Shown here one piece after another: positions 1 through 40,607 of a DNA stretch of 40,607 bases. Every line of letters starts with the position of its first letter. Within the stretch, counting starts at the first letter, position 1. Made by a program: the position numbers and the translations under genes. This stretch comes from Woeseiaceae bacterium (GTDB lineage Bacteria > Pseudomonadota > Gammaproteobacteria > Steroidobacterales > Woeseiaceae), in the NCBI GenBank assembly GCA_013001045.1, contig JABDNG010000001.1, positions 1 through 40,607 of the forward strand. The letters are read 5' to 3'. A model generated the notes under the pieces. The model saw nothing but the letters and a program-made list of their open reading frames with translations, made no database searches and had not been told where the DNA came from.

Positions 1-62
1 ATTATCTGGCGCTCGCGACGGCTGAGGTCCTGATCGGGGCTCTTGGGCATCTTTTTGTTCAT
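1..62 (-). CDS. BlaI/MecI/CopY-family transcriptional repressor, N-terminal fragment
   Basis: Only the first 20 codons lie in the window; the gene continues beyond base 1 on the minus strand. The readable start is MNKKMPKSPDQDLSRRERQI. The LSRRERQI segment is the opening of the winged-helix DNA-binding domain typical of BlaI-type repressors (family knowledge). The start codon (ATG, 62-60) sits just downstream of two dyad operators with the same GCTAA half-site, which fits autoregulation. Such repressors are usually followed by a BlaR1-type sensor metalloprotease, which would lie outside the window. The identification rests on a short fragment plus the operators. Confidence 0.6.
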   Translation of the reverse strand, partial: MNKKMPKSPDQDLSRRERQI

Positions 63-65
63 AGC

Positions 66-121
66 GCTAATTTTTTAGCACTTTGGGGTCGTTTGTCAAG
101 AGAAATCGCTAAAAAATTAGC
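66..121 (-). promoter_or_regulatory. Promoter with paired dyad operators for the BlaI-like gene
   Basis: Two 14-bp dyads share the half-sites GCTAA/TTAGC around four central A or T bases: GCTAATTTTTTAGC at 66-79 and GCTAAAAAATTAGC at 108-121. Their centres are 42 bp apart, four helical turns, so both face the same side. On the minus strand a perfect TTGACA (-35) lies at 99-94 and a TAAAAA (-10) at 77-72 with a 16-bp spacer. The first operator therefore covers the -10 and the second sits just upstream of the -35. Autorepression by the BlaI-like product is inference. Confidence 0.6.
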
Positions 122-238
122 GCCCCCCGGTGCTGTAGCTGCAAAACCACGCCTAACGCGACGGGTTTTGGTTCACTCGCAACTCAGAATGCGGCCCGCC
201 CCATACGGCAGCCGCAGCATTCAAGTCAGCGCTTGTAA

Positions 239-739
239 TCATCGTGGCGTAAGTGCAGCAGGCTGGCGATAGATCCAGCGGAATTGAAAGCTGACACCGA
301 CCAAGAAAAGCAACAACAGGACCAGGTAACACAACTTCAGAATCGGGTCTTCTATGGACGTCAAAACAGGGTCGCCGACCGGTAAGCGCAGCAGACCGTC
401 AGTTATCGCTGGAATACAATGGAAGAGCAAGGTCGCTGAGTAACTGACCGCCTGAACGTAGCGGGACAAGCTGCCGAACGGCTTCATTGTTGCGGCTATC
501 GTCCCTACCGCCAACGCCGCCAAAGTCAGCACCGCCAGGGCGTGACCGGGGCCGAATTCGCCGCGTTGAAATATGGCCAGTGCGGTGCCCGCAGTGATCA
601 GCGTGGTCAGCAGATAAATCTGACCCGATCGCGTTTGCAGGGATATTTCCTTGAACCGGGCCAAAGTAAAGCCGCCGCTTAAAAGCGCGATGACGCCCAT
701 AACGGTGTGAAACCAACCCAGTGGGATCATTTCGGGCAT
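239..739 (-). CDS. Small integral membrane protein, DUF2306-like
   Basis: A 166-residue hydrophobic protein with about five predicted membrane segments (roughly residues 8-28, 42-60, 64-84, 95-115 and 135-157). I start it at the ATG at 739 (MPEMIPLGWFH) because GGAGAG lies 8 bases upstream; a longer frame back to 832 is open but has a non-membrane, low-quality N-terminus. The pattern of short helices with a histidine early in the first and fourth helices recalls DUF2306-type membrane proteins, but this is resemblance only. It is transcribed toward the BlaI-like gene and divergently from the crotonase gene. No enzymatic motif is visible. Confidence 0.55.
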   Translation of the reverse strand: MPEMIPLGWFHTVMGVIALLSGGFTLARFKEISLQTRSGQIYLLTTLITAGTALAIFQRGEFGPGHALAVLTLAALAVGTIAATMKPFGSLSRYVQAVSYSATLLFHCIPAITDGLLRLPVGDPVLTSIEDPILKLCYLVLLLLFLVGVSFQFRWIYRQPAALTPR

Positions 740-924
740 GCGGGGCTCTCCGGCAGGTCGTTGCAGCGATCCTATCACGACGTCGATAGTTCGATCCGAT
801 CCGAGATACGAACGGGCCATGTAATGCAACAAATTGGCGGGACGCCCGTTGCCTTATTTTCACGGCTGTGAGTAACTAAGCACGTCTCGCTCAAACCTAT
901 AGTCACACAGCGTGTTCACCAACG

Positions 925-1638
925 ATGACAAACGAATCCGTTCAATACAGCTTGCAAGACCAGGTCGCCACCATTCGTATCGACGACGGCAAACGCAATG
1001 CACTGTCGCCGCAAGTTTTGCGTGAGATCAATCAGGCCCTCGATCGGGCTGAATCCGATCGTGCCATAGTGATTCTGACCGGTCGGGAATCCGTATTCTC
1101 GGCGGGCTTCGATCTCAAGGTAATGCAACGCGGGGGCGTCGATGCTCTGCGCATGTTGCGCGCCGGCTATGCCTTGACCGCCCGAGTCATGGCTTATCCC
1201 TATCCGGTTATCGTCGCCTGCAACGGTCACTCACTGGCAATGGGAGTCTTTCTGATGCTGTCGGCCGACTATGTGATCGGCAGCCGCGGCGACTTCAAGA
1301 TTGCGGCCAACGAAGTGGCCATCGGCATGCCCATGCCGCGTGTTGCCGCGGCCGTATTGCGTAACAGGCTCGGTCCGGCCGCCTTCCAGCGCGCCGTCAC
1401 TTTGTCGGAATACTTCGACGTCGAATCGGCACAAAGCGTGGGGTTCTTCGACGAACTAGTCGATCCCGTCGATCTTATGACTCGTGCCGGAAACAGGGCG
1501 AGCGAGTTCAAAAAACTCGATCCAAAAGCACACACGGTTTCCAAACGCAGAATCCGCGCCACACTCATTCGAAAGATACGCTTCAGCATCCCGCTGGATC
1601 TTCTGGATGCCGCTCTAATGGGCTTGCGACGCGTGTAA
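925..1638 (+). CDS. Crotonase-fold enoyl-CoA hydratase/isomerase family protein
   Basis: A 237-residue protein with crotonase features: the oxyanion-hole segments SAGFDL (about residues 60-65) and NGHSLAMG (about 100-107), then EVAIGMPMP (about 128-136). Crotonases act on acyl-CoA thioesters in the cytoplasm. Hydratases of this family use two glutamates. Here the first position, normally in a GGGCELA-like stretch, is MGVFLML with no glutamate, while the second (NEVAIG) is kept. A single acid residue is more typical of enoyl-CoA isomerases or other non-hydratase crotonases. The protein is slightly short for the family (about 255-265 is usual) and ends without the usual C-terminal helix extension. 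The substrate cannot be read from the neighbours. Confidence 0.8.
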   Translation: MTNESVQYSLQDQVATIRIDDGKRNALSPQVLREINQALDRAESDRAIVILTGRESVFSAGFDLKVMQRGGVDALRMLRAGYALTARVMAYPYPVIVACNGHSLAMGVFLMLSADYVIGSRGDFKIAANEVAIGMPMPRVAAAVLRNRLGPAAFQRAVTLSEYFDVESAQSVGFFDELVDPVDLMTRAGNRASEFKKLDPKAHTVSKRRIRATLIRKIRFSIPLDLLDAALMGLRRV

Positions 1639-1642
1639 CAAG

Positions 1643-1694
1643 TTGTATCGCTTGAGGATTACTACCTTATAAAGCCGCCCCTCAATACCTTATA
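1643..1694 (+). promoter_or_regulatory. Candidate promoter with a 9-bp direct repeat
   Basis: Upstream of the 1706 gene the nonamer TACCTTATA occurs twice, at 1663-1671 and 1686-1694, 23 bp apart. A TTGTAT at 1643-1648 and TTATAA at 1667-1672 are separated by 18 bp and could form a sigma-70 promoter, with the second nonamer downstream of its start point. A G-run immediately before the ATG at 1706 may be the ribosome site. This is suggestive only. Confidence 0.3.
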
Positions 1695-1705
1695 GTGGGG
1701 GCGTC

Positions 1706-2338
1706 ATGAATGAACTCGAACATTTCAAATCCGGCAACCTCGCCATCGCGCGCAAGACAGATGGCAACCCGGACGGCAAAGGCCTCAACGGGCTGCTCCT
1801 CGACTGGTACCGCACAGAGCCGCGCGGCGTGGTCGCAAAGCCGCAGCGCCAGATACTCGCCGAGTTCTTCACCTCGATGCTTGTTCTGTCCGCGACGTTC
1901 AAGTTTCGCCCGGCGATCGGCGGAGTAAATTATCTTTACTGGATCGATGGCGAGTGGCGCTTAAGCCTCATCGCGCCTGACGAGTGGTCGGATGAACGAC
2001 GCGCTGGTTTTGTCGGCACCTGCGTCCTGCAACGCGACATGACCTGGACGATTGCCCCGTCCGGCCTGCTGGCTGAACAGAACCCCGTGTCCGACGCGAT
2101 TGGCCGATTCTATGACGCCTTCGCGAAGATGCTGGATACCGACCTTACGCTCGAAGAGATACTGCCGTTTCACGTCGGTCGACTTTCTTACTACCAGCGG
2201 ATGTATGCCAGCGCGCTGAGCCGCTCCCTGCGCGCTGCGGTAATACTGGGTGACCAGGCTGCAACGAGTTGCCGGCAGTTGTCCATGCTGCTTCCCCAAC
2301 AGAAGTATGGTTTGCTGGCTTACAGGGGCCAAGCCTGA
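1706..2338 (+). CDS. Conserved-looking protein of unknown function
   Basis: A 210-residue soluble protein I do not recognise. It has no signal peptide or membrane helix, a tryptophan- and tyrosine-rich middle (YLYWIDGEWRLSLIAPDEW, about residues 76-94) and a helical C-terminal half containing the paired-aromatic LSYYQRMYASAL. The middle recalls proteins that handle a free-standing hydrophobic ligand or form beta sheets, but no family can be assigned. Its TGA overlaps the ATG of the CIA30-like gene (TGATG), so the two are translationally coupled and probably act together. The start is preceded by a G-rich stretch. Confidence 0.6.
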   Translation: MNELEHFKSGNLAIARKTDGNPDGKGLNGLLLDWYRTEPRGVVAKPQRQILAEFFTSMLVLSATFKFRPAIGGVNYLYWIDGEWRLSLIAPDEWSDERRAGFVGTCVLQRDMTWTIAPSGLLAEQNPVSDAIGRFYDAFAKMLDTDLTLEEILPFHVGRLSYYQRMYASALSRSLRAAVILGDQAATSCRQLSMLLPQQKYGLLAYRGQA

Positions 2339-2928
2339 TGCCTTTTTTGCTGATTTTCGGATTACTGCTGATGACTCTTCCAGAGACGCCACTCGATGCT
2401 TCCAGCTCTGATGCCAACGAAGAAATCCTGCTCACTGACTTCAACTCAAGCAGTTCCGACCTCGGCTGGTATGTCGTGAACGATAACGTTATGGGTGGGC
2501 GGAGCGAGGGCGATTTCGAACAACAAGGAGAGCTGAGATTCGTGGGCCGCACCAACACGAAGGGCGGCGGTTTCAGCTCCATCCGTACGAGGCCCATGCA
2601 GCTGGATTTGTCGAATCACGCTGGCATCCGATTAAACGTAAAGGGCGATGGCCGACGCTACACCTGGCGACTGACCACCGACGCGCGATGGCGTGGCCGG
2701 CAGGTCAGCTACTGGGCTGATTTCGAAACCCGCGACGGCACATGGAGTACCGTCGAAATTCCCTTCGCAAGCTTCATTCCCCGGTTCCGGGGAAATCAAC
2801 TGGACGGACCCGCGCTCGACGCCGCACAGATCACGGGCATGGGCCTGATGATCTACGACAATCAGGACGGGCCGTTTGAACTGCACCTGGCGAGCGTACA
2901 CGCCTATTCGGCAGAGGAAGAATCCTGA
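2338..2928 (+). CDS. CIA30-family (NDUFAF1-like) protein with N-terminal hydrophobic leader
   Basis: A 196-residue protein. I start it at the ATG overlapping the previous stop, which gives a hydrophobic leader (MPFLLIFGLLLMTLP) and so probably export or membrane anchoring. The rest matches the CIA30 beta-sandwich pattern: LGWYVVNDNVMGGRSEGDF near residues 42-60, the paired GFSSIRTRP element, WRLTTDARW, and a C-terminal GMGLMIYDNQDGPFEL. In mitochondria CIA30 assists complex I assembly; bacterial members are of unknown role and behave like carbohydrate-binding-type sandwiches. Coupled to the 1706 gene and 30 bases ahead of the DUF1295 gene, so likely one operon. Confidence 0.75.
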   Translation: MPFLLIFGLLLMTLPETPLDASSSDANEEILLTDFNSSSSDLGWYVVNDNVMGGRSEGDFEQQGELRFVGRTNTKGGGFSSIRTRPMQLDLSNHAGIRLNVKGDGRRYTWRLTTDARWRGRQVSYWADFETRDGTWSTVEIPFASFIPRFRGNQLDGPALDAAQITGMGLMIYDNQDGPFELHLASVHAYSAEEES

Positions 2929-2958
2929 CTGCCAGCCATACAACCAGGAGAAGCCGCC

Positions 2959-3843
2959 ATGGCCGAGCGCAGTAACACACAGATCATAATCGGAACCGCA
3001 ATTGCGATCGCGTTAGGCGCACTCATGTCATGGGCTGGCAGCGACGGCGGCGACAGCGTCGGCGCTCTACCGGTATTTGCGCTCTGCGGTGTGCTGGCGT
3101 TCGCCGTCAACTGGCTGGCCTTCATCCCCGCGACGCTGAAACAGACCGAACGCTACTACGACCTGACCGGCGGCATCACCTACATCACCGTTACGGTGGT
3201 CGCCGTGCTTTTGTCGAGCAAACTCGACCTGCGTGCGACGCTGGTGGCCGCCATGGTAATGATCTGGTCGCTGCGGCTGGCAACGTTCCTGTTCCGGCGC
3301 ATCTCGCGCGACGGCAAAGACAGCCGCTTCGACAACATCAAGAACCGGCCGTCGCGCTTCTTCATGGCGTGGACGATACAGGGGCTGTGGGTACTACTGA
3401 CCGCGGCGGCCGCGCTGGCCGTAATCACCGGGGGTGTTCGGGAACCGCTAGGGGCTTTCGGCATCGCCGGCATTATTGTCTGGACGATCGGCATGCTCAT
3501 CGAGATAGTCTCCGACCGGCAGAAATCGGCATTCCGGAACGATCCGGACAACGAGGGGAAATTCATCAACGTCGGCCTGTGGGCCTGGTCGCGCCACCCG
3601 AATTATTTCGGAGAGATCGTACTGTGGACCGGCATGGCCATCGTGGCCGTTCCGGTGCTGCAGGGCTGGCAGTGGGCCACGCTCATCTCGCCCGTGTTTG
3701 TGACGTTTCTGCTGACGAGGGTCAGCGGTGTCCCGATGCTGGAAGAAAAAGCCGACACGCGTTGGGGCGGTCAGGACGATTACGAAGAATACAAGCGCAG
3801 GACGCCGGTGCTTATTCCGAAGCCGCCGGCCATGCAGTCTTAG
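2959..3843 (+). CDS. DUF1295 family membrane protein (steroid 5-alpha-reductase-like fold)
   Basis: A 294-residue polytopic membrane protein with about seven helices. The C-terminal signature GLWAWSRHPNYFGEIVLW (about residues 208-225) followed by EEKADTRWGG..DYEEYKRRTP is diagnostic of DUF1295 proteins, relatives of 3-oxo-5-alpha-steroid 4-dehydrogenase and isoprenylcysteine methyltransferases (family knowledge). The bound cofactor in bacterial members is presumed to be NADPH but the substrate is unknown. A good ribosome site (AGGAG, about 10 bases upstream) precedes the ATG. It is the last gene of the 1706-3843 run and no terminator is obvious after it. Confidence 0.85.
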   Translation: MAERSNTQIIIGTAIAIALGALMSWAGSDGGDSVGALPVFALCGVLAFAVNWLAFIPATLKQTERYYDLTGGITYITVTVVAVLLSSKLDLRATLVAAMVMIWSLRLATFLFRRISRDGKDSRFDNIKNRPSRFFMAWTIQGLWVLLTAAAALAVITGGVREPLGAFGIAGIIVWTIGMLIEIVSDRQKSAFRNDPDNEGKFINVGLWAWSRHPNYFGEIVLWTGMAIVAVPVLQGWQWATLISPVFVTFLLTRVSGVPMLEEKADTRWGGQDDYEEYKRRTPVLIPKPPAMQS

Positions 3844-3944
3844 CGCGCGTCCATCTGGGCCGATCCGAGCGCGGCGATGCCGGGCGACGAACAGCAAAAC
3901 GAGGATTCGTGCACCACTCTTGGCGCAATGATCCTCGTAAACGC

Positions 3945-3960
3945 GATAGAATTTACTATC
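3945..3960 (+). promoter_or_regulatory. GATAG dyad with -10-like core upstream of the lipoprotein gene
   Basis: GATAGAATTTACTATC is a perfect 5-bp inverted repeat (GATAG/CTATC) with a 6-base centre, and it contains TAGAAT, a good -10 hexamer. It ends 43 bases before the ATG at 4004. The same element with one substitution occurs at 29468-29483; over 23 bp (3942-3964 and 29465-29487) the two sites agree at 22 positions. No convincing -35 lies at 17 bp, so either an activator is needed or the dyad is an operator. Confidence 0.4.
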
Positions 3961-4003
3961 CTTCTATAGAGAAGCGCCGACGCCCGTACGGAGTCTTCAA
4001 ACT

Positions 4004-5452
4004 ATGTACAAAACAAACTTCGCGTTTACAACGCTCTTGCTCATGATCGTTGCGTCGCTTGCGGCGTGTGACATCACCGTGGACTCACCACCGCCTCCCG
4101 GGAACAGTATCAGCGACACAGAACGTGACGACGCACCGCGGCTCAGAGACGGATCTCTAATCGCGCACGACGTCGTGGAAGATGGGCCGATTCCCGGGCC
4201 GCGCTCCTGCTTTTGGCTACGCGGGCCGCACAGTGCAGATCCGTATATCAATCTCGCCTACCCTGATTCATCGGTCTTCTATTGGGCCGCGACATTTTCG
4301 ATACCAAAAGGATCGACGCTGAATATCAAAGGCGAGTTTGTACACGCACGTTACCAGTCGTTCATCAGTTATGACGAGCGCGGCAGGCCGATCGAGTCGC
4401 TTGCCGACTACCTCATGCAGCCGGACGATGGCTCAAGCAATCCGTACCGGCCTGGCGTAAATCGAAACGTCGAGAATAGAAATTACAGTGTGCAGATTTT
4501 AGATAAAGCACCGGACGCTGAGCGCGCGATCGGCGAATACAATCAAGACCAGCGGTCCAACGTGCTGCACACGCCCGCGTACGGTGATGGACAACAGACC
4601 ATTCTTTATCGGATCTATTTGCCCGACCAGGGTCGTTGGCCCGACGGTGGCGTAGCATTGCCGGCGCCTGTTCTCACTATGACCGATGGCACATCCCTCG
4701 AAGGCAAGGATGCCTGCAATGCGCTGCAAACACAGCAGCCTCTGCAAATCAGCGCCGATGCGGCCGGCATACCTGCGACGGTTTATAGGAAGCTCCTGAA
4801 TCAGTCAGGCAAGCCCGATACCTGGCCTGCACAGGTTCCTGCCAAGTGGTATATCCAGCTCGACCGCCCGAGCTTGATCGGAATTTACACCGGTGAAATG
4901 TCGAAAAACCCGCGTCGGAGCGAAGGCGGTTTTTATCCAAACCTCGACAACCAGTACGTGCGGACTATCGTCAACAGGAAGCATGGCAAGATCTTTATGT
5001 TACGCGGCAAAATGCCAACGACACCCAAGACGTTCAACCGTAACGACTCGATGGAAGCATCTGAATTGCGCTATTGGTCGTTATGCTCAAACCAGGGGTT
5101 CGCGAACACCCGCGTTAACGCATGCTTGTTCGACGAAGAAGTGCCGCTGGATCGCAATGGCTTTTACACGATCATGGTTAGCCGCGCAGCCGATCGTCCC
5201 AGAAATGCAACTAACGCCTGCGGCATTGCCTGGTTACCGATGGCTGACGATGGCGACGGCCTGTTTGATGAAGACGTGACGGTGGTTCAGATACGAAACA
5301 TGCTGGCATCACCAGACTTCCCCCACGCCATTCAGCGGGTGCAGGATCAGGACCAACTGGAGGCCGTTATGGGCCCATACCTGCCGATGACCATGTACCT
5401 TCAACCCAACCAGGTCGAGACTTTCTTCCCTTGTTATCCGGGATCCTCATAA
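4004..5452 (+). CDS. Predicted lipoprotein of unknown function
   Basis: A 482-residue protein with a classical lipoprotein signal: MYKTNFAFTTLLLMIVASLAAC, lipobox LAAC with the lipidated cysteine at residue 22, followed by an acidic, proline-rich stretch. Aspartate follows the cysteine, which in enterobacterial rules would favour inner-membrane retention, though this rule may not hold here. The mature part has many tryptophans and cysteines (CFWLRGPHSADPYINLAYPD near residues 65-85) and reads like a secreted beta-rich protein. I do not recognise the family. It precedes the TonB receptor in the same direction with a 311-bp gap, so joint regulation is possible but unproven. Confidence 0.65.
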   Translation: MYKTNFAFTTLLLMIVASLAACDITVDSPPPPGNSISDTERDDAPRLRDGSLIAHDVVEDGPIPGPRSCFWLRGPHSADPYINLAYPDSSVFYWAATFSIPKGSTLNIKGEFVHARYQSFISYDERGRPIESLADYLMQPDDGSSNPYRPGVNRNVENRNYSVQILDKAPDAERAIGEYNQDQRSNVLHTPAYGDGQQTILYRIYLPDQGRWPDGGVALPAPVLTMTDGTSLEGKDACNALQTQQPLQISADAAGIPATVYRKLLNQSGKPDTWPAQVPAKWYIQLDRPSLIGIYTGEMSKNPRRSEGGFYPNLDNQYVRTIVNRKHGKIFMLRGKMPTTPKTFNRNDSMEASELRYWSLCSNQGFANTRVNACLFDEEVPLDRNGFYTIMVSRAADRPRNATNACGIAWLPMADDGDGLFDEDVTVVQIRNMLASPDFPHAIQRVQDQDQLEAVMGPYLPMTMYLQPNQVETFFPCYPGSS

Positions 5453-5763
5453 GCACGCCGCGAAACCCGGTTTTGTCTCAAGGCTGACTGTGCGGCCTGG
5501 CGTCAGGCATACGCAATAGCGCTGAGAATCAACTGATTCGACAGGTCCTGCCACCTGAGCGGGCACGGCATTGCCCACAGGCACATGCTGCATGGATTGC
5601 TCCTGCCGCTAAGCGCCGACACGGCGATTTGCACAATCGGGAAAGGAAATCCTGTCCCGAATCAGGTACATTGTGGAAGCAATATTCGTTCATGGCTCGC
5701 GCCCAATAATGCAAGAGACGTTAAGGGCTGCTCAAAAAAATCGCCGTTCGGAGGGGGAAAATC
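5453..5763. other. Intergenic region upstream of the TonB receptor
   Basis: This 311-bp stretch has no convincing coding frame. It contains the 24-bp palindrome listed at 5637-5660 and a strong ribosome site (GGAGGGGG) about 8 bases before the ATG at 5764. Nothing resembling a T-tailed terminator was seen after the lipoprotein gene. Confidence 0.5.
5637..5660. promoter_or_regulatory. 24-bp palindromic operator candidate ahead of the TonB receptor
   Basis: The 24 bp read TCGGGA-A-AGGA-AA-TCCT-G-TCCCGA: outer 6-bp arms and inner 4-bp arms are both perfect and share one centre, so 20 of 24 positions are symmetric. This is the size and form of a dimer-binding operator. It lies 104 bp before the start of the receptor gene. 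The regulator is unknown. Confidence 0.4.
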
Positions 5764-8157
5764 ATGCGCTCTAAATCAATCCACACCTTGAGTCGGTTGC
5801 TGTGTACCGCGTTGGCTGCTGTTTTTTCAAGCGCTGCGTTTGCTCAGGCCGCATTAGAAGAGATCACCGTCACAGCGCAAAAGCGCACTGAATCGCTGCT
5901 TGAAGTTCCGGTAGCCGTATCCGTCGTGTCGGGTGACAATCTGGAACGAGCTCAAATTCGCGATGTCATCGACTTGCAGCAGCTGGCACCATCGCTGGTA
6001 GTGAATGCTTCGACAGGATCGACAAATACCATCTTCTCGATTCGGGGAATCGGAACCGCCGGCAATAATACGGGACTGGAGCAGTCAGTCGGTGTCTTTA
6101 TCGATGGCGTTTATCGTGGCCGCGTGGGTTCTGCGATGAGCGATTACGTTGACATCCAGCAGGTTGAAATTCTGCGTGGCCCACAAAGCACGTTGTTTGG
6201 CAAGAATACTTCCGCGGGCGTTATCAGTGTCACGACGCGTAAACCCGAGTACGAAATGAGTGGCGTGATTGACGCCTCGGTTGGCGATTTCGGCATGGCC
6301 CAGCTCAAGGGTTCCATAACCGGTCCCCTGATCGCCGATAAGCTTGCTTTTCGACTTTCCGGCTCTGCATTCCAACGTGACGGCGTCATTGACGATATCT
6401 TGCAAAGCGGCCTCGATGTTAACAATCGTGATCGCGTAACGGGAAGACTGCAATTGCTTTGGGATGTAGGCGACGCGACAACGATTAGATTCATTGGTGA
6501 CTACTCGGACGTCGATGATTCCTGTTGTATTGCAACGCCCGTTTTTGCAGGGCCAACGGCAGGACTTACCGGCTTACTTGGTGGACCAGGATCCATGCCG
6601 GGTGGGACATCCGGTCAGGTTAACGCGTTCGATCGCCTTGGCGCCTCGACACCGGGGCTTGCCTTCGACAATGGTTTTATCGATGGCGGAGCATCAGCAC
6701 AGCTTGATCACGGTTTTAGCGCAATGGATTTGACGATTATCGCGGCGTCACGATTTTTTGAGACCTGGCCACGAATCGATTCGGATTTTCAACGTATGGA
6801 CCTGTTGAGTGATCGAGTACAGGCGCAGGATCTTGAAGAATCGAGTTTCGAGATCCGACTCGCGTCCTCGGGCGGAACGGCGTTTGACTGGATCATCGGC
6901 GCTTATGTTTTCGATCAGGATATCGATGCGACCGACGACCTGATCCTTGGTGCTCAGGGCCGCGCTTATGGTAATGCTCTCACTCAGGCAGCAACCGGCG
7001 GAGCTCTCGATTTTCCAACGTTGGAGTTCTTGTTCGGCTTGCCGGCGGGATCTATTTTCGCAGACGGTACCGGTACTCGTAACACATTCGACTATAGCGC
7101 CAGCGGCGTTGCCGTATTTACCCAGGGAACCTGGCACATCGATGACCAATTGTCGATTACAGCAGGCTTACGTTATTCAGATGAAGAAAAAGATAACACT
7201 TCAATCAATACGCTGGCGACCGAACCGTTTTCACAAGTACCGTTACCACCGCCATTTGCCGGTTTGGCAGCCTTTCAGGTTTTCCCGGCGACAGACCCAT
7301 ACTCGAATTCGTTTTCCGACGACAATGTGTCGGGCACCTTCAATGTTTCTTACACTTTTAACGATGACACATCGGGTTACTTGCGCTATGCAACGGGATT
7401 CAAGTCTGGCGGCTTAAACTTAAGCCGTAATGCTGGCGCCAGTGTTCCCGGGAATCCAACGCCAAATCCAGCCAACGGCATCTTCCAGTCCGAAACTGTC
7501 GATTCCGTGGAGCTGGGTTTGAAGACCCGACTTGCGGATGGTCGCGGCATTTTGAACGTCGCGATCTTTTCACAAACCCTGGAGGACTTTCAGGCTAACT
7601 CATTCGACGGCCTGGCTTTCACGGTTCGTAACGCTGCCGAAGTTGAGGGCCTCGGGTTGGAGGTCGATTACGTTTGGAGTTTAACCGATAACCTGCAGCT
7701 CTCTGGCGGAGTCGTTTTGCAAGATATCGAATACGCGAGCTTCCCGGGTGCTTCGGCGACCCAGGCGCAGGTTGATGCGGGGATGAACGTTCAGGATCTT
7801 AGCGGTAAGAAGCCCAATTTCGTATCGGACTTCCTCGCGACCGGAACGATCTCATGGACCAAGCCGATCAACAGCAACATGAACTTCATTGCAAGCGCGG
7901 ATTACCGTTATCGCAGCAAGTACTCCACAGGTCAGGATCTCGATCCACAGGCATTGCAGGACGACCTGTTTTGGGTCAACGCGGCCCTTGGCGTTGAACA
8001 AGCCGACGGCAAGTGGGCCGTGCAGGCCTGGGTCAAAAACGCGACTGACGAGGAAGTATTCAATATCGTCTTCGATTCACCGTTCCAGGCGGGGTCATTC
8101 CATGCGTTTATTGAGGACCCGCGCACGGCCGGTGTGAACGCGATATTCCGCTTCTGA
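5764..8157 (+). CDS. TonB-dependent outer-membrane receptor
   Basis: A 797-residue outer-membrane active transporter. Signal peptide at residues 1-28 (cleavage near AFA-QA), then the short segment EEITVTAQKR used as TonB box by this class, then the plug domain with SIRGIGTAGN (about 94-103), GVFIDGVYRGR (about 114-124) and the plug-end signature VEILRGPQSTLFGKNTSAG (about 134-152). The remainder is the 22-strand barrel ending in FRF with a terminal aromatic residue, as expected for BAM recognition. These receptors import ligands too large or scarce for porins, powered by TonB-ExbBD. With a GH3 beta-glucosidase next door, an oligosaccharide or glycoside is a likely ligand (inference), although siderophore-type ligands cannot be excluded. 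Followed by a terminator hairpin. Confidence 0.93.
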   Translation: MRSKSIHTLSRLLCTALAAVFSSAAFAQAALEEITVTAQKRTESLLEVPVAVSVVSGDNLERAQIRDVIDLQQLAPSLVVNASTGSTNTIFSIRGIGTAGNNTGLEQSVGVFIDGVYRGRVGSAMSDYVDIQQVEILRGPQSTLFGKNTSAGVISVTTRKPEYEMSGVIDASVGDFGMAQLKGSITGPLIADKLAFRLSGSAFQRDGVIDDILQSGLDVNNRDRVTGRLQLLWDVGDATTIRFIGDYSDVDDSCCIATPVFAGPTAGLTGLLGGPGSMPGGTSGQVNAFDRLGASTPGLAFDNGFIDGGASAQLDHGFSAMDLTIIAASRFFETWPRIDSDFQRMDLLSDRVQAQDLEESSFEIRLASSGGTAFDWIIGAYVFDQDIDATDDLILGAQGRAYGNALTQAATGGALDFPTLEFLFGLPAGSIFADGTGTRNTFDYSASGVAVFTQGTWHIDDQLSITAGLRYSDEEKDNTSINTLATEPFSQVPLPPPFAGLAAFQVFPATDPYSNSFSDDNVSGTFNVSYTFNDDTSGYLRYATGFKSGGLNLSRNAGASVPGNPTPNPANGIFQSETVDSVELGLKTRLADGRGILNVAIFSQTLEDFQANSFDGLAFTVRNAAEVEGLGLEVDYVWSLTDNLQLSGGVVLQDIEYASFPGASATQAQVDAGMNVQDLSGKKPNFVSDFLATGTISWTKPINSNMNFIASADYRYRSKYSTGQDLDPQALQDDLFWVNAALGVEQADGKWAVQAWVKNATDEEVFNIVFDSPFQAGSFHAFIEDPRTAGVNAIFRF

Positions 8158-8179
8158 CACTCTCGATGTTGTAAAAATT

Positions 8180-8210
8180 GATGCCCCGGTGGTTTAACTG
8201 CCGGGGCATC
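8180..8210 (+). terminator. Stem-loop terminator after the TonB receptor gene
   Basis: A perfect 10-bp GC-rich stem, GATGCCCCGG (8180-8189) with CCGGGGCATC (8201-8210), loop of 11 bases, followed by AGTTTCTC. It lies 23 bases after the receptor stop codon. The T-run is short, so termination may be incomplete. Confidence 0.6.
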
Positions 8211-8222
8211 AGTTTCTCTAAT

Positions 8223-8246
8223 TGCATCATAGTGCACAACGATGCA
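8223..8246. promoter_or_regulatory. Tripartite palindrome ahead of the GH3 gene
   Basis: Outer arms TGCATC (8223-8228) and GATGCA (8241-8246) are perfect inverted repeats and share their exact centre with an inner GTGCAC (8232-8237). Such nested symmetry in the 210-bp gap before the glucosidase gene suggests an operator. A second small dyad, GTGAA-N6-TTCAC, sits at 8310-8325 just ahead of a TATTAT -10-like hexamer at 8334-8339. Confidence 0.35.
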
Positions 8247-8367
8247 CAGCTGACTCACACAAGCCTCACGCATTGGCAGCGGACTCAGCGCGCCCTGTTT
8301 GCCTGCGCGGTGAATTCGGGTTCACTGTTCCGTTATTATGGCGCCTCGGATGCGGGACTGACACGAC

Positions 8368-10875
8368 ATGCAAACAATCAATCGAAGCAGGATTTCAATC
8401 GCGTTTCTACTTCTGGCAGCATTACCGGTCATGGCGCAGGAAATCACATCGGCTTCCGAACAACGCATCGACTCGATCCTCGAGAAGATGACGGTCGAAG
8501 AAAAAGTGGACCTCTTGGCCGGCGTCGACTTTTTCTACCTGCGTGGCGTGCCACGCCTCGGCGTGCCCCGGATGCGGATGATCGACGGGCCGATGGGGGT
8601 GCGCAATGACGGTCCGGCAACCGCGTTTGCCGGTGGCATCGCGTTGGCCGCCACCTGGAATACGGCGCTGGCCGAACAGATTGGCGTTGAGTTTGGCCGC
8701 GATGCGCGTGCCAAGGGTGCGCATTTCCTGCTGGCGCCGGGCGTCAATATTTATCGCGCGCCCGTCATCGGGAGAAATTTCGAGTATCTCGGTGAAGACC
8801 CGTTTCTCGCAGGACAGATAGCCGTTGGTTTTATCAAGGGCGTACAGAGCCAGGGCGTAAGCGCTACCGTGAAACACTTGGCAGCCAATAATTCCGAGTT
8901 CGACCGCAACAACACCGATTCGATTGTCGACGAGCGCACGCTGCGCGAGATTTACCTGCCCGCTTTCGAAGCAGCCATCAAGGAAGGAAACGTCGGCGCC
9001 ATTATGGATGGCTACAACCTGACAAACGGCGATTACATGTCGCAGCACAGCTATCTTAACAACGACGTGGCCAAGGGCGAGTGGGGCTTTGAGGGCGTGA
9101 TCATGTCGGACTGGATCTCGACCTACGACGCGATCGGTATGGCGAACGGCGGACTGGACATCGAAATGCCCTATCCCACGCACTTCAATCGCGAGACCTT
9201 GCTCCCCGCGCTCGACTCCGGCGAGGTCAGTCTCGCGACGCTCGACGACAAAGTTCGTCGCATACTGCGCGTTGCGGAGCGATTTGGCTGGCTTGACCGC
9301 GAACAGCTCGACCTGTCGATTCCCCGGTTGAATGTGGCGGGCCGCCAGGCAGCGCTGCAGGGCGCCCGTGAAGGCATCGTGCTCCTGAAGAACGAGAACA
9401 GGCTGTTGCCGATCGACGGCGAGAAGGTCAAGACCATTCTCGTCGTTGGGCCGAACGTACACCCCGCCGTCGTCGGCGGTGGCGGCAGCTCGAAGACAGA
9501 GCCCTTTACCTCGGTCAGTATCCTCGAGGGCCTTGTCGAGATCGCCGGCGCCAATACGAAGGTACTGCACACTGAGGGCATTCCCTCACTGACCGACATG
9601 GTGCGCAGCACACAGTTTTCGACAGACGACGCAGGCACCGAGCCGGGTTTGCACGCTCAATACTTTGCGAGTGACGATCTTTCCGGTGAGGCCGTGATCA
9701 CCCGGGTGGAACCTCGTGTCGAAATAGGCATCGGTCCGAACGGCCCCTTTTATCCGCCCGACACGGCTTCCGAGCGCTGGACGGGTTTCTACACCACGAC
9801 CGATGGCGGCACGTTTGATGTCGTGGTCGCCGCTTCTGGCGACCGCGGGTTTTATTACCGCGTATTTATCGATGACGAACTCGTAATCGATTCCTGGGCA
9901 ATTAATAAAGCCATCGTCGACTATGCAACGCTCGAACTCGCGGCGGGTACTCACAAAGTGGTCCTGGAACACCGAGGACGCCAGAAATGGCCCGGTGAGC
10001 GCCTGCAACTTGCGATTTCACGGCACGGCGAGCGTGTCTCTGACGTGGCGAAGTCGATGGCGGCGGACGCCGATGTCGTCGTCATTGCCGCGGGCTTCGA
10101 TGAATCGACCGAGTCCGAGGGTGCGGACCGCACGTTTCGACTGCCGCCCGCGCAGGACGAACTCATCAATGCGATGGCCGACGCCAATAATAAGACGGTC
10201 GTGGTTATGACCTCGGGCGGCGCCGTGGATATGAATGCCTGGCTCGAACACGTGCCGGCACTGCTGCAGGCCTGGTATCCGGGTCAGGAAGGCGGTACCG
10301 CAATCGCGGAAATCCTGTTTGCTGCGGTGAACCCCTCAGGCCGCCTGCCCGCAACCTTCGAGCGACACTGGGAGGACAACCCTTCGCATGATTCCTATTA
10401 CCCGGAGCCGGGCACGCTCAAGGTTCACTACGAGGAAGGTGTTTTTGTAGGCTACCGCGGTTTCGAGTCGAAAAGTGTCGAACCGCTCTTCCCTTTCGGC
10501 CACGGTCTTTCTTACACGGACTTCGAATACGGCAAGCTATCGATTTCGCCGGACAAGACGGACGACGGCAACGTAACTGTCAGTTTCGAGCTGACCAACA
10601 CGGGCAGCCGCGCTGGCGCCGAGGTTGCACAATTGTACGTGGCCGACTCGCACAGTGATCTGCCGAGACCGCCTAAAGAGCTGAAAGGGTTTGCCAAAGT
10701 GGCCTTAGAGCCGCGCGAGACAAAAAGCGTGACCGTTAAACTGGATCGACGATCGTTCGCTTATTACGACGTCGGCGCCAGGGACTGGCGCGTCACACCG
10801 GGAACGTTCGAAATCCTGATCGGCCGGTCCAGCAAGGACATCGTGCTTAAGGGAAATGTGTCGTATACGAATTGA
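8368..10875 (+). CDS. Secreted GH3 beta-glucosidase with inserted PA14 domain
   Basis: An 835-residue glycoside hydrolase. Signal peptide at residues 1-23, then the GH3 N-terminal barrel: substrate-binding KHLAANNSEFDR (about 169-180) and the nucleophile in GVIMSDWIS (Asp248). The GH3 C-terminal alpha/beta domain (about 325 to 670) is interrupted by a PA14 module (about residues 425-555), a known arrangement in beta-glucosidases that shapes the sugar-binding pocket. A fibronectin-III-like domain closes the protein (about 745-830). GH3 enzymes remove terminal beta-linked sugars with retention of configuration. It should act in the periplasm or outside and feed on products imported by the adjacent TonB receptor. 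The start was chosen because it gives a good signal peptide. Confidence 0.93.
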   Translation: MQTINRSRISIAFLLLAALPVMAQEITSASEQRIDSILEKMTVEEKVDLLAGVDFFYLRGVPRLGVPRMRMIDGPMGVRNDGPATAFAGGIALAATWNTALAEQIGVEFGRDARAKGAHFLLAPGVNIYRAPVIGRNFEYLGEDPFLAGQIAVGFIKGVQSQGVSATVKHLAANNSEFDRNNTDSIVDERTLREIYLPAFEAAIKEGNVGAIMDGYNLTNGDYMSQHSYLNNDVAKGEWGFEGVIMSDWISTYDAIGMANGGLDIEMPYPTHFNRETLLPALDSGEVSLATLDDKVRRILRVAERFGWLDREQLDLSIPRLNVAGRQAALQGAREGIVLLKNENRLLPIDGEKVKTILVVGPNVHPAVVGGGGSSKTEPFTSVSILEGLVEIAGANTKVLHTEGIPSLTDMVRSTQFSTDDAGTEPGLHAQYFASDDLSGEAVITRVEPRVEIGIGPNGPFYPPDTASERWTGFYTTTDGGTFDVVVAASGDRGFYYRVFIDDELVIDSWAINKAIVDYATLELAAGTHKVVLEHRGRQKWPGERLQLAISRHGERVSDVAKSMAADADVVVIAAGFDESTESEGADRTFRLPPAQDELINAMADANNKTVVVMTSGGAVDMNAWLEHVPALLQAWYPGQEGGTAIAEILFAAVNPSGRLPATFERHWEDNPSHDSYYPEPGTLKVHYEEGVFVGYRGFESKSVEPLFPFGHGLSYTDFEYGKLSISPDKTDDGNVTVSFELTNTGSRAGAEVAQLYVADSHSDLPRPPKELKGFAKVALEPRETKSVTVKLDRRSFAYYDVGARDWRVTPGTFEILIGRSSKDIVLKGNVSYTN

Positions 10876-10958
10876 GGTCGGTAACGCAGCCTCATTAAGT
10901 CCGTAGCGTAAGTTCGATTTGTCGCACGTTAATCGTATCGGTTGTCAGCGCGCAAGTG

Positions 10959-11315
10959 TTAGTGCGCAACTCTCGACAAAAGAACGTCAATCTCCTTCTC
11001 GCTAGATAACCAGTCCGCTACAGGATCACCGTTCTGGAAGTTGCGCTTTTCTGCGCGATAATACGCCGCCGTCGCAATCATCTCGTGGCGTGAATCTGGA
11101 GAGACCTGGACAGCTTTTTGTCGGGAACCCTGTGAGCGCCGGGCGACTTTTTTGGAAGCTTTTCTGGCGCCTTTCTTCGCGGGCTTTTTTGCAACCTGCC
11201 TGGTGGCCTTCTTGCCCACCTTCTTGGCGACCTTCTTGGTCGCCTTCTTGGTGGCCTTCTTGGTGGCTTTCTTTCTCGCTTTCGCGGGTGATTTTGTCGT
11301 GCGGCTATTTGCCAT
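10959..11315 (-). CDS. Histone-H1-like basic protein with C-terminal DUF2934 domain
   Basis: A 118-residue protein in two parts. Residues 1-70 are a lysine/alanine/threonine-rich tail built from KKAT, KKVA and KKPA units, like bacterial H1-like nucleoid proteins and AlgP. Residues 76-118 (RHEMIATAAYYRAEKRNF..DPVADWLSSEKEID) match the small DUF2934 domain, recognisable by IA.AAYYRAE, a DW pair and a final acidic helix. The basic tail probably binds DNA or another polyanion; DUF2934 has no known function. The coding DNA carries a near-tandem 12-base period (about 11180-11280), which could expand or contract by slippage. Confidence 0.8.
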   Translation of the reverse strand: MANSRTTKSPAKARKKATKKATKKATKKVAKKVGKKATRQVAKKPAKKGARKASKKVARRSQGSRQKAVQVSPDSRHEMIATAAYYRAEKRNFQNGDPVADWLSSEKEIDVLLSRVAH

Positions 11316-11575
11316 GTGGTTCCTCCGGGCCTTCGTGTGCCCTGAATCAGATACTGTTGATGTAGCAAATAACGCAGAGCGATATCGATGTCAACATCTT
11401 GAGTCTGTCAGTGATATCGGCGACAACAACAAATGAACGATCGAAGCAGTCGCCTGCACAATTTGTGTGCAGGAAATTATCGTCTTGCACTCAGATTGCA
11501 CATCCGACCGTCCTTTCCCTGATCGGAAGCACAATGAATCCTCGTTGTTACAGTTATCTGGCACGAACGCCGTGC

Positions 11576-11591
11576 TGGCATGAATCCTGCA
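11576..11591 (+). promoter_or_regulatory. Sigma-54 (-24/-12) promoter candidate
   Basis: TGGCATGAATCCTGCA matches the RpoN consensus TGGCAY-R-N4-YTGCW with the required GG-N10-GC spacing. It would start transcription near 11602, leaving a leader of about 40 bases before the ATG at 11641. A 5-bp dyad (GCACG-N5-CGTGC, 11561-11575) abuts it upstream. The rest of the 325-bp gap 11316-11640 shows no coding frame I can support. Confidence 0.5.
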
Positions 11592-11640
11592 GTGAACTCG
11601 TAGGCCGTATCAGACTGTACAGGAAGGTTGCTCATCGCCT

Positions 11641-12117
11641 ATGCAAAGCATCGAATCAAACTTGCATGAATCGCCGTGGCAAACCGCGGAGCGAACCCGC
11701 GAGGTCCTGAGCCAGCGCTTCAATGACCGACTTCGTGTGATCGCAAAGCAATCAGTCACGTACTGGTTTAGCCAGGACAAGCTCGACAAGTTGCTGGCTC
11801 AATATATCAGCTCCCTGGAGGGCTGCGAATTGCTCTACGCCATTGATCAAACCGGCCGGCAAGTCAGTTCCAATATTCATTCGGCATCGGTAGACAGCAG
11901 TGCCTACGGACAGGATCTCTCCGATCGACCCTATACGATCAGCTTGTCAGTCCTGAGAAATGTCGCCTTTCACGGCGCATTTGCTTGTGACGCGTACGTG
12001 AGCAAGGCGACTCAGCGGCCCTGTGTCACCGTGATGTACGGAGTCACGTCGGGGATGTCCTTAATGGGCTTCATCGCAGCGGATTTCTACCCTGCACAAG
12101 AACAGTCACACTACTGA
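11641..12117 (+). CDS. PDC/Cache-type sensor-domain protein
   Basis: A 158-residue soluble protein with a helical N-terminus and a PAS-like sensor fold of the PDC/Cache type: CELLYAIDQTGRQVSSNIHS (about residues 61-80), then GQDLSDRPY (about 89-97) and a C-terminal GFIAADFY strand. The D-x-x-G-x-Q-V-S-SN pattern followed by a D-RPY motif is characteristic of stand-alone PDC sensor proteins found in gammaproteobacteria and of the sensor part of some diguanylate cyclases (family knowledge). There is no signal peptide or output domain, so it may work with a partner protein. The sigma-54-type promoter upstream suggests regulation by an enhancer-binding protein. Confidence 0.65.
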   Translation: MQSIESNLHESPWQTAERTREVLSQRFNDRLRVIAKQSVTYWFSQDKLDKLLAQYISSLEGCELLYAIDQTGRQVSSNIHSASVDSSAYGQDLSDRPYTISLSVLRNVAFHGAFACDAYVSKATQRPCVTVMYGVTSGMSLMGFIAADFYPAQEQSHY

Positions 12118-12298
12118 CTTAAACCCCGTCTGCCCTGAGCGGCATGAGGCCCCAGGCATTCATGCTACGGACCTTGAGCACCGGATTCCTAAAGGTTGGC
12201 TTCAACGGGTTCTCCGCGGCAGTTCTTCTCCGGTGGCGCCCGCGAGCTCGGCCAGCTTCTGCCCATGCGTCATCATACGGCGCAAAGTGACTGCTTGG

Positions 12299-14224
12299 TC
12301 ATTGTATCGCTTGGCGGGCCTCATCAATCCTTTGCTGCAGGATGTTCAGATCTGCTTCGCGCACATTCCGTCCAAGAAAGTTCTCTTTCCCGTGCTGCCG
12401 CGCGAGGATTAGATAACGTTGCGCTTCATCGGGCCTGCCGGCATCCAACAGCCAGACAATCTCCTGAAGTCGAATATCGATCTCCGGTTTCGCCTCATAC
12501 GACAGGTCCAGCTGTTCCAGAGCGCCCGTCAGGTTGCCACTTTGTTGGTAGGCAACGCCTTTGAAATAATGCGCTGCGCCGCGCGACGCTGAAATTTTTG
12601 CCATTGTCGAATTGCGCAACAGGGCATCGAACAACTCGTCGATTTCCGCGAAACCAAAAGCATCGCAGGAACCAGCAGCGACATTAGAAAGCAATGGTCC
12701 GAGAAAACCAGCAATTTGTGTATCAAAGCTACTGTGCTCAAGAAACATCAATGTTGTGCGAACTTGATCATCGGTTGCCACATTAAGAAGGCAACTCAGA
12801 TTGAGAATGCTTAGCCGGGTTGACGTGTGCTCTGGATATTTCGCCGCAAGACCCTGTTGTACCGCCAGCGCTTCCTGATACTGACCTCGAGAAATGTACT
12901 TGTTGGCGACATACTGCTGTGCGCGAAGCGAGTCTGGGTGCTCGACCAACGCCGTTTGCATGAGCCGGTCCTCGTTACCCCACGGCGCTGCGCTTTGCCA
13001 GGTAAGAAAGCATTCCATACTGATGAACATGATCAGGATCAGCGGAAATATCCGGCGCAGTTTCTGGCTGAGAAGCGGCAACAAGGAACAGATAGCGATC
13101 AAAGGTCCGAGGAGCGGCAGATAGTTGCGGTGTTCGAAGTAAAGCTCGAGTGAAATCGGACCCGCTTCGAAGCTATGGCCGACGAAGAACCAGAGGATGC
13201 CGAGACTGACCAGTGGCCATCGTTTGCGAGACCATGCGGCGAATGACACCAGTGCAGCGATAACTAGAAAGCTGATCAATGTGATAGCGGGATCGAGCAG
13301 TCCTTTGGAGACGGCATAGTCGTCGTGAAATATGCCGAGCCCGGATAACTGCGGAAAGACGATCTGGCGCAAGTAGTCGACCACGACCACGGCCTGCGTC
13401 AGAAGCCGCTCGTACAGTGTGAAGTCGCGAATCTCGAAACTCTGCATGAGTTGGCCCCAGCCCCACGCCAGGTAGGCGATCAAGACAATCAATGGCATGG
13501 CAAGCACGGCAATCAACGCAGGTCTGTGCCGCCCCTCAAGGCGAATCGAGCCGAATACAGTCAGTTCGATTACAAGTGCATAGAATGGCAACAGGATTCC
13601 GGTTTCTTTGCTTAGCAGCGCCAGCGCGCCACAAATACCCATGCCGGCGATTATCCATGTCCATCCGCGCTGCGGCTTCGTCGGCAGATAACTCCGACCG
13701 CGCATGTAACAAAGCAGCCCCGCCAACGTAAACAGACCGCCGAGCTGTGTCATGCGCTGAACAATGTAGGCGGTTGTCGATACCAGTAACGGATGCAGCA
13801 ACCACAATGTGGCGCATAGCAACGCGAGGTTCTCAGCAGTTTCTCGCGTGTAAACGGTCGAAAAAATGAGCCGGGTCAGAGAAAACACCAATAACCCGTT
13901 GACCAGATGAATGAGGAGGTTGGTGATACGAAACGGTCGTGGGTCGGTTGGCCAGGTTTGACCGTTGAGTGTGAAGCTGGCCAGGCTCAAGGGGCGACCC
14001 AGGGGGCTTGACTGTGCGCTCGTTATGAATTCTATGTACTTGTCTGTCGAAGTCAGTCCGCCACGATCGCCCAGGAGTTCGAGGTTCGGGATGTCATCAA
14101 AAAGAAAAGGCCCGTTAAGCGAAGGCCAGTAACATAGTACGGTTAGCAGAAGCGCGGCGATCAATCCGGCCAGGATTCCAGTCCGATGACGGTGGTTTGT
14201 TGAAACGTCTCGAAGGATCTGCAC
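12299..14224 (-). CDS. GT-C-type multi-membrane protein with C-terminal TPR repeats
   Basis: A 641-residue protein with a cytoplasmic N-terminus, about ten to twelve membrane helices up to residue 405 and a soluble tetratricopeptide-like C-terminal region (about 410-641). The first loop carries FLFDDIPNLELL, with paired acidic residues in the place where lipid-linked-sugar-dependent GT-C transferases have their catalytic DD/DE, followed by SSPLGRPLSLASF. This layout matches TMTC/PMT-like O-glycosyltransferases and the TPR-bearing membrane proteins often found near pilin and glycan genes. It probably transfers a sugar from a lipid carrier to a periplasmic protein; the acceptor is unknown. The window also encodes a Ser-rich pilin, a plausible substrate, but that link is inference. 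Confidence 0.7.
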   Translation of the reverse strand: MQILRDVSTNHRHRTGILAGLIAALLLTVLCYWPSLNGPFLFDDIPNLELLGDRGGLTSTDKYIEFITSAQSSPLGRPLSLASFTLNGQTWPTDPRPFRITNLLIHLVNGLLVFSLTRLIFSTVYTRETAENLALLCATLWLLHPLLVSTTAYIVQRMTQLGGLFTLAGLLCYMRGRSYLPTKPQRGWTWIIAGMGICGALALLSKETGILLPFYALVIELTVFGSIRLEGRHRPALIAVLAMPLIVLIAYLAWGWGQLMQSFEIRDFTLYERLLTQAVVVVDYLRQIVFPQLSGLGIFHDDYAVSKGLLDPAITLISFLVIAALVSFAAWSRKRWPLVSLGILWFFVGHSFEAGPISLELYFEHRNYLPLLGPLIAICSLLPLLSQKLRRIFPLILIMFISMECFLTWQSAAPWGNEDRLMQTALVEHPDSLRAQQYVANKYISRGQYQEALAVQQGLAAKYPEHTSTRLSILNLSCLLNVATDDQVRTTLMFLEHSSFDTQIAGFLGPLLSNVAAGSCDAFGFAEIDELFDALLRNSTMAKISASRGAAHYFKGVAYQQSGNLTGALEQLDLSYEAKPEIDIRLQEIVWLLDAGRPDEAQRYLILARQHGKENFLGRNVREADLNILQQRIDEARQAIQ

Positions 14225-14775
14225 GAATTTCCAGTTGGTCGGGGACGACTTTGTTTCAGATGTCGAACTATACCTGTATGCCCCGATTCTTGTTAATGCA
14301 CCTGCCAGCCCTCATCCTCTACGCACAGACCTTCGGCGACATCCCGACTCGCAACCCGCACATCCATTCTCGGAAAACCGACGGCGTGTTTCGGCCCTCC
14401 GGCAACTTACGGGTATTGCCGCCACTGCCGAATGCAGCGCCCCGCAACCTGCGGCGCCACCGGGTGTTGGGTGTCTTCTGGATTAAGAGGGCATACCCGA
14501 TGCCGGACTCGAAACACGTATGCTCAAGTAGCGTTATTCCGGTTTCTCGATGCACAGCCGAATCCGCACCGCAGCCGACGATGCTGCAGGCCGGCAGCAC
14601 CTCGCCCTCTGAATGATCCGCTATCCGTTAGGCTCGCGAAGATGCGCCACCACTGCGAAGAGAAGGCTTGCGCGAGACATGATTAGTTGGTGCGATCGAT
14701 AAGGTACTATTCGGTCTTGCCCGAAAGCCGATCGGCTGCCTCGGATCATATGAAATATGATGGAGTCCGTTTTTC
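14225..14775. other. Non-coding gap between the GT-C-like gene and the GT2 gene
   Basis: 551 bases with overlapping short frames on both strands but none with convincing composition, start or homology. Near its end there is a TACTAT -10-like hexamer (14705-14710) and a perfect dyad TCATAT-GAA-ATATGA (14746-14760) immediately before the TGGAG ribosome site of the GT2 gene. The dyad may be an operator or may fold over the ribosome site. Confidence 0.4.
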
Positions 14776-15657
14776 GTGTCTACAGGAAATCAAGATCCAC
14801 TCGTAACGATCGGCATGCCGATCTACAACGAGGAGCGTTTTTTGCAGCACGCTCTGGATTCGCTGCTTGCACAGGACTACGAGAACATTCAGATCCTGAT
14901 TTCTGACAATGCATCGACAGATTGCAGCGGAGACATAGGCCGCAAGGCAGCAGAAGACGATAGCCGCATTATTTATACCTGTACCGAAGAGAACATTGGC
15001 GCCACCGGGAATTTTCGGCGTGTCGCAAGCATGGCTGAGGGAAAATATTTCATGTGGGCGGCCGGACACGATGAATGGTCGAGCGATCTGATCTCGGCAA
15101 GTGTTGCTGCTCTCGAAATAAACAGCTCTGCATCCATTGCATTCGCGCACTCACGATGGATGGGCGAAACAGGCGAAGACGATGGTGGCGACATCGATTA
15201 TCCGGACACCCGGGGCAAGAGCCTGCTCGGGCGCTTCTTTACGGTGTTCTGGGGCAGTATGCACCCAGTGCTTAGTCTGATGCGAATGGACTACCTGCGC
15301 CAAACCAGGAGTATGCAGGGCTTCGCTGGTGCTGACCTGGTTCTATTGTTGGACATGGTCCTGATGGGCGACTTTGTGCATGTACCGAACGCTTGGTGGC
15401 GGCGCCGTAATGTACGCAGCAAAGAAAGTCATCGCCAGAGAATGAAGCGCTACACAGGCGCGGAATTCGGACAAGCGAAATCAACGCTGGACCGCCGCTT
15501 TCCGCTCTTGCGACTGCCTGCCTCATTGATGGCCACTATCTGGAATTCTCGACACTCATTGTTGCAGAGAATCATCTTGCTGCTGGCTCTATTGCCGCTA
15601 ATGCCTGTCCGTTACATCGTCGGTGTTCGCAAAGCAAACAAGAACAGTCAGCAATGA
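14776..15657 (+). CDS. Family 2 glycosyltransferase
   Basis: A 293-residue cytoplasmic or membrane-associated inverting glycosyltransferase. The GT-A fold shows VTIGMPIYNEERFLQHALDSL at residues 10-30, SDNASTD (about 46-52) and the metal-binding-like AAGHDEW (about 95-101). The C-terminal 40 residues are hydrophobic and may anchor it to the membrane. I use the GTG start at 14776, with TGGAG 10 bases upstream. Its last codon overlaps the next gene (ATGA), so it is coupled to the flippase-like protein. Donor and acceptor sugars cannot be read from sequence. Confidence 0.88.
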   Translation: MSTGNQDPLVTIGMPIYNEERFLQHALDSLLAQDYENIQILISDNASTDCSGDIGRKAAEDDSRIIYTCTEENIGATGNFRRVASMAEGKYFMWAAGHDEWSSDLISASVAALEINSSASIAFAHSRWMGETGEDDGGDIDYPDTRGKSLLGRFFTVFWGSMHPVLSLMRMDYLRQTRSMQGFAGADLVLLLDMVLMGDFVHVPNAWWRRRNVRSKESHRQRMKRYTGAEFGQAKSTLDRRFPLLRLPASLMATIWNSRHSLLQRIILLLALLPLMPVRYIVGVRKANKNSQQ

Positions 15658-16532
15658 AAAGTAAAATCGTCAATGGTCTAAAACTCCTGTTCACACCGGT
15701 GGCGTTCGCGTTTCTTATCTATTTTGCGTGGCAGTCCAGAGATGAGCTGGCGGAGTTGGTCAGAAATGCTTCACTTGCCTATTTGGGTTTTGCGGCTCTG
15801 GTATGGGCTGCATTGCACGCCGTATCTCCGCTGCTGGCTGTCGTTGTTTTCGGCGGTTGCGGCTCAAAGATCAGTTGGCAGCAGGCGTTCGAAACACACG
15901 CGGCTCGTTTACCGGCGCGCTACTTGCCCGGCGGAATCTGGCACACGGTTGGGCGAGTGATGGACTACCGCGAACAGGGCGTCGCCGGTCGCCATTTGAG
16001 TGCCTTCGTCATTCTGGAGAATGGGCTGGCTGCCGTGATAACTCTGGCTATTGGCGGTGCAATCGTATTTTCCATGCGCGGTGCGGACCCGCTGGGAACT
16101 ATCGCAGGCCTGGCTAGCTTAGCAAGTTTGGCCGCATTGCCGCTGATGATCTATGCGATCAACTCACGGGTGTTGCAGCAGCCGGAAGGCCTGTCGCACA
16201 GCGCCTTGCTCAATAGCGGGTCCATCGTGGTCGTGTTCTGGCTCGGTGCGACCGTGGCCTTCTTGCTCTATCTCAAGGCGTTTGGGGCATCGACAGGTAA
16301 TTACTCGCTCGTCGAAATGGCAGGTATCTATCTGTTCTCGTGGGGCGTCGGTTTCGTATCGATTTTCGCACCCCAGGGCATCGGCATCTTTGAAGTAGTG
16401 GCGAGCGAGCTGATGGACAGCCCCATTGGCTTGATGGGGTTCGCAGCGCTTATCGCGGGTTTTCGCGTTGTGGTTCTGATCGCCGACATTTCCGTCTGGC
16501 TGATCTATCTGGCAACGCGCCGCTCTGACTAG
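15654..16532 (+). CDS. Lysylphosphatidylglycerol-synthase/UPF0104-type flippase-like membrane protein
   Basis: A 292-residue protein with about eight membrane helices and the hallmark sequence of the LPG_synthase_TM family: RLPARYLPGGIWHTVGRV (about residues 83-100), and a later SWGVGFVSIFAPQGIGIFE (about 228-246). Members include the flippase half of MprF and the AglD/YbhN group, which act on membrane lipids or polyprenyl-linked sugars. The 4-base overlap with the GT2 gene suggests the two assemble or move the same lipid-linked glycan. Its TAG ends one base before the convergent stop of the CmcI-like gene. Confidence 0.8.
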   Translation: MKSKIVNGLKLLFTPVAFAFLIYFAWQSRDELAELVRNASLAYLGFAALVWAALHAVSPLLAVVVFGGCGSKISWQQAFETHAARLPARYLPGGIWHTVGRVMDYREQGVAGRHLSAFVILENGLAAVITLAIGGAIVFSMRGADPLGTIAGLASLASLAALPLMIYAINSRVLQQPEGLSHSALLNSGSIVVVFWLGATVAFLLYLKAFGASTGNYSLVEMAGIYLFSWGVGFVSIFAPQGIGIFEVVASELMDSPIGLMGFAALIAGFRVVVLIADISVWLIYLATRRSD

Positions 16533-16533
16533 A

Positions 16534-17298
16534 CTACTTGCGCTTGATCCAGGCGTCCGGCCAATGAGTGATATTCGTGCCGAGGTCACTTTCGTTGAAC
16601 GGCCACTCAGGTTGCTCGATAACGAACTCAGGATGCGTTGCCACGAATTCATGTGCCGCCGTTGCCGGATTGTCTTCCTTCCATTCTGATTCTCCGCGCG
16701 GGCCATCGTAAACCCACTTCATCACACCGTCTGTCGCGACAATGTAGGAGCCCGGCGTGACCAAATGCTGATAAGCGGCGAGTTCTTTCGCTACATGGTC
16801 TCGTGTGTGATTTGAATCGAGGATCACCAAAACGGTCTCGGCATCACCGACCGCATCGTCAACCTGCGACACGATTTCAGGTGCTGACGAGTCGCCCTCG
16901 ATCATCGTGATGTACTCGTAAAGCTCATGTGCCTCTATCGCGTCGCGATTATGTTGGCGGATCTCAATGTCGATGCCGACGATGCGACCCTTACCCATGG
17001 CCTTGCAGAGGCTGGCGTAGAAAATCAGTGAGCCACCATGAGCGATGCCCGTCTCTACAATGATATCCGGTTTAAGGCGGTATATGACTTCCTGCGTGCG
17101 CAGCATATCTTCGGGAAGTTGAATAATCGGACGACCCATCCACGCGAATGTGTACGAATATTTCATTTGCCAACCGAGGCGCACCCACTCCAATGAGGCG
17201 ATGTCGAATGCTTCGCGGCTGTATAAGTCCATGCTCTTAACCTCGCCTGCATCTTCAATTATCAGTAGCGCGTTGTCGTTGTCGATCGTCAGTTTCAC
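16534..17298 (-). CDS. CmcI-family SAM-dependent O-methyltransferase (cephalosporin-hydroxylase-like)
   Basis: A 254-residue Rossmann-fold protein of the CmcI/rhamnosyl O-methyltransferase family. SAM-binding motif VETGIAHGGSLIFYASL (about residues 80-96), the acidic loop GIDIEIR (about 106-112), and the metal/active-site segment LVILDSNHTRDHV (about 156-168), all typical of the family. Despite the name, most members O-methylate sugars. It is the last gene of the CDP-sugar operon, 35 bases after the SDR gene, so the probable role is O-methylation of the deoxysugar after its transfer or activation. Its stop lies one base from the convergent stop of the flippase-like gene. Confidence 0.85.
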   Translation of the reverse strand: MKLTIDNDNALLIIEDAGEVKSMDLYSREAFDIASLEWVRLGWQMKYSYTFAWMGRPIIQLPEDMLRTQEVIYRLKPDIIVETGIAHGGSLIFYASLCKAMGKGRIVGIDIEIRQHNRDAIEAHELYEYITMIEGDSSAPEIVSQVDDAVGDAETVLVILDSNHTRDHVAKELAAYQHLVTPGSYIVATDGVMKWVYDGPRGESEWKEDNPATAAHEFVATHPEFVIEQPEWPFNESDLGTNITHWPDAWIKRK

Positions 17299-17333
17299 GT
17301 AGTGCTCCGTATCAATTGTTCATTACCGATCGT

Positions 17334-18236
17334 TCAGTCGGCCTGTTTTCGCCACCAGGCTATGGTGTCGTCGATAGCCGAGTCCAGATCGTATTCGGGC
17401 GTCCAGCCGACGGCATCGGTTAGTTGCGAATTATCAGCGGTAATTCTCTGTGGATCATCCGGGCGGCGTGGATAGCGGCCGAAATCGACGCGATCCGTTG
17501 CGTCGAGCCTGCTGGCGATGCGCTCGACAAGCTCCCCGAGTGTCATGTCCTGGCCGGACGCGATATTGATATCGCCCTCAAAATCGGAATCAAGCGTCGC
17601 GACCATAGCGCCCGCGACATCGTTTACGTACATGAAGTCACGAATCAGGCTTCCGTCGCTGCATTTTGCTCGATTACCGCTCAGTAGAGCATTGATGACA
17701 GCAGGAACGAGGCGCTCTCTACGTTCGTGAGGGCCGAACGAGAAAAACACGCGCGCCCACGCAACCTGCAAATCGTTTGTTTTCGCGAGTTGGTAAGCCG
17801 CGTCGCGAAAGGCGAGCTTGGTTTTGCTGTACAAAGACATCGCGCGCAGTGGCGTGACATTCTCGACGCAATGTCCGTCTGTCCAATCGTACTCTGCACA
17901 GGTACCTGCGAGAACGGCGCGCTTGCCACCGTGTTGTACAAAAGACTCCAGTAGATGCTCGCTTGCTGTCAGCCACTCCGTATTCTGCGGCGACTCCCAG
18001 TAGGCGCCAGGCTCAGTGATCCAAGCGAGGTGAATCAGGTGGGATGCTGCGACATTCTCGACAAGTGCGTCAACGGCCGCTTCGACCAGCAAGTCCGCCG
18101 CGTGCCAAACAACACCTTTGCGGTTTTCGTGTGCGCCGCGTGATACGGCATGCACCTCAAATCCTTTGGCGACCAGATCGTCCACCATGTGTCGCCCGAT
18201 ATAACCACCAGCACCCGTGAGCAACACTCGCTTCAA
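17334..18236 (-). CDS. NAD(P)-dependent nucleotide-sugar reductase/epimerase (extended SDR)
   Basis: A 300-residue extended short-chain dehydrogenase. N-terminal dinucleotide motif GAGGYIG (residues 8-14) and catalytic YSKTK with Tyr136 and Lys140, preceded by the TCAEY serine/threonine region (about 112-116). The sequence is closest in feel to CDP-paratose synthase and dTDP-4-dehydro-sugar reductase enzymes, which reduce the 4-keto group. Given its place behind dehydratase, C-methyltransferase and 3,5-epimerase genes, 4-ketoreduction of the branched CDP-sugar is the natural role. It overlaps the epimerase gene by 4 bases. Confidence 0.85.
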   Translation of the reverse strand: MKRVLLTGAGGYIGRHMVDDLVAKGFEVHAVSRGAHENRKGVVWHAADLLVEAAVDALVENVAASHLIHLAWITEPGAYWESPQNTEWLTASEHLLESFVQHGGKRAVLAGTCAEYDWTDGHCVENVTPLRAMSLYSKTKLAFRDAAYQLAKTNDLQVAWARVFFSFGPHERRERLVPAVINALLSGNRAKCSDGSLIRDFMYVNDVAGAMVATLDSDFEGDINIASGQDMTLGELVERIASRLDATDRVDFGRYPRRPDDPQRITADNSQLTDAVGWTPEYDLDSAIDDTIAWWRKQAD

Positions 18237-18763
18237 GCTACGTAGTCCTCATAGTCGCGATCACGGTCGGAGATAACCAGTGGCTGCATGGGCCATTTGA
18301 TGCCGAACTGCGGGTCATTCCAACGTACACCGCACGCAGCTTCGGGCGCGTAGGTGCCGCCGATCTGATACTGAACGTAGCTGTTGTCCTCGAGCGTGAT
18401 AAAGCCATGTGCCACGCCTGCCGGTACGTACAGCATGCGCCGATTGGCGAGCGACAACTCCGCAGCAAACGTCTTGAGATACGTCGCTGAGTTGGGACGC
18501 AGGTCGACAAGGGCGTCGAAGATGAGGCCGCCGATGCACATGACGAGTTTCGTCTCCTGGTGTGGCGCCGCCTGGTAGTGCATGCCGCGCAGCGTTCCTC
18601 GACACGCGTTGAACGATACGCTGCATTCCGACAAATTATTGTCCAGGCCGAGGGCGCAAAATTTTTCGTCCGATCGAGTGCGCGCGAAATACCCACGCTC
18701 ATCTTCAAGCGGTTGCCACTCAATGAGATATGCGCCGTCTATGTCGGTCGAAAGAAAATTCAT
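18233..18763 (-). CDS. RmlC-like nucleotide-4-keto-6-deoxysugar 3,5-epimerase
   Basis: A 176-residue cupin epimerase with the RmlC/RfbC signature: RGMHYQ (catalytic histidine near residue 63), VDLRPNSATY, YVPAGVAHGFITLED (about 110-124) and the Y-containing TYAPEAACGVRWNDP (about 138-152). The family epimerises C3 and/or C5 of nucleotide-4-keto-6-deoxyhexoses. It is coupled by 4-base overlaps to the C-methyltransferase upstream and to the SDR downstream, which indicates sequential steps. The native substrate here is probably CDP-linked rather than dTDP-linked because no rmlA or rmlB is in the operon. Confidence 0.88.
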   Translation of the reverse strand: MNFLSTDIDGAYLIEWQPLEDERGYFARTRSDEKFCALGLDNNLSECSVSFNACRGTLRGMHYQAAPHQETKLVMCIGGLIFDALVDLRPNSATYLKTFAAELSLANRRMLYVPAGVAHGFITLEDNSYVQYQIGGTYAPEAACGVRWNDPQFGIKWPMQPLVISDRDRDYEDYVA

Positions 18764-19989
18764 TCAAGAATCCTGAGCTCAGGAATAGGTACAACGCACT
18801 GGCCGCCCCAGTCTTTAATATGACTCATCTGCTGCACGATCTCATCCTGTAAATTCCAGGGCAGGATCAACACGTAATCCGGTTTCGTCACAGCAATGTG
18901 CTCGGGCGCGTGTACGGGTATATGAGTGCCGGGCAGCAAATGGTCCTGTTTGTACGGGCTTCGATCAACCGTGTACTGAATAGAGTCCGGTCCAATGCCA
19001 CAGAAATTGAGCAATGTATTGCCTTTTGCCGGTGCGCCGTATCCAACTACGGATTTGCCGTCGCTACGTGCTGCTTCGAGAAAGGCCAACAAATCGTCTT
19101 TGACCTTTGCGACCCTCTCGGCGAAATTCTGGTAACCGGACAATGAGTCCAGACTCGCCTGGCGCTCATCATTCAGGACCCTCTCGACGGCTCCGGTGGT
19201 CGCTTGTTTTCCGTCCGGATGCTGTGCGAACACACGCAGCGACCCACCATGCGTTTTCAGCTCTTCAACGTCAAATACTTCGAGACCATGGTGTCGGAAG
19301 ATTCGTTGTACAGATATTAGTGACAAGTAAGAAAAATGTTCGTGATAGATCGTGTCGAATTGCGTTTGCTGAATAAGTTTAAGAAGGTGAGGAAACTCCA
19401 TGCTCAGCACGCCGTTCTTGCCCAGTACGATCTTCAACCCGCCGACGAAGTCGTTAATGTCCGGTACGTGCGCCAGAACATTGTTGCCGACTAACAGGTC
19501 ACAGGTTCGACCATTGTCACGCAGCCGTTTGGCTAAGGCGACGCCGAAGAATTCATCAATCGTTTCGACTCCTGCCCTTCTTGCGACTTCGGCAACGTTG
19601 CTCGCGGGCTCGATGCCAAGAACCGGGACACCGCGTTCCACGAAGTACTGCAGCAAATAGCCGTCGTTGCTGGCAACCTCCATAACCAGCGAGTCCGAGT
19701 CAAGTTTAAATCGCTCAGCAGCACTTTCTACGAAACGCTTCGCATGTGCCAACCAACTATCAGAATAGGACGAGAAGTAGACGTAGTCGCTAAAGATCTC
19801 ATCAGGCGACTGAAATTCTTCGAGCTGTACGAGAAAGCACTCACTGCAAACAAAGGCATGCAATGGGTAGAGCGGTTCTTTTTCATTCGCCTGGTTCGGG
19901 TTGACGAAAGCATTGGAGATCGGCGACAGGCCGAGGTTGACAAACTCGTGTTCGAGCGGAACCCCGCAAAATCGACACATTGAGGCCAT
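18760..19989 (-). CDS. Nucleotide-sugar C-methyltransferase (TylC3/NovU-like)
   Basis: A 409-residue three-domain methyltransferase. N-terminal zinc ribbon with Cys5/Cys8 and Cys48/Cys51; a SAM-binding core with VMEVASNDGYLLQYF (about residues 102-116) and LLVGNNVLAHV (about 163-173); and the C-terminal sugar-nucleotide domain with VVGYGAPAKGNTLLNF (about 314-329). This architecture is that of the enzymes that methylate a ring carbon next to the keto group of nucleotide-4-keto-6-deoxysugars (TylC3 at C3, NovU at C5). The start overlaps the rfbG stop by one base (TAATG). A later ATG, giving MCRFCG, is an alternative start. Confidence 0.9.
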   Translation of the reverse strand: MASMCRFCGVPLEHEFVNLGLSPISNAFVNPNQANEKEPLYPLHAFVCSECFLVQLEEFQSPDEIFSDYVYFSSYSDSWLAHAKRFVESAAERFKLDSDSLVMEVASNDGYLLQYFVERGVPVLGIEPASNVAEVARRAGVETIDEFFGVALAKRLRDNGRTCDLLVGNNVLAHVPDINDFVGGLKIVLGKNGVLSMEFPHLLKLIQQTQFDTIYHEHFSYLSLISVQRIFRHHGLEVFDVEELKTHGGSLRVFAQHPDGKQATTGAVERVLNDERQASLDSLSGYQNFAERVAKVKDDLLAFLEAARSDGKSVVGYGAPAKGNTLLNFCGIGPDSIQYTVDRSPYKQDHLLPGTHIPVHAPEHIAVTKPDYVLILPWNLQDEIVQQMSHIKDWGGQCVVPIPELRILE

Positions 19990-21059
19990 TAACTGAGGCC
20001 CTTACCGTTTTCGTAATTGGAAATTTGATTTTCTGTCAGCGCACGAACGTCATCGCCGCGTTGAAAAGATCGATACCAGTCGACAGTCCACGATAGCGCC
20101 TGTTCGAGGTTCATTCTTGGCTGCCAACCGAGGCGGCCCTTCGCCTTTTCGCAATTCAGTCGCAAGAAACCGGCCTCATGCAGTTGCTCTGGGTCCGCAG
20201 TGCTCGACCAGCTGGCCGCCCCGCCCCAGAGTTCGACCACTCGATCGGCCAACCACTCGACGGGTTTTGCGTCCGCGTCGTCGGGACCGAAGTTCCAGGG
20301 TTCAGCGTACTCCGAGCTTTTCTCGTGTAAGCGCTCGGCCAGTAGCATGTAGCCGTACAGCGGTTCGAGGACATATTGCCAGGGTCGAGTCGATGCCGGA
20401 TTGCGGATAGATACGGCGTCACCCGACATGAATGAGCGCATCATGTCCGGTAGCAAGCGGTCTTCCGCCCAGTCGCCACCGCCAATGACATTGCCTGCTC
20501 TGGCGCTTGCGACGGCGAAAGAGAACGAACGTCGGTATGCAGCCGTAACCAGTTCGGCGCAGCCCTTGCTGCTCGAGTAAGGGTCGTGACCGCCCAATGG
20601 TTCATCTTCGCGGTAGCCTTCGTCTCGCTCCAGATTCTCGTAGCACTTGTCTGTCGTGACATTAACGACCGCACGAACTGCGTCGCAGTTACGTGCGGCT
20701 TCGAGAATGTTGACAGTTCCCATGACGTTGGTGCCGAATGTTTCAACGGGATCTTCGTAAGACGGTCTTACGAGTGACTGCGCGGCCATGTGGACAATGA
20801 TCTCAGGTCGAAAGTCGTTTACGAGGCTGCTTACTTGGTCGAGATTGCGAATGTCACCTGTTTCCGATCGCATGCCATTGGCAATGTTCGCCAAAGCGAA
20901 CAGGCTGGGGTCGGTTGTTGGAGAAAGAGCGAAGCCGGCAACATCGGCGCCAAGCCGCTGTAACCAGATTGAAAGCCAGCTACCTTTAAAACCGGTATGG
21001 CCAGTGACGAGTACGCGTCTGTTATTCCAAAACGCCGGACTCAGCTCCAAATCTTCCAA
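19989..21059 (-). CDS. rfbG: CDP-glucose 4,6-dehydratase
   Basis: A 356-residue SDR that converts CDP-glucose to CDP-4-keto-6-deoxyglucose. NAD-binding GHTGFKGSW (residues 20-28), which with its F-K-G core is specific to RfbG/DdhB rather than RmlB; the active-site TTDKCYEN (about 135-142) and YSSSKGCAE (about 158-166) with catalytic Tyr and Lys. It overlaps rfbF by 19 bases, as expected of the two consecutive pathway enzymes. No rfbH (3-dehydrase) follows, so the product sugar should keep its 3-hydroxyl oxygen or a substituted C3. Confidence 0.94.
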   Translation of the reverse strand: MEDLELSPAFWNNRRVLVTGHTGFKGSWLSIWLQRLGADVAGFALSPTTDPSLFALANIANGMRSETGDIRNLDQVSSLVNDFRPEIIVHMAAQSLVRPSYEDPVETFGTNVMGTVNILEAARNCDAVRAVVNVTTDKCYENLERDEGYREDEPLGGHDPYSSSKGCAELVTAAYRRSFSFAVASARAGNVIGGGDWAEDRLLPDMMRSFMSGDAVSIRNPASTRPWQYVLEPLYGYMLLAERLHEKSSEYAEPWNFGPDDADAKPVEWLADRVVELWGGAASWSSTADPEQLHEAGFLRLNCEKAKGRLGWQPRMNLEQALSWTVDWYRSFQRGDDVRALTENQISNYENGKGLS

Positions 21060-21808
21060 GGTGCCTCCCCGTCATTCCAGGCGTTTCTCAATAGACGCAG
21101 CTCGTGCAGCGTATCAACACATTGCCAGTAGCCATCGTGCACATAGGCCTGAAGCTGGCCGTCGGCCGCGAGTGTTTCGCAGGGCTCTCGCTCCCATGGC
21201 ATATCATCTGACTCAACTCGATCGATCGCTTCGGGTTCGAGTACAAAAAAGCCGCCATTGATATAGGAGGTTGCTTCTGCCGGCTTCTCTGCGAATTTGG
21301 TGACGCTGTTTCCGTTCATCTGCAATATGCCGAACTTGGAGGGTGGCTGCACCGCGGTAACCGTGGCGAGCTTTCCGTGCGCGCGGTGAAATGCAACGAG
21401 CTTCGAAACATCTACGGTTGAAAGGCCATCGCCATAGGTGAAAATAAAGGTCTCGCCGAGATGTTCGCGGAGCTTCTTCAGGCGCCCGCCGGTCATCGTG
21501 TCCTGGCCGGTGTCGACGAGCTCGATCTTCCAGTTTTCCGGGATCGCGCCCTGACGCTCGGACTTGCCAGTGGAAAGGTCGATGCGGAGATCCGAGACGG
21601 TATCGGCGTAGTGCATGAAATATCGCTTGATAACGTCGCCTTTGTAACCCAATGCGACAACGAAGTCGTTGTAGCCCTGCTCGGAGAATGCCTTCATCAG
21701 ATGCCACAGCAATGGACGGCCACCGATTTCGATCATCGGCTTCGGTAGAATCTCGGTTTCCTCTGAAAGCCGGGTGCCGTAGCCGCCAGCAAGAATCACA
21801 ACCTTCAT
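21041..21808 (-). CDS. rfbF: Glucose-1-phosphate cytidylyltransferase
   Basis: A 255-residue nucleotidyltransferase that makes CDP-glucose from CTP and glucose-1-phosphate. The N-terminal pyrophosphorylase signature AGGYGTRLSEET....KPM (about residues 7-25), followed by EIGGRPLLWHLMKAF, FTYGDGL (about 129-135, metal-binding aspartate) and a C-terminal NGGFFVLEP match RfbF/DdhA closely in sequence and length. It is first in the six-gene operon and is preceded by a promoter region bracketed by a 9-bp inverted repeat. Confidence 0.94.
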   Translation of the reverse strand: MKVVILAGGYGTRLSEETEILPKPMIEIGGRPLLWHLMKAFSEQGYNDFVVALGYKGDVIKRYFMHYADTVSDLRIDLSTGKSERQGAIPENWKIELVDTGQDTMTGGRLKKLREHLGETFIFTYGDGLSTVDVSKLVAFHRAHGKLATVTAVQPPSKFGILQMNGNSVTKFAEKPAEATSYINGGFFVLEPEAIDRVESDDMPWEREPCETLAADGQLQAYVHDGYWQCVDTLHELRLLRNAWNDGEAPWKIWS

Positions 21809-21819
21809 TGCACTTTGTC

Positions 21820-21867
21820 CTTCACACTATCGCCCGACCGAATTATCCCTTTATACGCAGTGTGAAG
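21820..21867 (-). promoter_or_regulatory. Promoter region of the CDP-sugar operon bracketed by a 9-bp inverted repeat
   Basis: A perfect inverted repeat CTTCACACT (21820-21828) and AGTGTGAAG (21859-21867) with a 30-bp spacer encloses, on the minus strand, TATAAA and GATAAT -10-like hexamers just upstream of rfbF (start 21808). Arm centres are 39 bp apart. A regulator binding both arms could loop or block the promoter. The -35 is not clear. The same gap also feeds rightward genes. Confidence 0.4.
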
Positions 21868-21922
21868 CTATGGACACGTCACATTTTTCTCCTAAATTAA
21901 CGACTTACGTCGAGAGGGCCCT

Positions 21923-22030
21923 GTGAACCGCTATGAATTCCTGTATGCGTTCGTTTTGTTGCTTGTCGCGCTCGCGCTGACCAATACGGCTAGGCGCGTC
22001 ATTCCGAGTATTGCCGACGAAATTTGCTAA
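21923..22030 (+). CDS. Possible 35-codon membrane peptide
   Basis: A GTG start with GAGAGGG five bases upstream opens a frame of 35 codons, MNRYEFLYAFVLLLVALALT followed by NTARRVIPSIADEIC and TAA. It has one strongly hydrophobic helix (residues 7-20) followed by positive charges. It may be a real small membrane protein, or the leftover N-terminus of a larger membrane protein lost when the AT-rich methyltransferase region arrived. The good ribosome site is the main support. Confidence 0.35.
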   Translation: MNRYEFLYAFVLLLVALALTNTARRVIPSIADEIC

Positions 22031-22078
22031 AGTTTGGCGCATAACAGAATAACCTGATCGGTGCGTCGTGGGAATTTG

Positions 22079-23164
22079 ATGAAAAAGAGCAAAGCAAATC
22101 CTGGAGAACATTCAAATTTACTCTATGAAGTCGAGCAGCTGCCTGTTTTCCAAAACAGGATGTATGACGCTCAAGGAGAAGCAATCAACTGCCCCAAGGG
22201 AGATATTCGTCTTGTTGAAGACGCAAAAACGGGGCTTGTTTACAACGCGAGTTTTAGGCCTGAGCTAGTTCGGTATGACCATCATTATCAAAATGAGCAA
22301 GCCGTCAGCGCGGCATTTCGCTCGCACCTCGAAACAGTTATTCAGATCATTTCGAGCTCGATGGGACGCAAGTCTATTATCGAAGTTGGGTGCGGGAAAG
22401 GATATTTTTTGGAAATGTTGCTGGCGGATGGATTCGATGCATGGGGATTTGATCCGACCTATGAAGGCACGAATTCTCGTGTAATCAAACAAAACTTTTC
22501 TCCCCACTTTGGCATCCAGGCTGATGGATTGGTACTTCGTCATGTGCTTGAGCACATTCAAGACCCGGTCGGATTCTTAATGGGGTTGAAGGACGCCAAT
22601 GGTGGCGGAGGTAAGATTTACATTGAAGTTCCGTGCTTCGATTGGATCTGTGAGCAACGCGCTTGGTTCGATATTTTTTATGAGCACGTAAATTATTTTC
22701 GAATATCCGACTTTAATCGAATGTTTGACGTGGTTTTCGAGAGCGGTCTTCTATTCGGAGATCAATATCTCTACGTAGTTGCCGACCTTTCCAGCATCAA
22801 GTATCCCGAATTGGATGACAACACACGAGCCCAGATTCCAGATAACTTTATGAGTAGTCTAACGGACAGTTACGGGTTAGAACCGAGCGACGAGGTCGTA
22901 GTCTGGGGCGGTGCGTCTAAGGGCGTTATATTTTCCTTATTGAAGCAACGCGCGGGTCTGGATATTCGCACGATTATTGACATCAATCCTGCGAAGCATG
23001 GAAAGTACCTTCCGGCATCCGGGCTACAGGTGCACGCACCGGATAAGGTCCTGCCGGGACTTGATAGTAAATGCAAAATTTTGGTGATGAATTCGAACTA
23101 TTTGCAAGAAATAAGAACTATGACGGCCAATAAATTTGAATATGTAAGCATTGACAATAGGTGA
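22079..23164 (+). CDS. Class I SAM methyltransferase with C-terminal sugar-nucleotide-type domain
   Basis: A 361-residue protein. The SAM-binding core has IIEVGCGKGYFLEML (about residues 100-114) and the motif LRHVLEHIQDP (about 153-163), followed by YEHVNYF. The C-terminal part carries VVWGGASKGVIFSLL (about 279-293), the counterpart of the GYGAPAKG segment in the C-methyltransferase encoded at 18760-19989, so the two are relatives. The protein probably methylates a nucleotide sugar or glycan. I prefer the ATG at 22079 (GGGA upstream) over the GTG at 22061. The gene is clearly AT-richer than the rfb operon and stands alone in the opposite direction, which suggests separate acquisition. Confidence 0.75.
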   Translation: MKKSKANPGEHSNLLYEVEQLPVFQNRMYDAQGEAINCPKGDIRLVEDAKTGLVYNASFRPELVRYDHHYQNEQAVSAAFRSHLETVIQIISSSMGRKSIIEVGCGKGYFLEMLLADGFDAWGFDPTYEGTNSRVIKQNFSPHFGIQADGLVLRHVLEHIQDPVGFLMGLKDANGGGGKIYIEVPCFDWICEQRAWFDIFYEHVNYFRISDFNRMFDVVFESGLLFGDQYLYVVADLSSIKYPELDDNTRAQIPDNFMSSLTDSYGLEPSDEVVVWGGASKGVIFSLLKQRAGLDIRTIIDINPAKHGKYLPASGLQVHAPDKVLPGLDSKCKILVMNSNYLQEIRTMTANKFEYVSIDNR

Positions 23165-23172
23165 CGATTGCC

Positions 23173-23583
23173 GGGTCGGACCATTGTATCTGGCTGATTT
23201 CGCTACATACGTTTATTGAAACATCGCATTTCAGACCGTTAATGTGACCATTCCGATATCAAAAAGGCCATTTAGCGAAACATCCAGCTTCGTACCCGTC
23301 GGATCTTCCGTCAGGGTGTCGCTTGGCACATCACGCACCGGGAGCCAGCCTGGACGGAGGTCGTGGTCTGTGCTGATGAGGCCTATCTCTGCGCATTGAA
23401 ATCCGCCATTGGCGTGAGGGGCTTGCATCGTCGACTATCAAACCATGGTGAGCTGAAAGTGCTGCAGGAGTCTACCGGCGCTTATATCGCCGAAGCGACG
23501 GCAAAACCGTAAATTAAGGCGGTTCTTACGCCTACTCGGGCACAAAAGGCATTGTTAATCAGCGAGTTATAGTGGTCCGACCC
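23173..23583 (+). mobile_element. Internally deleted RAYT element, copy 1 (411 bp)
   Basis: Starts with GGGTCGGACC (23173-23182) and ends with its reverse complement GGTCCGACCC (23574-23583). The left about 160 bp and the right about 240 bp match the full element at 26433-27353, but the middle of the transposase gene is missing. A CTAC tetranucleotide sits near the left end; the GTAG at the right end is changed to ATAG. It begins 8 bases after the stop of the methyltransferase gene. Most diverged of the three copies. Confidence 0.75.
23285..23512 (+). pseudogene. RAYT transposase remnant with in-frame internal deletion
   Basis: 76 codons including TAA, still open, that join the transposase N-terminus (RRIFRQGVAWHITHR) directly to the C-terminal part (REPAWTE...SNHGELK, ending EATAKP). 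The deletion removes about residues 19-172 of the 245-residue parent, including the HUH motif and catalytic tyrosine, yet keeps the frame. The ATG has become CAG. It cannot encode an active transposase. Confidence 0.75.
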
Positions 23584-23700
23584 GGGGATTTGAACATAAT
23601 CTGTACCGCGCCAACGTACTTTCCCGCCTTTGATCATTGGTTTAGACTTAATGCTCAGATCCCCCAAAAAAACTCTCAAAAAAGTTGTGGGTCCCGTGTA

Positions 23701-26457
23701 ATGATTTCCCTTCGACAGATCTGCATCGGCCGTTTCGTCCGTGTATTCATAGTTGCCATAGTCGCGATTGGCTATGCAGGTAGTGCCGCAGCGACCGGAA
23801 AGGCGCCGGTCAGCAATGACGACAGCGCGACGGTGCAGCGTGGCGGAACAGTTTCCGTTTTGGACAGTGGCGAAGCGAGCGTTCTCGCCAATGACTTTGA
23901 TCCCGAGGACGATTCCCTCACTGCCTTTCTTACGCGAAACCCGACGCGGGGCATACTGACTTTCAACAGAGATGGAACGTTCATTTATCGCCATGACGGC
24001 AGCTCCAATAACGATGACGAATTTCGGTATCGCGCATTCGATGGGCGACGCTTCTCGAAGGAGGCGAAGGTAAGAATTCTGATTACGTCAGGAGAACCCG
24101 TTGCGCCGGAGATTGTTGGACAAAGCGACGTGACCGTGCCCGAGGATGGGTCTGTGGAGATCGGGCTACAAGACCTCGAGGTTGTCGACCCCGACAACGA
24201 CTATCCGCAGGATTTCACGCTGGAGGTCAACGACGGAGATAATTACACGAGAATTGGCACGACGATTTCTCCGATCGCTGATTTTAACGGCCAGCTGACG
24301 GCAGCGGTTCGTGTAAACGATGGCACCAACTTCAGCAACTATTTCGATTTGCTCATCGTTGTAACACCGCAAAACGATGCACCGTTCGTCGTCAGTCCGG
24401 TACCGGATCAGGAAACGATCGAGGGTGATGAATTCATTTTGTCCCTCGCCGAGCATTTTGATGATATCGATGACGGAGACAGTCTCAGCTTCAGCGCTCA
24501 GGGTCTACCGTCGAGCGGCACTTTTGTACTGGACGCAGACTCAGGGCTTCTTCGCGGCACGGCGATTCGAGCCGACGCACAGGATGCGCCTTATGCGGTG
24601 CGCGTAACCGCCACGGACTCGGCCGGTGCCAGTGATGCCCTCACATTCGCGTTAATGATCTTCCCGAATAACAACGCCGATATCGCAATCTCCAGTCGTG
24701 TCACACAGAACCCGACTATGCTCGGAGAGCAGTCATCTTGGAGCATCGACATCGAGAACCGCGGACCTGCACAACTCGCCGAGGGCGAGCTGGTTGGTTC
24801 CTGGACAACCAGCGGTCCGATGATGTCGCTTGACGCACCCGCTGGCTGCACGATCGAATCCAATAATTCCTCGACGCCGGGATTGCGATGCCCTCTCACG
24901 CAATTGCCGGCCGGAACTTCTTTATCGTTCGATGTTCAGGGAATGCAGGATGGCGACGGTGACAATACGCTTATCGCTGCAGTAGTTGCCGACGATCCTG
25001 TCACTGACAACAACGTTACGATAGTCAGCTCACAGGTAACGATCGCGTTCAGTGAAGGTCCAACGCAAATATTGAATCAGGCAGGTGCGGATCTCGGGGC
25101 CGCCGACTTTAATTCCGATGGCCTGCTCGATCTTGTCGCGAGCGATAATCAGACAGTCATGTACTTGAATTCGGGCAATCGTTCGCTGCCGGCGACGGGA
25201 ACAACTATAGGCAGCGGTGGTTCGCAATTAGCGATCCTGGACTGGAATGGGGACGGTGAGCACGACGTGGCCGTGGCTGGACCATCGGCAAGTGCCGTGC
25301 AAGTCCACCTCGGTGATGGAACCGGTACGTTTGCAGATTCTATCCAGATCTCTACACAGGTTCAGGGCGAAATTAGCTCGCTGTCAGGACTCGATATTGA
25401 TGCTGATGGCACGTCCGAACTCGCAATAGCCGGTACATTCGGCGCGTTGATAGCTCGAAATCAGGTAACGGGACAGACGCGAATCGATCCCCTGCCTGGT
25501 GGCGCAATATTGGATATGGCCGTGATGGATCTTGACCAGGATGGCTTTCCGGATCTTGCAGCAGTCGCCGCCGATGACCGTGCGGTGCGGCTGCTTCGCA
25601 ACTCGGGGAACGGGACATTTGTCGTACAAGATTCAATTGGAGAGGGTTCCGTAGCCCGGGTGAGCGTGGCAGATCTCGACAATGACGGGTCGTCGGATTT
25701 GTTATTGGCAATCGATGGCGACGACCTAAGCGCACCGCACATCAAGTTGATGCTCAGACAATCGGACGGTACTTATATCGTTTCGAACACGCTGGGCGCC
25801 TCGACGGTCAGTGAACTGGTCACCGGAGACATCAACGGGGACGGTCGACTGGATATCATTGCGGTCAATGAATCCGGCGTACATCAAGTGTATGTCGCAA
25901 GTCCCGGCGCGCAATACAGGCTCGACGCCGAGCAGATAGTCAGCCCCAACATGCAGACGGGAATGATCGTCGACTTCAACGATGATGACTCGTTCGATCT
26001 GATTCTAGCTGGGGTCGTCGCCGGTACAGTGGAACTTCACGCCAACAACGGTATCGGCCGCATGGGGCTCGGCGACAGGACGGCTCCCGATATCACCCTG
26101 TTGGGTAACGCTGAAGTATCCGTGCCCTCAGGCACTCCTTTCGTCGATCCGGGTGCGACTGCGGTGGATGACATCGACGGCAATCTGACAGATGCGATTA
26201 CGACCTCCGGGAGCGTGAATACGAACCTCGTCGGCACCTATACAGTCACTTACTCCGTGTCGGATCGAGCCTCCAACACGAGCCAGGTAAGCCGCAAGGT
26301 ATCTGTTGGCGTAAATCAAGGCACCGGCGGCGGCGGCGGCGGTATGCTCTCGGCTTTCACCTTGATCCTGTTGCTGATGATCGCGTCAATATTCACGCGA
26401 TCCGGCAATAGTTTGCGTTGGCCCCCATTGCCGGGTCGGACCGATGTATCTGGCTGA
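23701..26457 (+). CDS. Large secreted repeat protein with FG-GAP/VCBS repeats and a GlyGly-CTERM-like tail
   Basis: 918 codons from the ATG at 23701, chosen because it gives a signal peptide ending at SAAA (residues about 1-31); the frame is open further upstream. In order: a cadherin-like/VCBS domain (about 38-130), a second and third Ig/cadherin-type domain (about 140-360), a DUF11-like domain (NADIAISSRVTQNPTMLGEQ, about 368-470), seven FG-GAP calcium-binding repeats with the D-x-N/D-x-D-G core (for example DFNSDGLLDL, DINGDGRLDI, about 485-800), a DUF5011-type domain (DRTAPDITLLGN, about 815-890) and a Gly-rich stretch plus membrane helix and basic tail. That tail resembles GlyGly-CTERM sorting signals. 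No clear ribosome site. The last eight codons come from the adjoining transposable element. Likely a surface adhesin or matrix protein. Confidence 0.82.
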   Translation: MISLRQICIGRFVRVFIVAIVAIGYAGSAAATGKAPVSNDDSATVQRGGTVSVLDSGEASVLANDFDPEDDSLTAFLTRNPTRGILTFNRDGTFIYRHDGSSNNDDEFRYRAFDGRRFSKEAKVRILITSGEPVAPEIVGQSDVTVPEDGSVEIGLQDLEVVDPDNDYPQDFTLEVNDGDNYTRIGTTISPIADFNGQLTAAVRVNDGTNFSNYFDLLIVVTPQNDAPFVVSPVPDQETIEGDEFILSLAEHFDDIDDGDSLSFSAQGLPSSGTFVLDADSGLLRGTAIRADAQDAPYAVRVTATDSAGASDALTFALMIFPNNNADIAISSRVTQNPTMLGEQSSWSIDIENRGPAQLAEGELVGSWTTSGPMMSLDAPAGCTIESNNSSTPGLRCPLTQLPAGTSLSFDVQGMQDGDGDNTLIAAVVADDPVTDNNVTIVSSQVTIAFSEGPTQILNQAGADLGAADFNSDGLLDLVASDNQTVMYLNSGNRSLPATGTTIGSGGSQLAILDWNGDGEHDVAVAGPSASAVQVHLGDGTGTFADSIQISTQVQGEISSLSGLDIDADGTSELAIAGTFGALIARNQVTGQTRIDPLPGGAILDMAVMDLDQDGFPDLAAVAADDRAVRLLRNSGNGTFVVQDSIGEGSVARVSVADLDNDGSSDLLLAIDGDDLSAPHIKLMLRQSDGTYIVSNTLGASTVSELVTGDINGDGRLDIIAVNESGVHQVYVASPGAQYRLDAEQIVSPNMQTGMIVDFNDDDSFDLILAGVVAGTVELHANNGIGRMGLGDRTAPDITLLGNAEVSVPSGTPFVDPGATAVDDIDGNLTDAITTSGSVNTNLVGTYTVTYSVSDRASNTSQVSRKVSVGVNQGTGGGGGGMLSAFTLILLLMIASIFTRSGNSLRWPPLPGRTDVSG

Positions 26458-27353
26458 TTTCGCTACATACGTGTATTGAAACATCGTATTTTAGACCGTT
26501 AATGTGGCCATTCCGACATCAAAAAGGCCACTTAGCGAAACTGCATGCCTCGTGCCCATCGAATCTTTTGTCAGGGTGTCGTTTGGCACATCACGCACAG
26601 GTGCCATCAGAAGTCCTTTTTGCTGAAGTTCGCAAGAGACAGAAAGCGGTGGCGTCACTGGTTATTCGTGGCGCAGCGGCGTTTTGATTTATCGGTGCTG
26701 AACTACATCGCGACATCCAATCATGTGCATTTGCTGATACTTGACCAGGGCAACGGTGAGATTCCGGCGGCGATGCAGCTCATTGCCGGCCGTATCGCCC
26801 AAGAGTTCAATCGACGCAAGCATCGACATGGGGCTTTTTGGGAAGATCGTTACCACGCCACGGCCGTGCAGACAGACCAACATCTCGCACAGTGCATGAC
26901 CTACATAGATCTCAACATGGTACGTGCGGCTGCTGTAACTGTTCCGGGTGAGTGGGATGTGAGTGGTTACTCTGAAATTCAGTGTCCATGGAAAAGAAAA
27001 GGAGTGATTGACTTTCCAACGCTGTGCCAACTATTGAATGCGCGGTCCATGCAGCACTTGGCGCAACAGCGAATGCAGTCTGTGCAAGCAGCCATGCGCT
27101 CCACACGGCGGGAGCCAGCCTGGACAGAGGCCGTTGCCGTGGGTGATGAGGCCTATCTCCGCGCATTGAAATCCGCCATTGGCGTGAGGGCCTTGCATCG
27201 TCGACTATCAAATCATGGTGAGCTGAAAATGCTGCAGGAGCCTGGCGGCTCTTATATCGCCGAAGCGACGGTGAAACCGTGAATTAAGGCTGCTATTACG
27301 GCCAATCAAGCGTAAAAAAGACTGTTAATCAGTAACTTGTAGTGGTCCGACCC
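26433..27353 (+). mobile_element. Full-length RAYT element, copy 2 (921 bp)
   Basis: Bounded by GGGTCGGACC (26433-26442) and GGTCCGACCC (27344-27353), a perfect 10-bp terminal inverted repeat. Each end is itself nearly palindromic (GGTC-x-GACC). Left interior has CTAC at 26463-26466 and a stem GTGGCC/GGCCAC (26504-26531); the right end has GTAG at 27339-27342. GTAG/CTAC tetranucleotides are the recognition hallmark of REP/RAYT systems (family knowledge). It encodes one intact transposase and is the likely source of the two shorter copies. Confidence 0.8.
26545..27282 (+). CDS. REP-associated tyrosine transposase (RAYT, Y1/IS200-like)
   Basis: A 245-residue Y1 HUH endonuclease. HUH motif His60-Val-His62 in ATSNHVHLLI, basic linker FNRRKHRHGAFWEDRYH (about 88-104), and the catalytic-tyrosine segment CMTYIDLNMVRA with Tyr120, matching the YIDLNPVRA signature of RAYTs. 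These enzymes nick and join single-stranded REP DNA and are usually single-copy domesticated genes; here the gene sits inside a unit with inverted ends that exists in three versions. A C-terminal region (about 173-245) of unknown function is the part retained in the deleted copies. All catalytic residues are present, so it is probably active. Confidence 0.92.
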   Translation: MPRAHRIFCQGVVWHITHRCHQKSFLLKFARDRKRWRHWLFVAQRRFDLSVLNYIATSNHVHLLILDQGNGEIPAAMQLIAGRIAQEFNRRKHRHGAFWEDRYHATAVQTDQHLAQCMTYIDLNMVRAAAVTVPGEWDVSGYSEIQCPWKRKGVIDFPTLCQLLNARSMQHLAQQRMQSVQAAMRSTRREPAWTEAVAVGDEAYLRALKSAIGVRALHRRLSNHGELKMLQEPGGSYIAEATVKP

Positions 27354-27436
27354 GCGGATTGCAAGGCTGTACGGCCAATCAAGCGTAAAAAAGACTGTTA
27401 ATCAGTGACTTGTAGTGGTCCGACCCGCGGATTGCG
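27286..27436 (+). repeat. Tandem duplication of the RAYT element right end
   Basis: The last about 75 bp of the element (27286-27362) are repeated at 27363-27436 with few changes, including the GTAG and a second GGTCCGACCC (27417-27426). Between 27421 and 27460 the short unit GCGGATTGC recurs several times, interleaved with CGACCC. This gives the full element two alternative right ends. Confidence 0.8.
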
Positions 27437-27507
27437 GATTGCGACCCGCGGATTGCGCGGTAAGGTATTCATTCAACAGGAATTTCATAACGTCAGGAGT
27501 CTTGTCA

Positions 27508-28350
27508 ATGTACATACCAAAGAAATGGGTGCGAGCCTCCGGAACCGGCCGGTTGCCTGACGGTCGTCAGTTCCCTACTTCCGCATGGGGCTGGGGAGAC
27601 GATGACCGTACAGCAAGTAGTAAAGCCAAAAAGCGCTTGCAGAATTTGCTCGATAGGCTGCGTCGCGGCGAACCATTTCCCGAAAAGTACACGTACGACG
27701 ATCGTCCGGTTCGAGAAGAGATTCTCGAGGTCATCGGAGCAAACGCAGACAAAGCGGACGCAGTAGTGACACGTAACCGTCATGGTGTGCAGGTGCTCAA
27801 TACGGCCCGACTGTTATTTCTGGATATCGACTTTCCGCCGTTTAGTGGGATTCAACGACTGCTGGCGAAGATTGGGTTGGGGCGCGACCGGTCTGAGGAG
27901 AGCGTGCTGACCCGGTTGAGAGAAACTCTGCAACAATACTCGCGGGCCACTTTCAGAATCTACCGTACTGCCGCGGGCCTGCGCGTGATGGCCATAGACC
28001 GTGACTTCAAACCTACCGGCTCGGAAGCGGCGGAGCTTATGAAAACAACAAACACCGACCCGCTTTTCATCAAGCTCTGTGCCGTTCAAGACAGCTTTCG
28101 GGCGCGACTTACACCAAAACCCTGGCGCTGTAATAGCTCATCTCCCCCGGTTGAGTATCCTCGTGGCAATGACGCTAGTCGGCGACAATTCGAGTCGTGG
28201 TTAGGCGACTACGAGAAAGCCTGCGACGGCTACGCAACCTGTAGCTACCTGGAAACCGTGGGTAACGGCAGACCTGCGGGTTTTGCCCGAGCTTCCATCG
28301 AGCTGCATGACCGCATGACACGATGCAATGACTCACTTCCGTTAGCGTAA
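27508..28350 (+). CDS. Unknown protein with an hDhD motif
   Basis: A 280-residue soluble protein. I start it at the ATG at 27508, preceded by AGGAG nine bases upstream; the longer frame runs into element DNA. Near residue 105 there is LLFLDIDFPPF, two acidic residues in an hDhD arrangement, and near residue 148 FRIYRTAAGLRVMAID. A similar spacing of hDhD and a later basic/aromatic strand occurs in archaeo-eukaryotic primase-type folds, but I cannot confirm that. Four cysteines are near the C-terminus. Neighbours (RAYT element, pilin) do not suggest a role. I do not assign a function. Confidence 0.6.
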   Translation: MYIPKKWVRASGTGRLPDGRQFPTSAWGWGDDDRTASSKAKKRLQNLLDRLRRGEPFPEKYTYDDRPVREEILEVIGANADKADAVVTRNRHGVQVLNTARLLFLDIDFPPFSGIQRLLAKIGLGRDRSEESVLTRLRETLQQYSRATFRIYRTAAGLRVMAIDRDFKPTGSEAAELMKTTNTDPLFIKLCAVQDSFRARLTPKPWRCNSSSPPVEYPRGNDASRRQFESWLGDYEKACDGYATCSYLETVGNGRPAGFARASIELHDRMTRCNDSLPLA

Positions 28351-28384
28351 ATAGGCGGTATTCTCAACCCAACGCTACCGTGAG

Positions 28385-28504
28385 TTACATGCCAAGAGCT
28401 ATTCCAAGGCCCATCACAAAACCGAATACCAGTCCTGCCATTGCCTGTGCGATATAGGCATACAACGCCCACTTAGCCACTGTTTTCGTCTTATCCAGTT
28501 TCAC
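28385..28504 (-). CDS. 39-codon small membrane protein downstream of the pilin gene
   Basis: A GTG start (28504-28502) with AGGA six bases upstream opens MKLDKTKTVAKWALYAYIAQ followed by AMAGLVFGFVMGLGIALGM and a TAA. It has a short positively charged N-terminus and one long hydrophobic segment rich in glycine and alanine that could span the membrane. It begins 19 bases after the pilin stop on the same strand, so it is probably co-transcribed. It may be a pilus-assembly accessory or simply an uncharacterised small protein. Composition, ribosome site and spacing are the support. Confidence 0.55.
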   Translation of the reverse strand: MKLDKTKTVAKWALYAYIAQAMAGLVFGFVMGLGIALGM

Positions 28505-28523
28505 TGCCAGTCCTGTGTCCTGT

Positions 28524-29345
28524 TCACTTGTAGCCAGCGTCCTTGCACTTCTTTTTGTCCGGTTTACCGTTGGGCTTTAGGAACGGGCATCCTTCATTGT
28601 TGTTGCCGGACGCGTCGCTGCCACCCATGCTTCCGGAGGATCCGCCTCCCGAAGAGCCTCCACTCGAGGTACCGCCGTCGGAAGAACTTCCGCCCGAGGA
28701 GCTGCCGTCCGAGGAACCGCCACCCGAGGATCCATCGCCGGAGGAACTGCCGCCCGAGGATCCGCTGTCAGATGAACTGCTTCCCGAGGAACCGCCGCCC
28801 GAGGAACCGCCGCCCGAGGATTCGCTGCTTGATGTTCCGTCAGCCGACGCGCCGCTACCCGCGGACTCGCTGCTGCTGCCACTCACGGACACGCCATTGG
28901 CACTGACATCGCCGATGTCGGCCATCGTTCCGTCGTTGCGGCACTCCGGAGGAACGTGCGTGGACTTGCCCGACACAAGCTGGCATTCCCAATTCAGGCT
29001 GGAGCCGCTGCCGGCACCGATGCTCGGTACGAGCTGCAGGAGCGGCTCTGTCGAGGCGCCGGTGTTGCGAGTCTGCAGCACGATCGATCCATTTTCGGCT
29101 ATCTGCAGGTTTGCGCAATAGCGCGTCTGCGAGAACTGGAAGTCGACGCCACGACCGAAAACCTGCGATTCCGTTACGACGACCTTCGGGACTGACGCGA
29201 GGCTAATGCACTCTGTGACTTTGGCCCGGACGCTGTAGCCGTGATACGACGGGATCGCCACGGCCGCCAGGATGGCTATTATGGCGACCACGATCAGGAT
29301 CTCGATCAGGTTGAAGCCTTCGGTCTTGCTGTGTTGCTGTTGCAT
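28524..29345 (-). CDS. Type IV pilin-like protein with a long Ser/Gly linker and cysteine-bounded tip
   Basis: A 273-residue prepilin. The leader ends at Gly10, and [19 protein letters not shown] (residues 10-28) gives the prepilin-peptidase site (G-F), Glu5 of the mature protein and the N-terminal assembly helix. Residues 45-136 form a short pilin head with four cysteines (about 46, 77, 121 and 135). Residues 154-248 are an almost pure Ser/Gly/Asp linker. The protein ends with [15 protein letters not shown], a short lysine-rich loop closed by two cysteines. Ordinary PilA proteins lack the linker and tip and are about 100 residues shorter. Secreted through the type IV pilus or a T2SS-like machine at the membrane; a minor pilin or adhesive tip is plausible. 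Confidence 0.88.
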
Positions 29346-29718
29346 TGAAACTGCCTGATCGTTGAATAAAACACGCGATACTGCAGTCAGAGTACGAAAT
29401 ACGGGCTGTGGAGGACGTGCGACAGGTCACGAAATCAATCGTTCGACGAATCAAGGCCCGACGCCGCGATAGAATTTCCTATCCTTCGGCGCTCGAGGCG
29501 ACCGCTGCCGCAGCGCTTCATCATCAGCGACAGCCGCCGAGCCTCATCTACATGCAGCCGGACTCTCGCCTTCCAGATGAGGCGATCACGTTTCTGGGAG
29601 ACCGTCACTCCTTCCAAACCTATCGAAGTCCAGATCTTCAGCTTAGCTTCAGCATGCCTGCGGCTTAATCAACCGGCACAAACATCAAAGGCGTGTTATT
29701 CGCTATAAGGAGATAGCT
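29346..29718. other. Divergent intergenic region between pilin and barrel-protein genes
   Basis: 373 bases carrying the promoters of two divergent genes. No supported coding frame. It holds the GATAG dyad at 29468-29483 and, before the barrel gene, a strong ribosome site (TAAGGAG, 29706-29712). I looked for a sigma-54 promoter for the pilin gene, as is common for pilA, and found no good match. Confidence 0.45.
29468..29483 (+). promoter_or_regulatory. Second copy of the GATAG dyad/-10-like element
   Basis: GATAGAATTTCCTATC, a 5-bp inverted repeat identical in form to the site at 3945-3960 and matching it at 22 of 23 bases over 29465-29487. It lies about 235 bases before the barrel-protein start. 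The shared flank (CGC before, CTTC after) indicates a common regulatory element or a common promoter type, not chance. Confidence 0.4.
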
Positions 29719-30282
29719 ATGATTCATCACAAGCAACAAACGGTGCCGGGGTTAATTCTAACTACATTACTGTTATCGCCGCTCGCGCAGGCAGAGACCG
29801 GCCCTTATGTCGGCGCAAGCTTTGGCTCGTCACATTTTGACGAGGATTTCAGCGGCCTCAATGTTGACTCGGACACCAACGCTTTTCGCGTTATCGGCGG
29901 CTTTCAGCTCGGTGACTACTTCGGCATCGAGGCCGGCTACCACGATTTTGGTGACTTCTCAGAGAGCATCGATTTCGGCGGATTTTCGAGCGTCACGACA
30001 GTCTCCGCCGATGGCTGGACTCTCGGCGGAACGCTGGGTTTGCCGTTGAATAAGCAGTTCTCGCTGTACGGGCGCGCCGGCGTATTTTTCTGGGACGCCG
30101 ACGTAGACATTGACGGTTTTTCGATCGACATTCCGGCCGACGAAAACCCGTATTACGGCGGCGGCGCGAAAGTCGACGTCACCTCGAACCTTTCGCTGGT
30201 CGGTGACTGGACGCACTATGAACTCGACAACATCGACAGCGATGTAATCTCGCTTGGTTTCGAGTTTCGTTTCGGTCGGTAA
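29719..30282 (+). CDS. Outer-membrane beta-barrel protein (OmpA/opacity-type porin family)
   Basis: A 187-residue protein with a signal peptide (residues 1-25, cleavage AQA-ET) and alternating amphipathic strands: GPYVGASFGSSHFDED (about 28-43), AFRVIGGFQLGDYFGIEAGYHDFGDF (two strands) and a final VISLGFEFRFGR ending in aromatic-x-basic as small eight-strand barrels do. No peptidoglycan-binding OmpA C-terminal domain is present. Such proteins act as structural or lipid-contact barrels in the outer membrane. Strong ribosome site TAAGGAG six bases before the ATG. It ends 10 bases before the convergent DUF3014 gene. Confidence 0.82.
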   Translation: MIHHKQQTVPGLILTTLLLSPLAQAETGPYVGASFGSSHFDEDFSGLNVDSDTNAFRVIGGFQLGDYFGIEAGYHDFGDFSESIDFGGFSSVTTVSADGWTLGGTLGLPLNKQFSLYGRAGVFFWDADVDIDGFSIDIPADENPYYGGGAKVDVTSNLSLVGDWTHYELDNIDSDVISLGFEFRFGR

Positions 30283-30292
30283 GTATCTCGGC

Positions 30293-31099
30293 TCAGGATT
30301 GTGCGAGCTGCGCACGCAGCTCGCGCAGGCTTCCCTTTACGACCGCGGCATGTTCGCCGCCCATACGTAGTAACAGCTTTTGCCCGCTGGACAATGCTTG
30401 CAGCTCAGGGTCGGCGAACTCATACAGAACATGCGGCCGACGCAACGCGATTGGCATTGCTACATCCGGCGTTTCCAGCAGATGATCGATGACTTCCACG
30501 ACACGATCGTTAAAATATGCATCCGGGTAACCGAGGCGCTCATAAGATTGCTGCAGCAGCGGATAGAAACGCCGATAGGTATCGACGATGGCATCGATAT
30601 CGGCTGAAACAATCTGACTAACCAGCCGATCGTAACGTCCATAATTTTCCAGACTCATGTATACCAGCCCATTGTCGCCGGTCACATCCACGCGAAACGG
30701 CTCGCTCAGTCCTCCGACCGGACGGATTTTTTCAGCGAGATGATTACGTGGCAGATTGTCGATCGTAGCGACAAACCTGTCGATGATGGCGTCCCGCATA
30801 ATCAGCGGCTCGATGGCAGCACCGAAAACATCGACCAGCGCCAGCAGAAAATAGCCGTCACTGTCATCGAGTGGCGGCAGCGGCACAAGCTCGACCCGCT
30901 CGTCTGCCGGGGTGTCGTAAGGCACGACCGGATGTCTCGGGCCACTATCAACGCTCGTCTCGGCAGGCTCGGGCTGCGGCAGCGTCGCCGTTGGTTCCTC
31001 GGGCCCGGGCAGAAGTTCGTCGCGAAAGTACCAACCGGCACCTGCTATGACGAGTACCAGCAGGATCACCAGCATCAGTCTGAGATCGGGGTCTTCCAT
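30293..31099 (-). CDS. DUF3014 membrane-anchored protein
   Basis: A 268-residue protein with one N-terminal membrane helix (about residues 7-25), a proline-rich linker (about 30-75) and a soluble helical domain. The domain shows LPPLDDSDGYFLLALVDVFG near its start, FVATIDNLPRNHLAEKIRP, and YRRFYPLLQQSYERLGYPDAYFNDRV, the signature of DUF3014 (family knowledge: periplasmic, function unknown). It is likely anchored in the inner membrane facing the periplasm. It converges on the barrel-protein gene with only 10 bases between. Confidence 0.82.
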   Translation of the reverse strand: MEDPDLRLMLVILLVLVIAGAGWYFRDELLPGPEEPTATLPQPEPAETSVDSGPRHPVVPYDTPADERVELVPLPPLDDSDGYFLLALVDVFGAAIEPLIMRDAIIDRFVATIDNLPRNHLAEKIRPVGGLSEPFRVDVTGDNGLVYMSLENYGRYDRLVSQIVSADIDAIVDTYRRFYPLLQQSYERLGYPDAYFNDRVVEVIDHLLETPDVAMPIALRRPHVLYEFADPELQALSSGQKLLLRMGGEHAAVVKGSLRELRAQLAQS

Positions 31100-31202
31100 G
31101 CCCTCTACTGTAAACTATTTGCCGATTGACACTGAGCAACGCAATCGCAAGGATCGACATGAGGTCGATCTGAGTCTATCGAACGGCGGTAGAATTTTGT
31201 CC

Positions 31203-31544
31203 TCACTCGCCCAGCCTATAGACCCGCTTCAGGCGCTTCGTCTGAAACAACAGCGCCGATGCAAGCGCCGCTAACGCCACAGCCCCCAAAATCAGGACCA
31301 TCCTCGTAGCAGGCGCACTTTGCATCGCCCGTATCTGCACCAGCGTATAAATCGTCCATAGCCACTCGATCGTTCCCAACACGAGCGCAAACTGGACCAG
31401 CCTCGCCACCCAAGCGCGCCGCAGGAACAAAAGGCCGATTAGCACTGTGGCCGCGATAACGCCCAGTTCGTTGCCGTAGCGCAGAAAATGCGCACCGAGC
31501 GCGACAAGGCTGAACACAATAGGGATGTATAAGAGTGCCGTCAT
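31203..31544 (-). CDS. Small membrane protein of unknown function
   Basis: A 113-residue protein with about four membrane helices (MTALLYIPIVFSLVALG, then about residues 28-48, 55-74 and 82-102) and a basic C-terminus (KRLKRVYRLGE). I start it at the ATG at 31544; a longer frame to 31598 would overlap the divergent DsbA-like gene. The ribosome site is weak. Divergence from a thiol-disulfide protein might hint at a redox partner, but the protein lacks cysteine pairs, so it is not DsbB. Unassigned. Confidence 0.6.
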   Translation of the reverse strand: MTALLYIPIVFSLVALGAHFLRYGNELGVIAATVLIGLLFLRRAWVARLVQFALVLGTIEWLWTIYTLVQIRAMQSAPATRMVLILGAVALAALASALLFQTKRLKRVYRLGE

Positions 31545-31558
31545 TGTTGGATAATGAC
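31540..31558. promoter_or_regulatory. Operator-like dyad between divergent genes
   Basis: GTCATT (31540-31545) and AATGAC (31553-31558) form a perfect 6-bp inverted repeat with a 7-base centre. It covers the start codon of the minus-strand membrane protein and lies about 20 bases before the DsbA-like start, so one protein bound here could affect both genes. The dyad also includes ATAATG. Confidence 0.3.
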
Positions 31559-31578
31559 AGGAACACAGAGGAGTCACT

Positions 31579-32274
31579 ATGAATTTCAGATCTCTCAAGT
31601 ATCAGGCGGGCCGCTTGCACTGGGCCATCCCTATCGGTGCCATCGTCGTCGTGATACTCATTGCCATAACGGCGTGGGTCGTGATCCAGGATGAAGAGGA
31701 CGCGAAGGGTGCGCAGTCGGCCGACGACGCACGTGCCGCGGCCCTCGCCAGCGAACACGCACCCACCACCGGAGATCCGAATGCGCCAGTTCACATCGTC
31801 GAGTTTCTCGACCCCGCGTGTGAGACTTGTGCCGTCTTTTATCCGCTCGTCAAACAATGGCTGCAGGAAGTGCCTGGCAAGCTGCGATTGTCGGTTCGTC
31901 ATGTTCCGTTCCATCGGGGCTCCGAGTACGCTGTCCAGGTCCTCGAAGCAAGCCGCGAACAGGGCCTGTACTGGGAGACGCTCGAGGCCCTGCTCGCAAC
32001 GCAAGGCCAGTGGACACAGAACCACACCGTGGTGCCCGAGCGCATAGCGCCCGCCATCGCCAGCGTGGGCCTGAACATGGATCGACTCAAGACCGACATG
32101 AATAACTTCGACGTCAAGCTGCGCATGGAGCATGATCGCAAAGACGCGGTATCGTTAATGGTCCGCGCAACGCCGCAGTACTTCGTCAATGGACGAGAGC
32201 TGAAAAACTTCGGTTACGAGCAACTCGCCGCACTCGTCCGTGACGAGCTGTCGAAGGCCGAGTCGACGCAATAA
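31579..32274 (+). CDS. Membrane-anchored DsbA-family thiol-disulfide protein
   Basis: A 231-residue protein with one N-terminal membrane helix (about residues 15-36), a short linker and a thioredoxin-fold domain. GDPNAPVHIVEFLDPACETC (65-84) contains the redox motif C81-E-T-C84, and the cis-proline is in RATPQYFVNG (about 200-209). The DsbA helical insert lies between. It belongs with the Thioredoxin_4/DsbA-like proteins that oxidise or shuffle disulfides in the periplasm; the CETC motif differs from CPHC and its redox potential cannot be guessed. Strong GAGGAG ribosome site. The cysteine-bearing pilin and lipoprotein in this window are possible clients (inference). Confidence 0.88.
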   Translation: MNFRSLKYQAGRLHWAIPIGAIVVVILIAITAWVVIQDEEDAKGAQSADDARAAALASEHAPTTGDPNAPVHIVEFLDPACETCAVFYPLVKQWLQEVPGKLRLSVRHVPFHRGSEYAVQVLEASREQGLYWETLEALLATQGQWTQNHTVVPERIAPAIASVGLNMDRLKTDMNNFDVKLRMEHDRKDAVSLMVRATPQYFVNGRELKNFGYEQLAALVRDELSKAESTQ

Positions 32275-32406
32275 GACCCAGGCTATCTGGTTAGTTGCCG
32301 CTCAAAATTGGCACAGTGACTTCTACGCAACGATGTCCATCATCGCCTCGGCGTCGAACTTGCGTTAGCGTAGCAACTGCTCCTCGAGCGTTCTTTTTTC
32401 AGAGCG

Positions 32407-33642
32407 CTACATTTCAATCGTTTTGGTCGTATCCGTGACCGCAGACCTTCTTGAAAAGTAACGTAAGAACATGACCGCGGCGATCAAGAACAAAATGCTC
32501 GCGGCAATTAACGCCCAGAGAAGATAATTGCTTTCGGTCTGTTCAGGGACAGCGACGATCTTTAACTCGCCGGACAAACTTGTAAATCCATCAAGGCCGG
32601 ATTCGCTTACTGCAGTCACTCTCCAATAGCTGATTCCTATGGGGAGCGACGACACGGTTAGGGTGGTTTCGGGAATTCCGCGCTGATTGAATATCGGTTG
32701 CGTGCAATGTCGGTCTTTGCAAACGTCCAGGCGATAGGCGGCAGCGCCGTCCAACGGCTCCCAGCTGAACTCAATATTTTCAGCAAACACTTCATCAACA
32801 AGCGCATGTATTTCGGGGGCCGGCAGCAGACGCTCGGGTTCAGCGGGCGCCTGCCCCGCAACTGCCGTTGTACCCATTCCAGTCTCTACGGCGACACTGA
32901 CCCCCGCCGACTGCACGGCACTGGAGCCTTCGTAGACCATCACTTGCGATCTATCGTTGCCGACCTTGCGTGCTCGGGTTGAATTGTTGCCATCTGCCCC
33001 GCGCGCGGGTCGCGTTATGGTTCCCGCCACATTGATTTCAATTTGCTGCTGCGGCGCATCGATCTGCTCCAGGCGCAGTTCGGTTTCGCCGCTCCTGATT
33101 TCTATCTCGCTTCGACTTACACCGGAATCTTGCGGTTCCAGCGCCCGCAAGAATATTTGTGAATATTCCGTAACCAGGACGGTCGTGGCGCCGTCGAACT
33201 GAAGAACAGCGGACGAGTCCGCAAGCGTTCGCACGGCATCTAATGGAAACAAACGATCGCCCTCAATTGCGTCTCTCCAATCGCTCCGTTTCACGTTTTT
33301 CTCAACGACGTTGAAGATCTTTTCAATGACCGCCTGGTATACCTCCACTACCTCTACGGCAACGACCGGCGCAGGCTGCTCGTAACCAGTGATAATGTTG
33401 ATGACTTGACCCGGCATGATGATATCGGGGTCGTCCAGATCCGGGTTGACCGCGACGTTCGTATTCCATAATGCGTCAGGTCCCAAATGCTTGCGCGCCA
33501 GCTTCGCCAGCGTATCTCCTTCTCTGACCACATAGGATTCAACGATCGCTCGCAGGTCTTCGTCCGTCGCTGTTTCCGCATGTACAAATGTCTGCGCGAT
33601 GACAGTAACTGCGAGTAACGCCATGGCAATCATTCTATTCAT
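32407..33642 (-). CDS. LysM-FecR-FnIII-like membrane protein
   Basis: A 411-residue protein: signal peptide (1-22); LysM domain (YVVREGDTLAKLARKHLG...MPGQVINI, about 37-83), a peptidoglycan-binding module; a FecR-type beta domain (about 115-245, VKRSDWRDAIEGDRLFPLDAVRT..); a fibronectin-III-like domain (about 290-370, FSWEPLDGAAAYRLDVCKD) and a C-terminal membrane helix (about 376-396) with basic end. It is therefore periplasmic and anchored at its C-terminus. Its first 8 bases overlap the kinase gene (ATGAATAG), so it is translationally coupled and probably supplies an envelope-sensing partner to the kinase. LysM-FecR proteins are often next to signalling ATPases or cyclases (family knowledge). 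Confidence 0.85.
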   Translation of the reverse strand: MNRMIAMALLAVTVIAQTFVHAETATDEDLRAIVESYVVREGDTLAKLARKHLGPDALWNTNVAVNPDLDDPDIIMPGQVINIITGYEQPAPVVAVEVVEVYQAVIEKIFNVVEKNVKRSDWRDAIEGDRLFPLDAVRTLADSSAVLQFDGATTVLVTEYSQIFLRALEPQDSGVSRSEIEIRSGETELRLEQIDAPQQQIEINVAGTITRPARGADGNNSTRARKVGNDRSQVMVYEGSSAVQSAGVSVAVETGMGTTAVAGQAPAEPERLLPAPEIHALVDEVFAENIEFSWEPLDGAAAYRLDVCKDRHCTQPIFNQRGIPETTLTVSSLPIGISYWRVTAVSESGLDGFTSLSGELKIVAVPEQTESNYLLWALIAASILFLIAAVMFLRYFSRRSAVTDTTKTIEM

Positions 33643-35584
33643 TATTTGCTCGCACCATTTTTCGTATCGCAGTGTCTGGCAATATTTCGGTCGTCAAACC
33701 AGCATGCTCACCAACTTGCAAAATGTCGTCCGAAAAACTCGGCTCCCATCTTTGCACCCCTAATGCTTTCTCAAGTGAGTCCGCGACCATTGCCGCATTG
33801 TTAGGTCGCATGAGGGGATCCTTCGCAAGCAAGCTCATGACTACATTGGACAAAGGCTCCGGTATATTGCGGTCCAGTTTGCACGGCGGTGGTGGCGTGT
33901 AATTACCGGTAAGAATAAATGTCTGCTTGATCGATGTTCCCTTAAATGGATTGTCGCCGACTAAACACCGATACAACACTACGCCAACCGCAAACATGTC
34001 GGACATTTCACTGTAAGCACTTTTGTTGATGATTTCCGGGGCAATATGGCCGGGCGACCCAATCACATGAGAGTCGACCTTAAGATTCTTACTTGTAAGA
34101 CTCGCAACACCAAAATCGGAAAGCTTAATACTACCGTTGTAACCGAGAAGTACATTACTCGGCTTAATGTCCCGATGGATGATCGATCGACGATGCGCCT
34201 CGCTAAGACCTCGCAATATTCCGATGGCCAAAGCAACGGTTTGCAGCGGTGGAATAGTCTTATGGCGTTGCAGATAATCGTTCAGGCTAATCCCGTCGAT
34301 TAATTCCATCGCGATAAATGCGATATCCTGAGCATCCACTGCGTCATACACGGTAACAATATTTGGATGGACGATCTTTGCAACGATCTTCGCTTCTTTG
34401 ACGAGCTTGGCGACCAGTTCATGTCTATCGAAGAAGACCTCTAATTTTCCGATCTTTATCGTCTTTATTGCGACTTCTCGCTCAAGACGTGGGTCCCATC
34501 CTCTGAAGATGGTACCCATCGATCCGCTGGCAATAACATCCTCTATCTGATACCGCCCGAGGCTCACCGACTGTAGTTCACTCTTGTTCTTTAGCTGGCG
34601 TTCGAGCAGAGAGAAGGACTGTCGGAGCTGATCGATTTCACTGCCTGACGTGTCTGCCGAGTTGGTGCCTAACAAACGCTGTTGTGCAAGGATCATTTCA
34701 CGAATTGGCTTGATGATTTTTGTGTGCGCAGCAAAGGCAAATAATGCGCACAACAGCGAAACCGCGAGCAACGCCCTGATTGCCGCATTCCACATGTCCT
34801 GACGCGCGATTTCCGCTTTGTCGGCGGGCTGCTGCGAAAAAACAATCCAATCGGTACCCGTTACACGTGCAAATGCCGCAACTTGGCGTGCGCCGTTGTC
34901 GCCAACAAAATTGTCCGCGGCCGATCCTACGTAGCGTGCCTCGACTAACGTTCTCAAGTTATCGGGAAAGCTGGCGTAATTATTGACGTTCCCGTCGATA
35001 ATCTCGTTCTGTCCACTGCTCAGCCCTAAGACTGCATCATTCAGTGCGGGCACCGTCAGTAGGTCCTGCAGCTTTGAGCGATCGACCAGCATGAGTGCTA
35101 TATGCTTCTGGTCTACCGTGAGCTGGCGAATAACCAAATAGCTTTGGTCATTTAGCGTTATGGCCTGCAAAGCGTCTTCGGACGCGTGCTGGAGAATCGA
35201 CTCTGCCAACAAACCTACTGTCTTTTTCTGTGCAATTTTTTTAAGTCGCTGAGCATCATCGTTTGTAAAAACGGCAATCGCCAGAACTTCATTCTGAACT
35301 AGTAGCGTACTCGCAAGTAGTTCATCGGACAATTTGCTTTGAAGTTGCTCGAGAAGATTTTGATTATCCGCAATCGATCTCAATAGATTTTGCAGCCCAA
35401 GTACATATGAACTCACTTTGTCGGCAGTCGCGTCCACAGACACCAAATGAGTTTGCTGTACCTGGCCAATGAGGCTGTCCTGGTTCGCTTTTATCTGGTA
35501 CGCGGTAATTGCGAAGGGCAACAGGCCGACCAAGAGCAGGCCCAATACGATCCAGGCTATGAGGGGTAGCGCTTTCGATTTCAT
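33635..35584 (-). CDS. Membrane receptor Ser/Thr protein kinase (Hanks type) with Cache-like sensor
   Basis: A 649-residue receptor kinase. Residues 8-28 and 268-286 are membrane helices enclosing a periplasmic sensor of about 240 residues of the double-Cache type. A HAMP-like/coiled linker (about 287-340) leads to a full catalytic domain (344-605): glycine loop ASGSMGTIFRG, VAIK with Lys374, HRD with Asp472 in IIHRDIKPSNVLL, DFG with Asp490, and APE in GHIAPEI. All catalytic residues are present, so it should be an active kinase. Fixing a Cache sensor directly to a Hanks kinase is unusual; most bacterial examples have PASTA or no sensor. The next gene in the operon is the LysM-FecR protein. 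Confidence 0.93.
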   Translation of the reverse strand: MKSKALPLIAWIVLGLLLVGLLPFAITAYQIKANQDSLIGQVQQTHLVSVDATADKVSSYVLGLQNLLRSIADNQNLLEQLQSKLSDELLASTLLVQNEVLAIAVFTNDDAQRLKKIAQKKTVGLLAESILQHASEDALQAITLNDQSYLVIRQLTVDQKHIALMLVDRSKLQDLLTVPALNDAVLGLSSGQNEIIDGNVNNYASFPDNLRTLVEARYVGSAADNFVGDNGARQVAAFARVTGTDWIVFSQQPADKAEIARQDMWNAAIRALLAVSLLCALFAFAAHTKIIKPIREMILAQQRLLGTNSADTSGSEIDQLRQSFSLLERQLKNKSELQSVSLGRYQIEDVIASGSMGTIFRGWDPRLEREVAIKTIKIGKLEVFFDRHELVAKLVKEAKIVAKIVHPNIVTVYDAVDAQDIAFIAMELIDGISLNDYLQRHKTIPPLQTVALAIGILRGLSEAHRRSIIHRDIKPSNVLLGYNGSIKLSDFGVASLTSKNLKVDSHVIGSPGHIAPEIINKSAYSEMSDMFAVGVVLYRCLVGDNPFKGTSIKQTFILTGNYTPPPPCKLDRNIPEPLSNVVMSLLAKDPLMRPNNAAMVADSLEKALGVQRWEPSFSDDILQVGEHAGLTTEILPDTAIRKMVRANNE

Positions 35585-35812
35585 ATTATTCTTCTTATCT
35601 CAATCACAAGCGAGATTTAAATGGGGAATTATTATGCTATTGACTGATCCTCACAGGAAGAGCGGGAGTGTGAACGTTTGTGACAACTAGAAAATAACGG
35701 CCGCGTTAATACGAACACCGTGCCAACCGAAGAGATGAACTTTCCACTAGTACGGCGGACCGATTCACCACAACTCGGCTTTACCGAATTGTAAGGGTAG
35801 GGTGCCGACTAT

Positions 35813-35916
35813 GGTGCCGGTGTTAACTTATTACGTTAAATTCTCGCAAAAGTTGGTGCCGGTGTTAACTTATTACGTCAGATTCTCGCAAAAGTTAATG
35901 AGTTAACACCGGCACC
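35813..35916 (+). repeat. 42-bp direct repeat pair plus inverted tip
   Basis: Two tandem 42-bp units (35813-35854 and 35855-35896) begin with GGTGCCGGTGTTAACTTATT and differ at two positions in the middle. They are followed at 35897-35916 by AATGAGTTAACACCGGCACC, the reverse complement of the unit start with one mismatch. The whole can fold into a long stem and looks like a REP/BIME-type or miniature transposable unit of a family different from the GGTCCGACC elements. Confidence 0.7.
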
Positions 35917-35992
35917 GAGTCGGTCGTTGGGCGTCGCGTCTCGAAGTATTGGAATTGCTGCAGACGCAACACTTCGACATCCTGCATTACGC

Positions 35993-36138
35993 CGGACTCG
36001 CAGCTTTTCAGTGAATAGATTTCACTATCCAACGTATTCTGCGGTCATCCATGAGCTCGTATTGCGCCAGATTTGCGACCCGGTGGGTGCTCTTGAGTGA
36101 CGGTAAGTAATCCTGGTTTGGGCACCAAGATGGGCACC
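35993..36138. repeat. 131-bp (about 146 bp extended) direct repeat, copy A
   Basis: Aligns without gaps to 38348-38493. Over the core 36008-36138 versus 38363-38493 I count about 96 of 131 identical bases (73%). On the minus strand both copies keep an open frame with the shared residues WCPNQ, LP-x-LK, a QY pair and a final IVKS-x-H followed by TGA at the same site, so the relic may be coding. No family is recognised. Confidence 0.65.
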
Positions 36139-36509
36139 ACGCCGGGACCCCGGTGGTGCCGCGACACAACCCATTGAACCGTAGATAATCCATCGTACAT
36201 TGACGCTAGCGGATGACTTTTTTTGCGTAAGGTTCCGTTCCTGTCCATCGCACTGGAAGTATCGTCTGTAACCCTCCGAGAGTTGGTTAAATTGTGTCAA
36301 TGAACGCAAAAGCTGTCGCAATTACCCGACGTTTTTTTCCGTCTCTGTTCACCGCAGTGATGCTAGACTCGGCCCGAACTGCAGGTTCACTCCAGACAAA
36401 AAATCGGCGAACCACGGTAACTCCGGTAGCGACAAATCACTTACAGGCGACGTGCAGATACTCGTTCTGAATGATCGCTTGTCCTCGACAGAAATCTGAC
36501 AATTCACGA

Positions 36510-38309
36510 ATGACAACAGCGAAACTCGAAAACAGCGCGCCAACATCTCACTCGGATCGGCATCTGATCGCCGGCCGCTACCGCACGCATACTCGAATCG
36601 GGCATGGCCGGCTCGGAGAAATCTTCACGGCGACTGATGAAGGCTACGAAGAACTTGGCGTCGAGCAGCGCCTGGCGATCCAGGTAATTCCGGAAAGCGT
36701 TGTCCGTAACAACAGGCTTTTCAACAAGATCAACCTGGGTTACACCATACTTCGAGCCGCCGCTCACCCTAGTATTGTCAATTTCCTGCAGTTTGGCCGG
36801 GACGGCAAATTTGGCTTTGTCGTCATGGAGCTTCTGGACGGCCTGTCATTACGCCTGGTGCTGGATGACGCGGAGATGCTAACGCTGGATGAGACGAAAC
36901 CGGTTATTCGTGGCGTAGGCGAGGCACTCCAACTGTTGCATGCCAAGGATATGGTTCATGGCGGTTTAACGACCAAGGCCGTATTCATTACCGAAGAACT
37001 CGAGGTGCGGCTGCTGGATGTGCTGCCACTAGACTCTGCCGAACCGATTATTCGCGGCGCGACCACGAGCGATCCATTCAGTCGCTGTACGGTCGAGGAC
37101 GACGTCTTTGATCTGGCTTGTCTCGCATACGAGATGCTGACCGGAAAACACCCGTTCAACTACAGTTCCCCGGCCGAAGCCAGGTTGGCGGGGCTCGAAG
37201 CCGAGCGCATTGTTTCGCTGACCGATTACGAATGGAGCGCACTTCGTCGCGCGCTGTCGTTCGAGCGGGAGCAACGGACGTCCTCGATCGCAGACTTTAT
37301 GCGCGAGTTTGACATCAGGGGCACGGAGCGTCTTCGACCGACAGTAGATCAACCGCCCAGGCACGAGCCCATCGCTTATCCGGCGGTGGCAGAGGCAGCG
37401 CCGCTGACCCGGCCGGGCGTACCGGCGCAAAGCGCCGCGACCGTCGATTCGGTCCCACGGTACGAAAATAGACCGCCGAAAGCGAGGCCGAGTCCCAAGC
37501 GGGCCCGCCCGCTTCGAACGACTTTCCTGGGGATGTTGCTTGCCGGGCTCAGTGCCTGGTCTATTTACGGTGAACCACAGGAGAGCATCGTAAATTTGAT
37601 CAGCTACGTTGACGAAAGTATGAATGTCGGGCTAACAGGGCGACATGATGAGGTTGTCAAGATCTCGACACCGGATCCTGCCCGATCGGTCTCAACGGAC
37701 CGTCTTGCGCTGGTCGACCATCCTGCTGCCACAGCACCTGCAGCTACCGACGAGGTAATGCCCGCAGATTTGGAGGCGAAGCGGTCTGAACCGGAACACA
37801 CGGCAACGACTGAAGGAGTTGTTGCGGTCTTGGCGCAACCGACGGATCGGCCCGCGCCTGCTGCTCCGCCGAAAGGCGGGAACACTACGGACACCGGCGA
37901 CGAGGCGACGAACCGCACGGCGGATGAGGTTTCGGCGGATACGAATGCCGCTCCGATGCAAACGGAATCCGAATTGGGTTTCGTTGAATCCATTGTCTCG
38001 GTATCCGAGCGCGACGGTGCTGCACGAATTGCTGCACTGCGTACCCAAAACTCGGCAACACCACTGATTTGGTGGACCAGCGAGCACACTGCCAATGCCG
38101 ACCAGGACTTTATCTCCGTAGAGCAACAGACATTGGCCGATGTGTCAATCGAAGACAGCAACATGCTGTATGTTTCACTGGTCAACGACAACCTGCCCGA
38201 GCCACCGGAATCTTTTTTCATAAGCCTCGGGTTCCGCAATACTCAGCAGGGGCAAATCGAGCGAATTGCCACTGTCCGCGTGGATATTATCGACGACGAC
38301 TTGCCATAG
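36510..38309 (+). CDS. Transmembrane pseudokinase with periplasmic Calx-beta domain
   Basis: 599 codons from the ATG at 36510; an in-frame ATG at 36471 is an alternative. Residues 22-270 are a Hanks-type kinase fold (GRYRTHTRIGHGRLGEIF glycine loop; FVVMELLDGLSL; DLACLAYEMLTGKHPF) but the catalytic residues are lost: VAIK is LAIQ (Gln58), HRD is VHGG (Gly152 in place of Asp), and DFG is LDVLP. A proline/arginine-rich stretch precedes a membrane helix (about 337-354). After a low-complexity Ala/Thr/Glu-rich periplasmic spacer comes a Calx-beta domain (about 486-599: VSVSERDGAARIAAL..., NLPEPPESFFISL, VDIIDDD). It lies near an active receptor kinase, so it may be a scaffold or allosteric partner. 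The gene is flanked by the 131-bp repeats. Confidence 0.85.
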   Translation: MTTAKLENSAPTSHSDRHLIAGRYRTHTRIGHGRLGEIFTATDEGYEELGVEQRLAIQVIPESVVRNNRLFNKINLGYTILRAAAHPSIVNFLQFGRDGKFGFVVMELLDGLSLRLVLDDAEMLTLDETKPVIRGVGEALQLLHAKDMVHGGLTTKAVFITEELEVRLLDVLPLDSAEPIIRGATTSDPFSRCTVEDDVFDLACLAYEMLTGKHPFNYSSPAEARLAGLEAERIVSLTDYEWSALRRALSFEREQRTSSIADFMREFDIRGTERLRPTVDQPPRHEPIAYPAVAEAAPLTRPGVPAQSAATVDSVPRYENRPPKARPSPKRARPLRTTFLGMLLAGLSAWSIYGEPQESIVNLISYVDESMNVGLTGRHDEVVKISTPDPARSVSTDRLALVDHPAATAPAATDEVMPADLEAKRSEPEHTATTEGVVAVLAQPTDRPAPAAPPKGGNTTDTGDEATNRTADEVSADTNAAPMQTESELGFVESIVSVSERDGAARIAALRTQNSATPLIWWTSEHTANADQDFISVEQQTLADVSIEDSNMLYVSLVNDNLPEPPESFFISLGFRNTQQGQIERIATVRVDIIDDDLP

Positions 38310-38347
38310 TCCTTCGACCGCAGCGATATCGATGCATTAATCCATGC

Positions 38348-38493
38348 TGGACACGCGGATTGTCAGTGAACAGATTTCACAATCCTGCGTGGCCCAAGGT
38401 AACCCGAGAGCATGTATTGCGTCGGAGTTGGGGCGTGGTCGATTACCTTGAGTGCCGGTAGGTCATGCTGGTTTGGGCACCAAAGTGGGCACT
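38348..38493. repeat. 131-bp (about 146 bp extended) direct repeat, copy B
   Basis: The partner of 35993-36138, same orientation, 2,355 bp away. It starts 39 bases after the pseudokinase stop and ends 53 bases before the radical SAM start. The minus-strand frame ends IVKSVH-stop as in copy A. Confidence 0.65.
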
Positions 38494-38545
38494 CTAGTCG
38501 GTATGCATGAGTGTCCCGATCTGTTGTTGCGCTATAGTTATCAAT

Positions 38546-39475
38546 ATGGCTGCCGATCCCTCCATCGAGACGCTGCCGACGCCGCTGTCGGGGCTGCACT
38601 TGTTGCTGACCTATGAGTGCAACTATGCGTGCGACCACTGCTTTGTCTGGGGCGGGCCGTCGCAGACCGGCACCATGACGGTCGAATCCATCGAGCAAAT
38701 CCTCCGCGAGGCCGACACGCTGGGCACTGTCGAATGGATCTACTTCGAGGGCGGTGAAGCGTTTCTCTATTTCGCGATGCTGCGCACCGGCATTCGCCTT
38801 GCCAAGGAACGCGGTTACAAGGTCGGCATCGTTACCAACGCCTACTGGGCAACTACGGACGCTGATGCCCTGGAGTGGTTACGGCCACTTGCCGGTTCGA
38901 TCGATGATTTATCCATAAGCAACGACGTTTATCACGGCAGTGATGAAGGCGTAAACCAGGCCGAGATTGCGCGCCGTGTTGCCAAGCGGCTCAATATGCC
39001 GGTCGATTTTATCCGCGTCGCCGCGCCCGGCGCTTGCGACGTGCCTGCTGGGGTCGGTCAACTACCTGCGGGTGAGTCAGCAGTGCTGTACCGGGGCCGC
39101 GCAGCGGACAAGCTCTCATCACTTGTCGAGGCAAAGCCGTGGGAGCAATTCACGGTATGCCCGTGGGAGGATTTGCGAAAACCGGAACGGCTGCACGTCG
39201 ACCCATTCGGCAACCTGCACATCTGCCAGGGCATATCGATCGGCAACCTCTTCAAGCGCCCGCTTGTAAAGATCATGCGTGAATACGACCCTGACAGTCA
39301 CCCAATCGTCGGACCCTTGCTCGTTGGCGGCCCGGCCGAGATTATTCGCCATTACGAGCTTGCCCATGAGGACGGTTACGCCGATCACTGTCACCTTTGC
39401 TATAAGGCGCGCTGCGCCCTGAGGGAGCGCTTTCCCGATGTGTTGACGCCGGATCAGATGTACGGTGACATCTGA
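38546..39475 (+). CDS. Radical SAM protein with SPASM-like C-terminal cysteines
   Basis: A 309-residue radical SAM enzyme; the ATG at 38546 is preferred because the upstream in-frame ATG gives a poor cysteine-rich lead. The 4Fe-4S motif is C25-x3-C29-x2-C32 (CNYACDHC), followed by the GGEAFL glycine-rich SAM motif (about residues 67-72) and SISNDVYH. The C-terminal half has CPWEDLRKPERLHVDPFGNLHICQG and then DHCHLCYKARCALRERFP, seven cysteines in a SPASM/twitch-like arrangement that would hold an auxiliary cluster. SPASM enzymes usually modify peptides. I find no precursor-like small gene beside it, so the substrate is unknown. Gene is in an island between repeat B and a RAYT-derived element. 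Confidence 0.88.
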   Translation: MAADPSIETLPTPLSGLHLLLTYECNYACDHCFVWGGPSQTGTMTVESIEQILREADTLGTVEWIYFEGGEAFLYFAMLRTGIRLAKERGYKVGIVTNAYWATTDADALEWLRPLAGSIDDLSISNDVYHGSDEGVNQAEIARRVAKRLNMPVDFIRVAAPGACDVPAGVGQLPAGESAVLYRGRAADKLSSLVEAKPWEQFTVCPWEDLRKPERLHVDPFGNLHICQGISIGNLFKRPLVKIMREYDPDSHPIVGPLLVGGPAEIIRHYELAHEDGYADHCHLCYKARCALRERFPDVLTPDQMYGDI

Positions 39476-39492
39476 CGAGTTAACAGCCGGAG

Positions 39493-39942
39493 GGGTCGGA
39501 CCGACGTATCTGGCTGATTTCGCTACATACGTTTATTGAAACATCGTATTTTAGACCGTTAAATTGGCCATTCCGACATCAAAAAGGCCACTTAGCGAAA
39601 CTGCATGCCTCGTGCCCATCGAATCTTTTGTCAGGCCGTCGTTTGGCACATCACGCACAGGTGCCATCAGAAGTCCTTTCTGCTGAAGTTCGCAAGAGAC
39701 AGAAAGCGGTGGCGTCACTGGTTATTCGCAGCGCAGCGGCGTTTTGATTTATCGGTGCTGAACTACATCGCGACATCCAATCAGGCGCATTTGCTGATAC
39801 TTGACCAGGGCAATGGTGAGATTCAGGAGTCTGTCGGCGCTTATATCGCCGAAGCGACGGCAAAACCGTGAATTAAGGCTGCTCTTACGCCTACTCGGGC
39901 GCAAAAGGCATTGTTAATCAGCAATTTGTAGTGGTCCGACCC
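39493..39942 (+). mobile_element. Internally deleted RAYT element, copy 3 (450 bp)
   Basis: Bounded by GGGTCGGACC (39493-39502) and GGTCCGACCC (39933-39942), with CTAC near the left end and GTAG at 39928-39931. The left about 335 bp and right about 115 bp match the full element closely, but about 470 bp of the middle are missing; the junction differs from that of copy 1. It begins 17 bases after the radical SAM stop. Confidence 0.8.
39605..39871 (+). pseudogene. RAYT transposase remnant, 88 codons, in-frame deletion
   Basis: Retains the start codon and the first about 73 codons of the transposase, then jumps in frame from GNGEI to the final QESVGAYIAEATAKP. The HUH motif His-Val-His has become Gln-Ala-His, and the catalytic tyrosine is deleted, so it cannot cut DNA itself. 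It might still bind element ends, or be plain debris. Confidence 0.75.
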
Positions 39943-40000
39943 CAAGATTCCAGATTAAGATGCTATAGAATCTCCCATTCTTAATTATTTGCTGTGCAAC

Positions 40001-40564
40001 ATGCTATTCCTCGTAAGTGGAACCTCCAGGTCTGGAAAGACACTCCTAGCCAAGAAAATCCTCGCGGACAAACGGATTCCGTACCTGTCTCTTGATTGGT
40101 TGATGATGGGGTTTAACGATGGCATACCCGAATACGGAATTCATCATCTACTGTGGCCAAACGAAATCGCCGAGAAAATGGAGCCTTTTTTGCTCGGCAT
40201 GATCGACAATATGCTGTTTGATGGCATGGACTATGTGATTGAGGGCGAAGCAATGCTTCCTCGGTTGGTCGCAAATCTAGTCGAAAAACATCCTGACAAA
40301 ATCAAGGTAATTTTCTTGGGTTACACCGATATAAATGTAAAAGACAAAGTTGCTCTGGTTAAGAAGCATGCCGATGCAGAAAACGACTGGCTGACTAATG
40401 AATCCGACGAATACATCAGAGAACATATCGGAAATATGATTGCTTATAGCAAGATGATCAAAGCCGGATGCAAAAAGTACGGATTGACTTACTTTGATAC
40501 TTCTGAAGATTTTTCGGGGGCGATTGAAGCAGCAACAGACTTTTTGGTTGGGGATTTGAATTGA
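40001..40564 (+). CDS. P-loop nucleotide kinase-like protein (AAA_33 type)
   Basis: A 187-residue protein with a Walker A motif G7-TSRSGKT (residues 7-14) right after a short first strand MLFLVS. The layout, with DWLMMGF (about 31-37), a LID-like basic region and an acidic VIEGEAM (about 79-85), fits small kinases of the adenylate/zeta-toxin-like AAA_33 group that phosphorylate nucleotides or small molecules. The gene is AT-richer than its neighbours and directly follows a mobile element, so it was probably acquired. A TATAGAAT at 39964-39971 may be its -10, 30 bases before the ATG. An upstream TTG start (39989) is less likely. Confidence 0.75.
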   Translation: MLFLVSGTSRSGKTLLAKKILADKRIPYLSLDWLMMGFNDGIPEYGIHHLLWPNEIAEKMEPFLLGMIDNMLFDGMDYVIEGEAMLPRLVANLVEKHPDKIKVIFLGYTDINVKDKVALVKKHADAENDWLTNESDEYIREHIGNMIAYSKMIKAGCKKYGLTYFDTSEDFSGAIEAATDFLVGDLN

Positions 40565-40607
40565 AAAGAATCTTGTAAACGAATCGGAGCAGCCGCAATT
40601 CGTTTGG

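Follow-up and report, generated by a model that had tools for sequence, protein, structure and literature searches.

The window analysed here, a stretch of 40,607 nucleotides from a Woeseiaceae bacterium, carries three units that share 10-bp inverted ends, one of which encloses a Y1/HUH transposase gene (Table 1). All six ends of the three units are exact and the units lie in one orientation; a search of the window for the 10-mer, with at most one mismatch allowed, gave a seventh exact copy at 27417–27426, which belongs to an extra right end; the spacing between this end and that of unit 2 is 73 bp. Seven end copies, all exact, compare with a mean of 2.69 in shuffled sequence, and this number was reached in one of 100 shuffles. 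Three claims of the earlier note, namely common ends in three units, an intact transposase gene in the 921-bp unit and differing internal deletions in the short units, thus agree with the sequence. Units 1 and 3 are simple internal deletions, present in one copy each. The description of these units as two independent derivatives holds in part only: the deletions do differ, and the left part of unit 3 resembles unit 2 (96%), but over its right 119 nt the identity is higher with unit 1 (92%) than with unit 2 (85%). On the right of unit 3, matches to three related genomes (G108, G027 and G107) all begin at position 3552 of the query 36400–40607, which places a one-sided boundary of the unit at 39951. 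A further contig (C107) contains two units of 274 bp whose 10-bp tips are the same but whose interior differs.

Table 1. Features of the three units and their surroundings in the window.
Feature	Position	Strand	Remarks
Unit 1, 411 bp, non-autonomous	23173–23583	+	Retains unit 2 positions 1–169 and 677–921
Unit 2, complete element, very probably TIRYT	26433–27353	+	921 bp between tips
Left terminal inverted repeat of unit 2	26433–26459	+	Arm 26432–26459 is 71% complementary to 27327–27354
Y1/HUH transposase gene	26545–27282	+	245 aa; NHVH (H60, H62), WED, Y120 in YIDLNMVRA
Right terminal inverted repeat of unit 2	27327–27353	-	Complementary arms and family consensus of ends
Extra right-end copy	27363–27426	+	93% identical to unit 2 positions 854–921; direct repeats D3
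Short tandem repeats (GGATTGC / CGACCCGCGGATTGC) adjoining the extra right end	27418–27460	+	Tip-duplication signature; anchored repeat of 15 nt, period 21; also direct repeat D5
Unit 3, 450 bp, non-autonomous	39493–39942	+	Retains unit 2 positions 1–335 and 803–921
Interval between right tip of unit 3 and onset of homology with relatives (39951)	39943–39950		8 nt

The transposase matches Pfam Y1_Tnp with 40 bits and no other Pfam domain was found in it, while the predicted structure (pLDDT 85.0) has a C-terminal part that is helical up to residue 216. The closest match of this model in the PDB is the E. coli RAYT (PDB entry 4er8), followed by IS608 and ISDra2. Across 28 aligned proteins the histidines H60 and H62, the tyrosine Y120 and the pair W99 and E100 are invariant, the window protein having NHVH and FWED at these positions; the tyrosine signature is Y---NM, in which N124 and M125 are likewise invariant.

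For comparison, 80 related loci from several phyla were assembled, 64 of which have both ends (with at most one mismatch to a degenerate pattern) and in which the median length of the unit is 933 bp. The terminal inverted repeats of unit 2 are about 27 bp long, with the outward end consensus TCAA-N3-GTTR-N4-GGTCCGACCC; exact GGTCCGACCC occurs at 109 of 142 ends, and the family tip reads GGG(G)TCGGACC, with the additional G in 57–58% of ends. In several pairs of loci with unrelated surroundings, among them pairs within one genome (L054/L072, 86%; L068/L082, 96%; L065/L074, 85%), the alignment is confined to the part between the ends, give or take some nucleotides. IS-like mobility of the family is well supported, and the unit in the window is in all probability mobile. 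If the three units were instead left over from segmental duplication, this would suit their position within 17 kb in one orientation, and also the failure to find a clean empty site. Outside the tips, however, units 1 and 2 have in common only ATTGCC on the left and six of the first seven nucleotides on the right, so that they are not segmental duplications, and the ends are conserved across phyla; we regard this alternative as very improbable. What the earlier note had proposed, an IS-like unit that has defined ends and is accompanied by non-autonomous derivatives, is retained. A precise occupied/empty pair, which that note had named as the decisive test, was not obtained cleanly in any genome set searched: joined flanks of three Thioalkalivibrio loci were compared with 30 genomes of that genus, the flanks in the window with 73 genus-level genomes and the joined flanks of three Geobacteraceae-type loci with 76 genomes, and in none of these were both flanks contiguous without the unit. 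Searches of 72,556 plasmid records (E 1e-20), 50,697 phage records (E 1e-10) and the viral contigs yielded no family copy, which is unlike a very active IS.

The ends of unit 2 are terminal inverted repeats with no detectable hairpin or conserved GTAG, and the element therefore falls in the TIRYT (TIRtron) group, not among the REP-associated RAYTs; we consider it very probable that unit 2 is an IS-like element of this group, with one Y1 HUH transposase gene between terminal inverted repeats that are unrelated to REPs. According to the available text of the two descriptions, Y1 transposases that have such terminal inverted repeats on both sides received the name TIRYT in 2013 (Di Nocera et al., 2013; PMC3733652), and the group was tied to TnpAY1 subclass 2.1 in 2018 (Quentin et al., 2018; PMC6006769). 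A Y1 gene that moves together with its ends is thus already known. The window protein has the HuH motif NHVH/NH[YF]H and the W[EQ] of subclass 2.1, as given in Table 1 of the latter paper in its available text; its tyrosine signature is Y---NM and not the Y---NP of class 2. Subclass 2.1 is further characterized by a C-terminal extension that has a helix-turn-helix-like domain; here the model shows the helical part up to residue 216, and Pfam gives no match besides Y1_Tnp. The TIR motif GGGGWSAS, which in the available text of PMC3733652 is common to only some TIRs, differs from the family tip, which has G at the position of the A.

A classical RAYT serving REP repeats in trans would be in keeping with the fold, whose nearest relative is the E. 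coli enzyme, and with a match of 60.2 bits to the NCBIfam model NF047646. This score lies under the cut-off of 80, the ends of unit 2 fold no better than shuffles (z of -0.16 and -0.58), and no hairpin REPs that carry GT[AG]G at their foot are seen. The CTAC and GTAG tetranucleotides that had been taken for RAYT recognition find no counterpart in the family, in which GTRG lies within 22 nt inside the end at 16 of 142 ends versus 13 of 142 for a control segment lying 100 nt deeper inside. The 2.6-Mb assembly holds 12 exact copies of the 10-mer, nine in paired units and one in the extra end, versus eight for the backward control. It is thus highly improbable that the gene is a RAYT of this kind, and the name RAYT, which the earlier note had used, does not apply in its strict sense. 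Folding of the ends of unit 2 likewise gave no subterminal hairpins of the IS200/IS605 type, and the score for NF033573 (17.5 bits) lies under its cut-off of 55.

Compared with the TIRYT/TIRtron elements in the available text of PMC3733652 and PMC6006769, the element is alike in its Y1 HUH transposase of about 240 aa between TIRs and in lacking REP hairpins, and differs in its TIR, GGG(G)TCGGACC instead of GGGGWSAS, and in its tyrosine motif, Y-N-M instead of Y-N-P. That text reports TIR families as dimers and clusters and makes no mention of internally deleted derivatives or tip duplications. With RAYT/REPtron and REPIN systems (PMC3116915, available text) it shares the enzyme fold and end sequences arranged as an inverted pair, whereas here the gene itself lies between the ends and there is no GTAG-tagged hairpin. 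REPIN clusters are described in the same available text as tandem repeats of REPINs plus flanking sequence (Bertels and Rainey, 2011), whereas the tandem units reported below are mostly 6–23 bp of tip and flank and not whole REPINs. The IS200/IS605 elements IS608 and ISDra2 have the same Y1 transposase fold, catalytic residues and mobile unit, but the present family has TIRs in place of subterminal hairpins, an extra C-terminal part and no copy among the plasmid and phage records. Like bacterial MITEs, the short units are non-autonomous or non-coding and have the ends of an autonomous element; unlike them, units 1 and 3 differ from the full element by simple internal deletion and occur once each. 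The family-level consensus of the ends allows such elements and their short copies to be annotated.

A short tandem duplication adjoins the tip at 40 of 138 family ends, compared with 33 of 4671 control positions that lie 100 bp or more beyond the tips (anchored tandem-repeat test), and at 36 of 129 versus 32 of 4365 once orthologous loci are removed. The excess is local, with 2 of 137 positions positive at +50 and 0 of 134 at +100. When all TIR tips in the 80 loci are considered, 51 of 209 are positive versus 14 of 650 decoy GACCC sites, at least five of these 14 sitting within tips that are already duplicated; among CGACCC sites elsewhere 8 of 180 are positive, and seven of the eight are other TIR tips. 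Other TIR families show a weaker effect (3/29 versus 5/580 and 4/50 versus 10/1046, in overlapping sets). The frequency is also lower in isolates, with 2/23 ends among the 80 loci and, for further isolate tips, 7/54 with the inner motif and 2/42 without it, against a Thioalkalivibrio background of 26/1939; both observations count against the transposase model proposed below. In the window, where seven tips were tested (those of the three units and the extra right end), the threshold was reached at the extra right end only. The tip duplications are almost certainly real, and their occurrence at TIRYT-type ends in many bacteria looks new; no description of short tandem duplications at TIRYT tips was found in the open-licence literature, which is weak evidence of absence.

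The duplications also arise in resident orthologous copies. Two Thioalkalivibrio loci (L158 and L161), from the isolates AKL19 and AL 2, are 97.2% identical over 759 columns, the sole gap being a 15-nt tip duplication, and a second pair (L078 and L101), 95.2% identical over 6703 nt, has four internal gaps, two of which are at tips, including the longest (9 nt). The first copy begins inside the terminus in 36 of 46 duplications. Among the 23 perfect ones, microhomology is 0 nt in 12 and 1 nt in six, a proportion (18/23) close to a hand-calculated chance expectation. The inner boundary is not fixed but lies anywhere between 7 nt inside the tip and 1 nt outside it, and there is therefore no single nick position.

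The strongest competing explanation is replication slippage of the ordinary kind, at a tip that is C-rich and partly palindromic and with no role for the transposase; it accords with this variable inner boundary and with the tandem repeats at some of the decoys. Classical slippage mostly relies on direct-repeat microhomology, however, which is absent or a single nucleotide in most perfect duplications; only 2% of decoys are positive, far below the TIR tips, and the excess is gone within 50–100 nt. Nicking by the transposase, short synthesis and religation fits the 0–1 nt of microhomology better, and slippage by itself appears unlikely, though it is the alternative to be taken most seriously. 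Insertion of the element into pre-existing short tandem repeats would equally place repeats beside the tips at 40 of 138 ends, but is largely refuted, since the repeat unit includes the element's own terminal bases in 36 of 46 cases and the repeat number varies among orthologous resident copies. Assembly errors in metagenome contigs, to which the lower frequency in isolates (2/23 ends, versus 38/115 by subtraction for the remaining loci) might point, are hardly credible given the L158/L161 pair, the further isolate tips that are positive (7/54 with the inner motif, including a finished chromosome, G133) and an 8-nt duplication that would not be expected as a De Bruijn artefact.

We put the chance that the transposase makes the tip duplications at about even. 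Its expected chemistry is that of other Y1 enzymes: single-stranded DNA is nicked at the end, the 5' phosphate stays on Y120 and a free 3'-OH is left before rejoining; the 3'-OH left by TnpAREP could, in the available text of PMC8266576, prime replication or serve strand transfer. Besides moving the unit, the enzyme appears to continue its action on resident ends. In the proposed series of steps, DNA is nicked at the tip or close to it, the 3'-OH primes a short stretch of displacement synthesis and the displaced strand is religated, which would leave a 6–23-bp tandem copy of terminus bases and flank. Repeated rounds could produce tandem end arrays such as that at 27354–27460. Units 1 and 3 are internally deleted copies that retain both ends and were presumably mobilized in trans. 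The model as a whole, a TIRYT element with deleted copies and a transposase that acts on resident ends, is likely; more tentatively, TIRYT-group Y1 transposases might idle on their own ends, the unit staying in place while tandem copies of tip and flank are added independently of microhomology.

The tip duplications bear on how Y1/HUH transposases amplify REP-like sequences. If they are cleavage scars, transposase activity could be read from genome sequences, which would also reveal the points of cutting and rejoining, and deletion of a single gene could test how tandem REP/TIR arrays originate. Idling, if true, would supply the elementary step, long sought, in the formation of tandem end and REP arrays (BIME-like clusters) by Y1 enzymes, and in any genome the tip would record transposase activity at the molecular level.

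As to the surroundings of the units, the right flank of one locus (L061) consists of a dispersed repeat some 105 bp long; that of another (L068) is a repeated sequence that in other genomes begins 6–12 nt from the tip. A candidate target or tip-extension motif outside the tip in Thioalkalivibrio, ATAACG, was rejected as not general, the information content of the aligned ends being at most 0.5 bit past the tip across the family. The neighbouring genes show a weak orientation preference, the 3' end facing the unit in 34 of 55 cases on the left and in 26 of 56 on the right.

Three units in the window, a complete one carrying a Y1/HUH transposase gene (unit 2) and two internally deleted copies (units 1 and 3), were verified in the sequence at the coordinates, and with the exact 10-bp inverted tips, that the earlier note had assigned to them. 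A seventh tip is part of an extra copy of the right end, at a spacing of 73 bp from the one in unit 2, and every copy found in the window falls inside 17 kb. No additional copy of the 921-bp unit was found in the window's 2.6-Mb assembly (146 contigs, 78% complete), in which the 10-mer occurs 12 times: seven in the window, four in two units on contig C107 and one solitary. The short units had been taken for two independent derivatives, and in this respect unit 3 had to be read differently, as a mosaic with a left part that is 96% unit-2-like and a right 119 nt that is 92% unit-1-like versus 85% unit-2-like.

Positions of the units, tips and neighbouring features in the window and in other genomes
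Feature	Location	Positions	Remark
Unit 1	window	23173-23583	411 bp
Long FG-GAP/cadherin-like reading frame	window	23572-26457	start in unit 1 right end, stop codon inside unit 2 left end
Unit 2	window	26433-27353	921 bp
Extra right end	window	27363-27426	seventh tip at 27417-27426
~143-bp repeat	window	35991-36137; 38349-38493	many genus genomes, several copies in some
Radical SAM protein	window	38507-39475	matches prokaryotic viperin model (pVip sub-family), 52.7 bits, no curated cut-off shown
Unit 3	window	39493-39942	450 bp
191-aa gene	window	39989-40564	
Two 274-bp units (L010, L011)	G000 (window's assembly), C107	5414-5687 (L010/L011 pair); 11836-12109	6.4 kb between; tips as in window, interior unrelated to transposase unit
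Opposed exact tips, ~260 bp apart	G136, C6	114560-114819; 117468-117727	other group
Opposed exact tips, ~260 bp apart	G132, C11	43676-43936	other group

The transposase (245 aa) is matched by Pfam Y1_Tnp at 40 bits, and its scores for NCBIfam REP_Tyr_transpos (60.2 bits) and IS200 (17.5) lie below the respective cut-offs of 80 and 55; no match to PDB sequences was found at 0.001. H60, H62 and Y120 show no variation across 28 aligned homologues. The top structural match of the predicted model (mean pLDDT 85.0, pTM 0.85) is 4er8, the E. coli RAYT on a REP hairpin (E 3.8e-7), followed by the IS608 and ISDra2 transposases.

A genome-contig scan gave 294 relatives, with record titles naming Gammaproteobacteria, Desulfobulbaceae, Geobacter, Bacteroidales, Spirochaetes, Scalindua and others, and the best 80 served as the family sample. 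Using a degenerate pattern with one mismatch allowed, a left end was found at 65 of the 80 loci, a right end at 77 and both at 64, with a median tip-to-tip distance of 933 bp; some left ends scored as missing at Granulosicoccus loci do occur farther out. When aligned, left and right ends have one common consensus, TCAA-N3-GTTR-N4-GGTCCGACCC, in which GTTR lies four nucleotides from the 10-mer in 34/79 right ends and 39/66 left ends (counts that include the three window units), and past the tip the information content drops to 0.5 bit or less. The window ends fold no better than shuffles and GTRG is not enriched at the ends, contrary to the remark that GTAG and CTAC agree with RAYT recognition; REP identity was therefore dropped, and the ends are regarded as terminal inverted repeats (TIRs). 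At three Thioalkalivibrio loci (L158, L160 and L161) a second end family, GGGTCAGACCTTGCC, is interspersed in the same clusters. The tip pairs in G136 and G132 are possibly short derivatives outside the window's group.

Short tandem repeats adjoining the tips were first spotted on inspection of the family ends, and were scored by an anchored test for the longest exact direct repeat of period 5-30 with a first copy starting no more than 5 nt inside or 2 nt outside the tip. A repeat of at least 8 nt was found at 40/138 testable ends, compared with 33/4671 control positions 100-1950 nt outside, and one of at least 10 nt at 27/138 compared with 7/4671; random flanks grafted onto these ends passed at a rate of 0.6-0.7%. 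Without six orthologous loci the values are 36/129 and 32/4365, and one or more duplicated tips occur at 35 of 78 loci. The signal is local, with 40 ends passing at the tip, 2/137 at +50 and 0/134 at +100. The first copy begins inside the terminus in 36 of the 46 repeats of at least 7 nt.

Alignments of orthologous loci indicate that the tip duplications arise in resident copies. The orthologous left ends of L158 (Thioalkalivibrio sp. AKL19) and L161 (T. versutus AL 2) are 97.2% identical over 759 columns with six mismatches, and the sole gap corresponds to 15 nt duplicated in tandem at the tip. L078 and L101 are 95.2% identical over 6703 nt with four internal gaps: one of 2 nt, one of 3 nt, another of 3 nt at the left tip and one of 9 nt at the right tip. 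L058, L101 and L078 have the same left flank, but a different duplication of it in each, of 12, 11 and 14 nt. Gaps of 12 nt at the right tip also separate L071 from L090 and L088, at 82% and 81% identity and with more gaps elsewhere, some of which adjoin additional left-end copies.

TnpAREP, the REP-associated Y1 transposase, is described as cutting near the REP to give a 5'-phosphotyrosine together with a 3'-OH, and a possible role of this 3'-OH in priming replication or in strand transfer has been suggested (PMC8266576). Because this cleavage leaves a 3'-OH, a nick by the transposase at the element end, followed by short synthesis and religation, could produce the tip duplications, and would account for the duplication of terminus and flank without microhomology. 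Of the 46 repeats, 23 are perfect duplications with periods of 6-23. Microhomology, measured as the overlap that exceeds the period, is 0 for 12 of them, 1 for six and 2-8 for five. The inner boundary varies and is not tied to a single nucleotide; this scatter is left unexplained by nicking, synthesis and religation unless several cleavage positions are assumed. The main rival is slippage at the C-rich tip, and at the same loci 51/209 TIR tips are duplicated versus 14/650 occurrences of the decoy GACCC, at least five of these 14 lying inside duplicated tips.

The frequency of duplication varies among samples. Isolates within the 80-locus set have 2/23 duplicated ends, and additional isolate tips have 7/54 with the inner motif and 2/42 for exact 10-mers lacking this motif, likewise judged on inspection to be genuine ends; the background at Thioalkalivibrio loci is 26/1939. 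Other TIR families from the window's genus and order gave 3/29 versus 5/580 and 4/50 versus 10/1046 in overlapping sets. The extra right end is the only tip in the window that passes the anchored test.

The architecture of a Y1 transposase flanked by TIRs is already covered as TIRYT/TIRtron (PMC3733652; PMC6006769), and REPIN tandem clusters including flanks are on record (PMC3116915). Compared with TIRYT/TIRtron as presented in the available parts of those papers, the window family differs in TIR sequence, the Y-N-M motif and tip duplications, and no description of short tip duplications was encountered in the literature search.

Several homologous unit pairs lie in unrelated surroundings, with the alignment stopping roughly at the ends, as in L068/L082 (96%, same Geobacter MAG) and L054/L072 (86%, same Desulfobulbaceae MAG); other pairs, such as L078/L101 and L071/L090, are orthologous, with flanks in common. 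In seven Thioalkalivibrio regions, 20/20 extra fragments matching the local element share its orientation, and the finished genome G133 contains at least two opposed tip pairs of ~1.08 kb, 6 kb apart. The copies in the window are clustered in like manner. Plasmids, phages and viral contigs yielded no copy, and the relatives' genomes gave no clean empty site. On the right side of unit 3, homology in three relatives starts 9 nt beyond the tip, at 39951, with 90-92% identity over the flank; upstream of this point the three relatives have another sequence in common, and the left neighbour of unit 3 is located elsewhere in them, which places unit 3, as judged from these alignments, at a rearranged junction. 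The 191-aa gene, with no match in Pfam or PADLOC, has 90-92% identity to its counterparts in three genus mates, where the neighbourhoods differ, versus about 70-78% for other genes common to the window and genus mates, and may be a mobile cargo gene. The right flank of L061 is a ~105-bp dispersed repeat found at many Thioalkalivibrio sites, often 93-98% identical, with some match in 16/30 genomes.
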